A stretch of DNA of 64,000 nucleotides. Source: a virus. Within the stretch, counting starts at the first letter, position 1. Each line of letters starts with the position of its first letter. A program made the translations under genes and the position numbers. Positions 1-64,000 of this stretch are shown here, in pieces. The stretch is taken from IMG/VR virus record IMGVR_UViG_3300030329_003696, positions 62,001-126,000 of that record; one strand, written 5' to 3'. The notes under the pieces are model-generated. The model was not told the DNA's origin. It saw nothing but the letters and a program-made list of their open reading frames with translations, and made no database searches.

Positions 1-355
1 CTTTGTACTCTGTTTTAGCATTGCTTACATTGTATATATTACATATCAACCTTAAAGCGTCTGAAAACTGGTGCGGCTCATCTCTGGAATAAAGTACACC
101 TCTAACAAAAGCGAAAATGTCCGTCCCAAATTCTTCATGACACCCACGAGTCCAGCATCTCCACACTTGCTTATCCAGCGATATGGACAATGCGTTTGGG
201 TTATCACTTCCCTCGTGAATGGGACAGCTCATAAATATATTATCCGAATCTTGGGCATATTCCAAATCAAAATGCCCAAGAAGTAAATCTATATCGTTAA
301 AAACGATGGTTTTCACTTTGTTAAGATCAAGCGTTTGGGTTTTTTGAAAACTCAT
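1..355 (-). CDS. DNA primase, N-terminal part (cut by window edge)
   Basis: The first 118 residues of a primase that would make RNA primers for the phage fork. Visible is a CHC2-type zinc site: C44, H47, C67 and C72 (CPIH, then CWTRGCH), the usual start of a bacterial or phage primase. The catalytic TOPRIM part lies outside the window. The start ATG at 355 has AGGA 13 bases upstream and overlaps the preceding small gene. It ends a leftward run with the replicative helicase two genes upstream. The family call is firm; the exact subtype is not visible. Confidence 0.82.
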   Translation of the reverse strand, partial: MSFQKTQTLDLNKVKTIVFNDIDLLLGHFDLEYAQDSDNIFMSCPIHEGSDNPNALSISLDKQVWRCWTRGCHEEFGTDIFAFVRGVLYSRDEPHQFSDALRLICNIYNVSNAKTEYK

Positions 356-491
356 ACCATAAAAATCCTGTGTTAGCCGCTGCGTACGAGAACCATATCA
401 ATGCGTGTGGAAAATCCTTTTGCCTTAAATTATCTATGCCACAAGCTAAATAACAAAGCGTTGAAATTGTTATTGCGTATGTTGCTAACAT
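327..491 (-). CDS. Small membrane protein, 54 aa
   Basis: Unrecognised. The N-terminal 17 residues are hydrophobic and could span or anchor in the membrane. The start ATG overlaps the stop of the GMP reductase gene (ATGA) and has a strong GAGGAGG site, so translation is probably coupled. It overlaps the primase start downstream. Confidence 0.6.
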   Translation of the reverse strand: MLATYAITISTLCYLACGIDNLRQKDFPHALIWFSYAAANTGFLWYEFSKNPNA

Positions 492-1567
492 CATACCTCC
501 TCTACTGATAAATCGTTATGCGTTCTGTTAACTCTTACAAATCTTGCTGTTTTACTGAAATCCTTTAGTGACGTAGCACCGGTGTATGCACAGGCACTAC
601 GAACGCCACCGAGTATGTCGTTAACAACCAACTCGGCTTTACCTTTGTATGGAATCTCCTTGACTCTACCCTCACTAGATCTGTAACTGAGTAGTCCATC
701 TCCATGTTTTTCTTGTGCTTTTTTAGAGGACATGCCATAGAACACAAGTGACTTCTTCTCGTGCGTGTCTGCATATTTAATCCACTCGCCTTCACACTCT
801 TCTGTGCCAGCTAGCATACCGCCAAGCATGACAAAGTCGGCTCCTGCTGCATAAGCTTTAGCTACATCTGCTGGATAGCGACATCCACCATCTGCACAAA
901 TCAGTCCCAGCCTGCCAGTGTCAGAACGTAATCCATGAGCAACATGGGAGCATTCAGCAATAGCGGAAAGTTGTGGATAGCCGACCCCAGCTTTAAGCCT
1001 TGTTGTGCAAGCAGAGCCGGGACCAATACCGACTTTAACAATGTCAACTTCTCCGTGTAAAATTAGTTCCGATACCATCTCTGGGGTGGCTACGTTGCCA
1101 GCCATGATGATTGAATTGGGAAACTCTAGCCTGACTTTAGCACAATAGTCAATAAACTTTTCTGTGTATCCATTGGCTATGTCGATACAAATGTTGGGCT
1201 GAATTGATGTATTATCTTCAATTTTGAACAAACGTTCAAGTTCATGTTCAACGTCCATACCAATACTAACCCATACATTGCTCTCCACGTTATAGTACTT
1301 ATAGTACCCCTCTATAGCATCTGAACTGTAGTATTTATGTAAGCACGTTATTGCTTCATGATTGTTCAGGGATATACCCATATTAAAAGTGCCGGTAGTG
1401 TCCATATTTGCAGCCATGAGCGGTACACCATGCCACTCTTTATCGGACCAATAAAACTTAAAGTTCCGTTTTAAATTTACTTCCTTTCGACTCGCAGCAT
1501 ATGACCTTTGTGGTACGAGTAAGACATCATCGAAGTCTAATTTAATGTCATTATCAATTTTGAGCAT
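491..1567 (-). CDS. guaC: GMP reductase (IMPDH/GMPR family)
   Basis: Probably reduces GMP to IMP with NADPH, feeding host guanine nucleotides back into the purine pool. The 358-residue TIM-barrel protein has the family loop GPGSACTTR (182-190), with C187 as the expected catalytic cysteine, and the glycine-rich phosphate-binding stretch near 225-255. The length fits GMP reductase (about 345 residues) and there is no CBS insertion, which argues against IMP dehydrogenase. It overlaps the helicase gene by 14 bases and sits in the leftward replication/nucleotide operon. Confidence 0.88.
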   Translation of the reverse strand: MLKIDNDIKLDFDDVLLVPQRSYAASRKEVNLKRNFKFYWSDKEWHGVPLMAANMDTTGTFNMGISLNNHEAITCLHKYYSSDAIEGYYKYYNVESNVWVSIGMDVEHELERLFKIEDNTSIQPNICIDIANGYTEKFIDYCAKVRLEFPNSIIMAGNVATPEMVSELILHGEVDIVKVGIGPGSACTTRLKAGVGYPQLSAIAECSHVAHGLRSDTGRLGLICADGGCRYPADVAKAYAAGADFVMLGGMLAGTEECEGEWIKYADTHEKKSLVFYGMSSKKAQEKHGDGLLSYRSSEGRVKEIPYKGKAELVVNDILGGVRSACAYTGATSLKDFSKTARFVRVNRTHNDLSVEEV

Positions 1568-3008
1568 CTTCTTCCTCTATATCAAATGGTAAATCTGAAC
1601 CCTCAATTATGCCTCCCTCTGGGGAAGAGCGAACCTCGTCTCTAGTTCTAAGCTCTAGGAGTTGAGAGTGAGACCCTATCATATTCATATTAATGTAATT
1701 CCCATCAAGAAGTCCAGCCCCATGCCTAGCTTTGAGGGTAACTAGCTTTCTATTACCCGAGCTTGGACCGTCCTCTGCTAGCTCCTCTGCCGACTTTAAT
1801 TTAAATATGGAGAATGACGTGCATAACCAGATGAGTCTGTCAGATCCACTCACAGCGTCTGTAGATTCCTTTGTTATCCCGTCCCTATTGAGTTGTACAA
1901 AGGAAAGGCAAGGGAAATCTAATTTTACCGCGAGATTATGAAGATTGGTGATCTGAAAACCCAACGCTTGATATTCCTGCATATTGTTATTGATTGAGCT
2001 AGAGGACATTAGCTTTAGGTAATCGTATACAACTAGACAGTCGTTAGTTTTTCCAAACTCGTCTTGACCAACCTCTTGCATAATCCAACGCTTTATTGTG
2101 TTGAGTATGGTTTCAAACGGGGCACCAGCAACACTCACATATGTGTAGGGAATATCCCTAATCTCCTCCATAGCATTGCGAACTTTTATTAGCTTTTCAT
2201 CATCCTCAGAAAATCGTCCGGTAGAAACTTCTTCGATTGGAACTCCACTAATGTTAGAAAGGATTCTGTTGAGGTGATCTTCCTTGCTCATTTCGGTATC
2301 CAGCATCAACACTGGAATACCTTTACGGGCATTGTGTAGTGCTACATTATCAGCAAAAACTGACTTACCAACCCCGGGGCGAGCAGATACAAGATCGACA
2401 CACTTACGCCGTAAGCCACCACCGACAACAGCATCAAACCGAGGGAAGCCACTTGATAGTCCGATTTGGTCACACTTATTCTCCACCAAAAAATCTAAAT
2501 ACTCATCTATGTCATCTCCGAGCTTTTCCGGCTTTTGACCAATCTCATCATTTCTGAGAAATTCTGTTATTGGGTTCTCAATTAAGTTGACAATTTCATC
2601 TATAGATTCATCGCCTTTTATCTCGTCGATATCCTTTGATATTTTATGAGCAACCTTCTTGGCCTGTCTAGCCAGTTCAAACTTTTTGATTTGGGCAGCA
2701 AAGTGAGGAACGTTTTCCCTCTTCACTGGGTAATCCATTAAGGCGTTTATATACTCAAGCTCCTGCTTTGTGTGAACGCACTCAGACAAATTCAACTGTT
2801 CGGCAGCAGAAAGTATGGACGGTATATCTACGTGAGCATCCGACCTTAAAATTTTCTCAATACATTTAAATAGTACCTGATTGTTTCTGTGTGCAAAACT
2901 ATTATGCGTTAGAAAATCAGATATCTCAACATATGATTCGACACCAAAAGAGAAGAGACCGGCTAGAACAGCTCTTTCGGAACCGAGATCTGACAATTTA
3001 GAATCCAT
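1554..3008 (-). CDS. Replicative DNA helicase, DnaB family
   Basis: Hexameric 5'-3' helicase of the replication fork. The 484 residues match the DnaB plan: an N-terminal helical domain (1-105), a linker (about 110-175) and a RecA-like ATPase core. Walker A is ARPGVGKS (209-216) and Walker B is VVYDYLKL (326-333); QLNRDG later in the core fits the family motif H4. Upstream is a zinc-ribbon protein two bases away; downstream the gene overlaps GMP reductase. With the primase nearby it forms the core of a phage-encoded replisome. No DNA polymerase is seen in this window. Confidence 0.9.
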   Translation of the reverse strand: MDSKLSDLGSERAVLAGLFSFGVESYVEISDFLTHNSFAHRNNQVLFKCIEKILRSDAHVDIPSILSAAEQLNLSECVHTKQELEYINALMDYPVKRENVPHFAAQIKKFELARQAKKVAHKISKDIDEIKGDESIDEIVNLIENPITEFLRNDEIGQKPEKLGDDIDEYLDFLVENKCDQIGLSSGFPRFDAVVGGGLRRKCVDLVSARPGVGKSVFADNVALHNARKGIPVLMLDTEMSKEDHLNRILSNISGVPIEEVSTGRFSEDDEKLIKVRNAMEEIRDIPYTYVSVAGAPFETILNTIKRWIMQEVGQDEFGKTNDCLVVYDYLKLMSSSSINNNMQEYQALGFQITNLHNLAVKLDFPCLSFVQLNRDGITKESTDAVSGSDRLIWLCTSFSIFKLKSAEELAEDGPSSGNRKLVTLKARHGAGLLDGNYINMNMIGSHSQLLELRTRDEVRSSPEGGIIEGSDLPFDIEEEDAQN

Positions 3009-3009
3009 A

Positions 3010-3429
3010 CTACCTTCCTGTGCAACGATTGCATCTTGTAAATTCGCCGTAGATTAAGTTCTCGTTGATGTGAAAGTTCTTGCCGCACACATGGCACTCA
3101 ACCTGAATCTTTTTAGCTCTGCCACGATTTCGGACTGTTTTACCCATACGTTCAAATTTTTCTGGATCGAAGTCCGGATCTCTATCCTCTCCTGTATCCA
3201 CCCATTGATTTTTTCTACCTCTCACTGGAGTTTTCCTTTGGTCTAAATCATTTTGTTTTATAACTTTAAAATCCTCAGAAATGTTTGACTGAGGCTCCGG
3301 AGGTGCTACGTCCTCCTGTGTTTCGGGAGCATCGCTTTTTGCATTACTGCTTAAAAGCTGATCTATTAAATTTGACTTCTGCTCCGGCGTTAGTGATTCT
3401 AACAATGCTTTTACAAGGTCGTCACTCAT
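3010..3429 (-). CDS. Zinc-ribbon protein, 139 aa, function unknown
   Basis: Unrecognised. Residues 1-80 are charged and low in complexity. The C-terminal 30 residues hold CxxC (CHVCGK) and a second CxxC (CNRCTG), a four-cysteine zinc ribbon of the sort used to bind nucleic acid. The start overlaps the stop of the upstream gene (ATGA). Its place between the recombination genes and the helicase suggests a replication accessory or helicase-loader role, which is inference only. Confidence 0.65.
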   Translation of the reverse strand: MSDDLVKALLESLTPEQKSNLIDQLLSSNAKSDAPETQEDVAPPEPQSNISEDFKVIKQNDLDQRKTPVRGRKNQWVDTGEDRDPDFDPEKFERMGKTVRNRGRAKKIQVECHVCGKNFHINENLIYGEFTRCNRCTGR

Positions 3430-3890
3430 TTTCTCTTCCCTTTTTCTATTAGAATATCTGCCTTACGGCGAACGTTGTACTCTCTACTCTTAATGTTTTC
3501 TAGTCTGCCCTCCGCAGTCAATTTCCACTCGTTTATCTTTGCCGCTAAATCGTCATTGCGTAGAATTGTTGCGACTTTGGTTTCATGTTTAGCGTATTGA
3601 TCCCAAACGCCACCATTTAGCTCTTCGCATATTATACTTTGCAAGGCATTTCCGCACCACCTGACTACATTTTCGCAGTGTGCCTTCTCTCTAGAAACGT
3701 GGTCAGCAAATTGGTAGAGCTGATACGCATAATTAAAACATTCATCTTGTTTTAAGTTTTCCATATCCTCTATTGAAAGAGTTTCGGGTATTATAAAGTC
3801 TGGTTTAAATGCGGTAGGGACTACATTCTTAGCTGCAATGTATGCATCTATTCCGTCCAAAAAATGTTTTAGTCTATCTGCTGCGTTCAA
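3426..3890 (-). CDS. Possible UvsY-like recombination mediator
   Basis: 154 residues. A TTG start at 3890 is preferred because GGAGAG lies 6 bases upstream; a longer form from 3935 would overlap the neighbour by 62 bases. The protein is helical and charged. Its C-terminal half (HCENVVRWC to RRKADILIEK) has spacing reminiscent of the UvsY family, which loads UvsX onto SSB-coated DNA. The recombinase gene two positions upstream supports that. There is no diagnostic motif, so this is a weak call. Confidence 0.4.
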   Translation of the reverse strand: MNAADRLKHFLDGIDAYIAAKNVVPTAFKPDFIIPETLSIEDMENLKQDECFNYAYQLYQFADHVSREKAHCENVVRWCGNALQSIICEELNGGVWDQYAKHETKVATILRNDDLAAKINEWKLTAEGRLENIKSREYNVRRKADILIEKGKRK

Positions 3891-4290
3891 TTTGTTCTCT
3901 CCAATACTCTGGTGAATCATCCCACCTAAGTTCAACTAGGTTTATGTCGTTCGTACGACACCACTCTCTTTTATCCATGTCTCTTTTCTTAGCCATAGCA
4001 AATCCTGCCTTGCTTTTATGAAAGTACGGAGTATATTTATAATGCTGTTGTCCATGAACCTCAATACCCATTATAGCACTCGGTATGTAGAAGTCAAGGT
4101 ATAGAACAGATTTTTTTGAGGGTTTTACAGATCCCGGTAATTTAACCTCTTCGTAGATATTATAGCCACGAAACATTTCTTTCAATAGAACTCTTGCAAT
4201 TTTATGATAGAAGGAGCAATTTTCTCTCTGCTTGGTGTACTTTTTTAAGTCTAGATTATACTCTCTACCGTTTAACCCAGTCACCTTCAT
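3874..4290 (-). CDS. PD-(D/E)XK (Vsr-like) endonuclease, 138 aa
   Basis: A small nuclease-fold protein. The signature runs YLDFYIPSAIMGIEVHGQQH (about 65-84): an acidic residue on one strand, then E-V-H-G-Q-x-H, the arrangement of Vsr-like and DUF559-like nucleases. It is followed by a basic helix and NDINLVELRWDD. It starts inside the stop of the recombinase gene (ATGA) and overlaps the next gene, so it is co-translated with recombination functions. Likely a structure-specific or repair endonuclease; the target is unknown. Confidence 0.6.
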   Translation of the reverse strand: MKVTGLNGREYNLDLKKYTKQRENCSFYHKIARVLLKEMFRGYNIYEEVKLPGSVKPSKKSVLYLDFYIPSAIMGIEVHGQQHYKYTPYFHKSKAGFAMAKKRDMDKREWCRTNDINLVELRWDDSPEYWREQIERSR

Positions 4291-5405
4291 AGCAGTACTT
4301 CTCTAATTTGCTCATATAAGAACTGGGTTATAGTCTCATTTGTTTCTAGAAAGTTGGTGACCTTCTCCATACCTTGAAACTTGAATGCTTTCGTGATAGC
4401 TTCTTCATCTTCTAGGTCTACTTCATTATCTATTAACCAACTTTTTATTACCGGATCTTCTTTGTTGTCTATCGCACACGTTATAGTGTACCAAGCACCG
4501 CTACGTTCGATCATAGCAAACTCACTTGCTATCTGAGATATCTCCTGACACTCATCGATTCCTACCCCATATCTAATCCAGCTCTCGGTAGTTTTCAGTG
4601 GTGTTCCACCTGCGGCAGAGGTCTTAATTAACCAGTTTGCAACCTGCCCAACGTGTTGCCCAGAGTCTTTTGGAACCTCCCATTTTCCTCGGTGCGTGAT
4701 AACCATATTGGTTCCAGCTTGATACTGAAGCATGTTTCCACAATCCGCCATCTTGGAAGGTGCCCAGCGACTACCTCCGGTATTTGCTATGTTGTGTGTA
4801 ATAAAAATTACTATAGCTTTCATTCTGGATACGTCGCCGCTTATACGCTTAAAAAACATTGACAACAATCTTGGTAGGGCGTTGCGTACACCGGTTCTGA
4901 TTTCCCCTTCTATTTCATCTTTGGGAACCATGTTGGAGGTGGAGTCTACTATCGCCACTAGGTCTGGCGTTTGTTTGATGTATGACTCTAATGCGTTGAG
5001 GTACTTCTCGGCTGGCACAATAGGCTCTTCATCTGTAGCTTGCATCACCTCAATAGCACCTATATCAAGATCTTTGATGCCCTTGAAATTTTCCTTAGTC
5101 AGCCTTCCCTCGGTATTTAGATAAACAACATTCTTCCCCTCTTTTTGGGCTTTGGCCGCAAAGTATAAGGCCGTAGTTGTTTTTCCAGTTTTGGGGTCGC
5201 CAGTCATAACAACACAGCTCCCTTCTCTGAGACCGCCGCCCAATGCTATGTCCAATGCTGGAGATATACCGATGGTTTTAAAGTTCTCAAGTGACTCTAA
5301 AACAGCGGAGCCAGACTGAACAATACGCCCATATTTTTTATTTATGATGTTTGTGACTGGGTTATCGCTTTTTGCGACCTCGGTCTTCTTCGTTTTCTTC
5401 GCCAT
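4287..5405 (-). CDS. RecA/UvsX-like recombinase
   Basis: Strand-exchange ATPase for recombination-dependent replication and repair. Walker A GDPKTGKTT lies at 69-77, a catalytic-glutamate region near VVYLNTEGRL, and Walker B LVAIVDSTS near 135. It is 372 residues from the ATG at 5405, which has AAGGA 8 bases upstream; an in-frame TTG two codons earlier is less likely. It lacks the extended C-terminal domain of bacterial RecA and is closer in size to UvsX. Neighbours are nuclease and mediator-like genes. Confidence 0.85.
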   Translation of the reverse strand: MAKKTKKTEVAKSDNPVTNIINKKYGRIVQSGSAVLESLENFKTIGISPALDIALGGGLREGSCVVMTGDPKTGKTTTALYFAAKAQKEGKNVVYLNTEGRLTKENFKGIKDLDIGAIEVMQATDEEPIVPAEKYLNALESYIKQTPDLVAIVDSTSNMVPKDEIEGEIRTGVRNALPRLLSMFFKRISGDVSRMKAIVIFITHNIANTGGSRWAPSKMADCGNMLQYQAGTNMVITHRGKWEVPKDSGQHVGQVANWLIKTSAAGGTPLKTTESWIRYGVGIDECQEISQIASEFAMIERSGAWYTITCAIDNKEDPVIKSWLIDNEVDLEDEEAITKAFKFQGMEKVTNFLETNETITQFLYEQIREVLL

Positions 5406-5847
5406 TTTCAAATTTCCTTAGAGTGTCAAACAGGTTTCTTCTACCGTACTTCTTTTTCTGGTGGGAAGCATTCTTCTTAACGTCAATCTCTTGACATTTT
5501 TCGGTCTGGTCATTTAATAATAGCTGATACTTGCGAATAATACCAATGGCTTTTGGATGATTAAGAGAAAAAATACTCTTAAACTCATCTGAGTGAATAG
5601 CCTTTACCAGAGCTTCCTCGGATATTTTATGGTCTTTCAATATTTTATTAGCCGCAAACATTTGCTTCTTAAATGTCCAGTCCCAAGGCTTTTTGTTCCA
5701 AAATTTATAGGGTAAAGATCCTTTGTTCTTTCTCTCGGCATTTCTCTTACACATTATCTCAGCTACGTACGCAGCACAGGTACAGTAATCCCCAGTGCTC
5801 TCGTGTTTATACCTACTTTTCTGACTTCGCTTTCGTTTTTTCTTCAT
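5362..5847 (-). CDS. Basic hypothetical protein, 161 aa
   Basis: Unrecognised. The N-terminus is very basic (MKKKRKRSQKSRYK), followed by a CTC plus C cluster and a helical middle (FKKQMFAANKILKDHK). The ATG at 5847 follows AGAGG about 13 bases upstream; a start at 5886 is also open. It overlaps the upstream stop by 35 bases and the recombinase start by 44 bases. A nucleic-acid-binding role is plausible from charge only. Confidence 0.55.
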   Translation of the reverse strand: MKKKRKRSQKSRYKHESTGDYCTCAAYVAEIMCKRNAERKNKGSLPYKFWNKKPWDWTFKKQMFAANKILKDHKISEEALVKAIHSDEFKSIFSLNHPKAIGIIRKYQLLLNDQTEKCQEIDVKKNASHQKKKYGRRNLFDTLRKFENGEENEEDRGRKKR

Positions 5848-6250
5848 TGTAAATAATCGCCTCTTCAAAACAGTCCTCAATTTCATCCTCGTATTCCAAG
5901 TCTTTAAGTAGTTCGGGTATCATCCACATCTGTTTATGAATTAACCCGTCATCCTTAAGCAAACCGAGCGTTAGGAAGTTGGTTGTCCCTGCTCCCATCT
6001 CACCCATAGCAGATCTAACCAAATAAATTCCAGCGGGATCTCCTATGTCTAAAACACACTTGTGAGACCTAAACTGTAGATGCATCTCTTTTACAAAAGT
6101 CTTTTTAGACTCACAGTGTTTTTTAACTTTCGCCCAAGTCTCGTGTTTGCCGTCAAAGAAAAAGTGCTTTCCATCTTTAGTCATTACCTTAACCCAAACC
6201 TTATCCTTGTTTGAACTCCTGTAATGTTCCCTCCATTTTTCCTCGTCCAT
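5813..6250 (-). CDS. Hypothetical protein, 145 aa
   Basis: Unrecognised soluble protein, mixed alpha/beta, with an acidic C-terminus (EDEIEDCFEEA). No catalytic motif is visible. It sits in the leftward replication operon, one base after the upstream gene, and overlaps the downstream gene. Confidence 0.6.
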   Translation of the reverse strand: MDEEKWREHYRSSNKDKVWVKVMTKDGKHFFFDGKHETWAKVKKHCESKKTFVKEMHLQFRSHKCVLDIGDPAGIYLVRSAMGEMGAGTTNFLTLGLLKDDGLIHKQMWMIPELLKDLEYEDEIEDCFEEAIIYNEEKTKAKSEK

Positions 6251-6251
6251 A

Positions 6252-6551
6252 CTACTCTCCCTTAATTGTTGTTACGCAGGAAGGTCTCTTTTTTGCATTG
6301 AATTCGACTCTTCTGGAGTCAGCCATCTCGGAGGCAGATTGTGTCATAACGGTAGACCCCTTTTCGTTTCTGCCGAACTGTTGATATAAAAGGCTGTCCT
6401 CTGTTTTTTTCTCTTTTGGTAATGTGCCTAGAAATTTTTTCACGCTAGACTTCGCCCTATCGAGATCTTTACATAGCGTGTCTAAGTCAACGCTCTTATG
6501 GTGTTCTAGGTAAAATCTTTCAGCCTTGCTTAGTGGTCCTTTTTTAGTCAT
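6252..6551 (-). CDS. Hypothetical protein with possible helix-turn-helix, 99 aa
   Basis: Residues 5-45 (LSKAERFYLEHHKS...LCKDLDRAKSSVKKFLG) look like a homeodomain/sigma-region-4 type helix-turn-helix; the rest is basic and unstructured. It overlaps the upstream stop by 8 bases. Could be a small DNA-binding regulator; not recognised beyond that. Confidence 0.55.
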   Translation of the reverse strand: MTKKGPLSKAERFYLEHHKSVDLDTLCKDLDRAKSSVKKFLGTLPKEKKTEDSLLYQQFGRNEKGSTVMTQSASEMADSRRVEFNAKKRPSCVTTIKGE

Positions 6552-6876
6552 TTAAAAATCCTCTCTGAGCCTTTGTTAAGTAAATTGAATTATTAGTTTT
6601 TAAATATGTGATATAAAAATCAAATGTCGCTTTTGATACCCTTCTAATCTTTGTGTCTATGAATTTTTCACGCTTGCCGTAAGGCCCGTTTGGGTCGAAT
6701 AAGCTACTCTGATGTATCTTAGCAAAATAACTCTCATTGCCGTCTTCAGTTGTTATAACTTTAGCGTAATGGGAAATTATATACTTCTTTTCTTCTTCTA
6801 TTAAATTCCCAGTTTTATCAAAAAGACTTATACGGCTCGTATTCTTCTCTATATAACCCTCACCTATATACTTCAT
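6544..6876 (-). CDS. Hypothetical protein, 110 aa
   Basis: Unrecognised, beta-rich, basic. The start ATG overlaps the stop of the FmdB-like gene (ATGA). No motif seen; assigned as coding from its place in the unbroken chain of overlapping genes. Confidence 0.55.
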   Translation of the reverse strand: MKYIGEGYIEKNTSRISLFDKTGNLIEEEKKYIISHYAKVITTEDGNESYFAKIHQSSLFDPNGPYGKREKFIDTKIRRVSKATFDFYITYLKTNNSIYLTKAQRGFLND

Positions 6877-7229
6877 TTTTTACCCTCCATTATATATTTA
6901 GCTTTCTGTTTATTTGTCATTGAGTTTATCTCTTTTGATGTAGCGTTTCCGTGTTTATGGTACCATGCCTTACTCTCTTTCGGTTTAGATTCATTTTTCT
7001 TGTGCGTTTCTTCTGCGATTTTATTTTTATTGGCACTCGCATTCTTATCTGCGATGCTACCTATAGTATTAGAGCCTTTTACAAAACTATGAACTCCTCC
7101 CGTTATAACCCTATATAAGGCGGGTTCCTTGCATTCTGGGCAGAAGGATAATGGGTCGTCATTAAAAGACTGCTTGACATCTAAAATTTGATGTGAGCAT
7201 TTTTCACATTCGTAATCATATAGTGGCAT
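6873..7229 (-). CDS. FmdB-type zinc-ribbon protein
   Basis: The N-terminal 40 residues (MPLYDYECEKC...CPECKEPALYRVI) are the CxxC...CxxC zinc ribbon of the FmdB family, small presumed regulators common in bacteria and phages. The remaining 75 residues are Lys/Asn-rich and probably disordered. It immediately follows the phoH stop (spacing 0). The function in phages is unknown. Confidence 0.75.
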   Translation of the reverse strand: MPLYDYECEKCSHQILDVKQSFNDDPLSFCPECKEPALYRVITGGVHSFVKGSNTIGSIADKNASANKNKIAEETHKKNESKPKESKAWYHKHGNATSKEINSMTNKQKAKYIMEGKK

Positions 7230-7892
7230 TTAATTCTCCAATGCAGTTAGTACCCTGCCTATTATATCATTTCTCTGTATATCTTCGTATCCCAACCTAC
7301 AGATACCCACCCCGTCGATGCCCTCAAGTTTGGATATGCAGTAGTCTAGGCCACTCCTTCCTCGGAGGTCGTCTTGGTTAACATCTCCATTGATGAGAAC
7401 CTTACTGTTCTTTCCCATCCGAGTTATGAACATCTTGATTTGTTCGGTTGTACAGTTTTGTGCTTCGTCTAATATCATGTAAGCATTATGAAAAGTTGAA
7501 CCCCTCATTATTTCCAATGGCTTATATAGTATCTGCCCCTCGTTATCGTAGTGGCCATAATAGGATCTTCCAAAGAAAAACTTTAGATTCTCTTGCATTG
7601 GTAGTAGGTAAGGTGCTATTTTTTCACCAAGTTCTCCCGGTAAAGAACCAATATCCTTTCCTGTGCAAACCAATGGTCTAGTAATAATTATCTGTTCTAT
7701 GTCTCCTCTGTGTAGATGTTCTGCTGCTATACCGGCAGCGACAAAAGACTTGCCTGAACCCGATGGGCCAGAGCAGAACACGATATCGTTCTCTACAATT
7801 GATCTTATATATATTTTTTGGTTTTCTGTTTTTGCTTCAACATGCTGTACTTTGGGCTTTTCTTCTCTTCTGGTTCTTCTATTTCTCGCCAT
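7230..7892 (-). CDS. phoH: PhoH-like ATPase
   Basis: A 220-residue P-loop ATPase. Walker A is GPSGSGKS (42-49), Walker B is MILDEAQN (about 138-145), and a sensor-like NGDVNQDD follows. This is the compact PhoH form frequent in cyanophage and other marine phage genomes. Its role in infection is unsettled; RNA handling and phosphate stress have both been proposed. It lies between the MazG and FmdB-like genes in the nucleotide/replication block. Confidence 0.88.
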   Translation of the reverse strand: MARNRRTRREEKPKVQHVEAKTENQKIYIRSIVENDIVFCSGPSGSGKSFVAAGIAAEHLHRGDIEQIIITRPLVCTGKDIGSLPGELGEKIAPYLLPMQENLKFFFGRSYYGHYDNEGQILYKPLEIMRGSTFHNAYMILDEAQNCTTEQIKMFITRMGKNSKVLINGDVNQDDLRGRSGLDYCISKLEGIDGVGICRLGYEDIQRNDIIGRVLTALEN

Positions 7893-7912
7893 TTATTGTT
7901 ACCTTCTAGGAA

Positions 7913-8353
7913 TTACAGGTCAGTTTCTTTAATAAAGATTCCGTCAACCATCCTACCTTTTCTATCCTTGATATCGTCCCAAGCCTTCGACAGACAATCT
8001 GCGAGACTTAACTTGTTCCGTTCTGCTATATTTAGTAGAACGACGATCATGTCTCCAATGTCGTCAGACACGTCCTCGCCTTTACAGATGTTGTCGGAAA
8101 GCTCACCGGCTTCCTGTATCAGTTTAGCAAATTGGTCTTTATCTGTTGACCCATCAATGAGATTACGATCATGGTGCCAGCCAACGATCTTTTTTACGTA
8201 GTCGTCGGTAGATAGATTTTCTTGCACTGTAATCCATTCTGGGTAACTATTAAAAACAACATCTTGTTTCACTCCGTGAACAGTCTCTAGTTTGTACCTG
8301 TGTAGTTGATCCATTCTAGCGTCTTGGTCGGGATGTGAGTTTTTTCCTGTCAT
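7913..8353 (-). CDS. MazG-like nucleotide pyrophosphohydrolase
   Basis: 146 residues with the all-alpha NTP pyrophosphatase signature: EAGELSDN (about 91-98) and DDIGDMIVVL (about 105-114), which supply the Mg-binding E/E/D residues. It would hydrolyse (d)NTPs or ppGpp-like nucleotides, shaping the host nucleotide pool. The start overlaps the upstream nrdB stop. It is one-domain, like the phage and cyanophage MazG proteins rather than the two-domain E. coli enzyme. Confidence 0.8.
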   Translation of the reverse strand: MTGKNSHPDQDARMDQLHRYKLETVHGVKQDVVFNSYPEWITVQENLSTDDYVKKIVGWHHDRNLIDGSTDKDQFAKLIQEAGELSDNICKGEDVSDDIGDMIVVLLNIAERNKLSLADCLSKAWDDIKDRKGRMVDGIFIKETDL

Positions 8354-9423
8354 AGTTTCATATCTCCAAAGTCCATATCGTCCAAATCGTTTTTACTAGC
8401 ACCTATTTTATAACTAGTGATCTCGTGTTCTTGAGGTGCAACCTGAACACTCTCACTCTGCATCCACGCCTGAGTCCATCCTGCTATTGGGTTCTTGCCG
8501 ACATTCTCGTAAGGTAGCCCAATCATTTTTCTTCTGCTCATACAAAGCCAGTCAACATATTGATGCAAAACTGTTTCGTTGAGACCGATAATTGAACCAT
8601 CCTTAAATAGGTAAGACGCCCACTTCTTTTCCTCCTCTGCGGCGTTTTCAAACATTTTTACCGCATCTTCTTCGCACTGTTGAGCAATCTTGGTGAAACC
8701 CTCTGATTCTTCTTTTTGCAATATTTTAAGTATTTCTTTCGTGTTTGTTAGGTGTAACGCTTCGTCTCTTTTGATTAGTTTAATAATGTCCGCATTTCCT
8801 ACCATTTTTTTATTTTCAGCGAAAGCAAAACTGCAAACAAAGCTAACATAAAATCTAACGGCTTCTAGGATATTAATGCTCATTACGGTCATATATATTT
8901 GCTTCTTGAGGTCTGAAGGTTTGTTTTTATCACAAGCCATCCCCATCAGATTGTTATAATCACGAATGGCACCGTTTGCACGTTTCATGATTTCTTTATC
9001 CTCATAAATCCCCCCAAAGACCTCTGAGCTGTCTGCATACACGTTTTGAATAATGTATGAGTAAGATTGGCTATGAATTTTTTCAAAGAACTGCCACGTC
9101 ATGAGGCAGGCCTCTAGCTCTGTATTTGTAACAAACTCTAGTAAGGTTGGTACGCCTCGACAAATTACGCTGTCGAGCATAGTTTGATACTTCAAGTTAG
9201 AGGTGAAGATAAATTTCTCATTATCTGACATCTCTTTAAAATCTCCACGATCTTTTTTTAGCTCTATCTCTTCCGGCCTCCAGAAGTTCATCATCTGCTT
9301 ACTGTCAAGATCCTTAAAGATTGGATACTTAAGAACGTCGTAACGCTGAACACCTAAATCCTTCCCCAGAAATAGGGGTTGTGTCATTGGGTCTACGTTC
9401 TTGGTGTTGAAAATAGTCTTCAT
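8350..9423 (-). CDS. nrdB: Ribonucleotide reductase class Ia, small (beta) subunit
   Basis: The di-iron/tyrosyl radical subunit pairing with NrdA. 357 residues, with the ligand helices ACLMTWQFFEKIHSQSY (E..ExxH) and RDEALHL, and an acidic C-terminus (DLDDMDFGDMKL) that should dock on NrdA. The start overlaps the previous stop (ATGA). It gives the phage dNTP supply independent of the host enzyme. Confidence 0.92.
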   Translation of the reverse strand: MKTIFNTKNVDPMTQPLFLGKDLGVQRYDVLKYPIFKDLDSKQMMNFWRPEEIELKKDRGDFKEMSDNEKFIFTSNLKYQTMLDSVICRGVPTLLEFVTNTELEACLMTWQFFEKIHSQSYSYIIQNVYADSSEVFGGIYEDKEIMKRANGAIRDYNNLMGMACDKNKPSDLKKQIYMTVMSINILEAVRFYVSFVCSFAFAENKKMVGNADIIKLIKRDEALHLTNTKEILKILQKEESEGFTKIAQQCEEDAVKMFENAAEEEKKWASYLFKDGSIIGLNETVLHQYVDWLCMSRRKMIGLPYENVGKNPIAGWTQAWMQSESVQVAPQEHEITSYKIGASKNDLDDMDFGDMKL

Positions 9424-9824
9424 TTTTTTTTGGCCTCTTGAATTTTTTGCCTTAAACCGGATGATGAATACCCGAACCTCTTGCAGTAATGAATTTCTAT
9501 GTCTAACTCACTACCAGTAAAGTCCGTCTTTGTTATGTAGTCTTCGCCTAAGAATCTGATATGATAGTCACCACTTTTTAATATGACATACAGGTCTTCC
9601 TCAGTCTCGTAGGGTATTATTTCATCAATAAACACGTTTGATTTTAATCTTAGGTATCTTTGATAAACCGTCTCTATTGGTTTGTTTTTATCTGGTCTAT
9701 CAATTGTTGGGTCGGTGTGTAAGCCTACTGTAAGTTTTCTACAGTGCTTTTTGCACTCTTCCAACATAAGTATATGACCGGCATGACATAGATCAAAAGC
9801 CGAACAGGTGAAACCGTTTTTCAT
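9420..9824 (-). CDS. Cytidylyltransferase-family nucleotidyltransferase (TagD-like)
   Basis: 134 residues of the HxGH nucleotidyltransferase superfamily. The CTP/ATP-binding motif is present as FDLCHAGHILML (about 7-18), and an RYLRLKS stretch fits the family. It most resembles glycerol-3-phosphate cytidylyltransferase. The ATG at 9824 is chosen because it overlaps the NrdA stop (ATGA); the longer frame from 9848 would lie inside nrdA. Insertion between nrdA and nrdB is odd and suggests a nucleotide-linked or cell-surface role; the substrate is unknown. Confidence 0.7.
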   Translation of the reverse strand: MKNGFTCSAFDLCHAGHILMLEECKKHCRKLTVGLHTDPTIDRPDKNKPIETVYQRYLRLKSNVFIDEIIPYETEEDLYVILKSGDYHIRFLGEDYITKTDFTGSELDIEIHYCKRFGYSSSGLRQKIQEAKKK

Positions 9825-12049
9825 ATCGCACACGCTCCAGATTCGCAATTCATGCCCTTCTCTGTTTCTCCGTCACCATCTGGAGTGTTAGCATAATAAA
9901 AGTTTTTTAACCCATATTTGTAGCCGTATATCTGATCTTTAATCAGCACACTGAGTGGGATATTACCATCTTCATAATGGGAGTAGTTGTAGTACAGATT
10001 TGTACTCATACTCATGTCCACAAACTTCTGTATTACTGCGGCTATATTTATAATAGCCGTGTTATCTGTCATTTCCCAAGCTAAAGTATAATGTTTTTTC
10101 CTCATGTGGTAATTTGGAACTAACTGTTTAAGGATTCCGTTCTTTGCTTTCTTGTGTATCAACAACGATCTAACGGGTTCAATTCCATTGGTAGAGTTCT
10201 GAATGACGGAGCTAGATTCACAAGGCATAATAGCAGATAAAGTAGAGTGCCTAAGACCATGTTCTTTAATCCTCTCACGCAACCCCTCCCAGTCCATGTT
10301 ATAGTTAGGTTTTATTAGTTCGTCTACAGTTTTTTTGTACCAATCGATTGGTAACAACCCCTGAGAATACTTTGTGTCTTCAAACTTAGGGCAAGAACCT
10401 TTTTCTTCAGCTAACTCACAACTAGCGTTGATAAGGTTCCACTGAATTTGTTCCATAGTTTCATGTACTAGCTCTAGTGCTTCAACATCTTCGTACTTCA
10501 GCTTGTTCTTAGCCAAGAAGCCAGCTAGATTGGTGATGCCAATACCCAAAGATCTTCTGTTTTTAGTAAATGTCTCACCAGCTAAAACTGGGTAATCTTG
10601 ATAGTCGATAACAGAGTCTAGAGTCCTAACCGCCATCCGGCAGGCGTCCTCTATGTCTTTCTCGTTACCTAGTTCTAATAAGTTTAGTGCCGAAAGAATA
10701 CAGATGCCTATTTCACCCTCTGGATCGTCAATGGATTGAATTGGTTGGGTCGGGTGGATGATTTCTTGACAAAGGTTGCTCATATAGCAAGGTGTCGCCC
10801 ATGACCCATGTGCATTAGCTGAGTCAATATTCATGCTATATATACGACCAGTTTCAAGTCTCTCCCGAGCAAAAATCTCAGCCAGTTTACGTGCTGATAC
10901 CTTCTTCTTGAACTTTAGCGAAGTGGCTCTCTCATATTTTAAATATAGCTCTTCAAATTTTTCATTATCACCAAACGCATCGTATAGACCAGTTGCCTCT
11001 TGAGGACTAAACAGGGTAACGTCTTCATTGGCTATTAATCGGTCATAAAAGATCTTGCAAAATTGAATGCTATAATCTAATTTACGAACACGATTATCGT
11101 CTGTTCCTGCGTTGTTCTTGAGAACCATAATGTCTTCAATTTCATAGTGCCAGAACGGTACATGGACCGTAGCAGATCCTCCACGTAGTCCATTCTGAGA
11201 CGTTGACTTTACAGCAGACTCAAAGTTTTTTAGATATGGAATTAGGCCCGTATGGATAACCTCACCACCCCTGATGGGAGAATTGATTGGTCTCATTCTT
11301 CCAATGTTGAGTCCAATTCCCGCTCTTCTCGCTGTATACTTGCCCACCGCATGAATACTCGAAAATATACCGTCAAGATTGTCATCAACATCAACCAAAA
11401 CGCAACTGGCGAACTGACGTATGTTAGTCCTAACACCAGCCATAATAGGAGTAGGAAGATTAATTTTGAATGTAGAATAACAGTCATAAGCTTTCTTTAC
11501 CTCATTTATGTCATCAAACAAGCACATTGCTATACACATATAAGCGAATTGAGGGGTCTCGTATATCGCTCCGGTGCTTCTGTTTTTTACTAGGTACTTA
11601 TCAATAAGTTGTTGTAGCCCAGCAAACGTGAATTTGTCATCTCTAGAGTGGTCTATATATTTTCCTAGCTTGTCAACGTCTTCAATAGACCATCTAGCTA
11701 GTATGGCTGGATCATAGACCGCATTATCTACGTTTCTTTGTAGGAACAACAAGAAGTCTGTTGGTTGGTCGCCATACCCCCAAACCTCTTTTCGTAGCTG
11801 CATATTTAACAGTCTTGCGGCAACATATTGGTAGTTGGGGTTGGTTTCAGAAATTAAGTCATTAGCCGACTTGATGAGTATCTGGTGTATGTCTGAGCTA
11901 CTAATCCCATCGTAAATAGAGAGATTTGCGTTCATGCAGATATCTGAGAATGAAACCCCATTAATACCCTTGGTAGCCCATTGAACGACTTTGTGAATTT
12001 TTTCTACGGAGAACTCTTCTTTTTCTCCGCTTCTTTTGGTGACGTGCAT
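9821..12049 (-). CDS. nrdA: Ribonucleotide reductase class Ia, large (alpha) subunit
   Basis: Reduces NDPs to dNDPs. 742 residues: an N-terminal ATP-cone (1-95), then the ten-stranded barrel. The key residues are visible: C in QFASCVLVD, the N-C-E triad in MSNLCQEI, C in IGICILSALNL, and the redox pair of the swinging arm in the C-terminal CESGACAI. It is the first gene of the 12 kb leftward block, with its own TTGACT/TATAAT promoter at 12119-12092. Confidence 0.94.
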   Translation of the reverse strand: MHVTKRSGEKEEFSVEKIHKVVQWATKGINGVSFSDICMNANLSIYDGISSSDIHQILIKSANDLISETNPNYQYVAARLLNMQLRKEVWGYGDQPTDFLLFLQRNVDNAVYDPAILARWSIEDVDKLGKYIDHSRDDKFTFAGLQQLIDKYLVKNRSTGAIYETPQFAYMCIAMCLFDDINEVKKAYDCYSTFKINLPTPIMAGVRTNIRQFASCVLVDVDDNLDGIFSSIHAVGKYTARRAGIGLNIGRMRPINSPIRGGEVIHTGLIPYLKNFESAVKSTSQNGLRGGSATVHVPFWHYEIEDIMVLKNNAGTDDNRVRKLDYSIQFCKIFYDRLIANEDVTLFSPQEATGLYDAFGDNEKFEELYLKYERATSLKFKKKVSARKLAEIFARERLETGRIYSMNIDSANAHGSWATPCYMSNLCQEIIHPTQPIQSIDDPEGEIGICILSALNLLELGNEKDIEDACRMAVRTLDSVIDYQDYPVLAGETFTKNRRSLGIGITNLAGFLAKNKLKYEDVEALELVHETMEQIQWNLINASCELAEEKGSCPKFEDTKYSQGLLPIDWYKKTVDELIKPNYNMDWEGLRERIKEHGLRHSTLSAIMPCESSSVIQNSTNGIEPVRSLLIHKKAKNGILKQLVPNYHMRKKHYTLAWEMTDNTAIINIAAVIQKFVDMSMSTNLYYNYSHYEDGNIPLSVLIKDQIYGYKYGLKNFYYANTPDGDGETEKGMNCESGACAI

Positions 12050-12091
12050 TTAGTTATATCCTTATTATATCTGCGATGTTGGCACATCTTC

Positions 12092-12119
12092 ATTATAACA
12101 CATCTAGGCCGTAAGTCAA
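12092..12119 (-). promoter_or_regulatory. Sigma-70 type promoter for nrdA block
   Basis: TTGACT, 16-base spacer, TATAAT, ending 43 bases before the nrdA start. It lacks the CCGAT spacer motif of the accessory-region promoters. No comparable promoter was seen again down to position 1. Confidence 0.75.
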
Positions 12120-12132
12120 GTGACTAGATGCA

Positions 12133-12174
12133 AATACCCCGCAATAATCTGCTGGCGACTACGGCGGGGCATTA
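12133..12174 (-). terminator. Hairpin terminator between envelope cassette and nrdA
   Basis: A stem of ATGCCCCGC pairing with GCGGGGTAT around a 20-base loop, just after the stop at 12177. The trailing T tract is weak (TATTTG). Its position separates the 12.2-15.9 kb cassette from the nrdA promoter. Confidence 0.55.
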
Positions 12175-12176
12175 AA

Positions 12177-12350
12177 TCATTTTAAAATTTTAATTTCTAC
12201 ATTATCACCAATCTTAATCAGTATAATGTCTTTTCCATTCTCCTTTGTGAAAGAAATCATATCGAGTATTTCAGTTGCCTTGTCTATGTCTTTTTGTTCT
12301 ACGTTTACATGTTCTAGTATTGATTCAACTATTTTGTCCGTGATGCCCAT
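12177..12350 (-). CDS. Small hypothetical protein, 57 aa
   Basis: Unrecognised; helical N-terminus, beta C-terminus (IILIKIGDNVEIKILK). The start ATG overlaps the upstream stop (TAATG). Last gene of the envelope cassette. Confidence 0.55.
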   Translation of the reverse strand: MGITDKIVESILEHVNVEQKDIDKATEILDMISFTKENGKDIILIKIGDNVEIKILK

Positions 12351-12820
12351 TATTGATGTACACCCCATGCGATAGCACTGAGTGAATCATGCAAGCTCTT
12401 TCTCTTTTTCGCTGTTAACTGACTATCTTCTAGACCTATTGTATTTACGATAATACTATCTATCTCTTCTCCAAGGTTGGGATACTTATCCTTTAGATCT
12501 AAGCCCGCAAAGTTAAGGCCACCAGACTTTATATTGAACTCTCTGAATTTTCCTGTGGAGTCCAAAAATCCGGGATCTGACTTAACTACATCTGCGACCT
12601 CTAGGAAGAAGTCCGATATCTGCGTTGCGTCTTTTTTATCTATATCCATATCTACAACCTTCTGAACGAGCGTTTTGTATTCCAAAGTTGGCTCGTCCAC
12701 GTTAACTGACGGTGTGTTAACAATCTCTACGTTATTTTTTACAATTTCAATGATCTGTTCGCCAAAGAAAGCAGCTACCACAAGGATGGTGGCTAGTATT
12801 AGCTTTACAGTATTAGGCAT
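12350..12820 (-). CDS. Membrane-anchored protein, 156 aa
   Basis: An N-terminal hydrophobic helix (VKLILATILVVAAFFG, 5-20) followed by a soluble, mostly helical and acidic domain: a single-pass or signal-anchored protein with its bulk probably periplasmic. It overlaps the upstream gene by 8 bases. Function unknown. Confidence 0.62.
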   Translation of the reverse strand: MPNTVKLILATILVVAAFFGEQIIEIVKNNVEIVNTPSVNVDEPTLEYKTLVQKVVDMDIDKKDATQISDFFLEVADVVKSDPGFLDSTGKFREFNIKSGGLNFAGLDLKDKYPNLGEEIDSIIVNTIGLEDSQLTAKKRKSLHDSLSAIAWGVHQ

Positions 12821-13103
12821 TTTTCACCTCTCTATCGTCCACCTTTGGAACAAAGAGAGGGAAGATCTTATCTAATTCGTCACAAGCAGAGTTTAGTTTT
12901 GCTTTCTCACAGCTAACCTTTAGATGCTCCCAACACCTGATAATTTCCACCAAGGAAGAGTCCTTCGGGATTCCGTCTTGGGGAATATATGGCTTTACAT
13001 CGCTAGGTTTAAAACTAGAGGCAAAGCCTTTAATATGGGGCCAAAAAACACTCAGTGCTAATATGGCCGCTCCAACAAGCATAATAATTTGAAAAGTGTT
13101 CAT
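12813..13103 (-). CDS. Membrane-anchored protein, 96 aa
   Basis: An N-terminal transmembrane helix (IIMLVGAAILALSVFW, 6-21), then a helical domain with two cysteines (CWEHLKVSCEKAKLNSACDEL). Same architecture as its downstream neighbour. Unrecognised. Confidence 0.6.
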   Translation of the reverse strand: MNTFQIIMLVGAAILALSVFWPHIKGFASSFKPSDVKPYIPQDGIPKDSSLVEIIRCWEHLKVSCEKAKLNSACDELDKIFPLFVPKVDDREVKNA

Positions 13104-13105
13104 CT

Positions 13106-13447
13106 TTACTCCTGTATACTTTCCATTAAATCAAACAATTCTCTTTCTGAAAGTGTTTTTGACACCTCTGAGAAACTTTTGTATAACGCTTTTCTTTCGT
13201 CCTTGCCTTTAAAATTCTTCCTTATTTCTTTTCTTATTAGATATCTATGGATAATGTTGTCGGATCGAATTGCCGACAACATTTTTTCTTTCGAGTAACA
13301 CATATATAATAGCTTAACTACGGATATAATGCAATTACAAATTGCCATAATGGTGAACGGATCAAAAGAAAACTTGTCACATCTTGATTGTGCGTGTGCT
13401 AGTATTCTTCGACCGATCAATTGTTGTGCTTCTGGTAAATCACTCAT
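13106..13447 (-). CDS. Hypothetical protein, 113 aa, hydrophobic middle
   Basis: The segment FTIMAICNCIISVVKLLYMCY (about 31-51) is hydrophobic and cysteine-bearing and may insert in the membrane; the flanks are basic and helical. It overlaps the upstream thioredoxin-like gene by 8 bases. Unrecognised. Confidence 0.58.
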   Translation of the reverse strand: MSDLPEAQQLIGRRILAHAQSRCDKFSFDPFTIMAICNCIISVVKLLYMCYSKEKMLSAIRSDNIIHRYLIRKEIRKNFKGKDERKALYKSFSEVSKTLSERELFDLMESIQE

Positions 13448-14126
13448 CGTTTAATTTCTCCTGTATAGTCTCAACCATTTTACTAGCATCCATAAAGCCC
13501 GAAAATCTATGTACTGGGTTTTCTAGGTTATCATGATCGAGAAAAATTACGGTCGGGTAATACTTTACTTTGTAGTACAAAAAAAACTTCTTATGATCTG
13601 GATTATCCTCGTCATAAATAATAAGTTTTGCCTTCTTCTGCTCTATCGCTTCTTTGACCCTCCTGCTTGCCCAAGTCTGCTGTTTCATTTTCTCGCATGG
13701 GCCACACCACTTCGCTCCAAAATGATAGATGTAGAATTCTGGATCGTCTGAAGATATCAAAAAGTCTTGGGATGACTCTTTTTTTTTAACGTCTTCTTTT
13801 AGGGGGAAACATTGACCACTTTCTTGACAGTTACACTCTTGTTTATCGCAGCCGCAGTCACACCCACTGTTTGGCTTTGGGTCTGGCTCAGGCTTAACTT
13901 TGTCTTCGCACGCAGAACATCCGGGGCATTCTGTTTTGTGACCATCTCCGTGAGTAATCCATCCAGAACCATCACACTTTTCTTCTACTGTGTCCTCATC
14001 TTCAGTCATTATGACTTTGGCTAGGTTTGTAGATATATATGGTCTATGGTTTATGTTGTCTTCGTTCCCTGTAAAATTGAATGTCACTAAAGCTGAGGCT
14101 AAAAGCCAAGTACCTAGTATTTTCAT
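13440..14126 (-). CDS. Exported thioredoxin-fold protein with Cys-rich domain
   Basis: 228 residues in three parts: a signal peptide (MKILGTWLLASALVTF), a cysteine-rich domain (about 48-105) with CxGSGW, CPGC and CDCGCD repeats, and a thioredoxin domain with active site WCGPC (about 140-144) and the cis-proline segment YYPTVIFLD. Likely a secreted or membrane-tethered disulfide oxidoreductase. In the cassette it could keep neighbouring cysteine proteins, including the papain-like protease, reduced or correctly paired. That is inference. Confidence 0.72.
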   Translation of the reverse strand: MKILGTWLLASALVTFNFTGNEDNINHRPYISTNLAKVIMTEDEDTVEEKCDGSGWITHGDGHKTECPGCSACEDKVKPEPDPKPNSGCDCGCDKQECNCQESGQCFPLKEDVKKKESSQDFLISSDDPEFYIYHFGAKWCGPCEKMKQQTWASRRVKEAIEQKKAKLIIYDEDNPDHKKFFLYYKVKYYPTVIFLDHDNLENPVHRFSGFMDASKMVETIQEKLNDE

Positions 14127-14135
14127 GATAGCACC

Positions 14136-15062
14136 CTATAGGTATGATGATGTACCGTAATCTGGTAAGTTTCTAGCTGGAAAACCTTCCACGTCACTAA
14201 AAACCCAAGATCCTTGTTCTGCCAACATTCCTCTGGCGTCCTTTTCACGTATCCAAAAACTACCTTCTGGTTGACCATGTACTTTTGGCCCACTATTCCA
14301 TTTACCCCAACTGTTTTGAACTAGGAAGAGGGTTTCTCGAAACCGTTTTTTGGTGTCATCACAAGCTATCCAAGCCATAGCATGGTTCCAGCCGGAGCCA
14401 CGCTTGGCAATCCCGTTAGTATCCCTACGACTGCTGAACCCATACCCTGAGCATACGCTGAGAGCGTAACCATTAGAGAGTGCATCTCTAGCTTCTTCGA
14501 CTGTGGTTATCATTGAAATAGTTTTTACCTGATGCTTTTTAGCCTCTGTAGAATAAATCTTAGAGGGTATTTGATGTCTAGCACCAAGGGCTGAGTTGTA
14601 TGTAGAGAGATCTACTTCGCCATAGTCTTTTCTTAGTAGAATACCGCCCTTAGAGTGGACGTACTTAGCGGCACCGGAACAGGTCATGCCTTGTCCTCTG
14701 TGGCCCCTAGATTGATATATTGCCTCTGTAGCACTGCGAGTTTCAAAAGATTCTAACTCGCCTTTTATGTCTATCTCCACTGCTCTCGTTATATCGACGG
14801 CGTTTCTGGTGGAGTGAGAAACACAGTCTCCTGTCGTTTGCCTTTCAGACGGCCCAAAACTTGAATCAAACTTCAGCAAAGACTTAAACGGCAGGGAGAG
14901 TTTACCCTCTCCGCTACCGAAAAGTCTGTAGGCGGTCGCACCAAAAATAGGTGTTTTTAACTTTGCGAGAAGCTCTGCTGTTTCTTCTGGGTCGCAGATG
15001 CTTCCCTCAAAACCGTTTCTGTAGGCATTCAACAATTCCCTCGGACTGCTGAATGTGTCCAT
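14136..15062 (-). CDS. Papain-like (C1 family) cysteine protease
   Basis: 308 residues. The papain catalytic set is in order: Q75 (oxyanion) and C80 in QTTGDC, H227 in GWNHAMAW, N250 in VQNSWG. GYGFSS and GSFWIRE also match the family's C-terminal half. There is no signal peptide, and residues 1-70 could be a propeptide. It sits beside a holin-like gene and an exported thioredoxin. A role in lysis, head maturation or attack on host proteins is possible. C1 proteases are uncommon in phages. Confidence 0.75.
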   Translation of the reverse strand: MDTFSSPRELLNAYRNGFEGSICDPEETAELLAKLKTPIFGATAYRLFGSGEGKLSLPFKSLLKFDSSFGPSERQTTGDCVSHSTRNAVDITRAVEIDIKGELESFETRSATEAIYQSRGHRGQGMTCSGAAKYVHSKGGILLRKDYGEVDLSTYNSALGARHQIPSKIYSTEAKKHQVKTISMITTVEEARDALSNGYALSVCSGYGFSSRRDTNGIAKRGSGWNHAMAWIACDDTKKRFRETLFLVQNSWGKWNSGPKVHGQPEGSFWIREKDARGMLAEQGSWVFSDVEGFPARNLPDYGTSSYL

Positions 15063-15064
15063 TA

Positions 15065-15277
15065 TTACTCCTCGTCTTTGTTGTCTTTAAGCCATTTAAT
15101 GGCGGTATCCAAACCAACAGCAACGATGGGTACAAAAAGTGTACCAAGAGTACCTAGATCAATTTGATCCAAATTGCCAGCTACGTAGGTAAGAGCTGCT
15201 GCTCCACCCACCAACAGGGCGTTCTTGCCGATCTTAGAAATATCGGCCCAGTTTAGTGTAAATTTCTTAGAACCCAT
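15065..15277 (-). CDS. Small membrane protein, holin-like, 70 aa
   Basis: Two hydrophobic segments (NALLVGGAAALTYVAG, about 18-33, and TLGTLFVPIVAVGLDTAI, about 43-60) and a charged C-terminus (KWLKDNKDEE): the size and plan of a class II holin. No endolysin is adjacent, so the lysis role is not proven. Confidence 0.5.
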   Translation of the reverse strand: MGSKKFTLNWADISKIGKNALLVGGAAALTYVAGNLDQIDLGTLGTLFVPIVAVGLDTAIKWLKDNKDEE

Positions 15278-15278
15278 A

Positions 15279-15854
15279 TCAGTTCTCCTTATAAAGATGA
15301 ATTAAAAAACCTTCGTGAGACTTTTCACTGATCCTGTACGGATAACCTAAAAAGTGAATTTTCTGTCCATGTACCGATTCAGTCTCTATATCGACTCTCC
15401 TGCACATTCTGAGGCAGGAATTGAACTCCTTTAAGAACTCTTCTCTTTCTTCCTCATTTATTATAGAAATCCAGTCAAGCCCCTCCGTGAAATCTCCATT
15501 GTCTTTCGTTAGTTCTTGAAAAGATTCATTGCTCCAAGTCACTCTACCGGTTTTATCAGTTTCAAAGAGAGGTCTACCGGTGTAGTGAAGTGCCGCTTTT
15601 GATCTTTGGTCTAAAACCTTTTGCGTTACTTCTATCCTTTGACAAGTATCCTTAAGGCAGTTGATTGCGTCTTTCATTGAGCCTCCGCCGTTTGGCGTGA
15701 CTTCGCTTTTAATAGTCTCGATAGAATCCTTTAAATACTCATGATCTTTTAGAAAAACCCTGCTAACCTTGAACACCCTCCACAAGAAAATAATTAATGA
15801 TCCACCAAGCCCTAATATTGTACCTATAGTTGTAGCTTCTTCTTGTGATAACAT
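15279..15854 (-). CDS. Membrane protein with C-terminal PAS-like domain
   Basis: 191 residues: an N-terminal membrane helix (TIGTILGLGGSLIIFLWRVF, 11-30), a coiled linker (about 35-85), then a domain that reads as PAS (LFETDKTGRVTWSNESFQEL, about 98-117, followed by the DWISIINEEEREEF helix and a terminal beta pair). PAS domains sense small molecules or redox state. A single-pass PAS protein in a phage is unusual. It is the first gene of the cassette. Confidence 0.6.
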   Translation of the reverse strand: MLSQEEATTIGTILGLGGSLIIFLWRVFKVSRVFLKDHEYLKDSIETIKSEVTPNGGGSMKDAINCLKDTCQRIEVTQKVLDQRSKAALHYTGRPLFETDKTGRVTWSNESFQELTKDNGDFTEGLDWISIINEEEREEFLKEFNSCLRMCRRVDIETESVHGQKIHFLGYPYRISEKSHEGFLIHLYKEN

Positions 15855-15870
15855 TTTAAGCTCCCAGTGT

Positions 15871-15911
15871 TAAAAATACCCCACCCCCCAGAGGGGAGCG
15901 GGGGTTTTTAA
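15871..15911 (-). terminator. Strong terminator hairpin, probably bidirectional
   Basis: Opposed runs of C and G (CCCCGCTCCCC against GGGGGGTGGGG) flanked by T tracts on both sides (ATTTTTA leftwards, TTTTTAAG rightwards). It ends the unit containing the 15.9-16.6 kb gene before the envelope cassette starts. Confidence 0.75.
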
Positions 15912-15928
15912 GATGCACGTACAGGGGT

Positions 15929-16591
15929 TTAGATCACGCCGCTTTCTGGGGTGTCTTTACCTTTGTACTGATCCTGTTTCGGATTCTTACCACCAAACAT
16001 GTAGGTAAGTTCACCCGGAACAGCTCTGGTCGTATTAGCTTCATTGTCACTAGCAGCAACGTCTCCAGCACCACTTGGTGCTACCATGTTTACGTCGTTG
16101 GCAGCACCAGTTCTACTAGTTACGAAACCATTAATGGTTGTAGATGGGGTAGCTAGAATATCAATGACCGTATCACCGATTTTCTTACGCTTGTTGTTTG
16201 ACGTAACATTGCTTCTAGTTGCGTCCATACCTTCGCTATCAGCCGCACCGCCAATCAGCTTGGTGTTCGCTGCGTTGTTGAGAGTAGTGGTAACATTACC
16301 ACCCTGAACAACCCACTGAGTTGCGGTTGAATTGTATGCAATGGTTCCAGCTTGACCAGCTCTAGCTTGACTAACACCGGCTCTGTCTGTGGTATTAGCA
16401 CCCGAACCAGCATTTACTACAACCTTAGAACCAAAGCTCTCGCCAAAATCATCAGCGATGTCAGCGAGGCTAAGGTTCTTGGTCATGACTCCGGCGGCAT
16501 TGCTACCACCGTGGATGACGGTACCACCATCATTTTTTGCACCAGCTCCGACAGCTTCGTCGCCAGCACCACTTGGACGTACAGTAGGCAT
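15929..16591 (-). CDS. Ala/Gly/Asn-rich protein, probable virion decoration/structural
   Basis: 220 residues rich in A, G, N, T and V with no cysteine. The phrase PSGAGD occurs twice, near residues 6 and 171, and the end is MFGGKNPKQDQYKGKD. This composition is typical of phage capsid decoration or fibre-like proteins. It is monocistronic: strong GGAGATT ribosome site, terminator behind it, and a GTGTATAAT late-type promoter motif about 80 bases upstream, shared with the portal gene. The homologous family was not recognised. Confidence 0.5.
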   Translation of the reverse strand: MPTVRPSGAGDEAVGAGAKNDGGTVIHGGSNAAGVMTKNLSLADIADDFGESFGSKVVVNAGSGANTTDRAGVSQARAGQAGTIAYNSTATQWVVQGGNVTTTLNNAANTKLIGGAADSEGMDATRSNVTSNNKRKKIGDTVIDILATPSTTINGFVTSRTGAANDVNMVAPSGAGDVAASDNEANTTRAVPGELTYMFGGKNPKQDQYKGKDTPESGVI

Positions 16592-16671
16592 AAGGAATCT
16601 CCTTAAATAAGATAAATGAAATAAATTGTTTAGATTCCTTTTGTCCTGTAATGTAGTCCGTTTCCTGATAT

Positions 16672-16681
16672 ATTATACACC
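16672..16681 (-). promoter_or_regulatory. Late-type promoter motif GGTGTATAAT
   Basis: An extended -10-like motif without a TTGACA box at the usual distance, 81 bases before the start at 16591 and overlapping the end of the sigma-like gene. The same motif stands before the genes at 34.5, 40.2, 55.3 and 62.2 kb. Confidence 0.45.
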
Positions 16682-17140
16682 ATAACTCATTGATTTTCTC
16701 AACTTTTTTAGGTTTTTTTGCAACCTTATTCGTATAGTTTCTCCGCAAACCCCTCTGTCTTTTGCGATTTCGTTAATTGTCATATTTTTGTAAAACCTGT
16801 CATATATTAATTCGGGATCGTCGCACTGCTGTATTTCGTCCAGCATGTCAACTCTCTCCGTGTCATTTCGCTTCTCAGGCACACTTATTGTTAGCTGATT
16901 GGTTCTAGCTAGGTTGAACTTTCTCTGAGTCAAGCACTCAAACACAACCCCTCTATGTATAAAAGAAGTTAATTTACATTTACTTCCCGTTTTATACCTC
17001 TTTTTAGCTTTCCATAATGCTGAGAGTATACAGCTCTGAATTTCGTCCCTAGACAATGTAGAGGAAAAAGATGACGCAGCCTTATTTGCAACCTTCACAA
17101 TGTCCTCATTTGATAAATAATCCTCAATACCATTACTCAA
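16673..17140 (-). CDS. Sigma-70-like transcription factor
   Basis: 155 residues. Residues 28-80 (SRDEIQSCILSALWKAKKRY...FIHRGVVFECLTQ) have the look of sigma region 2 helices. Residues 115-150 (MTINEIAKDRGVCGETIRIR...LKKLRKS) form a clear sigma region 4 helix-turn-helix. A small sigma factor or late-transcription regulator is likely. It lies just upstream of a putative virion gene whose promoter motif overlaps its 3' end. A second, gp55-like candidate is at 56.2 kb. Confidence 0.72.
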   Translation of the reverse strand: MSNGIEDYLSNEDIVKVANKAASSFSSTLSRDEIQSCILSALWKAKKRYKTGSKCKLTSFIHRGVVFECLTQRKFNLARTNQLTISVPEKRNDTERVDMLDEIQQCDDPELIYDRFYKNMTINEIAKDRGVCGETIRIRLQKNLKKLRKSMSYGV

Positions 17141-17597
17141 TATTATTCTCCTTTTTAATTATTGTTTGTTCTATTTTCTTTCTGACATCTTTAAAATCAA
17201 ACATCTTTCCGACGCCAACAAAGAATCTATATCTACTACAAATCTTAAGGGCTTCTACACCCTCAGTTTGATCTAATGCTGTTTTAATGTCCTCTGTTAT
17301 GTTAAAGTTTGTGTGACCCATCCAACAATCAAAATTTGTTACTAAATTTATATTTTCAATAAGTTTGTCGTCAACTGGTATAAAACTTTCCTGCGGGTGA
17401 TTCATTTGTTGTCCACCCTGAGACTTTAACAATTCTTCTATTTCTTCTTCAGTAAAATCTTCTAGCTCTGTTATTTCACCGACCTCTGAAAGCATGTTAT
17501 CCTGAAATGATCTGTAGAGCTGTTGAAATAAAGGCGATTGCATTTGCTCTTCCAGCATGTCTTCATATTTTTGCCAGCCTATTTTATTTTCACTCAT
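17133..17597 (-). CDS. Hypothetical protein, 154 aa
   Basis: An acidic N-terminal half and a conserved-looking C-terminal half (TEGVEALKICSRYRFFVGVGKMFDFKDVRKKI split across about 105-140). No known motif. It overlaps the sigma-like gene by 8 bases, so the two are likely co-expressed. Confidence 0.6.
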   Translation of the reverse strand: MSENKIGWQKYEDMLEEQMQSPLFQQLYRSFQDNMLSEVGEITELEDFTEEEIEELLKSQGGQQMNHPQESFIPVDDKLIENINLVTNFDCWMGHTNFNITEDIKTALDQTEGVEALKICSRYRFFVGVGKMFDFKDVRKKIEQTIIKKENNIE

Positions 17598-17606
17598 GAT
17601 ATTCTC

Positions 17607-17957
17607 CTATAGTATATCTGAAGGTTTGATGCACGGCTCGTTGCTTCCTTTTTGGTCTTCCTCCTTAAGTTCCTTTGACTGTTGCATTTTGGTTAGTAAT
17701 GATTCCGATTTAAGTAATATTTGTGAAATAAGAAGCTCAAGCTCCTCACCCTTACCATCCTCTAGGAACGCATCTTTTACTATGTTCATGGTTTGAACTT
17801 GAAACTGCACGGATGGAATTGATGCTAAGAGTGTTGATAAATGAGTTAGGGTTTGCTCTTCATAATCTTCTATATTAATATCTACTGAGTACTCATTGTC
17901 ATAATCTATACTGTAGCAAACAATTATCTTTTTATTCGTCTTTTGTTCATCAGACAT
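17607..17957 (-). CDS. Hypothetical protein, 116 aa
   Basis: Unrecognised; an acidic, mostly helical soluble protein starting with a short beta segment (KIIVCYSIDYD). It overlaps the stop of the glycosyltransferase gene by 8 bases. Confidence 0.55.
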   Translation of the reverse strand: MSDEQKTNKKIIVCYSIDYDNEYSVDINIEDYEEQTLTHLSTLLASIPSVQFQVQTMNIVKDAFLEDGKGEELELLISQILLKSESLLTKMQQSKELKEEDQKGSNEPCIKPSDIL

Positions 17958-18996
17958 CTAATAAATCCATTATTTTGCTGGCAGAGTTGTCCCAACAGAA
18001 CCTCTTGGCTGTTTCTATACCAGCTTGATTAATCGTACCCTTCTTGTCGAGTATAAACCTCATCATTTTCATGCTCAAATCCCACTCTTCATGACTACCA
18101 ATTTTAGCCCATTTTCCTTGACCAAAGAACCATTTATTGTCAAACGCCAGTTCTGTATCTTTTATCGTCACTAAGCCCGCATTTTCTTTAGTACAAAATT
18201 CAGTATGGGCTGAATAATCAGTGGCTATTACGTGTTTACCACAAGACATCATCTCTAGGAGTTCTAAGTTCCAACCTTCTCCACGAGAGGGGAACACTCC
18301 ACAATCTACTTGGGACATAATATTATACACTTCTGCCTGTGTCTCAGCCCTTGGAATAATCTTGACATTTGGGTGAGAATAAAGATTTAGCCATTTATTT
18401 TCTTCTTCTGGGGAGTTGAACGGATTTGAACACATCATCCATAATTCTGCATCTTCTCCATGCTCAACAACCTTCTTGAAAGCGTTAATGAGAATATCGT
18501 GACCCTTACGAACCTCCCATTTACCACAATTAAAAAAGATTGTTTTATCGTCTTCTCTTACTGGTGCTGGGGAAAATAGTTCTGCGTCTACACCAAGAGG
18601 AACAACATCAACATGGGGTACATACGTTTGATCCAAGCATACATTTTTTGCCCACTCTGAACAAACCATTAATCTGTCACAGGAATTTAGGTGGTGCTTT
18701 TCTAAATCGCTAAAGGTATCTAACTCAAAGATGGGAAAGCCAATGAACTTGCCTGACCCTATACGTTCTGCCATCTGGTTCTGATGCCAAATCTTAATAC
18801 AGGGTGCATAAGCATCAAATCTCTTAGACGTTTCTACAGCACTCCTGACGGCATCTGCATCTGCCTGACTGGTAACTTGAGGTTGTCCAATCGGGAACAG
18901 GGATACGTTCGCCCTTTTTTGCAATGCTTTAAGGATGTTTAATCCAGCTACGCCGTAGCCAAGCTGATTGATTGGAGCCATTAAGTTTATGTTCAC
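17950..18996 (-). CDS. Glycosyltransferase, GT4-like
   Basis: 348 residues of the GT-B fold. The C-terminal half has FFNCGKWEVRKGHDILINAF, the start of a GT4 donor domain, and the E-x7-E signature in EGWNLELLEMMSCG followed by VIATDYSAHTEF. It would transfer a nucleotide-sugar to a virion protein, host glycan or DNA base. The window also encodes GDP-mannose pathway enzymes that could supply its donor. The acceptor is unknown. Confidence 0.82.
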   Translation of the reverse strand: MNINLMAPINQLGYGVAGLNILKALQKRANVSLFPIGQPQVTSQADADAVRSAVETSKRFDAYAPCIKIWHQNQMAERIGSGKFIGFPIFELDTFSDLEKHHLNSCDRLMVCSEWAKNVCLDQTYVPHVDVVPLGVDAELFSPAPVREDDKTIFFNCGKWEVRKGHDILINAFKKVVEHGEDAELWMMCSNPFNSPEEENKWLNLYSHPNVKIIPRAETQAEVYNIMSQVDCGVFPSRGEGWNLELLEMMSCGKHVIATDYSAHTEFCTKENAGLVTIKDTELAFDNKWFFGQGKWAKIGSHEEWDLSMKMMRFILDKKGTINQAGIETAKRFCWDNSASKIMDLLDV

Positions 18997-19685
18997 TTTA
19001 CGTATACTCCTGCAATAAACTCTTCAACTGATTTTGTGTTTGGATTATTTGTAAAATAATTGTTTGTTGTTGATTTAGCGACGGACTTCTTCTCCCCTAG
19101 ACTAACCAGTGCTGCTATACATTCTTGTATAAGCTCACTATTTTGCTCCACCTTTTGCGTCTTTGGTTTCTTGCTTTTTGGTTTCTTACTATTTGATTTC
19201 TTACTCTTTGATTTCTTAGTCTTTGATTTCTTAGTCTTTATCAATTCAGGTGCGTACATCTCGTAGTATTCAGGTGGATTCCAAGCATTCCCACTGTTTC
19301 CGGCTATATCTACAGCGTCCCAACCAGTACCGTTATATTCTTTAGGTTGGCTTTTCTCTCGTTTGTTTGCTCGTTTTAACTTTTGTATTTCCAGCTTGAG
19401 TCTTTTAACCTCTGAGTCTTGGCTTTTTACAGTACGTCTAGCCGTGGCTTTTTTTGTCCCTAGCGTGCAGTGTGCAGCTAGATACTCTTCATCACCTGTG
19501 GCGACCGCAAACAAGTCTTGATCGTCAATATTTGTTTTTAGGTTAGAGCCTACTGGTTTTACTTTCTCTGGCCCAGCAATCATTCCTATCATGAAGCAAA
19601 CCCCACAAAATGTAGCTATACCAAAAGCCAATAACTCTGCTATCCACTGATATGCCTGTAAATCTGATACGCCATCCATTCCCAT
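18993..19685 (-). CDS. Membrane-anchored coiled-coil protein with Lys/Ser repeats
   Basis: 230 residues: one transmembrane helix (LLAFGIATFCGVCFMIGMIA, about 18-37), a coiled coil (about 85-110), and a tract of KKSK/KKPK repeats (about 150-180) made by repeated DNA at 19160-19245. The end is helical. Resembles phage tail-associated or spanin-like architecture only loosely; not recognised. Confidence 0.55.
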   Translation of the reverse strand: MGMDGVSDLQAYQWIAELLAFGIATFCGVCFMIGMIAGPEKVKPVGSNLKTNIDDQDLFAVATGDEEYLAAHCTLGTKKATARRTVKSQDSEVKRLKLEIQKLKRANKREKSQPKEYNGTGWDAVDIAGNSGNAWNPPEYYEMYAPELIKTKKSKTKKSKSKKSNSKKPKSKKPKTQKVEQNSELIQECIAALVSLGEKKSVAKSTTNNYFTNNPNTKSVEEFIAGVYVK

Positions 19686-19711
19686 AACTACACACTGCTC
19701 CGCAATTTAAA

Positions 19712-20119
19712 CTAGTTAATTGTAAAAGTTTTTAACTTCTTCTCTTCAGGAAGAACTTCCTCAGTAGACACGTATAACATGCCATCCCTCATAGAAACGT
19801 CCTTCACCTCATGATATTGTCCAAGAGAGAATTTAGTTGTAAACGCCCTCTTTGCGACACCTCTATAATTATACTCTATATCGTCCTGTTTGTCAACCCC
19901 ACTTGAGGAAATTGTCAAAACTTTGTCCTGAATAGTCACAGAAATGTCATCCCTACTGTATCCAGCAAGGGCTAACTGTATCTGTGTACCATCACCATCC
20001 TTAACGATATTGAATGGAGGGAAGTTTGAGCGGTTATTTGTAGAAACAACTTGGCTCAGTAGGTGTTCCCAACCTACGCTACGTCTTAAAAAGTCTTGAA
20101 TTAAAGTTGAGTTTGTCAT
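19712..20119 (-). CDS. Small heat-shock protein, Hsp20/alpha-crystallin
   Basis: 135 residues with the alpha-crystallin domain: QIQLALAGYSRDDISVTIQD (about 47-66), KRAFTTKFSL, and the closing VSMRDGMLYV strand pair. Hsp20 genes are common in cyanophage and T4-like genomes, where they are thought to aid folding of virion or host proteins. Own ribosome site (GGAGG); a terminator precedes it. Confidence 0.85.
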   Translation of the reverse strand: MTNSTLIQDFLRRSVGWEHLLSQVVSTNNRSNFPPFNIVKDGDGTQIQLALAGYSRDDISVTIQDKVLTISSSGVDKQDDIEYNYRGVAKRAFTTKFSLGQYHEVKDVSMRDGMLYVSTEEVLPEEKKLKTFTIN

Positions 20120-20179
20120 AATAAACCTCCTTTGTTACCCATTAGGCATAACTTGGGAGCAGTGCGTAGTTATAAGAAT

Positions 20180-20269
20180 GAAAAAGCCCCGCCAAGCCAT
20201 TGAGACTCGACGAGGCTACTCGGTCGCTATAATTATCCGTTTTCATCGTCCTTAACGGTGGTACCGAGT
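20180..20269 (-). terminator. Nested hairpins and terminator behind ssb
   Basis: After the ssb stop comes a nested hairpin (ACTCGGT pairing with ACCGAGT, inner AACGG with CCGTT, 20269-20218). It is followed by a terminator stem AGCCTCG/CGGGGCT with a TTTTTC tail (20217-20180). The first hairpin is larger than a terminator needs and could be a 3' UTR stabiliser. Confidence 0.65.
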
Positions 20270-20281
20270 CACGAATACTAA

Positions 20282-20638
20282 TTAAAACGGAGAACTTCCA
20301 TCTTCACTAGTGGTTCGCTTAGTAATTGTAGATGGATCGGGGCCAAGAGAAATCTCATCAGCCATGATGCAAACAGAACTTCTTTTGTTCTGGTTTTCAT
20401 CTTCATAATCATCAATCTTCAGCTTTCCAGTGATAGAAACGAGTCTACCTTTGAGCAGCATAGGATTGAGGCTTTCTGCCATCTTACCAAAACAAAGCAC
20501 ATTGATAAACAAAGTGTCGTCCATTCTACGGTCATTCACCGCCAAGCGGAACTTGGACATCGGTGTGCCCTTCTTTGTTGTAGTAAATTCTGCGTCTTTT
20601 GTGAGCCTTCCGGCTCCGTTCCAACTATTCTGATTCAT
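20282..20638 (-). CDS. ssb: Single-stranded DNA-binding protein
   Basis: 118 residues: an OB fold with WNGAGRLTKDAEF at the N-terminus, KFRLAVNDR, FINVLCFGKMAE and RLVSITGKLKIDDY, followed by a short tail ending DGSSPF. The acidic tail with terminal Pro-Phe is the standard protein-interaction tip of bacterial SSB, so this is bacterial-type rather than T4 gp32. It probably coats ssDNA for the phage helicase and recombinase. Confidence 0.9.
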   Translation of the reverse strand: MNQNSWNGAGRLTKDAEFTTTKKGTPMSKFRLAVNDRRMDDTLFINVLCFGKMAESLNPMLLKGRLVSITGKLKIDDYEDENQNKRSSVCIMADEISLGPDPSTITKRTTSEDGSSPF

Positions 20639-20639
20639 A

Positions 20640-20951
20640 TTAAACTCCTAAAGCTGATCGAACCTTTCCACGTACTACCTGAGTATTGCCACGATTTGAA
20701 ACGCTCGTAACCGCGTCATATACATGAGATGTAAATCCAGTATTGAGACCTAAAACTTTTCCAGCACGAAGTGTCTCACGCTTATTTGTGCCGTAAACAG
20801 TGCCAGTAGTCTTGTAGGCTACCGCTGTCACGGGGTTTACGGCTTCGCCTCGGTACTGACCACCAGTAATCTCACCAACCAGCGAGCCTTCCTGATTGAA
20901 ATAGCTCTTAGGCAATTTTGCTAGTGCTTTGTAAAACTCATTACTTTCCAT
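20640..20951 (-). CDS. Hypothetical protein, 103 aa
   Basis: Beta-rich, basic, with GG/TG turns. No known motif. One base before ssb and overlapping the upstream gene by 11 bases, so likely translated with ssb. Confidence 0.6.
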   Translation of the reverse strand: MESNEFYKALAKLPKSYFNQEGSLVGEITGGQYRGEAVNPVTAVAYKTTGTVYGTNKRETLRAGKVLGLNTGFTSHVYDAVTSVSNRGNTQVVRGKVRSALGV

Positions 20952-21153
20952 AATTATCTCCTAAAAAGGTTTGACTTTGTGGAATTGGTGATTCCACTTG
21001 AATATCTTCTTCCAAAGTTTTCTTCCCCTCATCCAAATAGCTAGCCAGTCTAGCTATGTCTTGGTCGATGGCAGCTTTACGCTCATTGAGTTGTTGTATC
21101 TCTCTCTGAACATTAAGCAGGTGTGCCTCAGCCATTTCTTTTAAAGTTGCCAT
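20941..21153 (-). CDS. Small coiled-coil protein, 70 aa
   Basis: Residues 5-55 are strongly heptad-patterned (MAEAHLLNVQREIQQLNERK). The ATG at 21153 is chosen for its AAAGGAG site 7 bases upstream. First gene behind the 21.2 kb promoter, followed by ssb; perhaps a scaffold or regulator for it. Confidence 0.62.
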   Translation of the reverse strand: MATLKEMAEAHLLNVQREIQQLNERKAAIDQDIARLASYLDEGKKTLEEDIQVESPIPQSQTFLGDNYGK

Positions 21154-21183
21154 TAAAAATCTCCTTTGTTTCGGTTTACTTAT

Positions 21184-21212
21184 ATTATAGTCCACTTCGG
21201 CCTAAAAGTCAA
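21184..21212 (-). promoter_or_regulatory. Sigma-70 type promoter for ssb unit
   Basis: TTGACT, 17-base spacer containing GGCCGAA, TATAAT. It overlaps the stop of the deaminase gene and ends 31 bases before the coiled-coil gene. Confidence 0.75.
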
Positions 21213-21754
21213 TCGGGTTCTTCGGTTTTTTTGAAAGTTTCTAAAATACATTCCAAGACATCGGTATCTAGCGACAACTTTGGTATGTACTTTAACTCCA
21301 ACTTACCCTTTAGTAATCTGAGAATTGTGTCATATTTTTTGGAATAGATTTCCATCTTGGGTGATGAGATGTCTGAGAATAAAATCCTTTTAATTCCACA
21401 TTGGTGAAGCATTTGGACGCAGGACAGACAGGGAACTGCTGTCACGTAGCAATCAGAATCAACTGTTGAGACACCATTCTTGGCGGCATTGTAGACTGCA
21501 TTAGCTTCGGCATGAATCATAAACGGATATTTTTCAGGTCTCTCTCTCGGTAAAATGGAGTCGTCTATACCAGAGATAAAGCCGTTGTAGCCAGTTGAAA
21601 TAATCCTTTTGTCTTTAACTAGCACTGCTCCACACTGTGTTTGTGAATCGTGGCTTCTTTTAGACCATAATGCAGCACTCAAGAGAAACGAAGTCTCCCA
21701 ACTGGTCGGCTCTTGACTCTGCAAGATTAGCTTAGACAAAACCCTGTTTATCAT
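21209..21754 (-). CDS. dCMP deaminase family protein
   Basis: Zn-dependent deaminase making dUMP from dCMP for the ThyX step. 181 residues with HAEANAV (H and catalytic E, about 89-95) and PCLSC (about 118-122) as the zinc site. The N-terminal AALWSKRSHDSQTQCGAVLV is typical. It pairs functionally with the thymidylate synthase at 23.2 kb. Confidence 0.85.
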   Translation of the reverse strand: MINRVLSKLILQSQEPTSWETSFLLSAALWSKRSHDSQTQCGAVLVKDKRIISTGYNGFISGIDDSILPRERPEKYPFMIHAEANAVYNAAKNGVSTVDSDCYVTAVPCLSCVQMLHQCGIKRILFSDISSPKMEIYSKKYDTILRLLKGKLELKYIPKLSLDTDVLECILETFKKTEEPD

Positions 21755-21759
21755 AGGTA

Positions 21760-22185
21760 CTACTCTTCATCTTTGTTTTTGGGAAAAAGTTTTTTAACTA
21801 TCTTGGGTATGGACTGCTTCATTTTTTTACCCTCCTCGGTGAGTTCGTAGTAAAAATTTCCATCTTCACCGACCAACTGGTCAATTAGCCCTTCCCCCAT
21901 TAGCTTTATTATCACTTCGGTAACGCTTTGCTCTAAGGCGTTATTGGACTTTTCTAAAAATGTTAAGATGTGTGGTTTCTCATTAAGGTCAAACTCTAAG
22001 ACATCATAAGCTACATCTATATTTTTTTTAGGTTGGTCTAGGTCTTCTAGTTTAACCGCATAGTTTAATGCTATATCTAAATCGTTAAAAGCACCAATCG
22101 GTTCTACTGAGTAGGAGTTTCCAAATAGCTTATCAATAGATATTTCCACGCAGACTAGAACGTAAATGGTTGAGGGTTTTGACAT
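21760..22185 (-). CDS. Hypothetical protein with winged-helix-like C-terminus, 141 aa
   Basis: The N-terminal half resembles small phage sensor-like domains (YVLVCVEISIDKLFG); residues 85-125 (VTEVIIKLMGEGLIDQLVG and ELTEEGKKMKQS) look like a winged helix of the MarR/PadR kind. A DNA-binding regulator is possible but not shown. Confidence 0.5.
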   Translation of the reverse strand: MSKPSTIYVLVCVEISIDKLFGNSYSVEPIGAFNDLDIALNYAVKLEDLDQPKKNIDVAYDVLEFDLNEKPHILTFLEKSNNALEQSVTEVIIKLMGEGLIDQLVGEDGNFYYELTEEGKKMKQSIPKIVKKLFPKNKDEE

Positions 22186-22187
22186 CT

Positions 22188-22403
22188 TTAATCATCTCCG
22201 TATACGCCTCTAAGCCACTCTATAGTTTCTAGCCTATCATTAGCATCTACTAAATTGTTTAAGGACTCATTTAGGTTAGAAAGGAAGTCTGACGTTGAGT
22301 GATCGCCAATCCCGACTGCCTTTTCTAGTAATAAATCAAACGCTAGTAACGCTGCTTGCTGATCCGACTCCGCTTTTTTTTGTAGGTAGTTTAACGCCTT
22401 CAT
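22188..22403 (-). CDS. Small helical protein, 71 aa
   Basis: All-helical, acidic; unrecognised. Overlaps the upstream stop by 4 bases, two bases before the next gene. Confidence 0.55.
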   Translation of the reverse strand: MKALNYLQKKAESDQQAALLAFDLLLEKAVGIGDHSTSDFLSNLNESLNNLVDANDRLETIEWLRGVYGDD

Positions 22404-22639
22404 TTATATCTCCTGCTTGAATATCTATTTGGGTCAGCGAGACCGCTGTCTAACTTTTTCTTTTCGGTTATATAATAACCATTGTCATCTTGACATAATA
22501 CCTGATCTTCGGAGAGGGTTACATCTCGCCCTCCAATTTGCACTTCCGAATGATCTACTACCATTGAAGCGTGTGAACCAAACCAAGTGGGTGTAGTTAT
22601 ACTGCTTCCTGTTTGATGTCTCGTTCTGTTTCTTGCCAT
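22400..22639 (-). CDS. Hypothetical protein, 79 aa
   Basis: Starts MARNRTRHQTGSS with GGAGA 6 bases upstream; the frame is open further up to 22675 but that part lies in the nuclease gene. Basic and turn-rich. Unrecognised. Confidence 0.55.
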   Translation of the reverse strand: MARNRTRHQTGSSITTPTWFGSHASMVVDHSEVQIGGRDVTLSEDQVLCQDDNGYYITEKKKLDSGLADPNRYSSRRYK

Positions 22640-22640
22640 T

Positions 22641-22955
22641 TTAATCTCCATAGGGCCAAATTTTGGCCAGTTCATCAGTTACACCTTGAATATGTACGAT
22701 CCAACGACCGTACTTCCCCGTCTTCTCTGTCCTAATTATTATCTTGCCCTCGTAAGGAAAGGATGCCGCAGCTTTGTTTAGCAGCTCTCTACATTTTTGG
22801 GTAGCAAGTAGGAAATCAGGTTGCCCTCGTTCAGGCGTGTCAACGCCAGCAAGCCTAGTCCGTATTTTCATACCAACACTGAAACCTAGATCAACATAAA
22901 AGTCAACCGTATCCCCATCAACTACTCTATCAACTATAGCTTTATATTCATACAT
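22641..22955 (-). CDS. Thermonuclease-like (SNase) protein
   Basis: 104 residues with the staphylococcal-nuclease fold: VDRVVDGDTVDFYVDLGF (8-25), then RTRLAGVDTPER (R and E of the active site) and KYGRWIVHI. It is about 40 residues shorter than the classic enzyme but keeps the catalytic strands. No signal peptide, so probably intracellular, degrading host DNA or RNA. Confidence 0.78.
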   Translation of the reverse strand: MYEYKAIVDRVVDGDTVDFYVDLGFSVGMKIRTRLAGVDTPERGQPDFLLATQKCRELLNKAAASFPYEGKIIIRTEKTGKYGRWIVHIQGVTDELAKIWPYGD

Positions 22956-23239
22956 TAGAACATGATCCCATAATATAAGTATCCATTGTTACAAACTACA
23001 AGCATCATAGCTATGTCTAGGATACATAGAAACTCATTGGTTATTTTCTCTCTAAAATAGTACAATGCTGCACAAACAGCTATCTTTTGAACCCAAAGCC
23101 CATATGGTACTAGGAGCATGAAGATCGCTACCGGCCCAATCTCTTGATATATGGGCCATTTTGTTATTTCGTATGTAAATATATTATCTATTACACATAA
23201 AAAAACAAATAAGACCGACAGTACTATCCTAGCCGACAT
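22955..23239 (-). CDS. Integral membrane protein, 94 aa
   Basis: Three hydrophobic segments (IVLSVLFVFLCVI, VAIFMLLVPYGLW, CILDIAMMLVVC). Unrecognised. It starts 16 bases inside the end of thyX. Confidence 0.6.
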   Translation of the reverse strand: MSARIVLSVLFVFLCVIDNIFTYEITKWPIYQEIGPVAIFMLLVPYGLWVQKIAVCAALYYFREKITNEFLCILDIAMMLVVCNNGYLYYGIMF

Positions 23240-23904
23240 TGAATTGCCTCCAACGTGTGTTTAAACGGTTCTCCCTCAATGCTCTCAACTAAATCCCACA
23301 TCGACTGTGCGATCTCTCTAATCTCTTTTTGTGCGTGTTCGCTATTTCTTAGCTTTATAAAGTTAGCAAAACTACGCATGTTAAACATAATGTCTGCCTG
23401 AATCTGGCTGTTGTAGGTCTTGAAGAAGCGGGCGGATTCCTTCGCCCTCTTTCTGCCCAATGTAGGTTCAATATCTTCCACGCACTGGTGATACAATAAA
23501 TTTCCTAGCTCTGTATATCTTCTTAAGATCGTAGTCCACTTTTGGTGCTTCTCCCCATTCCCGTCTATACGAAGGTTAGGATTGGAGTTTCTAATTTCAG
23601 TCCAGTCTTCAGGGAGGTAATACTTATCTTCTTTTAATTCTTTATAGCGGGCTGATTCAGCATTAAGAGAGCTAATCCTATGTTTAAGGAGATGGATATG
23701 AGAAGCAATCTCACAATCCACCAAGAAGTGCACAACACCCTTCTCAAAAGGAGTTTCGTGTCCTTCCCTCCACAACATGCTAATGAGCTTTCCAATTCTA
23801 CTTCTTTTTTCATTTGTTAAATCTCTTGATGTAGATGTCCATGCGGAGCAGGCGATAACTTCGTCTGATCCATAATATCCTAATAAATCCACCTTGTTAT
23901 TCAA
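23224..23904 (-). CDS. thyX: Flavin-dependent thymidylate synthase
   Basis: Makes dTMP from dUMP using FAD and methylene-THF. The ThyX signature RHRxxSxNExSxRY is present with small changes as KHRISSLNAESARY (about 76-89), and the C-terminal GR-RAKESARFF / SQIQADIMFNMRSF region matches the family. A TTG start at 23904 fits the GAGG site; a TTG two codons upstream is an alternative. With the dCMP deaminase, SSB and reductase it completes phage dTTP supply. Confidence 0.9.
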   Translation of the reverse strand: MNNKVDLLGYYGSDEVIACSAWTSTSRDLTNEKRSRIGKLISMLWREGHETPFEKGVVHFLVDCEIASHIHLLKHRISSLNAESARYKELKEDKYYLPEDWTEIRNSNPNLRIDGNGEKHQKWTTILRRYTELGNLLYHQCVEDIEPTLGRKRAKESARFFKTYNSQIQADIMFNMRSFANFIKLRNSEHAQKEIREIAQSMWDLVESIEGEPFKHTLEAIQCRLG

Positions 23905-24325
23905 AGTCAATCCTCATACAGTTTTCATGGTGAATAAATCCACAGGATTCATAGAATGGTATATTTTCTTTTGAGCAGTCTAGTATAGCTTTGTAACAAA
24001 ATCTTTCTTTACAGAAATCTATACATGCGTTGATAAGCCCTCTGCCCACACCAGATAGCCTTGATTTGCTGTCAACTACCACATCTTCAATATGTCCAAC
24101 CTTAGAACCGCAGTGAAGTAGTTTGTTCTCTATTAGAACCGTTGCTGTTCCTACTATGTTGTCGCTACCCTCAAAGACAAAGGTTTGGTGGTCGTCGTTA
24201 TCTTCGTATTTCAACCAAAATGTCATCGCGGTTTGCCATTTAATATGTTTGTTTTTTCCGCTGAGTTGGCAGAGCAACTCCATGTAATCATCATTAATAT
24301 CTAGTAACTCTAGACCTCTAATCAT
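23897..24325 (-). CDS. GNAT acetyltransferase, glucosamine-6-phosphate type (GNA1-like)
   Basis: 142 residues. The order GHIEDVVVDSKSR, GVGRGLI, KAILDCSKENIPFYESCGF is that of eukaryotic-type glucosamine-phosphate N-acetyltransferase, with the acetyl-CoA loop at about 92-98. It would convert GlcN-6-P to GlcNAc-6-P. It lies with three other sugar-phosphate genes (24.3-27.0 kb), which supports a glycan role. Confidence 0.72.
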   Translation of the reverse strand: MIRGLELLDINDDYMELLCQLSGKNKHIKWQTAMTFWLKYEDNDDHQTFVFEGSDNIVGTATVLIENKLLHCGSKVGHIEDVVVDSKSRLSGVGRGLINACIDFCKERFCYKAILDCSKENIPFYESCGFIHHENCMRIDFE

Positions 24326-24758
24326 TCTTTACCTTTTCTAGCAGGGTGCTTGATGATTCGGTTTTACCTCCACCAATATTGTAGAAGGTTGTTATACCGT
24401 TTCTAGAACAATATTCTTCTTCGGGGGTGTTACCCGCAACTCTATCGCCTCCATTCATAAACACAAATGAGGTCACAAACGGGTCATCTCTATTCCAGTT
24501 GTAAATCCACTCTATACTCTTAACCACTGTTCCGTCATCGTCTTTAGCAATCAATCCCCTATCTACGGGTTTTAGTGCTTTCACGATTCTTAACCTACTC
24601 TCCTCGTCCATAAAACGCTCACTACCTTTAATGTCTACTTGTTTATCACTGTTTACTATAACATACAGTAGGTCACAAGCATTTTTTGCTCCCTCAATAT
24701 AATCTAAATGTCCTGTGTGGACGGGGTTAAAGTACCCCGATACAATTCCTACTATCAT
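24318..24758 (-). CDS. Sugar-phosphate nucleotidyltransferase (RfaE/HldE-C-like)
   Basis: 146 residues of the HxGH superfamily: SGYFNPVHTGHLDYIEGAK at the N-terminus holds the nucleotide site, and the terminal TESSSTLLEK matches the ISST-type motif. Closest in plan to heptose-1-phosphate adenylyltransferase or glycerol-3-phosphate cytidylyltransferase. The substrate is not decidable from sequence. Confidence 0.7.
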   Translation of the reverse strand: MIVGIVSGYFNPVHTGHLDYIEGAKNACDLLYVIVNSDKQVDIKGSERFMDEESRLRIVKALKPVDRGLIAKDDDGTVVKSIEWIYNWNRDDPFVTSFVFMNGGDRVAGNTPEEEYCSRNGITTFYNIGGGKTESSSTLLEKVKND

Positions 24759-25240
24759 TCCGTTCTCCCGTAGTCGTCCTCTACCCTAACAATATCATCT
24801 TCCCGACAGTCACCAGTTTGCAGTTCTAAAATCACTAATGGTACGTCGCTCTCGTTCGTAATCCTGTGTACCTCAAGTTTGCCTATCTCAACTCTGTCCC
24901 CAGTCTCAACATCCCAAACAGCATTCCCGATCTGCATCTCACCTTTTCCAGAGAGTATGTGCCAAGTCTCCATTCGATTGCGATGTAGTTGTAGGCTAAG
25001 TCTCCGGTCGCGGTTTACAACAATCTTCTTGACCTTGTAGCCCTCTTCGTCTAATAGGTTTTCAAACGAACCCCAAGGTCTTGTCTCCCTCTTCTTGTCT
25101 CCAGAAAAACCACCCAGTCGAATGACATGATCTTCTTTGTCCACCTCCTCTGCAAAGAAAGATGTTTCTCCACAATGGTGACATTCATACGGAACCTTAT
25201 CCACTATTGCTTCACAGCAACTAAGTCTAAGTTGTCTCAA
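24755..25240 (-). CDS. Cupin, mannose-6-phosphate isomerase type II-like
   Basis: After an N-terminal zinc pair (CCEAI and CHHCGE), residues 50-150 follow the C-terminal cupin of ManC/MPI: RPWGSFENLLD, LSLQLHRNRMETWHILSGKG (metal-binding H, H, E, H), EVHRITN. It could isomerise fructose-6-P and mannose-6-P, feeding the phosphomannomutase encoded at 26.3 kb. A TTG start at 25240 overlapping the upstream stop (TTGA) and following AGAGGAG is preferred over an ATG at 25264. Confidence 0.72.
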   Translation of the reverse strand: MRQLRLSCCEAIVDKVPYECHHCGETSFFAEEVDKEDHVIRLGGFSGDKKRETRPWGSFENLLDEEGYKVKKIVVNRDRRLSLQLHRNRMETWHILSGKGEMQIGNAVWDVETGDRVEIGKLEVHRITNESDVPLVILELQTGDCREDDIVRVEDDYGRTE

Positions 25241-25848
25241 TTCCAATTCTCCTCTACGAACCATTCGCTAAAGTCTTTTTGTTTTAATACAACGCCCGAC
25301 TTACCACCCATATAATTTATCGGTTTAAACAGCGACTTTTCTTTAGCGTTATTGTAAAATTCTTTCACTCTTGGAGACCACATGATACCCCACTTGATTT
25401 GGTCTGCTTTCGACTCAATTAAACGTATGTGTCTCTCAAAGTCGTAGTCTTTAGGCTTACGCATGTCCGTACCACATCTCACAGAATTGTAGATGAAAAG
25501 AATACTTGCCTCTTCTTCTACATATGCTTTTAAATCATTTTCCTTTAGGGTGAACTTACCAGCCGTTGGAACCCATTTAATTTCTAGTGGTTCTTCAGTT
25601 AGTTTTGCATCTAGCCCGACACCTCTAACTGACCCGCTAATTTTATAGTCAGCACCGGCTGTATTCCCCTTTGCGATAAATTCTCCATCGTTACCGCAGC
25701 CATTGTCTGACCAGTCGGAAACATATATGCTTGAACTTTGTTCGAGAACATTAAGCCATTGGTGAAAAAAATATTTCTCTAGCTTCGTGCTGAACTTTAT
25801 GTCTTTCTTAAATGTGTTTACGGTTCTATTATCAAATCTACTTGGCAC
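25237..25848 (-). CDS. Putative PD-(D/E)XK nuclease, about 203 aa
   Basis: The segment GVGLDAKLTEEPLEIKWV (D then E-x-K on adjacent strands) fits a PD-(D/E)XK core; the rest is mixed alpha/beta. A GTG start at 25848 with AAGGAG 7 bases upstream is preferred. The family was not recognised; resolvase-type and restriction-type functions are both open. Confidence 0.5.
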   Translation of the reverse strand: MPSRFDNRTVNTFKKDIKFSTKLEKYFFHQWLNVLEQSSSIYVSDWSDNGCGNDGEFIAKGNTAGADYKISGSVRGVGLDAKLTEEPLEIKWVPTAGKFTLKENDLKAYVEEEASILFIYNSVRCGTDMRKPKDYDFERHIRLIESKADQIKWGIMWSPRVKEFYNNAKEKSLFKPINYMGGKSGVVLKQKDFSEWFVEENWN

Positions 25849-26053
25849 CAAACCACTCCTTAATTCTTTTCCATAGGGATTTCTTGCGTCTAGGCGGCTT
25901 CGCGTTAGCCTCAAACCTTCGACGGCGTAATTCCATTATACTACATCTTTCTATTTTGTCAAGAGTCTCTTTGTGTTTTTCTAGAAAAAACTTTTGTGAT
26001 CTGTAAAATCCGCTATCGGATAATCCTGAGTCTCCTCTTAAATTACTTTTCAT
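25838..26053 (-). CDS. Small basic protein, 71 aa
   Basis: Arg/Lys-rich, helical (ELRRRRFEANAKPPRRKKSLW). Ends with an amphipathic helix. Could bind nucleic acid or membrane. Overlaps neighbours at both ends. Confidence 0.5.
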   Translation of the reverse strand: MKSNLRGDSGLSDSGFYRSQKFFLEKHKETLDKIERCSIMELRRRRFEANAKPPRRKKSLWKRIKEWFGAK

Positions 26054-26310
26054 TCTTCTGTTCCCATGACATATATTGGGGTGTGTTTGCCAATGTAAGA
26101 CGATATTGTGTTAAATTCAATCCATTCAAGAGCGTCGTTATAAGTCATGCCAGCTTCCACCATGCAGGCTTCCACCATGCTTGCGTAGCAGTATACAACT
26201 CTCTGAGAGTCGTGACCACAGGCAACGCCTATTATAGCATCGTCAAAACCATCGGCAAAGATTAATTCTTCTCCGTAAATATTTGAAAGTTTTTCTCTTA
26301 CACTAGACAT
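26050..26310 (-). CDS. Hypothetical protein, 86 aa
   Basis: Acidic; contains GFDDAIIGVACGHDSQRVVYCY, a phrase reminiscent of small conserved phage proteins of unknown function. Overlaps the phosphomannomutase gene by 8 bases. Confidence 0.6.
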   Translation of the reverse strand: MSSVREKLSNIYGEELIFADGFDDAIIGVACGHDSQRVVYCYASMVEACMVEAGMTYNDALEWIEFNTISSYIGKHTPIYVMGTEE

Positions 26311-27004
26311 AGTAACTATTTATTATGCTCCTTGTATCTTTCCAGCCATCGACTTGGTGGAATTTTTCTGACGCTCTTGAAATGGTGTAGTCGTTTCCTC
26401 CTTTGTGACACTTGTCTCCAAAGAAAATCGTCTCTCCTTTCATGTGTTGTAATACTTGGCTTTTGTCTTTCCCTTTGGGATATATATCTGTGCTAATTTC
26501 TCCACCTACATCGAACTGTAATCTTGGGTATCTAAGAGATAACCATTCTGCATTTTGTTCTCGCTCCTTAGTAAACTTGTCCCACAAGGCATATGCTTTT
26601 CGTTGTTTCTGTGTTGCCGTTCTACCAACCGTAGAGAAGTTTACCATTCCAATACGCTCCTCTATATTTTGCTCGGCCTTACCAAACCAAGGACTCCGCT
26701 CCGCTAGGATTAAAAGGTCAAGTCTTAGGTGTGCCGAGATAACCCATTTTGATTGATATATTAGCGAGTTGCGAATAAATAGCTGGTTTCCACAATTTTG
26801 GTATACTCCATTCATCAGTCTATATAGAGGCAATCCAACCTGTGATATTGTTTTGGGTTTGTCGGAGCCTGTAACTAGGAACACCTCGTCGCCGTTTGAT
26901 TGAACATCTAATACCCATTCCCCAAAAAACCTAGAAAACTCTGGATTAACTGGTTCTCTTGGGTTGGTTAGTGTTCCGTCTACATCAAACAGAAAATGTG
27001 TCAT
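26303..27004 (-). CDS. Phosphomannomutase, eukaryotic-type HAD enzyme
   Basis: Interconverts mannose-6-P and mannose-1-P. 233 residues with the HAD motif FDVDGTLT (6-13), a cap-domain stretch GMVNFSTVGR and GGEISTDIYPKGKDKSQVL, and the terminal FFGDKCHKGGNDYTI, all typical of the PMM1/PMM2 class (HAD-IIB) rather than bacterial ManB. Together with the MPI-like cupin, GMD and glycosyltransferase it outlines a GDP-mannose route; a GDP-mannose pyrophosphorylase was not seen. Confidence 0.8.
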   Translation of the reverse strand: MTHFLFDVDGTLTNPREPVNPEFSRFFGEWVLDVQSNGDEVFLVTGSDKPKTISQVGLPLYRLMNGVYQNCGNQLFIRNSLIYQSKWVISAHLRLDLLILAERSPWFGKAEQNIEERIGMVNFSTVGRTATQKQRKAYALWDKFTKEREQNAEWLSLRYPRLQFDVGGEISTDIYPKGKDKSQVLQHMKGETIFFGDKCHKGGNDYTISRASEKFHQVDGWKDTRSIINSYYV

Positions 27005-27186
27005 AGCTTCTTGAATATCTCTACTAAAAAATCTATAAGTAGGGGTTGAAATAAAAAAATAGAAAGGATCACAACAGCAAAGATGAACCCGCCCCAGTCT
27101 GTCTCGTCTTGCTCTCTAACAGTTTCAAGCCAACGGTCGTAGTCCCTTTTGGGATCAGTCTTGGGGGGTTGATACGGGTTCTTCAT
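27001..27186 (-). CDS. Small membrane protein, 61 aa
   Basis: A Pro-rich charged N-terminus, then one transmembrane helix (GFIFAVVILSIFLFQPLLIDF, about 33-53). Overlaps its upstream neighbour by 32 bases. Unrecognised. Confidence 0.5.
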   Translation of the reverse strand: MKNPYQPPKTDPKRDYDRWLETVREQDETDWGGFIFAVVILSIFLFQPLLIDFLVEIFKKL

Positions 27187-27445
27187 TTAACTTCTTGAAA
27201 TTGGCGGCAAACTCTTTGAACAATTTGACACCTTCTTCTCTGCTGGCCTGCCTTGCTATTGATTCCATTTCTCTTGGAGCCATCTCAACAAAACTTTCCA
27301 ACATCATGTGAATATCATTGATGTGCTGTTGTTGACCTACGAACGCCGACATTTGCCTGTCTGCCTTCTTTTCTAGTCTATATGACTCCCAGCACAACAC
27401 CCCGAGAAACAATAAGATTACGATGTTAAACTTATTCTCCTTCAT
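27155..27445 (-). CDS. Membrane-anchored helical protein, 96 aa
   Basis: An N-terminal transmembrane helix (FNIVILLFLGVLCWESY, 6-22) and a long helical soluble part. Plan resembles an inner-membrane spanin, but no partner lipoprotein was found. The next small gene upstream overlaps it by 14 bases. Confidence 0.55.
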   Translation of the reverse strand: MKENKFNIVILLFLGVLCWESYRLEKKADRQMSAFVGQQQHINDIHMMLESFVEMAPREMESIARQASREEGVKLFKEFAANFKKLNEEPVSTPQD

Positions 27446-27560
27446 TTTTCTTTCTCCTTTTAATGACCTTATTTTCTTCGTGCGTGAGCAGGAGGAACAT
27501 AAGGGTAGCTACGATTAACTCGATGCTCCATGCCAACAGGCCAGCTATAATTGCGTCCAT
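27432..27560 (-). CDS. Membrane peptide, 42 aa
   Basis: MDAIIAGLLAWSIELIVATL then FLLL, a single membrane helix, and a basic tail (KRRKKNEGE). It starts directly after the upstream stop. Unrecognised; one of several predicted membrane peptides in the window. Confidence 0.55.
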   Translation of the reverse strand: MDAIIAGLLAWSIELIVATLMFLLLTHEENKVIKRRKKNEGE

Positions 27561-27842
27561 TTACACAAACTTAAAAACTAGGTAGCCAACGATTACAGCG
27601 GCGATGATTAGGAATAACCATTTTCTTTTTGCCGCCACTGCGTATATTTTTTCTTTTAGTGCGTGTATTTTTTCAATTCGGTAATTTCGCTTGGCCTCAC
27701 GTTTTTTCCGTCTGTCCTCCCAGCGTTGACGGCGGGACTCAAGTCTTTCCTCTCGCTTGGTTTTTTCTTCAGGGGTTTCGTCCACTGGTGCAACCTCTAA
27801 GTCGTCACCACCTCGGATAAAATCTACTATCCAGTTAAACAT
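27561..27842 (-). CDS. Tail-anchored charged coiled-coil protein, 93 aa
   Basis: Residues 25-60 are almost all E, K and R (coiled coil); the C-terminal 20 residues (WLFLIIAAVIVGYLVFKFV) are a transmembrane anchor. A cytoplasmic domain tethered at its C-terminus is predicted. Function unknown. Confidence 0.58.
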   Translation of the reverse strand: MFNWIVDFIRGGDDLEVAPVDETPEEKTKREERLESRRQRWEDRRKKREAKRNYRIEKIHALKEKIYAVAAKRKWLFLIIAAVIVGYLVFKFV

Positions 27843-27850
27843 TAAATTAT

Positions 27851-28090
27851 CTATTTATTCTCCTTGTAATTTTGTTTGTTGTCTTCGTAGTATTGTTTAT
27901 TCTCTAGTACAGAAGTTGCCTCGTGTTCATGCTTAAAATAATGCTTGAATTGTTTGTATAGTGCTTTCACCTGCTCAAATGCTTCTTCTTCGCATATCTT
28001 GCCGCCTTGCTCCAAGTCACATATGATAGACATCTGTATATTAAAGGCTCTAAAGGGGTCATCGTACTTTTCAAATTTGAATTTACTCAT
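27851..28090 (-). CDS. Hypothetical protein, 79 aa
   Basis: Acidic, helical (CEEEAFEQVKALYKQFKHYF), Lys/Asn-rich end. Start overlaps the dipeptidase stop. Unrecognised. Confidence 0.52.
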   Translation of the reverse strand: MSKFKFEKYDDPFRAFNIQMSIICDLEQGGKICEEEAFEQVKALYKQFKHYFKHEHEATSVLENKQYYEDNKQNYKENK

Positions 28091-29322
28091 TATCTCCAGC
28101 CTTCACGCAACACTCTTAAAGCATTACCTCCTAAAAACTTAGCTATTACTTCGTCTGAATATTTTTGTTTTCCAAGCCCGCTTGTGAGACACTTAAGATA
28201 CTTCGTTATTCTCGGAATCTCTGACATATCTGTGATCTCGTCTGGTGGATCGGTGAAGCCATCAAAGTCCGTGCCGATGCCAACAATGTCTGAACCACCA
28301 ATCTTCATGGCGTGTTCTAAAGTTCTTTCAATATATTTAATCCCTAAAGGTGAGTCAACGGGACTAATCCAGTAGTTCATAAAGATAATACCTAGAACGC
28401 CTCCGTGTTGGCTAAACCATTCTAGCTCCCAGTCGTGTAGGTTGTACGGGTCTGGGTTTACCTCGAAAACTCCTGTATGACTGCTTATGACTCGGTTCTG
28501 CCTGTCCCCAACAATTTCGTAGACCTGCGACCTAGCCTTTGGTGTGCAGTGTGCGATGTCTATAATCATACTTAGTTCACACATACGCTCTACAACCTTC
28601 TTGCCTATCTCGGAAAGACCTACGTTCATATCCCAGTTAGCCATGAGCTTCTTCCAGTTGCCCCTTTTGATGCCATAGTTGGGGTACGGAAACACTGGGT
28701 GTGCGACGAGGTTGGGATAGAAGTGTGCAAGTGTCAGATACGCTACGCCTCTCTCAGCAAAATAGTCTAGGTGCTGTAATATTTCAGCTTCCTTCACTCT
28801 CATATCTGTTGAGGTTTCGCAATCAACACCCTGTAGACTATGACCCCCTTCAATAGAGTGAATCATAGCAATGTGATTGTTTTCAATACACTGTGTAAGT
28901 TCGTGATTGTTCTTAACTATACATACCGGCTTAGATTTTGAGAAATCTATTTTATTATTATATTCAGTTATATGCTTCTCCATGTCGTCAATCATGTTGA
29001 CGGTAGCATCAAAGTAAAAGGGATCAAAAACCCTTCTTCTTACACTCGGTGCTAGGGCTAGTGCCAGCTTCACTAAACTCTGGTCTTCGAGCCATTCCCT
29101 TTCTGGTATATAGCAAGTAGAGAGAATAATATCTACTCCACCCTTCTCCACTAGGGGAAATGTAGTACGCTGACTTAGAGGCCAGAACGCTCTTTTGAAC
29201 AGGCCAGCCAGAAACTTGGTTTTGCTGGCAGAGAGATCCCTGTCTAGTAAGAAACGCTTGAGTACAGCATGGTTGTGTAAGTCAACAACCGTAGAATTTT
29301 TATGTAAGTCTTGCCAATTCAT
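28090..29322 (-). CDS. Membrane dipeptidase family (peptidase M19)
   Basis: 410 residues of the amidohydrolase fold. Metal ligands are in the right order: H16 and H18 in DLHNH, E in HSIEGGHS (about 158), H in DIAHC, H in ISSHTG, and D in GIGTDFDGF. The C-terminal GGNALRVLRE is the family end motif. M19 enzymes split dipeptides, including D-amino acid forms. No signal peptide is seen, so it would act in the cytoplasm. Why a phage carries it is unclear: peptidoglycan-peptide turnover or antibiotic-like peptide removal are options. Confidence 0.83.
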   Translation of the reverse strand: MNWQDLHKNSTVVDLHNHAVLKRFLLDRDLSASKTKFLAGLFKRAFWPLSQRTTFPLVEKGGVDIILSTCYIPEREWLEDQSLVKLALALAPSVRRRVFDPFYFDATVNMIDDMEKHITEYNNKIDFSKSKPVCIVKNNHELTQCIENNHIAMIHSIEGGHSLQGVDCETSTDMRVKEAEILQHLDYFAERGVAYLTLAHFYPNLVAHPVFPYPNYGIKRGNWKKLMANWDMNVGLSEIGKKVVERMCELSMIIDIAHCTPKARSQVYEIVGDRQNRVISSHTGVFEVNPDPYNLHDWELEWFSQHGGVLGIIFMNYWISPVDSPLGIKYIERTLEHAMKIGGSDIVGIGTDFDGFTDPPDEITDMSEIPRITKYLKCLTSGLGKQKYSDEVIAKFLGGNALRVLREGWR

Positions 29323-29324
29323 TT

Positions 29325-29819
29325 TTAGTCACCTATATATTCGTGAGAGTAGCAGACACGAAGTGATAGCGACTCCTTGATCATATTGTTGTAATTCTTT
29401 TTTCTGTTAAGGTTGTCGGGTCTGGCTTTCCCGTTCTTGCTTGTGGGTCGCCAGATGTCCTTCCCGTTTCTATACTCTCCAAGTTTTATATTTGCGGTTT
29501 TTGAAAAGAACCGCTTATCTTCCGATCTTAAAATCTTACCGATACATTCTGACATTCTATTACCAATGCCCATTCCTTGATAGTCAGACAGAACAACCAG
29601 TCGATGTTCCCTCCAAGCGTTTTTTAATGAACCGCTAGGCATAGCAAGAACCGAGTTAAATGCAACAGGATTTTCCCAAAGGTAGGCAACCCAACAGCGA
29701 GCCGCTTTATTTAATGTCTCTCCTAAGTAGTGATGTTTCTTAAATAATGCCCAATACTTTTCCTTAAGTTCTTTTGGTACTTCGTATACTTCTAGCTCTA
29801 TGGCTGGTCTTTTAAACAT
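29325..29819 (-). CDS. GNAT-like acetyltransferase paired with ABC ATPase
   Basis: 164 residues; LVVLSDYQGMGIGNRMSECI (about 83-102) is the acetyl-CoA loop of the GNAT fold. The ATG at 29819 overlaps the stop of the ABC-ATPase gene (TAATG), so the two are translationally coupled. Proteins that fuse these two domains are known (COG2401-type); here they appear as two genes. Substrate unknown. Confidence 0.66.
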   Translation of the reverse strand: MFKRPAIELEVYEVPKELKEKYWALFKKHHYLGETLNKAARCWVAYLWENPVAFNSVLAMPSGSLKNAWREHRLVVLSDYQGMGIGNRMSECIGKILRSEDKRFFSKTANIKLGEYRNGKDIWRPTSKNGKARPDNLNRKKNYNNMIKESLSLRVCYSHEYIGD

Positions 29820-30439
29820 TAGAGTATCTCTATCCTCGCTACCTTTTTTAAGGAATCTCTTGGGTCGTCGTTTACAAATCGTTCGCCACTGTCGCAATCA
29901 AAAACCCAATCGGGTTCTATCCACTCAATTATATCTTTATGGCAGGAACATAAAACAACATTCTTAATACCCTTGCGTCTAATATATTTACTGAGTGCGA
30001 CCGACAAACTCTTTGCCGTTTCCCTGTTTACCTCTGAGGTAAATTCGTCTAGCATCATTCCATCTTGTAGTTTTCTAGCTACGGTGGCACGATACTTTTC
30101 ACCGTTACTAAGAACGTGGAAGGGTTTACATAGTGTAGGCACTGATGCCAACCCACACGCAAATAGTTTTTCAATAGCTTCGTCTGGTGTTTCAAAGTGT
30201 GAAACAACAGCCTTATCTCGTACCCAAGTGGTCTGTTTGTGAACTAAACCAAAGTGGTGACTTAAAATTTGACTTTTGCCAGAACCACTGGCTCCCACTA
30301 TCATCCCTATATTATAGGGTTCAGTCGGCTGGAGAAACTCCGGTATCTCCGTAGTAATTGTTCCGTCAAACTCTAGGTCGAACGCTTGAGCTACCTTTTC
30401 AGTAAACTCATCTGGCTGGATACTAATACTTAATTTCAT
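29819..30439 (-). CDS. ABC-type ATPase, COG2401-like
   Basis: 206 residues with Walker A GASGSGKS (about 49-56), ABC signature LSNGEKYR (about 111-118), Walker B MMLDEFTS (about 128-135) and H-loop CSCHKD. There are no membrane segments, so it is a soluble ABC ATPase, not a transporter. First gene of a two-gene unit with the GNAT protein, behind a strong promoter. Possible nucleic-acid or modification role. Confidence 0.78.
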   Translation of the reverse strand: MKLSISIQPDEFTEKVAQAFDLEFDGTITTEIPEFLQPTEPYNIGMIVGASGSGKSQILSHHFGLVHKQTTWVRDKAVVSHFETPDEAIEKLFACGLASVPTLCKPFHVLSNGEKYRATVARKLQDGMMLDEFTSEVNRETAKSLSVALSKYIRRKGIKNVVLCSCHKDIIEWIEPDWVFDCDSGERFVNDDPRDSLKKVARIEIL

Positions 30440-30465
30440 GCTAATCTCCTAATTTCGGCTACTCT

Positions 30466-30494
30466 ATTATAGTCTAGTATCGGTTAATTGTCAA
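30466..30494 (-). promoter_or_regulatory. Sigma-70 promoter with CCGAT spacer
   Basis: TTGACA, 17-base spacer ATTAACCGATACTAGAC, TATAAT; 27 bases before the ABC-ATPase gene. Confidence 0.8.
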
Positions 30495-30526
30495 TAGGTT
30501 CTTTATAATTTTTCAAGTATTTTTTG

Positions 30527-30724
30527 TTAATTATCTTCTTCTAGGGACTCGCGTATAAGCTCGATCAGATCGTTCAACTCTTTGGGTGTTACTTCAATAC
30601 CTTGTTCGGCCATACTCTGTCGTATCATGGATGGGTTCTGTCGGTATTCGTCTACTGCATTTTGAAGTCTTTGGTGATTGTTACTAACAAACTCTAACCA
30701 AGTCTTTCTTATCCGTTCATCCAT
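30527..30724 (-). CDS. Small acidic helical protein, 65 aa
   Basis: Helical throughout; ends DLIELIRESLEEDN. Overlaps the HNH gene by 16 bases. Unrecognised. Confidence 0.55.
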   Translation of the reverse strand: MDERIRKTWLEFVSNNHQRLQNAVDEYRQNPSMIRQSMAEQGIEVTPKELNDLIELIRESLEEDN

Positions 30725-31197
30725 TTGTCAGCCCCTTCTGGTAGGATACACTTTACTCCAAAAAAATGTTCCAACTGTTGGATCATCTTGTCTCGATATT
30801 CATCAAGCATGAAACTTGACTTCATTTGGTTAGCGTCAAATGATGCTAAACCGCAGTTCTCTATGTCGCTTGTTCCACCTTTACTCAGCGGTACTATGTG
30901 ATCTAACGAATACTGCTTTGAGTCCATCAGGTCTATCTTTTCTCCTGATAGGTAACAGTATGGATTTGCTTCCAGTTTATCTCTTAACTCTTTATTGGTA
31001 AACTTTTTCACAATCTTATCTCCAAATTCTTTTCTTTCTGCTTTTGACTGAGTTCTAGCGAAGTTACAGTGTTTTCTATGAATTACTCTTGCGATTGTTA
31101 GTTTATGATGCTTGGTGTCTGTCATTGACTTTCTATTAAAAGTTTTTGGCTTCTCGTACATAAATCTACTAACTTTTTTCATCAATACTTTATTCAT
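30709..31197 (-). CDS. HNH endonuclease family protein
   Basis: 162 residues. The HNH core is visible: CYLSGEKIDLMDSKQYSLDH (C pair partner and H), IVPLSKGG, then ENCGLASFDANQMKSSF (N and final H-equivalent Q/N). The basic N-terminal half may bind DNA. It may be a free-standing homing-type nuclease. It lies directly after the UV endonuclease gene. Confidence 0.75.
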   Translation of the reverse strand: MNKVLMKKVSRFMYEKPKTFNRKSMTDTKHHKLTIARVIHRKHCNFARTQSKAERKEFGDKIVKKFTNKELRDKLEANPYCYLSGEKIDLMDSKQYSLDHIVPLSKGGTSDIENCGLASFDANQMKSSFMLDEYRDKMIQQLEHFFGVKCILPEGADKWMNG

Positions 31198-31208
31198 TTG
31201 TCAGCTCC

Positions 31209-32120
31209 TTAGTGTAGTGCGTACATGGACTTAGCGTTCTTGAGATGTGAGGCACAGGCACGAATCGCTGCGTCCTTAGACTTGAGTTCGATGTCCCAGT
31301 CGTAGTCATCGCTACATGGAAAATCTACGGGCATGTCTGCGTGACTGCGTGGATTGGTCTTGTCAGGATGTGACTCACTGTAATGAAACAGTGGTTTGCA
31401 AGGCCAAGTCTCTGCACACTCTAGGTAAGTATTCTTGGCTGACGGATTGCACTTGTCGTGCAGGTTGTCGTATGTGATAGGTAAGCTAAAATACTTGAGC
31501 AGGTTATCTACATTCCAGCAACCTTTGTCTTCGTTCTCTAAGACTAAACGAGAAGTTACGCTTTGATCGCACTGGTTTAGGTTAGACATGAAGCGAGCAG
31601 CGATGTCAGCGAGATCGCCCTTAGTACAGTTGACATGGATGTTGATAGGGTTGTAGTAGCTACGCTCACAGCCTAGCTGATCCATGACCCAGCCATGATG
31701 GTTGAGTTCTAGGATCGTCTTATCTACTGACCCTTGATTCTCGCTTGCAAGCACGTTAAACTGGTCAGGATGCGTAGATAACCGCACGCCCCAGAAGTTC
31801 TTGTTTTCCCATGCGGTATCGTTGAGAGTTTCCATGATAGCTTCGTACTGAGGTACGTCTGAGATGTCGTAACCGAACTCAGGATGTGTTAGCACAGGGA
31901 ACAGATTGCTTGAAATGCGATAGCCCCAGCGGTTTTGCCAGCAGTGCAGGATAGCAAGTCTAGTGACTTTGACATTATTGAGCCAGCGTGAGCCTAGCTC
32001 GTTGAGTGCGTGAGAGACACTGTGCTGACTGCACAGGTCATTGTAACGCTTCCATGTCATGGTCTGGAAGGAGTGGCCTTGTTCTTTGAGTTCGTTACTG
32101 ATGCAACATAGATTGTACAT
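31209..32120 (-). CDS. UV-damage endonuclease (UvdE/UvsE)
   Basis: A repair enzyme that nicks 5' of UV photoproducts. 303 residues of the TIM-barrel UVDE family: RLSTHPDQFNVLAS (about 111-124), LVLENEDKG, ITYDNLHDKC and HYSESHPDK carry the metal-binding H, E and D residues. It has its own promoter. It fits a phage exposed to sunlight. Confidence 0.88.
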   Translation of the reverse strand: MYNLCCISNELKEQGHSFQTMTWKRYNDLCSQHSVSHALNELGSRWLNNVKVTRLAILHCWQNRWGYRISSNLFPVLTHPEFGYDISDVPQYEAIMETLNDTAWENKNFWGVRLSTHPDQFNVLASENQGSVDKTILELNHHGWVMDQLGCERSYYNPINIHVNCTKGDLADIAARFMSNLNQCDQSVTSRLVLENEDKGCWNVDNLLKYFSLPITYDNLHDKCNPSAKNTYLECAETWPCKPLFHYSESHPDKTNPRSHADMPVDFPCSDDYDWDIELKSKDAAIRACASHLKNAKSMYALH

Positions 32121-32154
32121 ACTTGTCTCCTGTTAGTTGGTTAGTATCCACTGT

Positions 32155-32183
32155 ATTATAATTTATCTATCGGCAGATGTCAA
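32155..32183 (-). promoter_or_regulatory. Sigma-70 promoter with GCCGATA spacer
   Basis: TTGACA, 17-base spacer TCTGCCGATAGATAAAT, TATAAT; 35 bases before the UV endonuclease gene. Confidence 0.85.
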
Positions 32184-32223
32184 TAGGTATCTTTAATTTA
32201 TTTTAAATATTTGCGTACCGACA

Positions 32224-32478
32224 GCGTTTATACCTACGAAGAACTATGAAAGCCAGTAGGTATATGGTAGTGTTTATAGGCAGTATCTTACAAGCTAATG
32301 GAAATTTTTTGCTAAAACCGAAGTTATCTTCGTAGGTCTAGGTTGCTCGCCAGCATTGCCTAGATTTAATTTTTCGATACCTCTGAGTGGTCGGACACTC
32401 AACTGCAACCTATACTTCTCAATGGGTCAGGAACGCAAGACTGCACCCAGTTACGTCTTTATACAAATCTATGAGAAG
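32224..32478 (-). ncRNA. Structured RNA, copy A of a two-copy family (about 255 nt)
   Basis: No gene here. The region is homologous to 54955-55212 in pattern: ATTTGTATAAAG near the 5' end, TCTAGG...CCTAGA in the middle, GGTATAAA at the 3' end. Stems visible: CTTCTCA/TGAGAAG, TGGGT/ACCCA, GAGTG/CACTC, TCTAGG/CCTAGA, and a long terminal stem CCTACGAAGA/TCTTCGTAGG. Several stems keep pairing with changed bases in copy B. It lies just downstream of tRNA-Leu and may be co-transcribed from the 33.08 kb promoter. Not identified with any known RNA class. Confidence 0.72.
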
Positions 32479-32534
32479 CGATAATACTGAACTACCATTA
32501 TTATCTAATCATTATATTTAATCATTATATTTAA

Positions 32535-32619
32535 TCTCGATGGAGGGGATCGAACCCTCACTCCCAATAAGGGAACCGGATTTTAAGTCCGATGCGTCTG
32601 CCTATTCCGCCACATCGAG
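32535..32619 (-). tRNA. tRNA-Leu (anticodon TAA)
   Basis: 85 bases: acceptor CTCGATG/CATCGAG, anticodon loop CTTAAAA, long variable arm, T-loop GGTTCGATCC. CCA is not encoded. It reads UUA/UUG, frequent in this AT-rich genome. Confidence 0.95.
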
Positions 32620-32814
32620 TTAGTCTTTTCTGAAGAACTTTTTAAATGTGTTCCAGAGAAAACTTTTTATCACGCTTTTATGGACGATCCTTCCCCCTTC
32701 TTCTTTGAGTCCAAAGTGTTCCAAAGAGCAGTCTTTACAATACCAAAGATGACATATCCTACAGCGGTAGGACTGGTTAATTTCAATCTCTTTGTCGCAA
32801 CTTTCACATTTCAT
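32620..32814 (-). CDS. Small double zinc-knuckle protein, 64 aa
   Basis: CxxC (CESC), CxxC (CRIC) and HLWYCKDC in the first 30 residues form a treble-clef or RING-like zinc site; the C-terminus is basic. It sits inside the tRNA cluster between tRNA-Arg and tRNA-Leu. Function unknown. Confidence 0.62.
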   Translation of the reverse strand: MKCESCDKEIEINQSYRCRICHLWYCKDCSLEHFGLKEEGGRIVHKSVIKSFLWNTFKKFFRKD

Positions 32815-32817
32815 AAG

Positions 32818-32889
32818 TAGCTCGACGAGGAATCGAACCTCGAACTAGGGTTTAGAAGACCCTTGTTATATCCGTTTAACTATCGAGCC
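32818..32889 (-). tRNA. tRNA-Arg (anticodon TCT)
   Basis: 72 bases: acceptor GGCTCGA/TCGAGCT, anticodon loop CTTCTAA, T-loop GGTTCGATTCC. CCA not encoded. Reads AGA/AGG codons. Confidence 0.94.
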
Positions 32890-32894
32890 AGAAG

Positions 32895-32967
32895 TCCGGC
32901 AGGGTGGAATCGAACCACCGACTCCCGCTTTATAAGAACGACGCTCTAACCCCTGAGCTACTGCCGG
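32895..32967 (-). tRNA. tRNA-Ile (anticodon TAT)
   Basis: 73 bases: acceptor CCGGCAG/CTGCCGG, anticodon loop CTTATAA, T-loop GGTTCGATTCC. A TAT anticodon reads AUA directly, without needing lysidine modification. CCA not encoded. Confidence 0.92.
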
Positions 32968-33055
32968 TTCACGGAGGTTGTCGCCCTGATTATTCTCAGC
33001 CGTTGCACTTTTAAGCAACCGAACACTTAGTGAGAACAGCGGTGTGTCCTGTATT

Positions 33056-33084
33056 ATTATATTCAATCTATCGTCATTTGTCAA
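33056..33084 (-). promoter_or_regulatory. Sigma-70 promoter for tRNA-Ile/Arg/Leu unit
   Basis: TTGACA, 17-base spacer with GACGATA, TATAAT, directly after the tmRNA terminator. Confidence 0.83.
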
Positions 33085-33106
33085 TGGGTTCTTTAGATAA
33101 TTTCAT

Positions 33107-33139
33107 AAAAAAAGCCAGCTTTGGTAACAAGGTGCTGGC
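33107..33139 (-). terminator. Terminator of tmRNA unit
   Basis: GCCAGC and GCTGGC pair around a 14-base loop, followed by seven T. Ends the tRNA-Glu/tmRNA transcript. Confidence 0.88.
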
Positions 33140-33385
33140 AAACCCCGTGACCTACGAATAGGTCAGTCGGCCACCTAAGCGGCCATTGCGTAATTCTCTA
33201 CGCCGTTTAAAGTTGTGATAGATTTTTAGCGTAGCCCTTCTATCAACTACGACATGCAGTCATTAACTACGCAACCAGTCGATACCATTACGCCCCCATG
33301 AGTTGGCAAGTGGAGGCGGGGAGAATCGAACTCCCGTCCTGCATTGGTTCACTAATAACGTCTACATGCTTATGCCCGAAGGCAG
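33140..33385 (-). ncRNA. ssrA: Circularly permuted (two-piece) tmRNA
   Basis: The acceptor piece comes first (33385-33311): UUCG hairpin, the tmRNA signature AAGCATGTAGAC, T-arm GGGAGTTCGATTCTCCC, acceptor strand CGCCTCC plus A. After a 13-base spacer comes the coding piece, starting GGGGGCGTAATGGTATCGAC (33297), whose first 7 bases pair with CGCCTCC. A pseudoknot follows (TGATAGA/TCTATCA, GCGTAG/CTACGC). Then comes a tag frame read as GVENYAMAA with TAG at 33177-33175; GGC after TTTAAAC is the likely resume codon. The mature 3' end of the coding piece is uncertain. CCA is not encoded. Adjacent to tRNA-Glu, with a terminator behind. Confidence 0.9.
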
Positions 33386-33458
33386 TACCCCATAGGAGAA
33401 TTGAACTCCTGTTTTCGGCGTGAAAAGCCGATGTCCTAGTCCACTAGACGAATGGGGC
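33386..33458 (-). tRNA. tRNA-Glu (anticodon TTC)
   Basis: 73 bases: acceptor GCCCCAT/ATGGGGT, TCGTCTAG, anticodon loop with TTC, T-loop AGTTCAATTCT. Its 3' end touches the tmRNA acceptor piece, so the two must be cut from one transcript. Confidence 0.93.
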
Positions 33459-33465
33459 GGTGATG

Positions 33466-33573
33466 CTACGCAAATGTTCGGTAGATCACAATTAACATTG
33501 ACAAACTAATGCCAGATAAAAAACCTAAGCTATAGTCTTTTAACATAAGATTTCTTTCTCCTCTTTTTACCAT
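33466..33573 (-). CDS. Membrane peptide, 35 aa
   Basis: MVKRGERNLMLKDYSLGFLS then a hydrophobic end. The ATG at 33573 follows AGGGGAG closely; an internal ATG at 33546 follows GAGGAG and would give 26 residues. One membrane helix. Unrecognised. Confidence 0.5.
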   Translation of the reverse strand: MVKRGERNLMLKDYSLGFLSGISLSMLIVIYRTFA

Positions 33574-33585
33574 ATTCTCCCCTGA

Positions 33586-34044
33586 TTAAAACTTAAACTC
33601 AACAAGAGTAATGAACTCTTGATTATCGATTCCTCTATGCAAAGGATAGATAAGATCGCTTGGCAATAATTGCTTATCACACTCCGAGGGAGGTGCTGGA
33701 TCGCCTAGAATCCCCTCTGGTTCTACAATCGGAGGTTTCGTTGGGAGTCTCTCCAGCTTAGGAGGAACCCAGTAACCTCTTTCATATCGAAACATCTTAG
33801 GTTGAGGCCAATAAAATTTAGCCCTGAATGGGGATGTGATAATTCTACCAGCACCCTTAAGCATAGCTCCAGTCCCCCGAATGGTCTTCTGTCCCACGTC
33901 TTTAACATAGAGTCCCACTCCCGACAATACGTCGCAAGGGGTGACAGCCTTAAAAAATATAGGCTCTTTTTCCTGTGCCTCTGCGTCTGCGGTGATAGAC
34001 ACGCTAGACGCTAAAAACATCAAACTAATAAATAAGCCTTTCAT
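33586..34044 (-). CDS. Exported protein, 152 aa
   Basis: Signal peptide (MKGLFISLMFLASSVSITAD, cleavage after ADA), then a Pro-rich soluble domain with two cysteines. No lipobox. The mature protein would be periplasmic or secreted. Unrecognised; could act at the envelope in superinfection exclusion or lysis. Confidence 0.6.
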   Translation of the reverse strand: MKGLFISLMFLASSVSITADAEAQEKEPIFFKAVTPCDVLSGVGLYVKDVGQKTIRGTGAMLKGAGRIITSPFRAKFYWPQPKMFRYERGYWVPPKLERLPTKPPIVEPEGILGDPAPPSECDKQLLPSDLIYPLHRGIDNQEFITLVEFKF

Positions 34045-34054
34045 AGTTTCCTCC

Positions 34055-34132
34055 TCAGATAAACAACAAAAAAATCAAAAGCACTAACAGTGCTAAACCT
34101 ACACCAAGTCCTTTCCAAAAGCCCTTCTTCAT
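34055..34132 (-). CDS. Membrane peptide, 25 aa
   Basis: MKKGFWKGLGVGLALLVLLI, ending FLLFI: one transmembrane helix with a basic front. The start overlaps the upstream stop (ATGA), which supports translation. Confidence 0.55.
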   Translation of the reverse strand: MKKGFWKGLGVGLALLVLLIFLLFI

Positions 34133-34527
34133 ATTCTGTGTTCTCCCATATAGAACTCGAAGAAAAGTTTAATAGGTAATCCAAAATCTTTTCCAAACAT
34201 ATCGCCTGTATCACCTGCAACGTGGAACGTCAAATAGTAAAACAAGCAGAGTTGAAAAACAAAAACCGGCCATACTATTAATTTATATCTAGTTTTTAAC
34301 AAGGCCAGCATAATAGCTACGGCAAGCACGGTTGTCACAGCTTTAATTTCTACTAAACCACTGACTCCTTTGGTTTCGATAATCCAAGAGGCAACAGGGT
34401 TTTTTTCGTCCATCTTTAAAGTCTTAAAGAAGATGACATTCATCACGTTATCATAAACCGAGATTAATCCTGACAAGAATACTGCAAGTGCTGACAGATA
34501 GAAATTGCTAAATAGTTTTTTAAACAT
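34129..34527 (-). CDS. Integral membrane protein, 132 aa
   Basis: About four hydrophobic segments (LSALAVFLSGLISVYD, AVTTVLAVAIMLALL, IVWPVFVFQLCLFYYLTF). Unrecognised. A GTGTATAAT late-type motif lies 60 bases upstream. Confidence 0.62.
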   Translation of the reverse strand: MFKKLFSNFYLSALAVFLSGLISVYDNVMNVIFFKTLKMDEKNPVASWIIETKGVSGLVEIKAVTTVLAVAIMLALLKTRYKLIVWPVFVFQLCLFYYLTFHVAGDTGDMFGKDFGLPIKLFFEFYMGEHRI

Positions 34528-34587
34528 GCGTGCATAACTCCGTGTGTGTCGTTACAAGAGTCCTACGCTCTCCAGTTCTTACACACT

Positions 34588-34597
34588 ATTATACACA
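34588..34597 (-). promoter_or_regulatory. Late-type promoter motif TGTGTATAAT
   Basis: Identical to the motif before the portal gene and before the 55.3 kb gene; no TTGACA at the usual distance. Confidence 0.45.
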
Positions 34598-34602
34598 TTT
34601 AG

Positions 34603-34758
34603 CTATTCTTCCTTCCAGTAGAACCCTGACAGTTCTTCTTCTGTCGGACGGTCAGTCATATCATTGTCGTGAATATACCAATAGGGGTCGTAGTCTTTAC
34701 GGTTTCTTTCGTGAACTTCATCAAAATAAAATTCCCAAACAACTTCTTCAGCAGTCAT
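34603..34758 (-). CDS. Small acidic protein, 51 aa
   Basis: MTAEEVVWEFYFDEVHERNR and a WYIHDNDMTDRPTEEELSG tail. Starts inside the upstream stop region, with GAAAGAAG upstream. Unrecognised. Confidence 0.5.
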   Translation of the reverse strand: MTAEEVVWEFYFDEVHERNRKDYDPYWYIHDNDMTDRPTEEELSGFYWKEE

Positions 34759-34924
34759 GTTTTCTTCTTTCCAGTTCCTTGATTTGTGCGTTGAGTTTCT
34801 TGATTGTGTTCTCATACTCGTCTGCATCTTTCCTAAAAAGTGTCGTCTGAATGGCTCTTTCGTAATAGTCAATAGCATTAAACATCTGTTGAATCTGCCA
34901 GTCAATGTCGTTCATAGTAGCCAT
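34748..34924 (-). CDS. Small coiled-coil protein, 58 aa
   Basis: Helical, ending TIKKLNAQIKELERRKHDC. ATG at 34924 chosen for AAGGAG 7 bases upstream. Unrecognised. Confidence 0.52.
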   Translation of the reverse strand: MATMNDIDWQIQQMFNAIDYYERAIQTTLFRKDADEYENTIKKLNAQIKELERRKHDC

Positions 34925-34937
34925 AACATTTCTCCTT

Positions 34938-34978
34938 GAAAAGAAAAGAAAGGGGAGCAGGGCGAACCATACTCCCCA
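34938..34978 (-). terminator. Terminator behind rIIB-like gene
   Basis: GGGGAG pairs with CTCCCC around a 14-base loop, followed by TTTCTTTTCTTTTC. Confidence 0.72.
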
Positions 34979-34996
34979 TGATCTAACCAACCACGA

Positions 34997-35824
34997 TTAG
35001 AAATCTACTCCTTGTTCGTAATAGTCGTCCTCGTACAGGGTTTCGTCTTCCATGTACACTTCTTCTTCGAGTTGCTCACGAGCAACGCTGACCACAGTGT
35101 ACTTACTGACTCGCATCTTAGAGAATTCGCAGTCAGTTGGGACACTAACGATGTCGGCAGGGTCGAACTTAACAAGCAAGACAACTCCACCATGACCAGC
35201 CCAGTCGTTTGCGTACTCGTAAGTACCCACATGCAGACCAGCGGCACAACCCTCGTTGCAGTTATCGCTGACCCTTCGACGGTTCATACTGCACTCGTCA
35301 CCGATGTTGTTACGGAACGAGGTTCCTGTATACTTGTCAACGTGATCGCCAGCAGTAAGAGGACGACCGTTCTTATCTGTACGATCTTCACCACTATAGA
35401 TGGACACGCCCTTGTAACCGATTAACATTCCGTCATCAGTAATTGGCAGTCCCTTGTGACTACACCATGTGTAAGACTCTTGCACAGCACGATTGCTGAC
35501 GTTCTGATACAGACGCTCAAGGTAGGCAAGCATAGGCTTGTGATCCCAACCATTCTTTAGCATGTTGATGATACGCTCGGTTGGCTGGCTGGCTACCTGC
35601 TCGTCCTCGTAATATAGGAATCCATCACGAAACTCGAACTCGCCATTCGACCAGTCCTCTATGACCGTCCCTGTATTAAAGAGGTTCACAAACTCGTTCT
35701 CGTCACCAGCCATGACGCACTCACACAACCCATTATACTCTGGGTGAGTATGGTCGTACTGGAATGGCTGACCTCCGAGTACAACTGTCCAATGATTGTC
35801 ATTTGATTTGATATGTGACAACAT
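34997..35824 (-). CDS. rIIB-like protein
   Basis: 275 residues. The middle to C-terminal part (SCSHKGLPITDDGMLIGYKG-like region, NEGCAAGLHVGTYEYANDW, VLLVKFDPADIVSVPTD) matches the widespread rIIB-like phage family; the end is very acidic. In T4, rIIA and rIIB protect against lambda Rex exclusion. The rIIA-like partner is encoded at 36.5-38.4 kb. It has its own promoter. Confidence 0.78.
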   Translation of the reverse strand: MLSHIKSNDNHWTVVLGGQPFQYDHTHPEYNGLCECVMAGDENEFVNLFNTGTVIEDWSNGEFEFRDGFLYYEDEQVASQPTERIINMLKNGWDHKPMLAYLERLYQNVSNRAVQESYTWCSHKGLPITDDGMLIGYKGVSIYSGEDRTDKNGRPLTAGDHVDKYTGTSFRNNIGDECSMNRRRVSDNCNEGCAAGLHVGTYEYANDWAGHGGVVLLVKFDPADIVSVPTDCEFSKMRVSKYTVVSVAREQLEEEVYMEDETLYEDDYYEQGVDF

Positions 35825-35871
35825 AATCCTAATCCTTTGCTAAATTAAAGTAATGTGATTGGTTTCACTCT

Positions 35872-35899
35872 ATTATAGTATAGTTATCGTCAAAGTCAA
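35872..35899 (-). promoter_or_regulatory. Sigma-70 promoter with GACGATA spacer
   Basis: TTGACT, 16-base spacer TTGACGATAACTATAC, TATAAT. The spacer is nearly the same as in the promoters at 38.46 and 39.50 kb. Confidence 0.8.
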
Positions 35900-35919
35900 G
35901 AGGTATCTTTAACTTTTTT

Positions 35920-36132
35920 CTAATTTTCTTCTTCTTTTTCTATCGGTTCTAATTCCGACTGCATTTGCTCTGAATAAGTTTCTTCAAAAACATCATAGTC
36001 CTCGATGGTATAGTCCCAATCCTCTGGTAGTCCTCTGACATCTACACACATGCCACCTTCAATGACTACTGTGATTTCGTGATGCCTATCCACTACCATC
36101 TCATGCTTGCTTAAAGTTACTGTATTACTCAT
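35920..36132 (-). CDS. Small acidic protein, 70 aa
   Basis: A beta N-terminal half and a very acidic C-terminal half (ending ELEPIEKEEEN). Overlaps the upstream gene by 4 bases. Unrecognised. Confidence 0.52.
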   Translation of the reverse strand: MSNTVTLSKHEMVVDRHHEITVVIEGGMCVDVRGLPEDWDYTIEDYDVFEETYSEQMQSELEPIEKEEEN

Positions 36133-36488
36133 GTTCTAATTCTTCCTAATAAATCTTTATGCTTGTCAACCGGTTCGGCGGTTTTATCCACGATCATCTG
36201 TTCATCGGGATAGTAGAAAACAAAATATGAATGTATAATCTTAGTGTTTGGACAGAACTGCCCCATCTCATACGTTGTTTGCCACACGTTAATTCTATAT
36301 CGTTGAATGTTACCTTTCTCCCATAGGAATCCAGCACGAATCTTAGATATATCTTTTAGCGTACTTAAGTTACATTTCTCCTCTAAAAAGTCTTTTAAAA
36401 TTTCATTGGGTATCTCAGGCTTGCTCACCTTTGCCTCGATTGGCTTAGGTGCGACAGGCCTAGTTCTCGGTCGTCTTTGCGTTTTCAC
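36129..36488 (-). CDS. Hypothetical protein, 119 aa
   Basis: A basic Pro-rich N-terminus (KTQRRPRTRPVAPKP), then a beta-rich domain. A GTG start at 36488 fits GGAGG 8 bases upstream and overlaps the rIIA-like gene's end by 29 bases. Unrecognised. Confidence 0.52.
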   Translation of the reverse strand: MKTQRRPRTRPVAPKPIEAKVSKPEIPNEILKDFLEEKCNLSTLKDISKIRAGFLWEKGNIQRYRINVWQTTYEMGQFCPNTKIIHSYFVFYYPDEQMIVDKTAEPVDKHKDLLGRIRT

Positions 36489-38400
36489 GAATAGTACCTC
36501 CAATATAGTTTGCGATTTTTGTTTGGTATTCCTCGTCAGTATGAGTCATCTCCCAGTCTGACAAGAATGTAAGCATCTCGTACTTGACGAAGAACTCGTC
36601 CATCATATCCTGAATCATGGTGTCCTTCTCCATGTCGGCAACTTCACGATCCTGATTGAGAGAGGATAGCCAGTCAGCTACCTCGCTGTTACTGTGACTT
36701 TCTACGAGTTCTATCATGTCACTGATGTCCTGCTGTTGCATGTGCTTGTGCATCTGCTTGAACACGCCGAACTGACGAACATTGTAGTCGTAGTAGGTTT
36801 TAGGCGAACGTGCGGCCAACTCACGCTTGACGTAATCTGCAAGGTCAATGAAGTTACCCTTCTCGAATTGCTTGGTCTTAAGAAACGCTGACTTCAGAGC
36901 AATAACTTTTGGTGCGTCTATGCCACACTTCTCCAGACGAGACAATACCCGTCTAACGTCACTATTGCAGTAGTACACACCATTTGCCCCCTGTGGCTCC
37001 CAACGATTGATCTCGATGTACACTATCTCGTCGCCATCAATAGTTAGCTCGGTTTCGTCGAAGTAGTCTTTGTTTGTCCAGCCAGAGTGGTTACGGTCAA
37101 ACACAAACGTCTTGACTGTGCTACCTGCTGTGGCGTAACTCTGGCGTACAACTTTCGGCAAGTCCTCCAAGTCCAGCAATACGTCCTCGTCGATCAAGCA
37201 CTCTTTGATTTGCTCGTCCGATAGGATAACCATTGTTAGCTTTCTGAAGCCTTTGAGGTATTCCTTGATACGAGTCTGCATACGGTCTTTATGACGGTAA
37301 TACTGGATATTGTCACCCACTGGTACACGCTTGGATGTAGCCTTGTCGGTGCTACTCCAGCTACGCTGGAAGTAGGTAAACTCTTTGGTTGGCTCTGGTA
37401 GATCGTACTGCTCAAGGTTTGCCTTGATATGCTTACCAAGATTACCCTGACGCAGGCGGTTAGCAAGAACAGCCTGTTTGAACGGAGTGTCCAACTCTGC
37501 AATTTGCTGACCCGCTTCTACAGCCAACTTATCTTTTACCTCTTGAAACTTATCCTTGATAGCCTTCTTGGTCTTGTCGTCCATAGCAAGGTTCTCACGG
37601 GCAGTATCAAAGCTCAACTCACCCAGATCAAACTTAAGGTATCCCTTAGTGTTGAACTCGTCTAGCTCATCAGGAATCTTGTAGGCGATGTTGCCCATTA
37701 GAGCGTACATGCTACCCCAACCAGCGGTCAGGCCAAAGTCGTCACCCCTGAAGGCATATTCCTCACGGGTTTCCTCGATGGCCTCCATGACGCTTTTGTC
37801 GTTGATCTGCGGTACAGTACCTTCCCAGAATCGAAACACATTCTGTGCCTCCTCTGAGAACTCGTACCACTTGCCCTCTACGGACAGGCTGACCTCCAGA
37901 CCGTTAGCCTCATCTGTCGCTAACTCTGTAAGCAGAGCCACCACTGGCTTACGTTCTTCGTCACGGTAGCATGTGTAGGTACGGCACACACCGTCGATAT
38001 AACTTTTTACGGTAAAACTATCTGTCATAGAGTAGGGTGACAGACTGCCAATACCGAAGCAACCAATGACCTCGTTGCTGTCACGCTTGGTACTGATACC
38101 AATACCAGCAAAGATGTTACGCACCTCGTCATCTGACAGACCTGTGCCAAAATCCCGTATAGAGAAGAATGGCTCTAACTGTGTAGGCAGATGTACGTTG
38201 AATGGTACGTCTGTAGTGCCAGCCATGACATGGCTGTCGTGTGCGTTGCAAGATAGCTCACGGATAATCGCTCGCTCTTTATGAGAGTACACCTTGTCAG
38301 CGAACATATCTACGATGAATGCGATGTCGCCAATGGCAAAGTCGGATGTCTCGAAGTCGCCGTGTACGTTTACGTTCTGATCTTCTGTGTAAAGTTTCAT
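36460..38400 (-). CDS. rIIA-like protein, GHKL ATPase
   Basis: 646 residues. The N-terminal GHKL/Bergerat ATP fold is clear: N-box RELSCNAHDSH (about 47-57), IRDFGTGLS (about 77-85) and GCFGIGSLSPYS (about 108-119). The long C-terminal part is helical. The partner rIIB-like gene lies downstream. In T4 the pair acts at the host membrane against prophage exclusion; the same role here is inference. Confidence 0.82.
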   Translation of the reverse strand: MKLYTEDQNVNVHGDFETSDFAIGDIAFIVDMFADKVYSHKERAIIRELSCNAHDSHVMAGTTDVPFNVHLPTQLEPFFSIRDFGTGLSDDEVRNIFAGIGISTKRDSNEVIGCFGIGSLSPYSMTDSFTVKSYIDGVCRTYTCYRDEERKPVVALLTELATDEANGLEVSLSVEGKWYEFSEEAQNVFRFWEGTVPQINDKSVMEAIEETREEYAFRGDDFGLTAGWGSMYALMGNIAYKIPDELDEFNTKGYLKFDLGELSFDTARENLAMDDKTKKAIKDKFQEVKDKLAVEAGQQIAELDTPFKQAVLANRLRQGNLGKHIKANLEQYDLPEPTKEFTYFQRSWSSTDKATSKRVPVGDNIQYYRHKDRMQTRIKEYLKGFRKLTMVILSDEQIKECLIDEDVLLDLEDLPKVVRQSYATAGSTVKTFVFDRNHSGWTNKDYFDETELTIDGDEIVYIEINRWEPQGANGVYYCNSDVRRVLSRLEKCGIDAPKVIALKSAFLKTKQFEKGNFIDLADYVKRELAARSPKTYYDYNVRQFGVFKQMHKHMQQQDISDMIELVESHSNSEVADWLSSLNQDREVADMEKDTMIQDMMDEFFVKYEMLTFLSDWEMTHTDEEYQTKIANYIGGTIRENAKTTEN

Positions 38401-38459
38401 TTCCTAATCTCCTGTGGTTGGTTGGTTGGTTGGTTGCCCGTTGATTGGGCGATACTTCG

Positions 38460-38487
38460 ATTATACAATAGTTATCGTCGAAGTCAA
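38460..38487 (-). promoter_or_regulatory. Sigma-70 promoter for rIIA-like gene
   Basis: TTGACT, 16-base spacer TCGACGATAACTATTG, TATAAT; it ends 59 bases before the start. Four GGTT repeats lie in the leader (38414-38433). Confidence 0.82.
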
Positions 38488-38804
38488 GTGGTAACTTTAG
38501 TTTTTCCTAAAAATTTCTCAAAAGCCTCCACTACGTCGTCATAAAGCTCGCCCGCTGGACTACAAGATACAGCATTGCTTCCCAGTACATCGTGCTTATG
38601 TTCCAACAGTTCGTGAACTATCCAGTCTACAAGATTAGTCTTACCTCGTTCATGTTCTAGAGCTTCACATAAACACTGTATGATGTAATGTTCTGTGAAC
38701 CCCTCCAGTGGAACTGAATCTGGTGCTGGATGTTGGTGAGTACCAAAACTGTTGATACATTTAATTATGATTTCTTTTTGCTTGTCGCTATACACTCGGC
38801 TCAA
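38484..38804 (-). CDS. Hypothetical protein, 106 aa
   Basis: Helical, with a His cluster (SFGTHQHPAP). A TTG start at 38804 fits GAGGT 8 bases upstream. Unrecognised. Confidence 0.55.
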   Translation of the reverse strand: MSRVYSDKQKEIIIKCINSFGTHQHPAPDSVPLEGFTEHYIIQCLCEALEHERGKTNLVDWIVHELLEHKHDVLGSNAVSCSPAGELYDDVVEAFEKFLGKTKVTT

Positions 38805-38937
38805 TTTCCTGTACCTCCATTAACTGGTTCCAGCCCTCAATCCTGATAACTTCATATGCCTCATTATTATGATAGTACAAGTCTCCTATCTCGTAACCAT
38901 CTTCTAAATCTACATAATAACTTTTTAATTCGCTCAC
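38788..38937 (-). CDS. Small beta protein, 49 aa
   Basis: SELKSYYVDLEDGYEIGDLY and an EAYEVIRIEGW strand. A GTG start overlapping the upstream stop (GTGA) follows GAGGAGG. Unrecognised. Confidence 0.52.
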   Translation of the reverse strand: MSELKSYYVDLEDGYEIGDLYYHNNEAYEVIRIEGWNQLMEVQEIEPSV

Positions 38938-39074
38938 CACTCCTCCTCTACTGATATTACAATTTCGCCCTTTTGTAGTTGCTCGATATACCAAGCGGTA
39001 GCTTGCTCACGAGCATCTTCTTCTGACGTTGCTTCAAACGCACAACCTGATTCAATAAACATATAATATGTCAC
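38934..39074 (-). CDS. Small protein, 46 aa
   Basis: A GTG start overlaps the upstream stop and follows GGAGG; it ends EIVISVEEEW. Alpha/beta, acidic. Unrecognised, resembling the small helix-strand proteins common in phage early regions. Confidence 0.5.
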   Translation of the reverse strand: MTYYMFIESGCAFEATSEEDAREQATAWYIEQLQKGEIVISVEEEW

Positions 39075-39454
39075 GCTCTGTCCTCCGCTGAAAACTTCAT
39101 AGCAAGATTGTAGACAGACTCCAAATATGATGCCTTATCTAAGGTTAAGTATGCCTCTGTTGGATTATCACCCCAAGACATACCGCCAGAGTAGGTGAGG
39201 TACACGGTATTGCCGTTCTCATCGTACTCAGACCACTCGCCTGTTTCTCTGGTCACAAGGTCAGATGCTTCCTCGATAACTTGTAGCATGTCCTCAATAA
39301 CTAAACTGTCACTCTCATCATCAAAGTAGTAGCAGTCACGCAAATACTCTTTGTCATCCTCCGTCATAGATTCCAAAGTCTGACGGAACTCTCCCTTACG
39401 GGCTTCGTTAAAAGTAAATCTTGGAAACTTAGCCATACAAAAATTTGCACCCAT
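39071..39454 (-). CDS. Acidic hypothetical protein, 127 aa
   Basis: Rich in D and E, with YLTYSGGMSWGDNPTEAY, a phrase seen in small conserved phage proteins. AAAGGAG before the ATG. First gene behind the 39.5 kb promoter. Unrecognised. Confidence 0.58.
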   Translation of the reverse strand: MGANFCMAKFPRFTFNEARKGEFRQTLESMTEDDKEYLRDCYYFDDESDSLVIEDMLQVIEEASDLVTRETGEWSEYDENGNTVYLTYSGGMSWGDNPTEAYLTLDKASYLESVYNLAMKFSAEDRA

Positions 39455-39499
39455 TTCAATTCTCCTTTTTCAATCGTGGTTTGTTTGGGTTATGCCTTC

Positions 39500-39527
39500 A
39501 TTATACAATAGTTATCGTCAAAGTCAA
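39500..39527 (-). promoter_or_regulatory. Sigma-70 promoter with GACGATA spacer
   Basis: TTGACT, 16-base spacer TTGACGATAACTATTG, TATAAT; near copy of the rIIA-like promoter. Confidence 0.82.
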
Positions 39528-39656
39528 TAGGGGTTCTTTAATTTTCTTGAAAATTTTTTCACAAATTAGGTAAATGAACAATGCTTCTACAGCACCCTCA
39601 AAAGGCAGTTGTATCGCCATCATTACGGACAAGAATCCTATTTCTGCTTTTTTCAT
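39501..39656 (-). CDS. Possible small membrane protein, 51 aa
   Basis: MKKAEIGFLSVMMAIQLPFE and a hydrophobic middle. No good ribosome site and the end runs through the next promoter, so coding status is uncertain. Confidence 0.38.
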   Translation of the reverse strand: MKKAEIGFLSVMMAIQLPFEGAVEALFIYLICEKIFKKIKEPLLTLTITIV

Positions 39657-39663
39657 CTTTTTA

Positions 39664-39888
39664 CTATATTACGTTATTTGATTTATCCTTGCCCTTTTTT
39701 GGTTCAGGAGCAGGCTCAGGAGCAGGCTCAGGAGTAGGCTCAGGAGTAGGCTCAGGAGTAGGCTCAGGAGTAGGCTCAGGAGTAGGCTCAGGAGCAGGTT
39801 CTTCTACTGCCGGTTCTGGAGTTACTGCTGGAATTTCTGCTTCTACTTTTTTTGGTTCTTTGTTATTGAACGAAAATTGGTATGACAT
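39664..39888 (-). CDS. PEPT-repeat protein, 74 aa
   Basis: Residues 30-62 are tandem PEPT/PEPA units, extended and negatively charged, like periplasm-spanning Pro-rich linkers. No signal sequence. Followed by a Lys-rich end. Possibly a flexible spacer; unrecognised. Confidence 0.5.
   Translation of the reverse strand: MSYQFSFNNKEPKKVEAEIPAVTPEPAVEEPAPEPTPEPTPEPTPEPTPEPTPEPAPEPAPEPKKGKDKSNNVI
39701..39800. repeat. 12-bp minisatellite (GGCTCAGGAGTA)
   Basis: About eight near-identical 12-base units in frame, encoding the PEPT/PEPA repeats on the minus strand. Likely to change copy number by slippage. Confidence 0.85.
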
Positions 39889-39905
39889 TTTTTTGCCTTT
39901 CTAAA

Positions 39906-40151
39906 TTAGGTTTTCTTTTTCCATGAAAATAAGTTGTTAAGCCATTTCTTTCTTTTGGAGCAGTTACACTCTTTCAGATTGAACCAGCTTTTAAAACGCT
40001 CTTGTGTTATTCCTACGCTTTTCAGGGCTTGCTCTACGACATCGCCAAGTCCTGTCATCTCATCGGGACTCATATTGTGAGTTACGCCCCTTGATTCCAG
40101 TTCTTTTATGACTTTATTCATATCATCTTTTATCTCATCATTGGATGGCAT
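39906..40151 (-). CDS. Hypothetical protein, 81 aa
   Basis: A helical N-terminal part and a basic end with CNCSKRKKW. Unrecognised. A direct repeat (GGGTAAyAATCCC) lies in its leader. Confidence 0.52.
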   Translation of the reverse strand: MPSNDEIKDDMNKVIKELESRGVTHNMSPDEMTGLGDVVEQALKSVGITQERFKSWFNLKECNCSKRKKWLNNLFSWKKKT

Positions 40152-40260
40152 CTTTTTTTCTCCCGAAAAGTCTTTTTTCTCCGTGTTTCTTTTTTAATGT
40201 GGGATTATTACCCAAAAACCATAAAAAGATAAGAGGGTTAATGGGATTGTTACCCATCAT

Positions 40261-40289
40261 ATTATACACGATTACGGGGAGTTCACCAA
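40261..40289 (-). promoter_or_regulatory. Promoter with late-type motif CGTGTATAAT
   Basis: CGTGTATAAT with a poor -35 (TTGGTG, 17-base spacer). Directly downstream are two copies of TGGGTAAyAATCCCA (40244-40234 and 40214-40202 areas) that could be operators. Confidence 0.45.
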
Positions 40290-40399
40290 GCTATACGTTC
40301 ACGAAATGACCCAACAAATATAGTCATTACATACATCCACCATACACACATCCATAAGAAGATTTTAAATCTCCCTATTTTTCTATTTCTTGGTTTCAA
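40283..40399 (-). CDS. Possible small membrane protein, 38 aa
   Basis: A hydrophobic stretch (FLWMCVWWMYVMTIFVG). The start is unclear: GAGGAGG is followed directly by TTG, with GTG three codons earlier. Weak call. Confidence 0.35.
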   Translation of the reverse strand: MKPRNRKIGRFKIFLWMCVWWMYVMTIFVGSFRERIAW

Positions 40400-40508
40400 C
40401 CTCCTCACCTCACAATAAGCATTAAAAGTTAATATAAATGTGTAATTAAGAGTAAATAAGTGTCTTTTTGCCTCCAAAAGAGTGAATAATGAGTAGTCTA
40501 TATTGTAT

Positions 40509-40537
40509 ATTATATAGTATGTATATCTATATGTCAA
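40509..40537 (-). promoter_or_regulatory. Sigma-70 promoter (TTGACA/TATAAT)
   Basis: TTGACA, 17-base spacer without the CCGAT motif, TATAAT. Very AT-rich surroundings. Confidence 0.72.
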
Positions 40538-40562
40538 TGGGTATGTAGTATATATTTATCAT

Positions 40563-40593
40563 AAAATGGCTGACTATGCTTAAGCTCGCGACC
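40563..40593 (-). repeat. ATAGTCAGC repeat, copy 1
   Basis: GGTCGCGAGCTTAAGC followed by ATAGTCAGCCATTTT, overlapping the stop of the 40.6-41.0 kb gene. Copy 2 (41038-41067) stands before the same gene, and diverged copies are at 41188-41214 and 41288-41314. Confidence 0.6.
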
Positions 40594-41023
40594 GGCGGCG
40601 TTTGGGTGACTCGTGGTTCGGGTGAGACACAGCCTTCAACAATACGATTTTACACGGTGCTTTCGTGATGCTCTCCATCATGGGGGATCGGCATCTTTTA
40701 CCCATATAAAGATAACTATAACCATGTTTACCATGAGCATGTATACCTAATTTATCTACATCTGCAACAGTATATTTACCTCTATCAACTAAATATATTT
40801 TATCTCCATCTTCTCCTGTATAAAATGGCCCAGAGCCGCCCACAACACGAATCAAGTCGCCCTTATTAAGAGTCATATGATCCTCTACCTTCTTCTTTTT
40901 ATTTCCTTTCCTATATTTCTTCATCTTAAAAGGATAATCACATTTTTTACATTCATATGCACGAACACCATTTACTTCCCCGCAGTTCTCGCATATTTTT
41001 TGCCCACGTTTTCTTTCCGTCAT
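40580..41023 (-). CDS. Zinc-ribbon protein with SH3-like domain, 147 aa
   Basis: N-terminal CENCGE...CKKCDY is a four-Cys zinc ribbon; after a very basic linker, residues 50-115 (NKGDLIRVVGGSGP, GKYTVADVDKLGIHAHG) look like a small beta barrel. The C-terminus is basic (PKRRRSRA). A nucleic-acid-binding protein is likely. Own promoter, and flanked by direct repeats. Confidence 0.58.
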   Translation of the reverse strand: MTERKRGQKICENCGEVNGVRAYECKKCDYPFKMKKYRKGNKKKKVEDHMTLNKGDLIRVVGGSGPFYTGEDGDKIYLVDRGKYTVADVDKLGIHAHGKHGYSYLYMGKRCRSPMMESITKAPCKIVLLKAVSHPNHESPKRRRSRA

Positions 41024-41037
41024 ATAAAATTGCTCCT

Positions 41038-41067
41038 AAATGGCTGACTATACGTTATCGTGCGACC
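41038..41067 (-). repeat. ATAGTCAGC repeat, copy 2
   Basis: GGTCGCACGATAACGT followed by ATAGTCAGCCATTT in the leader of the zinc-ribbon gene; matches the repeat at its 3' end. Confidence 0.6.
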
Positions 41068-41091
41068 TTCCTAGTTTGGATAGTACATATC

Positions 41092-41120
41092 ATTATATAC
41101 TATAGATCGGCATATGTCAA
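41092..41120 (-). promoter_or_regulatory. Sigma-70 promoter with GCCGATC spacer
   Basis: TTGACA, 17-base spacer TATGCCGATCTATAGTA, TATAAT. Confidence 0.83.
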
Positions 41121-41122
41121 GT

Positions 41123-41399
41123 GGTTCTTTAATAAAAAATTGAAAAATACGAATCTTTATTTATATATCATATATATTTAGCCCGAAACCGCTGACTATG
41201 GCTATCTTGGCGATATGATAAGTTAGAGTAATACATACTAAAAAATATTAGCATTTAAAAATAAGTGTCAACAAAATGTAACCAAATCTCGCTGGCTATA
41301 GGCATCTTGGCGAAACGTTAGCTTCGAGTGAGACAGAACGGGTCAGATCGAGCGAGTGACCAAACGTGTCACACCTATATACAGACATACATACTATAC
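41123..41399 (-). ncRNA. Promoter-driven region without a convincing gene; candidate RNA
   Basis: The promoter at 41427-41400 fires into about 270 bases that hold only a 30-codon frame without a ribosome site. Two hairpin-capable repeats (TCGCCAAGATGCCTATAGCC at 41314-41288 and a near copy at 41214-41188) and a second TTGACA box are inside. Either a noncoding RNA or a decayed gene. Confidence 0.4.
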
Positions 41400-41427
41400 A
41401 TTATAACACATATATCGTCAATTACAA
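41400..41427 (-). promoter_or_regulatory. Sigma-70 promoter, variant -35
   Basis: TTGTAA, 16-base spacer TTGACGATATATGTGT, TATAAT; same GACGATA spacer as the rIIA/rIIB promoters. Confidence 0.7.
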
Positions 41428-41506
41428 GGGGTCATCTTTATTTTTATTTTTATGTTGAATGGTATGAATTTTGCTGTATGAGTTTTGGCATGGTATTTGC
41501 ACAAAT

Positions 41507-41536
41507 CCGGGGGGGCCCGGCCGCAGCCGGTGTCAA
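41507..41536 (-). repeat. GC-rich palindromic element 1
   Basis: TTGACA, 10 bases, then the 14-base core CCGGGCCCCCCCGG (minus strand). No gene within 140 bases. Part of a ten-copy family. Confidence 0.8.
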
Positions 41537-41625
41537 CCCCTATTCTTCAAAAAAACAGGAAATAGACCAGAAAAAAATCACCATCAAAATTAGCTGTATC
41601 ATACCCTACCATCCCACTGAAGTTA

Positions 41626-41660
41626 TAAAAACCCCAAGCGGCCAAATGGCCGCAAGGGGT
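41626..41660 (-). terminator. Perfect terminator behind DUF932 gene
   Basis: ACCCC, TTGCGGCCA/TGGCCGCTT, GGGGT: near-perfect stem with a TTTTT tail. Confidence 0.9.
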
Positions 41661-41682
41661 AACACAACAGAAAGGGGTAAGG

Positions 41683-42600
41683 TTAGGCCGCAAGTTCCAA
41701 AGCGAGCTTCTCAGCCGCCTTGACCTCTTGCGAGTTGGATGCACGCAGGATTCGATCAAAGTCACCCTTGAAACCCTCCTTCGCCTGTGCGTCGTGTTGG
41801 ACGTAGCCCTGAATAGCGTTGTATGCTTCCCAAGCGGAAACCACATTGGTCATCGCTGGACGACCTGTCAGGTTACGCTCACGATTAAGACGCTTCCAGA
41901 TTGCCTCAGTACGATTTTGGTGAGTAGTCACCGCACGCACTCGCTCGCCACGGGCTGCACGATCCAGTTGATCCTGATCAGGACGACCATAGATAGAATC
42001 GAGAAACTCAGTCATGCGAACCTCAGTAGATTCGAGACGGTCAATAACATCGGTCAGGGTAGACCAGCTATTTTTGAGGGTCTCAAATGTTGAGATCAAT
42101 TCGTCCATGTTGGCACGCAATCCGGAAGTGTGACGAATGGAAACGGTTGTACCGTTCACCATACGCATCATCGCCAGATTACTACACGCATCACGGAAAT
42201 AACCCATAGTGGCGGTAAACGCTTTACCGTCATAACCAGCGTTAATCATCACGCGAGGCCATACGTTATCCGTATCACGATCCTTGAAAATCGAACGACG
42301 ATCTTCAGCGGTTGGTTGAATGGACACATAGTGACCACTACGGAAGTGAGTATTGCAAGCAATCTCACCATCGAACGCCTCACCAGCGGCATCGACCAAC
42401 GCACAAACGTCATCAGTCGTATGGGGAACGTAGCGAGGGGAAACGGACTTCACGCCCTTGAGATAACCCGTATCAGAACGGAACAAGCCGTACTGGTCAG
42501 TCGGCATATGATCCGGGCCAAACAGTGGAAACTTGTCAACGGTGAAATCGAAAGCGGAACGAACGGAAGCTGAAACGTCAGCAGATTGAATGTTAGTCAT
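41683..42600 (-). CDS. DUF932-like phage/plasmid protein, 305 aa
   Basis: Matches the general plan of DUF932 / phage-plasmid-like TIGR03299 proteins: an N-terminal domain with SPRYVPHTTDDVCALVDAAG, a middle with GTTVSIRHTSG, and a helical C-terminus. Function unknown in the family. Single-gene unit with strong promoter and terminator. Confidence 0.66.
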   Translation of the reverse strand: MTNIQSADVSASVRSAFDFTVDKFPLFGPDHMPTDQYGLFRSDTGYLKGVKSVSPRYVPHTTDDVCALVDAAGEAFDGEIACNTHFRSGHYVSIQPTAEDRRSIFKDRDTDNVWPRVMINAGYDGKAFTATMGYFRDACSNLAMMRMVNGTTVSIRHTSGLRANMDELISTFETLKNSWSTLTDVIDRLESTEVRMTEFLDSIYGRPDQDQLDRAARGERVRAVTTHQNRTEAIWKRLNRERNLTGRPAMTNVVSAWEAYNAIQGYVQHDAQAKEGFKGDFDRILRASNSQEVKAAEKLALELAA

Positions 42601-42642
42601 AGTAAAACCTTTCTGAAATGTGTGAAACTAACTTACTCTCTC

Positions 42643-42670
42643 ATTATAATATATATCGGCTAGATGTCAA
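42643..42670 (-). promoter_or_regulatory. Sigma-70 promoter with CCGATA spacer
   Basis: TTGACA, 16-base spacer TCTAGCCGATATATAT, TATAAT; near consensus. Confidence 0.86.
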
Positions 42671-42738
42671 TGGGGACTTGAGCTTTTTTTGGATTTTTTT
42701 TATTCCGGACTTTTTTGGCTTTTTTAGCATTTTCCCTC

Positions 42739-42781
42739 TTGACAAACGACCCGGCCGGGGGGGCCCGGATTCCAAGGTCAA
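42739..42781 (-). repeat. GC-rich palindromic element 2
   Basis: Core CCGGGCCCCCCCGG (42768-42755) with TTGACC on one side and an inverted TTGACA box on the other (42739-42744), so the unit is a near-symmetrical inverted repeat. Confidence 0.78.
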
Positions 42782-42791
42782 CCGGCGACCC

Positions 42792-42896
42792 TCATGTTGG
42801 CGATGAGAGATCTATTTGAATCCTGTTACCCCGTCGCCCTCTTCTCATCTTACAGTTACCGTTGTTAGCGTAAGACGGCGGGCAGGCAACCAACAT
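42792..42896 (-). CDS. Doubtful 34-aa frame between two TTGACCTT repeats
   Basis: MLVACPPSYANNGNCKMRRG and a basic end; no ribosome site. The 42601-42927 stretch otherwise holds a promoter, a GC-rich element and two GCCGGTTGACCTT repeats (42771-42785, 42899-42911). Could equally be untranslated RNA. Confidence 0.28.
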   Translation of the reverse strand: MLVACPPSYANNGNCKMRRGRRGNRIQIDLSSPT

Positions 42897-42927
42897 AAAG
42901 GTCAACCGGCATCTCTTGAAAGGAATA

Positions 42928-43158
42928 CTAATCCTCGTGAGGCATTGTACAATATACTTCGTAAGGTGTAGCGGCATAGGTCATCTGTGAATGGTCATCT
43001 TCCCACCATCCTACAAACCCCTTCACCCCACCACCAGAAGCAACTTCAAAGCAAGCGATGCGGTCGTTCGTTTGCTCCGCCAGTTTGCAAGTGCCTTCTT
43101 CACGAATAATTTTTCTTACAAAGTTGTTAAATCTAACAACGCTTCCTACTTTGTCCAC
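42928..43158 (-). CDS. Hypothetical protein, 76 aa
   Basis: A GTG start at 43158 right after the upstream stop. Mixed alpha/beta with GVKGFVGWWEDD. Unrecognised; probably translated by re-initiation. Confidence 0.5.
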   Translation of the reverse strand: MDKVGSVVRFNNFVRKIIREEGTCKLAEQTNDRIACFEVASGGGVKGFVGWWEDDHSQMTYAATPYEVYCTMPHED

Positions 43159-43159
43159 G

Positions 43160-43531
43160 TTACCACCAGCTACTATACACAACGGTATAGCCTTTCTTAA
43201 TTGCCGCACGAGCCTCACGGATGAACTCACGGTCTTGCTCTGCGTAATATTCTTCAGAGTTTTCCCCGAAGAAGAAACCTACTGTCTCTGGTAGGGCGTT
43301 TTCGTCCAGAGCTTCTTCCATGCTGTCCAAGTCCCCAAGTGTCAATTCGACATCGACACAATTAAACTCACCATCTCCACCCTTTTCACGGTAGAGTTCT
43401 TCCATCCACCCCTGCAAACTAGGGTGCTTTCGCCAGTAGGCCAGTTCCATACTGTCCTCGTAGTAAGTGTAGCCATCTTCGTCCTTCTTAGCTTCGCCAC
43501 GTCGTGCGGATGCGTATTGGTCAAGTCCCAT
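43160..43531 (-). CDS. Conserved phage-type hypothetical protein, 123 aa
   Basis: Begins MGLDQYASARRGEAKKDE, the start of a small family recurrent in phages (MGLDxYA). Acidic, with AYWRKHPSLQGWMEELY. ATG at 43531 behind AAAGGT. Function unknown. Confidence 0.66.
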   Translation of the reverse strand: MGLDQYASARRGEAKKDEDGYTYYEDSMELAYWRKHPSLQGWMEELYREKGGDGEFNCVDVELTLGDLDSMEEALDENALPETVGFFFGENSEEYYAEQDREFIREARAAIKKGYTVVYSSWW

Positions 43532-43570
43532 AATTTTACCTTTCAAAAAGTAGTGTTGGTTATACTGTAT

Positions 43571-43598
43571 ATTCTAACATACAATTATTGTATGTCAA
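43571..43598 (-). promoter_or_regulatory. Sigma-70 promoter with palindromic operator-like spacer
   Basis: TTGACA, 16-base spacer, TAGAAT. The spacer is filled by the perfect palindrome CATACAATTATTGTATG (43578-43594), which would block RNA polymerase if bound by a dimer. Confidence 0.75.
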
Positions 43599-43603
43599 GT
43601 GGT

Positions 43604-44071
43604 CTAATGAAAAAATGGTGGTTTATGACTGAAGGCCATTACTGCATTGTCGAGGATTGACAAGTCAGCATAGTCAGCGTTTTCTATTGGGCTTGCGTCG
43701 TACTGCTTGATGAACGTGTCACAGGTGTATGGGTTGTAGTAAACTTTTTCCCATCGTGTTTCGCCGTTGTCGATCTGCTCATCAGTGAGATGACCGTCAA
43801 CTTTTTGGTCGGTCGTACGAGTATCAACCACATAGCCCTCAATAAACGCATGTACGTTTTTCTTCTGTTCATCCCTGACTCTCCTTTGTCCTGCCTTGGA
43901 CACAATGAATTGACAACTTCTCAACGTAACATTTTCTGCATGACAGCGAACGATGCCGCCTTGCTTAACGCTGTAGCAATCTCGATGCAGGTTGCGATAG
44001 ACTCGCACCTTCTTGGTTGGGTCGATATGCTCCGCAATCTGGAAGCTTTTTTGTGTTCGTGGTTTCTTCAT
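43604..44071 (-). CDS. Hypothetical protein, 155 aa
   Basis: N-terminal beta domain (RVYRNLHRDCYSVKQGGIVR) and acidic C-terminus. Reads like a conserved phage accessory protein; function not recognised. Own promoter at 44.1 kb. Confidence 0.58.
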   Translation of the reverse strand: MKKPRTQKSFQIAEHIDPTKKVRVYRNLHRDCYSVKQGGIVRCHAENVTLRSCQFIVSKAGQRRVRDEQKKNVHAFIEGYVVDTRTTDQKVDGHLTDEQIDNGETRWEKVYYNPYTCDTFIKQYDASPIENADYADLSILDNAVMAFSHKPPFFH

Positions 44072-44097
44072 AACTTATCCTTTCGTGTTACCCTTCC

Positions 44098-44125
44098 ATT
44101 ATATTATATATATCGTCATAGTCAA
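44098..44125 (-). promoter_or_regulatory. Sigma-70 promoter with GACGATA spacer
   Basis: TTGACT, 16-base spacer ATGACGATATATATAA, TATAAT (a second TATAAT 5 bases nearer). Confidence 0.82.
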
Positions 44126-44195
44126 GGGGTCGGCATTAACTTTTTCTGGCTTTTTTCTAATCTTTTTTTACTGAGAACCAGTCTCAACAACCAAA

Positions 44196-44227
44196 CCGGG
44201 GCCGCCCGGATTTGCCCGCCGCGTCAA
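44196..44227 (-). repeat. GC-rich palindromic element 3
   Basis: TTGACG, 12 bases, core CCGGGCGGCCCCGG (44209-44196). Confidence 0.75.
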
Positions 44228-44368
44228 TCCGGCTGGAATGAGTAAGACACCGCCACCGGCTGAGACTACCCCAACCGGCAGCGGCGTATATAAAAAAAAT
44301 AAAAAATAGCGGTTACCTTTTATCCTCACCACCTATACCGCAAGGTCAGTGGTGCGGGTCATAGCGTC
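44228..44368 (-). other. Intergenic hairpins, no gene
   Basis: Holds a 10-bp hairpin CCGCTGCCGG/CCGGTGGCGG (44280-44246) that pairs fully only as minus-strand RNA (two G-U), and a CACCAC/GTGGTG hairpin (44355-44328) followed by a long T-rich tract. Probably the 3' end of the 44.4 kb unit. Confidence 0.5.
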
Positions 44369-44647
44369 CTACGACTTTAGGAACGGTGCGACTAGGGAAC
44401 CAACGAAAGGAATTTTAATTCCCCAATTCTGACGCTCTTTATAGAACGCCTTTACACCGTCACGGGTTTGCACCGTGTCAAGGTCTCGCGACCGTTTGAA
44501 TTCAGGATCGTATTTACGATACGCTCCCGTGATTGTCTCCCAACTAAGCGGGTGCTTGTTGGTGTTGCGTCGTTCCTTAAGAACTCCCCAACGAAACTTA
44601 GAACCTTCAACCGGTTGCTTGTAACTGAACATAACTAGACTTTTCAT
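44369..44647 (-). CDS. Hypothetical protein, 92 aa
   Basis: Basic; WGVLKERRNTNKHPLSWETI and AYRKYDPEFKRSRDL suggest a small conserved phage protein. ATG at 44647 behind AAGGAT. Unrecognised. Confidence 0.52.
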   Translation of the reverse strand: MKSLVMFSYKQPVEGSKFRWGVLKERRNTNKHPLSWETITGAYRKYDPEFKRSRDLDTVQTRDGVKAFYKERQNWGIKIPFVGSLVAPFLKS

Positions 44648-44723
44648 AATCAATATCCTTTTGTGTAGTGGTCTGAAATACCATGAGCTGCTGAAAAAAA
44701 TAAAAGTAACAATACAAGTTGAA

Positions 44724-45506
44724 TCACACTGTTGCCACCTTTCTGCTATAGCTATGCCGCACCTTGTCCCGTTTCAGCACCTTTAAGGCATCGGCGGCTT
44801 CGCTACCTTTGGGCTGTGTTCCGTGTAGCATCAATGCAAATGATTGATTGCGTAGGCTTGGCTTTGCTGCGTGTGTGTCGTCGTGGTCGATAGCTAGTCC
44901 GAGATCGTGAGCCTCTTGTTCACTGTATACCACTTTGGCGAATCGCATATCGTACTCGTCGATACGCCAATCATCACGACCGCCATATGATGCGGTCAAA
45001 ACGAAATTGTGTAGAATTGGAAACTCGTTGATAGAGTGCCAGAACCTGAGCGACTTGGTATAAGCGTAGAATAGCTTGTCGGGGTTTGCCACTGCTACAG
45101 AATACCACGCTTCCATATATTGCTGATTGAAGAAATCGCCTGCAACGTGGATGCGAACGATACCGGCATTGGTGGGTAATGAGTTATTGATTAAGTCAAT
45201 CATCTCGCCGGTTGATAGTTTACGCAACGAATCAAAATTGTGTTTGCGTAGATTGTACACGTTGGTGTACTGTACTTCCTGAGAAGCTGAGAAGCAACGG
45301 AACTGCGTTTTGTGTCCGTCTTGTATTTTGCGTTTGCCGTTTGGCTGAACTACGGCTTTGGATAGGCACGACTCTGCGAACGGGCATGAGTAGCCACTGA
45401 GAAGGTCAAGGGAATAAACCTTGCGTTTATCTGTCAGATACTCTGACAACTCGTCGTCGTTTTTGAGTGCTTCGATTTTAGCGTTTGCGTTTGAGAACTT
45501 TAACAT
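44724..45506 (-). CDS. Gp88-like conserved phage protein, 260 aa
   Basis: A cysteine cluster (YSCPFAESCLSKA...FRCFSASQE, about 39-77) and HVAGDFFNQQYMEAWYSVA (about 119-137) recall the Gp88-type family of mycobacteriophages and others, perhaps an iron-sulfur or zinc protein. The activity is unknown. Own promoter at 45.5 kb. Confidence 0.55.
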   Translation of the reverse strand: MLKFSNANAKIEALKNDDELSEYLTDKRKVYSLDLLSGYSCPFAESCLSKAVVQPNGKRKIQDGHKTQFRCFSASQEVQYTNVYNLRKHNFDSLRKLSTGEMIDLINNSLPTNAGIVRIHVAGDFFNQQYMEAWYSVAVANPDKLFYAYTKSLRFWHSINEFPILHNFVLTASYGGRDDWRIDEYDMRFAKVVYSEQEAHDLGLAIDHDDTHAAKPSLRNQSFALMLHGTQPKGSEAADALKVLKRDKVRHSYSRKVATV

Positions 45507-45539
45507 CTGTTTACCTTTCGTTGTGTTGCTTACAGTCTT

Positions 45540-45567
45540 ATTCTACTATATATTATCGGAATGTCAA
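45540..45567 (-). promoter_or_regulatory. Sigma-70 promoter with CCGATA spacer
   Basis: TTGACA, 16-base spacer TTCCGATAATATATAG, TAGAAT. Confidence 0.8.
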
Positions 45568-45599
45568 GGGGTCAAACTTGAATAATTCCGGTTATTTTT

Positions 45600-45754
45600 T
45601 GGCGACGGGAACGGGGACTCGAACCCCGCACTCGTAGGCACCAACTCGATAAGGCCTGAGATAGCCCCGTCGATTCCCTCCCAATCCGTCGATTAGGCCA
45701 GTTGTCGAACTATCATGTCGTCGGTGTCTCATCCTACGAGACCATTTTCCCGCC
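45600..45754 (-). ncRNA. tRNA-like RNA with encoded CCA end, 155 nt
   Basis: Begins about 8 bases after the start site predicted from the 45.8 kb promoter. Ends form an 8-bp acceptor stem (GGCGGGAA/TTCCCGTC) with G plus encoded CCA. A canonical T-arm (CGGGG TTCGAGT CCCCG) is joined directly to it. AATGGTCTCG after the acceptor resembles the tmRNA D-analogue. CTCGTAGG pairs with CCTACGAG and ACCGAC with GTTGGT, a long P2-like helix; a D-arm GTCTC/GAGAC is the competing fold. The interior has hairpins AGTT-CGAC-AACT and CCTAATC-GACG-GATTGGG. A 54-codon frame crosses it without a ribosome site. Not a normal tRNA: there is no anticodon arm. Confidence 0.72.
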
Positions 45755-45768
45755 ATGTTGTTTACTCT

Positions 45769-45796
45769 ATTATATATTATATCGGCTATTTGTCAA
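45769..45796 (-). promoter_or_regulatory. Sigma-70 promoter of the tRNA-like RNA
   Basis: TTGACA, 16-base spacer AATAGCCGATATAATA, TATAAT. No gene follows other than the 155-nt RNA. Confidence 0.85.
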
Positions 45797-45878
45797 GGGG
45801 AACTTTAGCATTTTTCCAAAGTTTTTTTTCATTGTTTTTTTCCTGTTTTTTGCCGATTGGACTTGACTTTTGACCCGG

Positions 45879-45908
45879 CCGGGGGGGCCCGGCTCGCCGG
45901 TTTGTCAA
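45879..45908 (-). repeat. GC-rich palindromic element 4
   Basis: TTGACA, 10 bases AACCGGCGAG, core CCGGGCCCCCCCGG (45892-45879), then CCGGG. Confidence 0.82.
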
Positions 45909-45928
45909 CCCCTATTTTTATTTTTTTC

Positions 45929-45976
45929 GTGGGGAAAGAGAAGCCGCCTGAACGTCACAGGCGGCATTCTCCCCAC
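45929..45976 (-). terminator. Long hairpin behind the 46 kb operon
   Basis: GTGGGG...GCCGCCTG pairs with CAGGCGGC...CCCCAC (about 18 bp with a bulge). It is followed by an A tract rather than T, so it may protect or process the 3' end rather than act as a simple terminator. Confidence 0.6.
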
Positions 45977-45996
45977 AACACGAAAGGTCGGCGGTT

Positions 45997-46200
45997 TTAG
46001 AGTGACGCCACGCACTTTTTCAGTGAGAACGACTTGTGCAAGCCGTTGTCCTCTCGGACGGTAATCCCACGGCCATTTGGCCCGGTGAAGCTCGCAACCT
46101 TTACGCCGGTTACTGAGCGGAGGATATTCTTACTCCCGTTTTTGGGATACAGGAAAGAAACTTTGCGTTCGTTACGCTTGTGATAAAGATCGTTGTTCAT
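45997..46200 (-). CDS. Hypothetical protein, 67 aa
   Basis: MNNDLYHKRNERKVSFLYPK, basic, with GVKVASFTGPNGRGI. ATG at 46200 behind GAAAGG. Unrecognised. Confidence 0.52.
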   Translation of the reverse strand: MNNDLYHKRNERKVSFLYPKNGSKNILRSVTGVKVASFTGPNGRGITVREDNGLHKSFSLKKCVASL

Positions 46201-46360
46201 GGATGAACCTTTCAACTTGTGAAAAAGAAAATTGTTTGACACCATCCGCAGTGTCGATTAAAACGTGATCGTTCTTAATGGCTACGACCGTGCCAGCAGG
46301 GAATTTGGTGCCGATCCTGCATAACGGCGTTTGTGAGTTACTCACTCTCTGATTCTCCAT
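46172..46360 (-). CDS. Hypothetical protein, 62 aa
   Basis: Beta-rich centre (GTVVAIKNDHVLIDTADGV), like a small SH3/KOW barrel. Overlaps both neighbours. Unrecognised. Confidence 0.5.
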   Translation of the reverse strand: MENQRVSNSQTPLCRIGTKFPAGTVVAIKNDHVLIDTADGVKQFSFSQVERFIHEQRSLSQA

Positions 46361-46571
46361 CTGCGAGTTGCTTGGCTTCCTCTAGACGCTCGGAAGCGAT
46401 TTGCGTGAGCTTGTCGCCTAGCTTTTTGTGAAGCTGTGCCATGACTTCCTCAGTCATCGTGAACAATACAACGTCATCTCCGTTGTGTAGTTCGACCTCA
46501 TTGTCAGACTTCCAGCTAGACAGGTAGGTGTGGTCAATCTGACCGAACTCTACTTTTTGTGAAATCTTCAT
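46338..46571 (-). CDS. Hypothetical protein, 77 aa
   Basis: Beta N-terminus, helical acidic C-terminus (RLEEAKQLADGESESE). First gene of a three-gene unit with a 130-base leader from the 46.7 kb promoter. Confidence 0.55.
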   Translation of the reverse strand: MKISQKVEFGQIDHTYLSSWKSDNEVELHNGDDVVLFTMTEEVMAQLHKKLGDKLTQIASERLEEAKQLADGESESE

Positions 46572-46697
46572 AAGACTTCTCCTTTCAAAAAAAAATGTGT
46601 TGCGGATGCAGTGGCTCTTAACCCTAACTCACTAGCTTGATATTATTCGCCTCAAGACAGGCAGGTGAGTTCCAGTTCCGTGCTGTGTTATACTACC

Positions 46698-46725
46698 ATT
46701 ATACTATATTTATCGGCAATGTCAA
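46698..46725 (-). promoter_or_regulatory. Sigma-70 promoter with GCCGATA spacer
   Basis: TTGACA, 16-base spacer TTGCCGATAAATATAG, TATAAT. Its -35 overlaps the stop of the upstream 50-residue gene. Confidence 0.84.
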
Positions 46726-46874
46726 GCGGTTACTTGAGGAATTTCCAAAATAATTTCGGAATCTTTTGCGAGTTCTGAATCCTTCTCGATATAGATCGAG
46801 CCTGACACGTCGCCGGTTGCTGTAAAGCGTACTTTCGTCTTTGTCTCTTTGTCTTTGATAAATTTGATTGTCAT
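46722..46874 (-). CDS. Small beta protein, 50 aa
   Basis: MTIKFIKDKETKTKVRFTAT, then SGSIYIEKDSEL and IILEIPQV: a small all-beta barrel. GAAAGG before the ATG. Unrecognised. Confidence 0.56.
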   Translation of the reverse strand: MTIKFIKDKETKTKVRFTATGDVSGSIYIEKDSELAKDSEIILEIPQVTA

Positions 46875-46959
46875 CTTAAAAACCTTTCGCTAAAATTAAA
46901 ACTCACTAATGGCCGCACGACGTTGTGCCGACCGTGTACGTTGCCGCTTCGGGCGATTA

Positions 46960-47142
46960 TCATGAACCTGATGAGTGTTGGCTTGATGGCCGACTGAGGG
47001 TTTCCCCAGCTTGATCTTCAGGGTTATCGTTTGCTTTCGTCTTTTCATTTTTCACTCTTTCAATGTCGTCTTGCAAGGCTAACCAACGTCGCTTCTGTGC
47101 CATGCTTGTGAATGTTCTGTGTTTTGCTCGTTCGTCTTTCAT
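46960..47142 (-). CDS. Small basic protein, 60 aa, probably leaderless
   Basis: Starts MKDERAKHRTFTSMAQKRRW. The ATG lies 6 bases after TATAAT (47154-47149), so the predicted transcript begins at or next to the start codon and no ribosome site is possible. Unrecognised. Confidence 0.5.
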   Translation of the reverse strand: MKDERAKHRTFTSMAQKRRWLALQDDIERVKNEKTKANDNPEDQAGETLSRPSSQHSSGS

Positions 47143-47148
47143 GTCTTT

Positions 47149-47176
47149 ATTATACTTTATTTATCGGCGTTGTCAA
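47149..47176 (-). promoter_or_regulatory. Sigma-70 promoter with GCCGATA spacer
   Basis: TTGACA, 16-base spacer ACGCCGATAAATAAAG, TATAAT; immediately before the 47.1 kb start codon. Confidence 0.84.
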
Positions 47177-47220
47177 GGGGTAAACTTTAATTTATTTTGA
47201 CTTTTTTCGCTGACTCGCTG

Positions 47221-47491
47221 GCTACCACATTTACACTTTATCCGTTAGGATAAGATGAGACACATCACGATGGCAGGCCTATCCATCTGCACCGTAGTCT
47301 GCTGCGTCCTTTTTTAAGTTCACAAAGGAACCGGATTTGACTTACGCCTCGATGCACCCCTAAATCGTCTTACCGATCCTGTCCTTACGTAATGGCTACA
47401 AAGGCCTTAAAGGGGTTGTGATGTTGTCTCGTTGTAAGATGCCCCTTTCGGGGAACCAAGTCCAGCGGCGTAGTTCCAACTGGGTTGTAGC
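47221..47491 (-). ncRNA. Promoter-driven structured RNA, about 271 nt
   Basis: The promoter at 47533-47506 predicts a start about 8 bases before this RNA, and there is no reading frame of note. Ends pair (GCTAC with GTAGC). Inside are a CCCC-GAAA-GGGG hairpin, TTATCC-TAAC-GGATAA, GTTC/GAAC, and AACCCAG...CTGG...GGTT. Compact and GC-richer than its surroundings. No known RNA class recognised. Confidence 0.62.
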
Positions 47492-47505
47492 TAACTTACT
47501 CCTCC

Positions 47506-47533
47506 ATTATAATATACATCGACCAAATGTCAA
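47506..47533 (-). promoter_or_regulatory. Sigma-70 promoter of the 271-nt RNA
   Basis: TTGACA, 16-base spacer TTTGGTCGATGTATAT, TATAAT. Confidence 0.84.
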
Positions 47534-47599
47534 GGGGATCTTGAATAAAATTCCAGAAAAAACCAGAAAACTTTTTTCACCTTTTTTCCGTTTTTCCTA

Positions 47600-47644
47600 T
47601 TGACAAAAACCCGGCCGGGCGGCCCCGGCTCGCCGGTTTGTCAA
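47600..47644 (-). repeat. GC-rich palindromic element 5
   Basis: TTGACA, AACCGGCGAG, core CCGGGGCCGCCCGG (47628-47615), CCGGG, T5, and an inverted TTGACA box on the far side (47600-47605). It follows the stop of the 47.7 kb gene and could end its transcript. Confidence 0.84.
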
Positions 47645-47652
47645 CCCCTATT

Positions 47653-47865
47653 CTAGCAAAAAGCACATGCGTCGAGCGTGGGCGTGTACTCTCCTCCTTG
47701 CTTGCCGCACTTGGGGCAGATGTCGCTACCGTCTAGGACGGTGGGGCAGGTGTTGGATTGCTCCTCTAGTTCCATCTGCTCCTCGCACCACATCCAAAAC
47801 TCAAGTGAGCCATCACTTTCTGGCTCTTGGTAATCTCTTGGATCGCTCATAACTCCACTCATCAT
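47653..47865 (-). CDS. Small zinc-binding protein, 70 aa
   Basis: C-terminal CPKCGKQGGEYTPTLDACAF carries CxxC and a later CxxC; the front is acidic. A start at 47850 (MSDPRDYQE) is also open. Unrecognised. Confidence 0.52.
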   Translation of the reverse strand: MMSGVMSDPRDYQEPESDGSLEFWMWCEEQMELEEQSNTCPTVLDGSDICPKCGKQGGEYTPTLDACAFC

Positions 47866-47941
47866 AAAGACCTAACAAAACAGGAAATGTAACAGCGGCG
47901 ACAATCGCCCAATTCCAAAATACAACCATCTCACTACTCAT
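47813..47941 (-). CDS. Membrane peptide, 42 aa
   Basis: MSSEMVVFWNWAIVAAVTFP with a basic tail (KRLPRARK). Start overlaps the upstream stop. One membrane helix. Confidence 0.52.
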   Translation of the reverse strand: MSSEMVVFWNWAIVAAVTFPVLLGLYDEWSYERSKRLPRARK

Positions 47942-48323
47942 AATCGCAGTACGCCTCCCATGCGTCGTAATCGTTGTAAGTATCCTCGAACGGCTCGCCG
48001 TTGTACGGATCGTCATATAGTTCATTGTCGCCAACGCAGGCGAAATCCTCATCGTCGTAGAGGTTATCGGATCGCATACCTTCTTCCCACGCGATGGCTT
48101 CCTCCGTCCACTCGTACTCGTCGGTGGTGTCGAGTTCACCGATAGAATCATCGGTGTCATCTTCCCACCCTTCGGGTGCGGACAGTTGGAAATCCTCCGG
48201 CTCCGGCAGAGGCTCTGATGCCTCTTGTGAGTCGAGCCACTCGTGGTACTCAGCCCAATCAGCCGCAGTCGGCTCGTAAGAGGTGATTTCTTCGCAGTGG
48301 ATTTGTGTGTCGAACTTGGTCAT
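47934..48323 (-). CDS. Extremely acidic protein, 129 aa
   Basis: About 40 D/E against only two K and one R; tyrosine- and tryptophan-rich. No known domain. The charge recalls DNA-mimic proteins that block restriction or nucleoid proteins (Ocr, Arn, Gam types), but no sequence match is claimed. Own strong promoter. Confidence 0.6.
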   Translation of the reverse strand: MTKFDTQIHCEEITSYEPTAADWAEYHEWLDSQEASEPLPEPEDFQLSAPEGWEDDTDDSIGELDTTDEYEWTEEAIAWEEGMRSDNLYDDEDFACVGDNELYDDPYNGEPFEDTYNDYDAWEAYCDYE

Positions 48324-48362
48324 GTTGAAAACCTTTCAAAGAGTGATGTGTTGTATGCCTCT

Positions 48363-48390
48363 ATTATAACTAATATCGGCCAGTTGTCAA
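48363..48390 (-). promoter_or_regulatory. Sigma-70 promoter with GCCGATA spacer
   Basis: TTGACA, 16-base spacer ACTGGCCGATATTAGT, TATAAT. Confidence 0.85.
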
Positions 48391-48485
48391 GGGGTTCTTG
48401 AGAAAAAAAAGAAACTTTTTGGTAATTGAGTGATTGCGACAGAGCTTACCAAACTCCACACCCCGAAGGGGACGGTCAAGCGGTT

Positions 48486-48698
48486 CTACTCCTCGTCGGA
48501 GCCGAACAACTCATTCCAGCACTTGTCACAAGTGCCAGAGATGAGAAGCTCGCGTTGATCCGCTGAAAGCTCGGGGAGAGCATCTTGGATCAACTTGCCG
48601 CCTTGCCAAGCAACGAATCCCTCGATGTTAACCGTGAGATCCGTCACCTCTTTACAAAGGCGACAGGGAACCGCAACGACTGATGTCATTGCTAACAT
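48486..48698 (-). CDS. Small zinc-finger protein, 70 aa, probably leaderless
   Basis: CRLC (12-15) and CDKC (56-59) form a split zinc site. The ATG lies 6 bases after TATAAT, as in the 47.1 kb gene; an internal ATG (MTSVVAV) has no ribosome site either. Behind the stop comes TTGACC plus a CCCC-TTCG-GGGG hairpin. Confidence 0.52.
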   Translation of the reverse strand: MLAMTSVVAVPCRLCKEVTDLTVNIEGFVAWQGGKLIQDALPELSADQRELLISGTCDKCWNELFGSDEE

Positions 48699-48704
48699 GA
48701 TTTA

Positions 48705-48733
48705 ATTATATCATAAAGAGTTGATCTTGTCAA
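48705..48733 (-). promoter_or_regulatory. Sigma-70 promoter
   Basis: TTGACA, 17-base spacer, TATAAT, directly abutting the 48.7 kb start codon. Confidence 0.82.
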
Positions 48734-48749
48734 GGGGTATTTGGAAATT

Positions 48750-48818
48750 TTACGATAAAACTTCTGCACCCAGAAGACCAACGAGACACGCACAAACCAG
48801 TAAAATAAAAAACGTCAT
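48750..48818 (-). CDS. Membrane peptide, 22 aa
   Basis: MTFFILLVCACLVGLLGAEV then LS, one membrane helix, behind AAAGGAGG. The -10 of its promoter touches this ribosome site. Confidence 0.5.
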   Translation of the reverse strand: MTFFILLVCACLVGLLGAEVLS

Positions 48819-48831
48819 ATCAACTTCCTCC

Positions 48832-48860
48832 TTTATACTATATATATCGGCAGGAGTCAA
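48832..48860 (-). promoter_or_regulatory. Sigma-70 promoter with GCCGATA spacer
   Basis: TTGACT, 17-base spacer CCTGCCGATATATATAG, TATAAA. Confidence 0.78.
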
Positions 48861-48903
48861 TAGCAAACTTAACAAAAAACCAAAAAAAAGCAAAAAAACC
48901 CGG

Positions 48904-48933
48904 CCGGGCGGCCCCGGATCGTCCCGGTGTCAA
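48904..48933 (-). repeat. GC-rich palindromic element 6
   Basis: TTGACA, CCGGGACGAT, core CCGGGGCCGCCCGG (48917-48904), CCGGG, then T7. The 48934-49030 stretch beside it has no gene. Confidence 0.84.
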
Positions 48934-49030
48934 CCCCTTTGGTTTGGATAATACATAGATGGCGGGTACGGCTGGAGGCGTCTCGTCTCACCCTCACACG
49001 CTTTACCGACGAGTTGACCTTACCATCTAT

Positions 49031-49198
49031 TTATAGTGAGACATCACGAACACCGCGAAGGATACCCAACCGGCGGAACATGCGAACCACAAAATTGACT
49101 TTAGCCTGTCGTTCATTTTCCAATCTCCTTTTTTCAATATTTTCTAATCGTTGACAATAACGTGCCAACTCATTGGCGTGTGTCCTTCTCATTCTCAT
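49031..49198 (-). CDS. Small basic protein, 55 aa
   Basis: MRMRRTHANELARYCQRLEN, helical, Arg-rich. Start overlaps the upstream stop (ATGA). Unrecognised. Confidence 0.52.
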   Translation of the reverse strand: MRMRRTHANELARYCQRLENIEKRRLENERQAKVNFVVRMFRRLGILRGVRDVSL

Positions 49199-49278
49199 AG
49201 TATCAACCCCGATATAATACAACCGGCAATAAATGCAATCGTGCAAAATATAATTGCTTGCTTCTGTTCTTCGTTCAT
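49195..49278 (-). CDS. Membrane peptide, 27 aa
   Basis: MNEEQKQAIIFCTIAFIAGC, one membrane helix. Start overlaps the upstream stop, end overlaps the downstream start: a coupled three-gene chain. Confidence 0.55.
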   Translation of the reverse strand: MNEEQKQAIIFCTIAFIAGCIISGLIL

Positions 49279-49574
49279 AGTTCTGTACTCCATTCGTGAT
49301 ATTGTTCGGTACTCATAAAACTCATATCTTCACCGTGAGCAAGTACCCACGGAAAACCAAATTCATCTTCTACCCATAGTTCAAGCAAATCTAAATTGCC
49401 AGCGGCTACAGCTTCGTCAAGTACCTCAGTAGGTACAGCGACCTTCATAGAACTAATCGCTCCACCTTCAGGGGTTTCTCCAAACCACTCGCACTGTTGC
49501 CAGTTCGACGGTTTCAATATCCTGCAAAGTGTAACCATACAAACGCCCATCGGGGGCAAAATTCCATCATTCAT
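49275..49574 (-). CDS. Hypothetical protein, 99 aa
   Basis: Soluble, acidic, with WFGETPEGGAISSMKVAVP. Overlaps its neighbours by single bases. Unrecognised. Confidence 0.54.
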   Translation of the reverse strand: MNDGILPPMGVCMVTLCRILKPSNWQQCEWFGETPEGGAISSMKVAVPTEVLDEAVAAGNLDLLELWVEDEFGFPWVLAHGEDMSFMSTEQYHEWSTEL

Positions 49575-50008
49575 TATTCGGTCTCCAAGTCATCCCATTC
49601 AATCAGTCCACCGTTAACCATACCACGAACAAAAGCGTATTCGTTTTTGGCAAGCTGAATTTCATCGGCTTCGTTTTCGCCATAGTCAAAACCACTTTCC
49701 ATATCGACGAAATCCGTACCGCCTTTATGCGTGGTGTAAATTGCTTTTTCCTCGAATTGCTTTCTCAGCTTTTCGATGTTGCGAGCTTTTGCCGCTTTCG
49801 CTTTTTGGTGTGCGGTTTCGGTTTCTTCTTCTTCCGCAATCAATTCATTCAAGCGTGCAAGCGTACGACCACCACGAATCTTGTCGTGATACTTTTCAGG
49901 CAGCAAATCGTTAGGAACTTCGATGCACTCAGCGAACACGCCTTCAACGTGTGCATTGAGTTCGTCGATGTTGTTGAATCCGCAGTAAGGTTTAGTTGAG
50001 TCTAGCAT
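49574..50008 (-). CDS. Hypothetical coiled-coil protein, 144 aa
   Basis: A long charged helix in the middle (EEEETETAHQKAKAAKARNI). GAAAGGAAAA before the ATG. First gene of a four-gene unit. Unrecognised. Confidence 0.56.
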   Translation of the reverse strand: MLDSTKPYCGFNNIDELNAHVEGVFAECIEVPNDLLPEKYHDKIRGGRTLARLNELIAEEEETETAHQKAKAAKARNIEKLRKQFEEKAIYTTHKGGTDFVDMESGFDYGENEADEIQLAKNEYAFVRGMVNGGLIEWDDLETE

Positions 50009-50041
50009 AGTTTTCCTTTCGAGTGTGTTTTGTATATCTAA

Positions 50042-50070
50042 ATTTTACTTTATGAAATTGTATTTGTCAA
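50042..50070 (-). promoter_or_regulatory. Sigma-70 promoter, no CCGAT motif
   Basis: TTGACA, 17-base spacer, TAAAAT. Confidence 0.7.
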
Positions 50071-50222
50071 GGGGTTTCAGAAACTTTTTCCGACTTTTTT
50101 GCTTCTTTGTCTATGACAACCATAGCGTCAATAATAGCGTTTGTGGCTGCCCTTGATGCTCCGGCTTCCTTAGCCTTGTGCCATACTTCCCACAACAGTG
50201 ATTTTAGTTCTTTCGTTTTCAT
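50067..50222 (-). CDS. Small helical protein, 51 aa
   Basis: MKTKELKSLLWEVWHKAKEA and an AATNAIIDAMVVIDKEAK helix. GAAAGGAAAG before the ATG. Unrecognised. Confidence 0.55.
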   Translation of the reverse strand: MKTKELKSLLWEVWHKAKEAGASRAATNAIIDAMVVIDKEAKKSEKVSETP

Positions 50223-50247
50223 TTTCTTTCCTTTCGTTATGTTTATC

Positions 50248-50276
50248 ATTATACCATAATTATCGGCACTTGTCAA
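50248..50276 (-). promoter_or_regulatory. Sigma-70 promoter with GCCGATA spacer
   Basis: TTGACA, 17-base spacer AGTGCCGATAATTATGG, TATAAT. Confidence 0.85.
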
Positions 50277-50288
50277 TAGCAATCTTAA

Positions 50289-50405
50289 CTAATTCTCATA
50301 ATAATTTAATATTTTTGTGACAACCCAGCCGACTGGAATCAACAACGCCGGAACAATTACGAACATCATCAATTCTTCGTTTTCAATCATCCACTCAAAA
50401 CTCAT
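50289..50405 (-). CDS. Membrane peptide, 38 aa
   Basis: MSFEWMIENEELMMFVIVPA then LLIPVGWVV, one membrane helix. AAAGGAAAG before the ATG. Confidence 0.56.
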   Translation of the reverse strand: MSFEWMIENEELMMFVIVPALLIPVGWVVTKILNYYEN

Positions 50406-50431
50406 AGCTTTCCTTTCGTGTTAACTTCTTA

Positions 50432-50460
50432 AGTCTATCATATATATCGGCCACTGTCAA
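50432..50460 (-). promoter_or_regulatory. Sigma-70-like promoter, weak -10
   Basis: TTGACA, GTGGCCGATA, and TAGACT after a 17-base spacer. Confidence 0.6.
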
Positions 50461-50504
50461 GGGCAATCTTTAGAAAATCTCAAAAAAAAGGCAAAAAATC
50501 CCGG

Positions 50505-50534
50505 CCGGGGCCGCCCGGATCGACTCACTGTCAA
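50505..50534 (-). repeat. GC-rich palindromic element 7
   Basis: TTGACA, GTGAGTCGAT, core CCGGGCGGCCCCGG (50518-50505), CCGGG, T6. The promoter only 45 bases away begins TTGACAGTGGCCGATA, sharing most of its first 16 bases. Confidence 0.85.
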
Positions 50535-50557
50535 TAGGGAAAGTTTGAAAAAGACAA
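50528..50557. repeat. 30-bp exact repeat, copy 1
   Basis: Identical to 51375-51404. Contains the element's TGTCAA box and a GGGAAA arm that pairs with TTTCCC downstream, a likely terminator for the 50.6 kb gene. Confidence 0.85.
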
Positions 50558-50571
50558 GTTTTTCCCAGTTT

Positions 50572-50784
50572 TTAGAACCCGCCTAATCCGTGCATGTCGT
50601 GCAACACATCCCAAGCCGATTGGGAAGCGTTCCATTCATCGACAGTCATTCCGAATTGTTCATGAATTGGGATCTCTTTGACTTCCGATTCTTTCCAGCT
50701 ATTGCCGTTTGCAATGCTTGGCTTGTCAGAGCCACCGATTAACAAATACTGTTTTCCCTGTTCGGGCTTATCTTTTTTAGTCAT
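50572..50784 (-). CDS. Hypothetical protein, 70 aa
   Basis: Contains IHEQFGMTVDEWNASQSAWD. GAAAGG before the ATG. Unrecognised. Confidence 0.54.
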   Translation of the reverse strand: MTKKDKPEQGKQYLLIGGSDKPSIANGNSWKESEVKEIPIHEQFGMTVDEWNASQSAWDVLHDMHGLGGF

Positions 50785-50840
50785 AATCTTTCCTTTCGTT
50801 GATTTCTTATATTATTATTATCGTCTATGGGCGTGACACG

Positions 50841-51053
50841 TTAGGTCATCCGAACGTATTTTCCTACAAGTTTATGCCACTTTTTCATGACATATTCGTA
50901 TTTGCCCTGACACTCAGGATTGCCTATTGCAGCTCCGGTTGAACCTACCCAACTACAGATTGCCCACTTGTTTGTATGATTGCATCGCACTAGGTAACGC
51001 ATGCCGGTTGGCGTATCTTTGGTCATTCTGATTGTATAAGGTTGGTAGTTCAT
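50841..51053 (-). CDS. Hypothetical protein, 70 aa
   Basis: Basic, beta-rich (MNYQPYTIRMTKDTPTGMRY), three cysteines. GAAAGGAAAG before the ATG at 51053. Behind a diverged TTGGCA promoter. Unrecognised. Confidence 0.55.
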   Translation of the reverse strand: MNYQPYTIRMTKDTPTGMRYLVRCNHTNKWAICSWVGSTGAAIGNPECQGKYEYVMKKWHKLVGKYVRMT

Positions 51054-51079
51054 AATCTTTCCTTTCGATTGCTTTCTAT

Positions 51080-51107
51080 AGTATATATAGTGCATTACCC
51101 GTGCCAA
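51080..51107 (-). promoter_or_regulatory. Diverged promoter TTGGCA/TATACT
   Basis: 16-base spacer. The -35 is part of a TTTGGCACGGGT box repeated elsewhere in this region. Confidence 0.6.
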
Positions 51108-51191
51108 ACGTGCCGATTGAGCCAATAAAATAAAATAATCTTTTATTAGCCTGTAAAACAAGGGGTTTCAGAACATAAATAAATTTTTGTG

Positions 51192-51214
51192 TTTTGGCAT
51201 GGGTTTTGGCATGG
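51192..51214 (+). repeat. Tandem TTTTGGCATGG repeats
   Basis: Two copies 12 bases apart. Further copies: 41483-41493 (+), 51333-51343 (minus) and 51098-51109 (minus). Confidence 0.75.
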
Positions 51215-51223
51215 CTTGAAAAG

Positions 51224-51283
51224 TGTTATCAAATTGATACAACCTGTTATCAAATTGTCCTAATGCTACTATACAAGTATAAT
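51224..51283 (+). promoter_or_regulatory. Rightward promoter with two operator-like repeats
   Basis: TTGTCC, 17-base spacer, TATAAT (51255-51283) on the plus strand, against the direction of all nearby genes. The direct repeat TGTTATCAAATTG (51224-51236 and 51245-51257) overlaps and precedes the -35. Confidence 0.65.
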
Positions 51284-51351
51284 ACGAGGTAACCAAAAAT
51301 CAAAATGATGACACATTAACATAGAGCAAATACCGTGCCAAAAATTGCCGA

Positions 51352-51381
51352 CCGGGCGGCCCCGGAGCTGGTGGCTGTCAA
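51352..51381 (-). repeat. GC-rich palindromic element 8
   Basis: TTGACA, GCCACCAGCT, core CCGGGGCCGCCCGG (51365-51352). Confidence 0.82.
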
Positions 51382-51404
51382 TAGGGAAAGTTTGAAAAAG
51401 ACAA
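51375..51404. repeat. 30-bp exact repeat, copy 2
   Basis: Identical to 50528-50557; forms a bidirectional terminator hairpin here. Confidence 0.85.
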
Positions 51405-51420
51405 ACTTTTTCCTAGTTTT

Positions 51421-51945
51421 TTATAGCTCATCTGGGAAGTCTTCCATGTCAAACAGCTCAACGTGTTTGTGTACCAAGTCCAGAGGGACGGGAAGATTGT
51501 ACCCTTTGCGGCTTTCCTTTCGTTTAGAAGCCCACTGATCCCAGAACCTTTCGCTAGTTGTCCATTTCAATATGATTCCCTCGGTCGGATGAACAAAAGC
51601 GAAAACAATATACTCAAACGATTCCGGACATATTCCCATAAAGAAAAACCGTTTATTAGTCTGATTGCTATTGGTCACCAAAGCCGATTTTACCTCAACT
51701 CTCACAGGGCGGTCTGTAAGCTCAACCGTAATATCCCACTCGCCCGTATGAACGGTTTGAGTTGCTTCAAAGCCCATATTTTTAATGTGTGAGAAGACTA
51801 CGCTTTCAATGCGTGTTCCTCGGTTTGTGGAAGTCATCTTTGACGCAGCGAAAGAGGATGGGCAATGATCCCCATAAAGCGACTTGTTTCCTTCTTGTCC
51901 TTCTGCGTCGATTAACTGATCAAGTGTGATTTCGTTGTAGCTCAT
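51421..51945 (-). CDS. PD-(D/E)XK nuclease-like protein, 174 aa
   Basis: The core motif is visible: GTRIESVVFSHIKNMGF (E on the first helix), GEWDITVELTD (D) and RVEVKSAL (E-x-K). This is the layout of a restriction-endonuclease-like fold. Target unknown. Own promoter at 52.0 kb, convergent terminator at its end. Confidence 0.7.
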   Translation of the reverse strand: MSYNEITLDQLIDAEGQEGNKSLYGDHCPSSFAASKMTSTNRGTRIESVVFSHIKNMGFEATQTVHTGEWDITVELTDRPVRVEVKSALVTNSNQTNKRFFFMGICPESFEYIVFAFVHPTEGIILKWTTSERFWDQWASKRKESRKGYNLPVPLDLVHKHVELFDMEDFPDEL

Positions 51946-51988
51946 TTTTTTACCTTTGCTTGTGTTGTGCTTAATTGCTTATGTCTTA

Positions 51989-52016
51989 ATTATAATATAC
52001 TTATCGGATTTGTCAA
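51989..52016 (-). promoter_or_regulatory. Sigma-70 promoter with CCGATA spacer
   Basis: TTGACA, 16-base spacer AATCCGATAAGTATAT, TATAAT. Confidence 0.85.
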
Positions 52017-52046
52017 GGGGAATCTTTAATAATTCCCAAAGTTTTT

Positions 52047-52355
52047 TTATCCTGCTACCCATGCGTGCAACGATGCTTCATCCCATTTACGGGGAAAGCC
52101 CGAAGCATCGCAATCGCTAGGGCAACCGCACTGAATCCAAACCTTGGCCGAATTCAGAAGCTCGCTCAATGGAGCGTATGGCGAATAATTGAAAACCATA
52201 GCGTTGCCGATTGGATCAACGACGTAAGCAATCAGCTTGGTAACCATTACGTTACCATCTGGATCGAGTTCGCTAATCTTATCAACCCATAGGGTATGAT
52301 CTTCAAGGCCGTAGTTTTCAGAATTAAAGATATTTTTAACAGCTTCAGTTTTCAT
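52047..52355 (-). CDS. Hypothetical protein, 102 aa
   Basis: Soluble, acidic, with IQCGCPSDCDASG (three Cys) near the end. AAAGGAAAG upstream. Unrecognised. Confidence 0.55.
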   Translation of the reverse strand: MKTEAVKNIFNSENYGLEDHTLWVDKISELDPDGNVMVTKLIAYVVDPIGNAMVFNYSPYAPLSELLNSAKVWIQCGCPSDCDASGFPRKWDEASLHAWVAG

Positions 52356-52390
52356 TTTAACTTTCCTTTGTGTTGTTTTGTTATGTTCTT

Positions 52391-52419
52391 ATTATACTAT
52401 AACTATCGGCAAAAGTCAA
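52391..52419 (-). promoter_or_regulatory. Sigma-70 promoter with GCCGATA spacer
   Basis: TTGACT, 17-base spacer TTTGCCGATAGTTATAG, TATAAT. Confidence 0.84.
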
Positions 52420-52432
52420 GGGGTATCTTGAA

Positions 52433-52540
52433 CTATTTTTCAAAAATATTGAAATAAATAATGTGTGCCCCAAGCGTTGCGATTGATACAATAATGCCGG
52501 TTGAAACGATAATCTTCGAGAGAATTTCTAATTGTGCCAT
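52433..52540 (-). CDS. Membrane peptide, 35 aa (paralogue of 53.7 kb peptide)
   Basis: MAQLEILSKIIVSTGIIVSI then HIIYFNIFEK. The end HIIYFNI is shared with the peptide at 53699-53797. ATG at 52540 is 7 bases after AAAGGAA. One membrane helix. Confidence 0.6.
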   Translation of the reverse strand: MAQLEILSKIIVSTGIIVSIATLGAHIIYFNIFEK

Positions 52541-52578
52541 TTTCATTTTCCTTTGTGTTGTGTTTTTGTTATGCTTCT

Positions 52579-52606
52579 ATTATACATAGATCGGCAGAAA
52601 TGTCAA
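52579..52606 (-). promoter_or_regulatory. Sigma-70 promoter with GCCGATC spacer
   Basis: TTGACA, 16-base spacer TTTCTGCCGATCTATG, TATAAT. Confidence 0.84.
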
Positions 52607-52646
52607 TAGGCTTTAGCTAAAAATCCAGAAAAAAAGCAAAGTTTTT

Positions 52647-52676
52647 CCGGGGCCGCCCGGATCGCCCAGGTGTCAA
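52647..52676 (-). repeat. GC-rich palindromic element 9
   Basis: TTGACA, CCTGGGCGAT, core CCGGGCGGCCCCGG (52660-52647), then AAAAAC and a T-rich tract. Confidence 0.83.
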
Positions 52677-52732
52677 CAGTAAATCTGGTCTTTTTGTCGA
52701 AGTACTGTGACGCCCCTAGGCGATTGGTTAGG

Positions 52733-53014
52733 CTAAGACGGCAAGCATCCGTCAACTATACCACCGTGAGCGTCAAGCTCTGCCTGTACTACCTCAATCG
52801 GCACGAAACCATAAACGGTCTCGGTGTAGTCGCTAGTACCGCACAGCTCTGCATAGTTGCGTAGCTCTGCTGTCTTTGGTGTAGTGGTAGGAAATCCACA
52901 CTCTACAGTAAGCAGGTTGCCTGCTGTGTTACGTTGGCAGTAGCTACCATCGTGAGCCTGTACGCTGATATTAAAGCCATCGTTGCAAGTGATTCTAGGA
53001 TTGTGATTGTACAT
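52733..53014 (-). CDS. Hypothetical protein, 93 aa
   Basis: Begins MYNHNPRITCNDGFNISVQA; five cysteines; beta-rich. Similar in style to small conserved phage early proteins. Unrecognised. Confidence 0.56.
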   Translation of the reverse strand: MYNHNPRITCNDGFNISVQAHDGSYCQRNTAGNLLTVECGFPTTTPKTAELRNYAELCGTSDYTETVYGFVPIEVVQAELDAHGGIVDGCLPS

Positions 53015-53130
53015 AAGATAAACCTTTTCTAGTATAGTGTAGTTGTGTTGGCCATTGTTATTCTCTTAGGCTTGAGTGGTTATTGTTATAGTGTTAAACC
53101 TTCACTCAGGAATAGCTACACGCTACCCAT

Positions 53131-53364
53131 CTACTCGTTGGCGGTTCCGTACTTCTCGAAGTATCGACGCATAGCGTCCATCTTGGATTGCGGTACTTCC
53201 GTAACGCTGATAGTCTCAACGTCATTATGATAATGATTGTAACGGAAGCGGGTTTCACCGTGTTCGTTGGTGAATAGCGAATCCTGCCCAACAGTGCAGA
53301 ATGTAGTTTCTCGACCTGTTACTGGGTGTATAGCCAGAACGTCAAAGTTTTTTTTGTTAGTCAT
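53131..53364 (-). CDS. Hypothetical protein, 77 aa
   Basis: MTNKKNFDVLAIHPVTGRET, beta front and helical end (KMDAMRRYFEKYG). GAAAGG before the ATG. Unrecognised. Confidence 0.56.
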   Translation of the reverse strand: MTNKKNFDVLAIHPVTGRETTFCTVGQDSLFTNEHGETRFRYNHYHNDVETISVTEVPQSKMDAMRRYFEKYGTANE

Positions 53365-53405
53365 ATTGTTACCTTTCGTGAATGACTGTTGTGTGTTATG
53401 CTTTA

Positions 53406-53434
53406 AGTATACCATACTTATCGGCGTTTGTCAA
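53406..53434 (-). promoter_or_regulatory. Sigma-70 promoter with GCCGATA spacer
   Basis: TTGACA, 17-base spacer AACGCCGATAAGTATGG, TATACT. Confidence 0.84.
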
Positions 53435-53443
53435 GTGGTTTCT

Positions 53444-53614
53444 TTAACTATTCATGATATTTTTTAGAATATCTTTTCTAGCCCAAAGCACTTCCAATTC
53501 GTTCATTATCTCAGTTTTCTTATAGCGTGAACGTGCGTTGGCGTGTTCGTTGACTTTCGCTTCAATTTGTCGGTTAGTCGTGAACAGTTTCAGTTTAGCT
53601 TCGTTGCGAGTCAT
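53444..53614 (-). CDS. Small basic helical protein, 56 aa
   Basis: MTRNEAKLKLFTTNRQIEAK and NELEVLWARKDILKN: a helical hairpin. GAAAGG before the ATG. Unrecognised. Confidence 0.55.
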   Translation of the reverse strand: MTRNEAKLKLFTTNRQIEAKVNEHANARSRYKKTEIMNELEVLWARKDILKNIMNS

Positions 53615-53656
53615 GTTGTGTTCCTTTCGAGAACGTTGTTTAATTGTTATGTCTTA

Positions 53657-53685
53657 AGTATATTATATATATCGGCAAAAGTCAA
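53657..53685 (-). promoter_or_regulatory. Sigma-70 promoter with GCCGATA spacer
   Basis: TTGACT, 17-base spacer TTTGCCGATATATATAA, TATACT. Confidence 0.83.
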
Positions 53686-53698
53686 TAGCAATCTTTAA

Positions 53699-53797
53699 TT
53701 ATTTTCCAAGAATATTAAAATAAATTATGTGTCCGATTAAACCTGCGAAAGCTGTTACTGTGCCGATTGTTACGATTGTTGTTGCGATGATTGTCAT
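53699..53797 (-). CDS. Membrane peptide, 32 aa (paralogue of 52.4 kb peptide)
   Basis: MTIIATTIVTIGTVTAFAGL then IGHIIYFNILGK. Shares the HIIYFNI end and the Gly/Ile helix with 52433-52540. Single-gene unit. Confidence 0.6.
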   Translation of the reverse strand: MTIIATTIVTIGTVTAFAGLIGHIIYFNILGK

Positions 53798-53830
53798 AGT
53801 TAACCTTTCGTTGTTGTTTGTTATGCTTTA

Positions 53831-53859
53831 AGTATATCATAAAGATCGGCACTTGTCAA
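53831..53859 (-). promoter_or_regulatory. Sigma-70 promoter with GCCGATC spacer
   Basis: TTGACA, 17-base spacer AGTGCCGATCTTTATGA, TATACT. Confidence 0.83.
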
Positions 53860-53903
53860 TAGTAAACTGAAATAATTCTGAAAAAAAACAGAAAAAATCT
53901 GAT

Positions 53904-53950
53904 CCGGGCCCCCCCAGCTTATGTGGTGGGTGTTTTATCTTCGATGTCAA
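53904..53950 (-). repeat. GC-rich palindromic element 10 (diverged)
   Basis: Core CTGGGGGGGCCCGG (53917-53904); the TTGACA box (53950-53945) is 27 bases away instead of 10. Outer copy of the family. Confidence 0.65.
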
Positions 53951-53965
53951 TCTACTTTTCAATAA

Positions 53966-54013
53966 GAAAAAAGCCCTAGGTGGTTCAGTCACAATTCGGA
54001 GCACTCTCTAGGG
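53966..54013 (-). terminator. Terminator behind UDP-glucose dehydrogenase
   Basis: CCCTAG and CTAGGG pair, followed by GCTTTTTTC; a second stem GTGGTTTAG/CTGAACCAC competes with it and could make a switchable structure. Confidence 0.72.
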
Positions 54014-54051
54014 TTGTCTTACCTAAACCACACCATTAAAGTAAATAGGTA

Positions 54052-54918
54052 TTAGTCCGTAGAATCGACTTGTGCCCCATAGATACGCTTCCAGTCTTGA
54101 TCTTCCCTAACAGAGAGGTTGTAGCTCCACGCTGCTTCTAATAAAGGACAATCGACGCCCTGTTCTGCAAAAAGAGTAATCATACCATTTAAATCTTTTG
54201 GAAAACACTTGCCCCCAAACCCCAATTGACCGTCAGGTCCCGGTACATTCCAGTGTGACCCTCCCAATCTAGAGTCTGTTTGGTTCGCTGCCCCTATAAA
54301 TTTATTGTAATCAATACCTAAAGATTCACTAAGTTGATACATATGATTCGCAAAGGTCACCCTAACCGAAAGATAACTGTTGATTGTATACTTTATTAGC
54401 TCTGCCTCTGTGTTTGATACAAATATACATTCACACCCCACCCACAATGACTCATGATATCTTTGGAATATGCCCCTTAAGGACTCTGAGTCGCCCTCTG
54501 GAAGCCCTAAAACATGATACTTGGCATTGCGTAGGTCTTCGTAAGCATTTCGCTCTGTGAGGAACTCAGGGTTTGTTACAATCACAATATTACTAAATTC
54601 TTTTTTGAGTCGCTCTGAAGTTCCCGGTGACATAGTTGATTTTATTAAAACGATGGGCTTGTCTACCCTATTTTCTGACAAATCGCTGATCAATCCTAAA
54701 CTTTGCTCTAATATTCCCGTATGACACTTACCATTTTTATCCATAGGCGTCGGAACTGCCACATAAATTAACTCTGAGCGTGTTACAACGCGATTATAAC
54801 CCTCTGAAATGTCGCCGTCTCTTGCATCAAACGCTTCTATTGAATGATGAGAGTTTTCGATGAGGAACTTTTCCATAGAACCACCAACAAAACCTCTACC
54901 AATAATACCGATTCTCAT
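54052..54918 (-). CDS. Short UDP-glucose/GDP-mannose dehydrogenase
   Basis: NAD-dependent oxidation of a sugar nucleotide to its uronic acid. 288 residues: an N-terminal Rossmann fold (GIIGRGFVGGSM, 3-14), AVPTPMDKNG, IKSTMSPGTSERL, and the catalytic Cys in GFGGKCFPKDLNGM (about 242-255). The C-terminal UDP-binding domain (over 100 residues in cellular enzymes) is missing, though the reading frame ends cleanly. RNA copy B lies directly before it. Whether it is active alone is open. Confidence 0.8.
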   Translation of the reverse strand: MRIGIIGRGFVGGSMEKFLIENSHHSIEAFDARDGDISEGYNRVVTRSELIYVAVPTPMDKNGKCHTGILEQSLGLISDLSENRVDKPIVLIKSTMSPGTSERLKKEFSNIVIVTNPEFLTERNAYEDLRNAKYHVLGLPEGDSESLRGIFQRYHESLWVGCECIFVSNTEAELIKYTINSYLSVRVTFANHMYQLSESLGIDYNKFIGAANQTDSRLGGSHWNVPGPDGQLGFGGKCFPKDLNGMITLFAEQGVDCPLLEAAWSYNLSVREDQDWKRIYGAQVDSTD

Positions 54919-54954
54919 AACTTCTCCCTATTTTGTTATTACATACCAAGACCA

Positions 54955-55212
54955 TTTATACCTGTAAAGATATTACAAGCACTTTAGTTGAGATAGGAAG
55001 CAGTTAGGTCTTCAACACTAATTTCTTTACACTCACTCAATAAATTTGCCTTGAGGCCTTTACAGGTCTAGGTTGGTTGGTCACACAGAGCCTAGATTTC
55101 AATTTTGCCTAACCTTGGAGTCCTTGGAAACTCGCCGGTAACTTCCTAATTCAGCTGGACTTAGGTGAGGCTACAGCCCAATTATTCACTTTATACAAAT
55201 ATTTGCTGAATC
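54955..55212 (-). ncRNA. Structured RNA, copy B of a two-copy family (about 258 nt)
   Basis: Homologue of 32224-32478. Shared: ATTTGTATAAAG, AAATCTAGGC, CAACCTAGACCT, GGTATAAA. Stems kept with changed bases: TTCAGC/GCTGAA, GGGCT/AGTCC (one G-U, pairs only on this strand), GAGT/ACTC, TCTAGG/CCTAGA, ACCTGTAAAG/CTTTACAGGT. It ends 37 bases before the dehydrogenase start, so it could be a 5' leader; copy A has no gene in that position. 54919-55338 holds no reading frame of note. Confidence 0.72.
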
Positions 55213-55297
55213 TGATCACTTTTCAACCATTGATCTACTATATTCTAGCTCTTTTTACAAGTTTTAGCAAAACGTTTTTTGGAATTTTGCCCTCTTC

Positions 55298-55307
55298 TGT
55301 GTATAAT
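55298..55307 (+). promoter_or_regulatory. Late-type promoter motif TGTGTATAAT
   Basis: First plus-strand promoter of the rightward block; no TTGACA 17 bases upstream. Identical 10-mer at 62170-62179 and 34597-34588. Confidence 0.5.
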
Positions 55308-55338
55308 AGGATGGAGAGACAGTAACAAGCACTAAGAT

Positions 55339-55539
55339 ATGGAACAAAAAATGACTGAAAAAATTAATGGTGACAAAAAAAATCCAACGAAATGTGAATC
55401 TGTGACTTGCTGCAAGGCGACAGCATCGCTACAGAAGTCTGTGGCCGAAGATTTGAAGAAGGAAGACAAGAACTTACAGGATATTTTAAATGACGACTCT
55501 GAAAACACTGCCGCTGGGGATCAGCCCTGCGAAGATTAA
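55339..55539 (+). CDS. Small acidic protein, 66 aa
   Basis: Charged, with CESVTCCK and a final CED. Weak ribosome site. It overlaps the next gene by 50 bases. Unrecognised. Confidence 0.48.
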   Translation: MEQKMTEKINGDKKNPTKCESVTCCKATASLQKSVAEDLKKEDKNLQDILNDDSENTAAGDQPCED

Positions 55540-56194
55540 GCAAGAAAAAGTTATAATAGACGCTTGCTGCTTTGATGACCTAAAGCACCCCTATTATTCT
55601 GAAGACACAGAGTGTATAAAAGACCACTGCCTACAGGATATTGTGGGTTTAGACACTGAATTTATGTATTCAGCCTTTTGTTTTGGCAAAGAAATCGAAA
55701 CAGATAGTGGTACTCACGGGGAAGTGGGGTTAGGTAGACTAACCAAAGAGGACGATCAAGTAATTTTACTTAGAGAGTCCGCTATTTTCTACCAAAATCA
55801 AGATTCTGGAAGAGTTCCACCCCAAAATGACAACGAAATAAACCAAGGCTTCTTTGAAGAAGACTCAAACCTGCTTATATCAGTCTTCCAAACAGACCCT
55901 TTAGACTCTCATCTCATACAAAACACACTTTTCTACAATGGTGGGTATGTAAAACTCACCGATGAGGGTATATTATGCTCCCTAGATGGTCACTTAATTA
56001 AATTTAGCCCTCAAGACTTGGTTAAATTTATATCTAGAAGTAGTGCTAACATATCAACTGGCCCTATTTCTATTAAACCATTAAAAACTCGGCCCTCTAG
56101 AGTCAAAAAAGGAACAGTTATCTTCAACGAAATCAAAAGCAAGCTTGAAGTATACGATGGAACAGAGTGGAAAACTCTAAAATGGGAGGACTAA
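55490..56194 (+). CDS. Hypothetical protein, 234 aa
   Basis: Acidic, with Cys pairs near the front and a beta-rich C-terminal third ending KLEVYDGTEWKTLKW, a phrase typical of virion proteins that wrap others. Perhaps structural; unrecognised. Confidence 0.52.
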   Translation: MTTLKTLPLGISPAKIKQEKVIIDACCFDDLKHPYYSEDTECIKDHCLQDIVGLDTEFMYSAFCFGKEIETDSGTHGEVGLGRLTKEDDQVILLRESAIFYQNQDSGRVPPQNDNEINQGFFEEDSNLLISVFQTDPLDSHLIQNTLFYNGGYVKLTDEGILCSLDGHLIKFSPQDLVKFISRSSANISTGPISIKPLKTRPSRVKKGTVIFNEIKSKLEVYDGTEWKTLKWED

Positions 56195-56195
56195 C

Positions 56196-56711
56196 ATGAA
56201 ATTACCCAAAGGAATGACTGAACAACAGGTTATAGATCAAATAAATATTGTCTGTAATAGAATATCACCTAGATATACCTTTTATGGATATACAGTTGAT
56301 GACATAAAACAGGAATCTTTCATTATTTGTATGGAAGCCCTAAACAGATATGATGGAATTCGCCCTTTGGAAAACTTCCTGAGTGTAAATCTATCTAATC
56401 GACTTAAAAATTTCGTGAGAGACAATCACTTTTTAGGTTCTGAGAACACAGAGAGACAAAAAGTTTACCAACCGGCTCAGTTGGAATACGAGGACTACAT
56501 AGTAGACGAAGAAAATAAACTTTCTATATCATACGATCATATACAAAAGGAAGAAATGGTTGATGCTATTAATAAATACCTACCAGCCAACATGAGAATG
56601 GATTATCTCAAGATGATTAATGATGTTTATATTACGAAACAACGAAGAGAAGAGATCACAAATATAATTATAGATATTTTACAGGAACACGGTTACCATG
56701 AAGAAGGGTAG
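56196..56711 (+). CDS. gp55-like late sigma factor
   Basis: 171 residues. The segment YTVDDIKQESFIICMEALNR followed by YDGIRPLENFLSVNLSNRL (about 32-72) is a sigma region 2 with the DIKQE helix and an aromatic -10-binding stretch. There is no clear region 4, as in T4 gp55. It would direct host core polymerase to late promoters; the GTGTATAAT motif is the candidate target. It stands at the head of the virion block. Confidence 0.74.
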   Translation: MKLPKGMTEQQVIDQINIVCNRISPRYTFYGYTVDDIKQESFIICMEALNRYDGIRPLENFLSVNLSNRLKNFVRDNHFLGSENTERQKVYQPAQLEYEDYIVDEENKLSISYDHIQKEEMVDAINKYLPANMRMDYLKMINDVYITKQRREEITNIIIDILQEHGYHEEG

Positions 56712-57510
56712 ATTCTCTAAAGACGAGATAAAATTCATAAAAGAGAATATTGATACCGGTGCAAACCGAATAGCAACCGAACTAAACCGAGATCCTGACA
56801 GTGTTTTGGATTTAATCAAGAGAAATGTTGCCAAGGGCGAGTTTGAGCGTCCAATTTGGATGGAAGATCAGGGCGATGTAGAAAAAGCCAAGTACGATTT
56901 AACCTTTAGACCGTATTGGACAGAGCTAAAACAGCAATTTACCGACGACGAGCTTGAATTATTCCAATACCACTGGGCAAGAATCATCTCACAGTTTAAA
57001 GATGATGTGATTCCCACCGAAGAACTACAAGTTGTTGACCTAATTAAGCTAGAATTGCTAATGAATAGGGCACTCAAGCACAACAAAGAGAACATCGAGC
57101 AGATATCAGCCCTAGAAGCCCTCATATTAAGCGAGAGACAGCGTGATCCAGATCAGGTAGACAAAGACGCCTTGTTTAATATGGAGCGTCAGGTGGCCTC
57201 TCTGAAGGCCTCACAGGAGTCTTTGAATCGTGACTACAGAGATTTACAAACAAAGAAGAACTCGATGTTAAAGGAAATGAAGGCGACCCGTGAGCAACGA
57301 GTTAAAAGATTAGAAGATAGTAAACAGAACTTTACTAGTTGGATGTCGTATCTTGTAGCTAATCCGGAAGTAACAAATGCTTATGGTCTTGAGATGGAAA
57401 AAATGAGATTAGCAATGAACAAGGAAAAAGAAAGACTAGCACAATACCACAAATATACGGATGAGATGGTAGATCAACCATTTCTAACACCCGAAACAGT
57501 TAAAGACTAA
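56698..57510 (+). CDS. Possible small terminase subunit, 270 aa
   Basis: An N-terminal helix-turn-helix (FSKDEIKFIKENIDTGANRI, ATELNRDPDSVLDLI, about 5-40) and a long coiled coil (about 120-210) match the plan of small terminases. Gene order (sigma, this gene, then protease, large terminase, portal) is compatible. No direct family match; a scaffold or DNA-binding virion protein is the alternative. Confidence 0.42.
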   Translation: MKKGRFSKDEIKFIKENIDTGANRIATELNRDPDSVLDLIKRNVAKGEFERPIWMEDQGDVEKAKYDLTFRPYWTELKQQFTDDELELFQYHWARIISQFKDDVIPTEELQVVDLIKLELLMNRALKHNKENIEQISALEALILSERQRDPDQVDKDALFNMERQVASLKASQESLNRDYRDLQTKKNSMLKEMKATREQRVKRLEDSKQNFTSWMSYLVANPEVTNAYGLEMEKMRLAMNKEKERLAQYHKYTDEMVDQPFLTPETVKD

Positions 57511-57526
57511 AAGGAACAGGACTAAA

Positions 57527-58522
57527 ATGAAAACAGCTATTATTTTTGGCGTTACCGGACAGGACGGAAGCCACCTTGCAGATTTACTACTAGAAAAAAA
57601 CTACAAGGTCGTAGGAGTGTCTAGGCGTTCCAGTACAGACAACACAGATAGAATTAGACATATCCTCAATAATGAAAACTTTATTTTGGTTCAAGGAGAC
57701 ATAACGGACGCATTTAGCGTTTCAAGAATACTTAAAGAATACGTTCATGTAGATGAAATCTACAACCTAGCAGCTCAGTCTCACGTCGCCGTGTCATTTA
57801 AGCAACCAGCACTGACTTGGGATATAACGGGAAAGGGTTGTCTCAATATTCTACAAAGCATGATTGATCTCGATATGTTACAGACTAGATTTTACCAAGC
57901 TAGTAGCAGTGAGATGTATGGTAAAAACTACGACGAATTATCATCGGGAAGCAAATATCAAGATGAAGAAACAAAATTTTTACCTCAGTCGCCATATGCG
58001 ATTGCAAAATGTGCCGCTCACTACATGACAAGACTAGTAAGAGAAGGTCACGGAATACATGCGAGTGCCGGAATTTTATTTAATCACGAAGGTCCGAGAA
58101 GGGGTGAGACTTTTGTAACTAGAAAGATTACAAAATGGATCGGAGACTTTATTAAAAGTGGACGCGATCCAGAATTTCCAAAGCTGCGTCTAGGCAACTT
58201 GGAAGCATTTCGAGATTGGGGGTATGCGGGAGATTACGTGGAAGCCATGTGGATGATGCTCCAGCAGGAAAGTCCAGATGATTATGTCATCTGCACTGGT
58301 AAAACTCATACGATTCGCGAGTTCCTAGACGTAGCGTTTTTACATGTGGGTATTGATGACTGGTCTGAATATGTAGTACAAGACCCAGAGTTTTACAGAC
58401 CAGCAGAGGTAGACTATCTCAGGGGATGCAACGACAAGGCTATGGAAAAATTAGGCTGGAAGCCAAATCATTCTTTTGAAGATCTTGTTAAAATGATGGT
58501 TAAGCACGATGTAGAGAATTAA
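57527..58522 (+). CDS. gmd: GDP-mannose 4,6-dehydratase
   Basis: Makes GDP-4-keto-6-deoxymannose, the precursor of GDP-fucose and rhamnose. 331 residues, extended SDR fold: GVTGQDGSHLADLLL (8-22) binds NADP, SSEMYG and SPYAIAKCAAHY carry the S, Y and K of the active site, and NHEGPRRGETFVTRK is the GMD substrate motif. Clean ribosome site AAAGGAACAGG. Placed among virion genes, suggesting glycan decoration of the particle or surface remodelling. Confidence 0.88.
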   Translation: MKTAIIFGVTGQDGSHLADLLLEKNYKVVGVSRRSSTDNTDRIRHILNNENFILVQGDITDAFSVSRILKEYVHVDEIYNLAAQSHVAVSFKQPALTWDITGKGCLNILQSMIDLDMLQTRFYQASSSEMYGKNYDELSSGSKYQDEETKFLPQSPYAIAKCAAHYMTRLVREGHGIHASAGILFNHEGPRRGETFVTRKITKWIGDFIKSGRDPEFPKLRLGNLEAFRDWGYAGDYVEAMWMMLQQESPDDYVICTGKTHTIREFLDVAFLHVGIDDWSEYVVQDPEFYRPAEVDYLRGCNDKAMEKLGWKPNHSFEDLVKMMVKHDVEN

Positions 58523-58776
58523 TGATAATTTATAACGTGACATTAGATCTAACATTAGTAATTGCTAGACTGAAAGAATTTAGACTTGGAGAATTTAATT
58601 CCCTTTGCCCCACTGTTTTTACGGAGGCAGGAAATCCAGATGACGCCTGTTACTTCACTATGTGCAGATTTTCAGATATAATATTAAAACAAAAGGAAAC
58701 AGCGACTACCGCTCTTTTATTAAAAGACGTGTTACATGATATACGCATAACAAAAGTGAGACCTAAAGATGCCTAG
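58522..58776 (+). CDS. Hypothetical protein, 84 aa
   Basis: Soluble, mixed alpha/beta. Start overlaps the gmd stop (TAATG). Unrecognised. Confidence 0.55.
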   Translation: MIIYNVTLDLTLVIARLKEFRLGEFNSLCPTVFTEAGNPDDACYFTMCRFSDIILKQKETATTALLLKDVLHDIRITKVRPKDA

Positions 58777-59035
58777 AAACTATAACGACCCAGTCTACGC
58801 AGAGTGGAGAAAGAGAGTTCTGGCTAGAGATAAATATAAATGCCAGATGCCAAACTGTAAAAGGAAAAAGAGCTTACAAGTACACCACATCCAAAAATGG
58901 TCTTCTGCCTCTACACTTAGATTTGAAGTAGACAATGGGATTACCCTTTGTTACGGTTGCCATAAAGAGGTTACTAACAACGAAACTTTTTATGAGTCCT
59001 TATTTCATCAAATAGTGAGAGAGAAAAATGTCTAA
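58769..59035 (+). CDS. HNH endonuclease, 88 aa
   Basis: A compact HNH: CQMPNCKRKKSLQVHHIQKW (zinc Cys pair and HH), then NGITLCYGCHKEVTNNE (second Cys pair). Phage HNH proteins beside terminase can assist packaging cleavage (as in HK97); here it lies two genes before the protease and terminase. Confidence 0.82.
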   Translation: MPRNYNDPVYAEWRKRVLARDKYKCQMPNCKRKKSLQVHHIQKWSSASTLRFEVDNGITLCYGCHKEVTNNETFYESLFHQIVREKNV

Positions 59036-59534
59036 AGCACCAGCATATACAGTCATCAAAGACAGTAGAGAACAAGATGGGTATACGTTTGAAAAATTTA
59101 ATAGTAGGTACCACGCTTGTGCTGGTATGGTTGTTAGAAAATTAGATACAGGAGATTATTCTCTAGAAGGCCTAGAAGATAAAGTCTGTATAGAAAGAAA
59201 AGGTAGAATATCAGAACTCGCAATTAATCTAGGTAAGGACAAACACCGGTTTATGCGTGAGATAGAAAGGATGAAAGAGTTTCCTTTCAAATTTTTAGTT
59301 TTAGAATTTTCTCTAGAGGATGTAATGGACTTTCCAGAAAGGTCAGACATACCGGAAGAAAACTGGAACTCTCTTAAGATAACTAATAAATACATACTAA
59401 AAATGCTGATAGAATTTCAAATGTACGACGATATACACGTTATATTTTGCGGAAGTAAGAAAAACGCAAAACTTGTAGTTAGCAGTATATTAAAACGTGT
59501 AAACGAATACTACTCTATCGGGAGAAAAAAGTGA
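59028..59534 (+). CDS. ERCC4/XPF-type nuclease
   Basis: 168 residues with DSREQDGY (about 10-17) and the catalytic set RKLDTGDYSL and VCIERKGRISEL (GDY...ERK, about 42-68). Structure-specific nuclease fold used on flaps and branched DNA. It could debranch DNA before packaging. It overlaps both neighbours by a few bases. Confidence 0.8.
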   Translation: MSKAPAYTVIKDSREQDGYTFEKFNSRYHACAGMVVRKLDTGDYSLEGLEDKVCIERKGRISELAINLGKDKHRFMREIERMKEFPFKFLVLEFSLEDVMDFPERSDIPEENWNSLKITNKYILKMLIEFQMYDDIHVIFCGSKKNAKLVVSSILKRVNEYYSIGRKK

Positions 59535-60184
59535 CAGTAAACGTAGATATGATTTCAGATATAAATTCTTACGGCATAGATATAAAAAATAGAGAACTGT
59601 TTCTTCACAGCTATATAGCTAATAACGATGAAGATCCTGGAGTAGACCATAAAATGGCTGCTTCATTCTACAAAAACATAAGAATGTTAGATAATCTATC
59701 CAAAGACCCCATAATAATTCACATGCACAGCGTAGGTGGAAACTGGAATGATGGAATGACTATCTATGATTCCATATTATTATGTGATTCATACGTCACG
59801 ATAATCGCTTACGGCCAAGCCGAGTCAATGAGTAGTATCATACTGCAAGCTGCCGATAAGAGAGTTATGACACCAAACTCGTATTTTATGTGTCACTTTG
59901 GTTCTAGCGGGTATTCTGGGAATTACTTGGATGTTCAGAAGGGTGCAGCTTTTGAGAAAAGACAAACCGAAAAGATGTTAGATATATATTCAGAAGTTTG
60001 CTCTGAAGGGAAATACTTCAAGGATCAGTATACAGATATAACGGAAGATAAAGTTAAAAATTATCTAAAAAGAAAGTTGAAAGATGGCGACTGGTACTTA
60101 GATCCTAATGAAGCAGTCTTCTACGGATTTGCAGACTGTGTATTAAAAACAAGAAAATGTCAAACAATCAATAGTTTAAAATAG
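59531..60184 (+). CDS. ClpP-like serine protease
   Basis: 217 residues of the ClpP/crotonase fold: HMHSVGGNWNDGMTIYDSI (65-82), nucleophile S99 in GQAESMSSI, H122 in MCHFGSSG, and an Asp in GDWYLDPNEAVFYGFAD. Placement right before the terminase and portal suggests a head-maturation protease, as in several phage families that use ClpP-like enzymes. An intracellular regulatory protease is the alternative. Confidence 0.8.
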   Translation: MTVNVDMISDINSYGIDIKNRELFLHSYIANNDEDPGVDHKMAASFYKNIRMLDNLSKDPIIIHMHSVGGNWNDGMTIYDSILLCDSYVTIIAYGQAESMSSIILQAADKRVMTPNSYFMCHFGSSGYSGNYLDVQKGAAFEKRQTEKMLDIYSEVCSEGKYFKDQYTDITEDKVKNYLKRKLKDGDWYLDPNEAVFYGFADCVLKTRKCQTINSLK

Positions 60185-60185
60185 T

Positions 60186-62162
60186 ATGACTGATTTGAAA
60201 AATATCGATGAAGCTTGGTTGAACCTAGATATAAAAGAAAAAAATCTTTTTAATCCGTTCAAGCTTGTTAATTTTAACGACGACGACTTTCACCTTAAGA
60301 TGCTTTGGCTCATGACTAGGCCAGAGTATTTTTCCTTTTTATGTAAACATGTTTTTAATATAAACATTCTACCATCTCAAGCACTTTTCTTATGCGAGAT
60401 GTGGAACAGAAGATTCCCCATGCTCATCGCTAGTCGTGGTTTTGGTAAATCATTTATATTATCACTGTACGCCATGATCAGAGCCTTGCTTTTGCCCGAA
60501 AGAAAAGTCGTTGTAGTTGGTGCTGCATTCCGACAGTCGAAGGTGCTTTTTGAATATATGGAAACAATTTGGAACAATTCTCCAATTCTGAGAAGTATGT
60601 GTGACTCTAACAGTGGTCCCAGAAGAGATGTTGATCGTTGTGTTATGAGGATAAATAACTCTAGAGTAACATGTTTACCTTTAGGTGATGGACAAAAAAT
60701 TAGAGGTCAAAGAGCCAATGATATTATTAGTGACGAGTTTGCTTCGATCCCCAGAGATATCTTTGAAACTGTTGTTGCTGGCTTTGCTGCTGTTAGTTCT
60801 GATCCCATAGAGAACGTAAAGAAGATAGCAGCAAGAAAAAAAGCCCAAGAGTTGGGGGTTGAGCTAGAGGAAGAGAGTGACTCTGTACTAGAAAAGAAAG
60901 ACAACCAAATTATATTAAGCGGTACAGCCTATTATGATTTTAACCATTTTGCAGTATACTGGAAGAAGTGGAAATCAATAATTAAAAGTCAGGGAAGATT
61001 AAACAGGTTGAGAGAAATATTTGGAGAAGACCCACCTAAAGATTTTGACTGGAGGGACTACTCCATAATCAGAGTTCCTTACGAGCTTTTACCAGAAGGC
61101 TTCATGGATGCCTCACAGGTTGCTAGATCAAAGGCGACGGTTCATGCTGGAATATATCAAATGGAGTTCGGAGCGTGCTTTACACGTGATTCTCAGGGCT
61201 TCTTTAAGCGTACTCTAATAGAAAGTTGTGTTACGAATGATACAGACTCCGTAAAAGACTCAAAAGGTGAACAAATATGTTTTCAGGCACAGCTAAGGGG
61301 GGACATAAATAAAAAGTATATATTTGGTGTTGACCCCGCATCAGAAGTTGATAATTTTAGCATAGTAGTTTTAGAGGTTAATGGCGACCACAGAAGAATT
61401 GTTCACTGCTGGACTACAAACAGGTCGGAACACAAAGAAAAGGTGAAGAGCGGTTTTTCCTCAGAGAGCGATTTCTACGCCTACTGTGCTAGAAAAATCA
61501 GAGATCTAATGAAGATATTCCCATGTATACACATCGCTATGGATGCTGGTGGTGGAGGAATTGCTGTCATGGAATCCCTACACGATCAAGACAAGATCCA
61601 AGATGGAGAGTTACCCATCTGGCCAGTTATAGATGATGATAAGCCAAAAGATACAGATGACCACAGAGGGCTACACATACTTGAGATGTGTCAATTTTCC
61701 AAGTATGACTGGTTAGCTGAAGCAAATCATGGAATGAGAAAAGATTTTGAGGACAAGGTTCTTTTATTCCCAATGTTTGACTCCGTAAGCTTAGGAATAG
61801 CAAATGTCGAGGATGGACTAAAAGGTAGAAACTATGATACGTTAGAGCAGTGTGTTATGGAAATTGAGGATCTTAAAGACGAATTGACTATGATTCAAAT
61901 CACTCAGACGGCCACAGGTAGAGATAAGTGGGACACACCAGAAACAGTTATAGGAACCGGTAAAAAGGGTAAGCTAAGAAAAGACCGTTACTCTTCTTTA
62001 CTTATGGCTAATATGGCCGCTAGAACCTTATCAAGAATGCCGGAGGCAACAATCTACAATTTCTACGGTGGTTTCGCAACGCTAGAAAAATCTAAAGACA
62101 AAACCGGAGAAGACTACTCTGGCCCAAACTGGTTCACAGATGGTATGAATGGCATTTATTAA
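60186..62162 (+). CDS. Terminase large subunit
   Basis: The packaging motor and nuclease. 658 residues: Walker A ASRGFGKS (82-89), Walker B region NDIISDEFA (about 181-189), coupling motif LSGTAYYDF, and the RNase H-like nuclease domain with FGVDPASEVDN and IAMDAGGGG Asp residues. It begins two bases after the protease stop. Identification is firm. Confidence 0.93.
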   Translation: MTDLKNIDEAWLNLDIKEKNLFNPFKLVNFNDDDFHLKMLWLMTRPEYFSFLCKHVFNINILPSQALFLCEMWNRRFPMLIASRGFGKSFILSLYAMIRALLLPERKVVVVGAAFRQSKVLFEYMETIWNNSPILRSMCDSNSGPRRDVDRCVMRINNSRVTCLPLGDGQKIRGQRANDIISDEFASIPRDIFETVVAGFAAVSSDPIENVKKIAARKKAQELGVELEEESDSVLEKKDNQIILSGTAYYDFNHFAVYWKKWKSIIKSQGRLNRLREIFGEDPPKDFDWRDYSIIRVPYELLPEGFMDASQVARSKATVHAGIYQMEFGACFTRDSQGFFKRTLIESCVTNDTDSVKDSKGEQICFQAQLRGDINKKYIFGVDPASEVDNFSIVVLEVNGDHRRIVHCWTTNRSEHKEKVKSGFSSESDFYAYCARKIRDLMKIFPCIHIAMDAGGGGIAVMESLHDQDKIQDGELPIWPVIDDDKPKDTDDHRGLHILEMCQFSKYDWLAEANHGMRKDFEDKVLLFPMFDSVSLGIANVEDGLKGRNYDTLEQCVMEIEDLKDELTMIQITQTATGRDKWDTPETVIGTGKKGKLRKDRYSSLLMANMAARTLSRMPEATIYNFYGGFATLEKSKDKTGEDYSGPNWFTDGMNGIY

Positions 62163-62169
62163 TCTTTTT

Positions 62170-62179
62170 TGTGTATAAT
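62170..62179 (+). promoter_or_regulatory. Late-type promoter motif TGTGTATAAT
   Basis: In the 62-base gap between terminase and portal, after a T-rich tract; same 10-mer as at 55298. Confidence 0.5.
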
Positions 62180-62224
62180 CTATTAACAATCCAATTACAA
62201 TCCAACTGTTGATAGGAACACTAA

Positions 62225-64000
62225 ATGTCAGACGATTCTTTTATAACATGGAACGAAAACGATAGTAGCGATAAAGCTAAAGCTTTTGAGCAATTCTCTG
62301 ACTCAATAGAGTCGTACGACGGCATATCGCGTGCTTACCATAGAGACTTTTTAGATATAGAACCAAACAGGTCTGTCCGACCCGGTTTTACTTCTCAAGA
62401 CTACTATGCCTTTAGAACTGAAGAGCAGGTTCCCAAGCGTCAAAAACGCATTATTAAAATGTGCATGGACGCCTACGATAAGGTTGGTATTGTAAGAAAC
62501 ATTATTGATCTCATGGGCGACTTTGGTAGCCAAGGTATTAATATAGTACACGAAAACAAAAGCGTAGAAAAATTCTTTCAGCAGTGGTTTAGAAAAATAG
62601 ATGGTAAAGAGCGATCAGAGAGATTCCTTAACAATCTTTATAGAACTGGGCAGGTTTTTCTCTACAAGAGCTATGCCAACATCACGCCCGAGATTAACAA
62701 ATATATTAAATCTCTGGGTAGTGATATAACTCTAGAGCTTCCAAACATAGAAAAATCAGTTGTGCCTTGGAGATACAACTTCTTTAACCCACTAACCGTC
62801 GATATGAAAAACGGCGAAGTTAACTTATTCTTAGGTAGGAAAAATTTTCAATTAACCGCCAACAGCTTCTTCGACAATTTTAAAGATGGTGCGATCCCCG
62901 CAAAGGTTCTAGAAACACTACCAACAAACGTAAAAGACGCCATCAAACGAGGCGACAGAAAAATAACCCTAGATCCAGAACGCTTATCCGTATTTTACTA
63001 CAAGAAAGACGACTGGCAACAATGGGCACACCCGCTAGTATACGCAATTCTTGATGACATTATAATGTTAGAGAAAATGCGTTTAGCGGACTTATCCGCA
63101 TTAGATGGTGCAATATCTAATATCAGACTTTGGACTTTAGGTAGCTTAGACCATAAAATATTACCAAATAAAAACGCAATCAATAAACTTAGAAACATAT
63201 TAGCTAGTAATGTTGGTGGCGGAACTATGGAGTTGGTTTGGGGTCCAGAGCTTACATACACAGAATCTAATAGTCAGGTTTATAAGTTCCTAGGCTCTGA
63301 AAAGTATCAATCTGTATTAAACAGTATCTATGCCGGTTTGGGCGTTCCCCCAACCCTTACGGGTATGGCTGGAAACGGCGGAGGGTTTACAAATAATTTT
63401 ATATCCCTTAAAACTATGGTTGAGAGACTTCAATACGGAAGAGATCAGCTAACAAAGTTCTGGCAAAAGGAAGTAGAATTTATCAGAAAAGCTATGGGCT
63501 TTAGAAAACCAGCACATGTTGTTTTTGATCAGATGAGCTTGTCAGACGAAGCAGCCGAGAAGAACCTGCTTATTCAGTTGGCTGACAGGGATATCATTAG
63601 CCATGAGACCATCCTAGAAAGATTTAAAGAAATACCATCTGTTGAAAAGATGCGTTTGCAAAGAGAATCTAAGGATAGGAATAAGGAAAAGCTTCCCGAC
63701 AAAGCAAGCCCATTCCATAATGCTAACCATAAGAAGGATCTCGAAAAGATGGACAAACAGGCTAAAGTAGATGAGGACAAAGAAAACAGAAAACCGCAAA
63801 AAGAGGGAGTGGTACCTAAAATTCAAGAAAACGGCAGACCTCCCTTTAAAAAAGACGAGGAACCTAGAAAGAAAAGGGTTGAGACTCCAAAGTCAACACC
63901 CGGTTTAGCAGATATGATTGTTTGGGCTTCCTCAACATTCGATTCACTATCCGTGCTTTCAAAGGCCTACTTGGGCACAAAAGAAAAGTCGAACATGAGA
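62225..64000 (+). CDS. Portal protein (cut by window end)
   Basis: The first 592 residues, still open at 64000. The head-tail gate through which DNA is pumped. The region WRYNFFNPLTVDM, the RLSVFYYKKDDWQQWAHPLVY stretch with the following helix (about 250-300) and GLGVPPTLTGMAGNGGG (about 376-392) are typical of T4-like and related portals. The part after about residue 470 is very rich in K, E and D and unusually long. ATG at 62225 follows AGGA. It has its own late-type motif. Confidence 0.82.
   Translation, partial: MSDDSFITWNENDSSDKAKAFEQFSDSIESYDGISRAYHRDFLDIEPNRSVRPGFTSQDYYAFRTEEQVPKRQKRIIKMCMDAYDKVGIVRNIIDLMGDFGSQGINIVHENKSVEKFFQQWFRKIDGKERSERFLNNLYRTGQVFLYKSYANITPEINKYIKSLGSDITLELPNIEKSVVPWRYNFFNPLTVDMKNGEVNLFLGRKNFQLTANSFFDNFKDGAIPAKVLETLPTNVKDAIKRGDRKITLDPERLSVFYYKKDDWQQWAHPLVYAILDDIIMLEKMRLADLSALDGAISNIRLWTLGSLDHKILPNKNAINKLRNILASNVGGGTMELVWGPELTYTESNSQVYKFLGSEKYQSVLNSIYAGLGVPPTLTGMAGNGGGFTNNFISLKTMVERLQYGRDQLTKFWQKEVEFIRKAMGFRKPAHVVFDQMSLSDEAAEKNLLIQLADRDIISHETILERFKEIPSVEKMRLQRESKDRNKEKLPDKASPFHNANHKKDLEKMDKQAKVDEDKENRKPQKEGVVPKIQENGRPPFKKDEEPRKKRVETPKSTPGLADMIVWASSTFDSLSVLSKAYLGTKEKSNMR

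What the first reader, a model, noticed from the sequence alone, without database searches (positions are those of the whole stretch)
41507..53950. Ten-copy GC-rich palindromic element built on a promoter-like -35 box
In this AT-rich region ten intergenic copies share: TTGACA (or near), a gap of exactly 10 bases in seven copies, then a 14-base core of CCGGG-NNNN-CCCGG, often followed by CCGGG and T-rich DNA. The four loop bases are GCCG, CGGC, GGGG or CCCC, so cores occur in both orientations. Three copies carry CGAT just before the core, as the neighbouring real promoters do. At 50.5 kb the element (TTGACAGTGAGTCGAT then core) and the promoter beside it (TTGACAGTGGCCGATA) share most of their first 16 bases. 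It looks like a promoter whose -10 half has been replaced by a hairpin: a terminator, a polymerase trap, a mobile REP-like unit, or a protein-binding site.
Basis: seen in the sequence. Interest (0 to 1): 0.9.

Follow-up and report, generated by a model that had tools for sequence, protein, structure and literature searches.

The report
Phage operon-boundary elements near early promoters
Ten short GC-rich boxes in an uncultured phage sit between its small early operons; sister phages carry longer versions with paired protein-binding sites held at fixed helical distances from the next promoter, pointing to a widespread, apparently undescribed regulatory element.

Summary
In detail: nine exact CCGGG-N4-CCCGG cores plus one near copy (0.3 expected by chance), all within 12.4 kb of a 166.8-kb uncultured phage record. 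TTGACA lies exactly 10 bases upstream in seven of them (chance about 1e-15). Each copy lies between the end of one block of small genes and the next block; eight of ten have a promoter 40-84 bp downstream. About half the copies look like intrinsic terminators.

Relatives change the picture. At the same gene ends, sister phages carry a longer element: two 27-bp inverted-repeat sites (GTAAGTCSTT-N7-AASGACTTAC) around a ~26-bp GC-rich linker, 52-54 bp apart. The distance from this element to the next promoter's -35 box falls on an 11-bp ladder (40, 51, 62, 73; p about 1e-11), and an independent set repeated the periodicity more weakly. The sites behave as DNA, not RNA, elements. The window's phage has lost them. 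My reading: a boundary cassette that ends one operon and regulates the next promoter from a fixed helix face; the window carries a stripped-down, more terminator-like form. The binding protein is unknown; nothing has been tested experimentally.

The parts
53904..53950 (-). Element 1: TTGACA (53945-53950), gap 27, core CTGGGGGGGCCCGG (53904-53917), then T-runs; next promoter -35 44 bp after the core
52647..52676 (-). Element 2: TTGACA-N10 (ends CGAT)-CCGGGCGGCCCCGG; T-run about 11 nt later; promoter 40 bp after the core
51352..51381 (-). Element 3: CCCTATTGACA-N10-CCGGGGCCGCCCGG; shares 82 bp at 77% with element 4; sigma54-like site just downstream
50505..50534 (-). Element 4: TTGACA-N10 (ends CGAT)-CCGGGCGGCCCCGG-CCGGG-T-run; promoter 44 bp after the core
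48904..48933 (-). Element 5: GGGGTTGACA-N10 (ends CGAT)-CCGGGGCCGCCCGG-CCGGG-T-run; promoter 43 bp after the core; same downstream half as the G002 element before g16, where a dyad replaces the left arm
47615..47644 (-). Element 6: AATAGGGGTTGACA-N10-CCGGGGCCGCCCGG-CCGGG-TTTTTGTCAA (outer arms TTGAC...GTCAA); promoter 81 bp after the core
45879..45908 (-). Element 7: AATAGGGGTTGACA-N10-CCGGGCCCCCCCGG-CCGGG...GTCAA; preceded by an ordinary terminator (45965-45943); promoter 82 bp after the core
44196..44227 (-). Element 8: TTGACG-N12-CCGGGCGGCCCCGG; promoter 70 bp after the core
42755..42781 (-). Element 9: TTGACC-N7-CCGGGCCCCCCCGG-CCGGG...GTCAA; the G004 orthologue keeps both flanks (TTGACCTTGGAA and GTTTGTCAA) but has a different core; promoter 84 bp after the core
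41507..41536 (-). Element 10: AATAGGGGTTGACA-N10-CCGGGCCCCCCCGG; a sigma54-like site on the + strand reads into it
41485..41500 (+). sigma54-like -24/-12 site TTGGCATGGTATTTGC next to element 10
51326..51341 (-). sigma54-like -24/-12 site TTGGCACGGTATTTGC next to element 3
47506..47533 (-). Example of a downstream promoter (TTGACA...TATAAT) following an element; the others begin at 53859, 52606, 50460, about 48861, 45796, 44125 and 42670
47653..48893 (-). Block g16-g19, bounded by elements 5 and 6; in G002 and G004 it lies between g5 and g11 instead

Best explanation
The ten copies are boundary cassettes between blocks of small early genes. Ancestrally (still seen in sister phages) the cassette carries two 27-bp inverted-repeat protein-binding sites around a ~26-bp GC-rich linker, in helical register with each other and with the -35 box of the next promoter. 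A dimeric regulator bound there would act on RNA polymerase at the next operon's promoter and, with the hard-to-melt GC linker, could also stop transcription arriving from the operon before. In the window's phage the dyads are gone: the left arm is a promoter-derived -35 segment (TTGACA, N10), the GC core remains, and the right arm is either a T-run, giving an intrinsic terminator (half the copies), or a GTCAA flank at roughly the ancestral promoter distance. Shown by sequence: the anatomy, the fixed spacings, absence of dyads here, turnover at orthologous sites. Inferred: protein binding, which form is ancestral, direction of regulation, and termination. The binding protein is unknown.
For: Orthologous gene ends carry the dyad form in sisters and the TTGACA form in the window and G004; G002 has both, including TTGACA-N10-core-dyad. 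0 dyads in G000 against 6-23 in dyad-bearing relatives with several copies (random maximum 3.8, cut-off 16). Dyad-to-dyad spacing 52-54 in almost every double element of the relatives and in 123 of 179 close pairs in other loci. Half-sites vary without pairing: opposite-facing halves share a variant type in 2, 1, 2 and 0 of 48 elements, same-facing halves in 19 and 15, which is against an RNA hairpin. Dyad end to next -35 is quantised near 29/40/51/62/73, R=0.76 at period 11, n=44, p about 1e-11, with 20,000 jitter controls never reaching it; the independent set has R=0.42 at 10-10.5 bp, p about 5e-5. A T-run of six or more in eight follows the core in 10 of 18 elements without a right dyad against 0 of 48 with one. 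TTGAC of the element to TTGAC of the promoter is 108-112 bp in GTCAA-type and right-dyad-type copies of W (the window), G002 and L231.
Against: No DNA-binding protein was found: genes shared by G002, G007 and G015 but missing from G000 gave no candidate. The phasing is shown for the dyad-bearing relatives, not for the ten window copies, whose distances (40-44, 70, 81-84; n=8) are too few to test. Nineteen of 66 dyad elements have no clear promoter within 170 bp. The independent ladder is weaker and includes off-ladder values. A GC core alone could be explained as a terminator.
Confidence: 0.55

Rival explanations
1. Plain intrinsic terminators of tandem early operons; TTGACA is a chance or historical neighbour.
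For: GC stem plus T-run in five of ten copies; the terminator scan flags three of them on the coding strand; copies sit at block ends just before promoters.
Against: TTGACA spacing far beyond chance; loops all G/C; fold stability equal to shuffles in eight of ten; an ordinary terminator already precedes the element at g24 and g31; 0 of 48 dyad-form elements have a T-run after the core; helical phasing to the next promoter in relatives.
Confidence: 0.22
2. PeSL-type recombination cassettes: promoter plus stem-loop repeats kept mainly because homologous recombination between copies shuffles gene blocks.
For: Gene order of small genes is shuffled among relatives; block g16-g19, bounded by elements in the window, moved as a unit in G002 and G004; elements 3 and 4 share 82 bp at 77%.
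Against: Enrichment of breakpoints at element junctions is not significant (27/58 against 26/102; permutation P 0.07-0.25). Fixed geometry and promoter phasing are not needed for recombination.
Confidence: 0.12
3. A promoter trap or decoy: polymerase holoenzyme binds TTGACA but cannot melt the GC core.
For: GGGGTTGACA matches true -35 regions; the core covers where the -10 box would lie.
Against: Spacing is not conserved in G004 and most relatives lack the -35 arm; no direct evidence.
Confidence: 0.06
4. Site-specific recombination sites (res-like: two dyads about 53 bp apart).
For: Dyads with fixed arms and a free 7-bp centre, fixed 53-bp spacing, shuffled blocks.
Against: No tyrosine (PF00589) or serine (PF00239) recombinase in 12 records, with controls ringing; phasing to promoters is unexplained.
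Confidence: 0.05

Closest known systems
PeSLs (promoter-early stem-loop cassettes) of T4-type phages (Arbiol 2010, Comeau 2014; known here from my own knowledge and from PMC4503421; the primary papers were not read)
   Same: Repeated composite of stem-loop and sigma70-like early promoter between small genes in a shuffled region; an rIIA relative is nearby.
   Different: Here a -35 segment or protein-binding dyads flank the GC core, with fixed 53-bp dyad spacing and helical phasing to the next promoter; recombination at the elements is only suggestive.
Stoperators of cluster A mycobacteriophages (PMC9283540)
   Same: Many intergenic sites thought to stop elongation, oriented with transcription; a site related to the -35 region (own knowledge).
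   Different: Stoperators are asymmetric 13-mers bound by a monomeric immunity repressor; here symmetric dyads plus GC linker, and no repressor found. The single TTGACAGCCACC match at 51370 does not recur.
Upstream activator sites of the class I (CRP-like) kind (own knowledge)
   Same: Dyad sites at distances from the promoter that repeat every helical turn.
   Different: Paired dyads with a GC linker, repeated across a whole early region; protein and sign of regulation unknown.
REP/BIME elements (own knowledge)
   Same: Short intergenic palindromic repeats in many copies.
   Different: Related but altered elements occupy orthologous gene ends; no sign of empty sites.

Membership tests
PeSL cassette | Stem-loop next to a sigma70-like early promoter, repeated among small genes | tested here: met
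   Eight of ten copies are followed by a TTGAC..CGAT promoter 40-84 bp from the core; region full of small ORFs
PeSL cassette | Mediates modular shuffling by recombination | tested here: inconclusive
   Block g16-g19 moved with element boundaries, but overall permutation P 0.07-0.25
PeSL cassette | Stem-loop is an effective terminator | not testable with these tools
   Needs RNA data; sequence fits in about half the copies
PeSL cassette | Carrier is a T4-type phage | tested here: inconclusive
   rIIA-like protein is about 30% identical to T4-like phages, but terminase and helicase match other phages at about 24-33%
Mycobacteriophage stoperator | Asymmetric 13-bp site repeated over the genome | tested here: not met
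   TTGACAGCCACC occurs once exactly, no excess; relatives have symmetric dyads
Mycobacteriophage stoperator | Phage immunity repressor | not tested
   No repressor noticed; no dedicated search was made
Intrinsic terminator | GC stem directly followed by a U-tract | tested here: inconclusive
   Five of ten window copies; 0 of 48 dyad-form elements
Site-specific recombination site | Cognate recombinase encoded | tested here: not met
   PF00589 and PF00239 absent from 12 records, some of them fragments
REP/mobile repeat | Sites empty in relatives | tested here: not met
   Most orthologous gene ends compared carry a related element with a changed core or arms; where none was seen (g10 in G002) the neighbouring gene also differs
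Class I-like upstream regulatory site | Position relative to the promoter repeats each helical turn | tested here: met
   Dyad-form relatives: R=0.76 at 11 bp, n=44; independent set R=0.42 at 10-10.5 bp; too few window copies to test
Class I-like upstream regulatory site | Bound activator that contacts polymerase | not testable with these tools
   Protein not identified

The most novel reading that the evidence does not exclude
A large group of uncultured phages uses a previously undescribed regulatory element, two dyads 53 bp apart around a GC clamp and phase-locked to the next promoter, repeated ten or more times as a combined insulator and enhancer; the window's phage shows how it can decay into, or be exchanged for, promoter-derived terminators. 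Perfect inverted repeats are avoided between all opposite-facing half-sites, which would be a new design constraint.
Probability: 0.4. Interest if true: 0.75.

Novelty: new variant of a known kind. Interest (0 to 1): 0.62.

Why it matters
The strict spacing makes clear, testable predictions about an unknown regulator of early genes in uncultured phages, and the window-G002-G004 series shows how such switches are rebuilt from promoter halves, GC cores and terminators.

Tried and rejected
RNA-hairpin reading of the dyads: rejected, halves pair less than shuffled ones (WC 671 against 701 +/- 10). Significant folding of the window elements: not found in eight of ten. Breakpoint enrichment at elements: suggestive only. 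Gene co-occurrence to find the regulator: no candidate. Recombinases: none. L5-like stoperators: single chance-like match. Literature search for the half-site sequences gave only unrelated papers in the part listed. No close cultured relative of the phage: nucleotide search empty, terminase and helicase hits at about 24-33% identity, rIIA about 30%. Chromosomal hits of the dyad pattern (perfect palindromes in Verrucomicrobiae, Planctomycetes, Treponema and others) mostly lack the GC linker and were not pursued; a few MAG contigs carry whole elements and look like phage contigs. Host not determined.
Full report
The window is positions 62001-126000 of a 166,833-bp virus record. CCGGG-N4-CCCGG occurs nine times exactly plus once with one change, against 0.3 expected, and the exact form occurs nowhere else in the record. 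Upstream on the coding (-) strand TTGACA lies exactly 10 bases before the core in seven copies; with the local frequency of TTGACA this has a chance of about 1e-15 even after allowing for 40 possible gaps. The loop contains only G and C in every copy. All ten lie between the last gene of one block and the first of the next; eight have a TTGACA-N-CGAT-TATAAT promoter 40-84 bp beyond the core. Genes are numbered g1 to g33 in transcription order (list).

Is the TTGACA promoter-derived? GGGGTTGACA, the left arm of four copies, is also the -35 region of ordinary promoters in G006, G008, G019, G020, G021 and L231, and three copies keep CGAT, a mark of these promoters. The same TTGACA-N10-CCGGG arrangement recurs in G002 and G021. 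In G004 the orthologous elements keep TTGAC but at other distances and with other cores. So the promoter link is supported, while the exact gap of ten belongs to this core type rather than to the whole family.

Is it a terminator? Five of ten copies have at least six T in eight after the core and the terminator scan picks out 47629, 48917 and 44209. Folding energy does not exceed dinucleotide shuffles except weakly at 47615 and 45879. At g24 and g31 an ordinary terminator precedes the element, here and in most relatives compared. Termination is therefore plausible for part of the set but not the whole explanation.

Relatives. Loci found with the rIIA-like protein and larger stretches of their records show at the same gene ends a longer element: two dyads, each half-site about GNC[GC]TAA[GAC][TC]C[CG]TT with a 7-bp free centre, around a linker of mostly 25-26 bp and 83% G+C. 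Dyads number 6 in G002, 14 in G007, 17 in G015, 23 in G013 and G019, 12 in G020, 17 in G008, 3 in the short record G006, 1 in G004 and none in the window's genome. G002 is intermediate: dyad-core-T-run, and TTGACA-N10-core-dyad. Before g16 the window and G002 share the right half of the element and the promoter, while the left arm is TTGACA-N10 in one and TTGAC plus a dyad in the other. At the g30/g31 site the window and G004 share both flanks (TTGACCTTGGAA and GTTTGTCAA) but not the core.

The dyads act at the DNA level. The two halves of a dyad pair less well than shuffled halves; in 48 double elements all four opposite-facing pairs of half-sites avoid the same variant (2, 1, 2, 0), while same-facing pairs do not (19, 15). 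Spacing between dyads is 52-54 bp in nearly all double elements of the relatives and in 123 of 179 close pairs in other loci. Most telling, the distance from the dyad end to the next -35 box falls in steps of about 11 bp: 27-29, 37-43, 50-52, 62, 72-73 (n=44 between 20 and 110 bp, R=0.76, p about 1e-11; none of 20,000 jittered sets reached it). A separate set of 68 elements from 38 other loci shows the same periodicity less strongly (R=0.42 at 10-10.5 bp, p about 5e-5; peaks near 30, 40, 50 and 60). Some phages in these sets share ancestry, so the p-values are not exact. This points to a protein bound at the dyads acting on polymerase at the next promoter. It would act as an activator or by looping; the data do not say which.

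Back to the window. A T-run follows the core in 10 of 18 elements lacking a right dyad and in 0 of 48 with one, so T-run and dyad are alternatives at the same place. Element TTGAC to promoter TTGAC is 111-112 bp in the window's GTCAA-type copies and 108-110 bp in G002 and L231 copies with a right dyad, but 68-74 bp in T-run copies of the window and G004. I read the window's elements as stripped descendants, or exchanges, of the dyad form; the direction of change is inferred from the wider spread of the dyad form, not from a tree. Whether the CCGGG palindrome itself is a new binding site cannot be tested with ten copies.

A further feature: a sigma54-type sequence TTGGCAYRNNNNTTGC occurs 13 times in 22 records, and by my inspection of positions 12 of these lie beside an element, usually reading into it against the main transcription; two are in the window.

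Shuffling: gene order differs among relatives and block g16-g19, bounded by elements 5 and 6, sits elsewhere in G002 and G004. The general test of breakpoints against elements was not significant, so PeSL-like shuffling is possible but unproven.

Verdict: a confirmed observation; a partly right interpretation; best filed as a variant of composite promoter-terminator boundary cassettes, with an apparently undescribed dyad-based regulatory architecture in its relatives. The main gap is the unknown protein and the absence of any experiment.

Noticed in passing
window 33175-33369 (-): Permuted tmRNA (Rfam RF04321, 81.7 bits) encoded by the phage, beside four tRNA genes; ARAGORN gives tag GVENYAMAA.
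   Followed up: no
window 41485-41500 (+), 51326-51341 (-); also G002, G004, G006, G008, G019, G020: sigma54-like -24/-12 sequences placed beside the elements, suggesting a host with RpoN or a similar site.
   Followed up: partly
window 50780-50845; G007, G002, G020: Another repeated motif, GACCTAACGTGTCAC, in promoter regions; possibly a second operator.
   Followed up: no
window 47220-47500, 45600-45760, 41290-41400, 48970-49040: Intergenic stretches after promoters or gene ends without clear ORFs, possibly small RNAs (some look conserved in G004/G002).
   Followed up: no
L228, L273, L285, L289, L297, L302 (one Verrucomicrobiae chromosome) and other bacterial loci: Perfect GTAAGTCGTT-N7-AACGACTTAC palindromes in bacterial chromosomes without the GC linker, in several copies with similar flanks.
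   Followed up: partly
window 41683-42600, 44724-45506, 28090-29322, 31209-32120: DUF932, GP88, membrane dipeptidase M19 and UvdE family genes in the phage.
   Followed up: no
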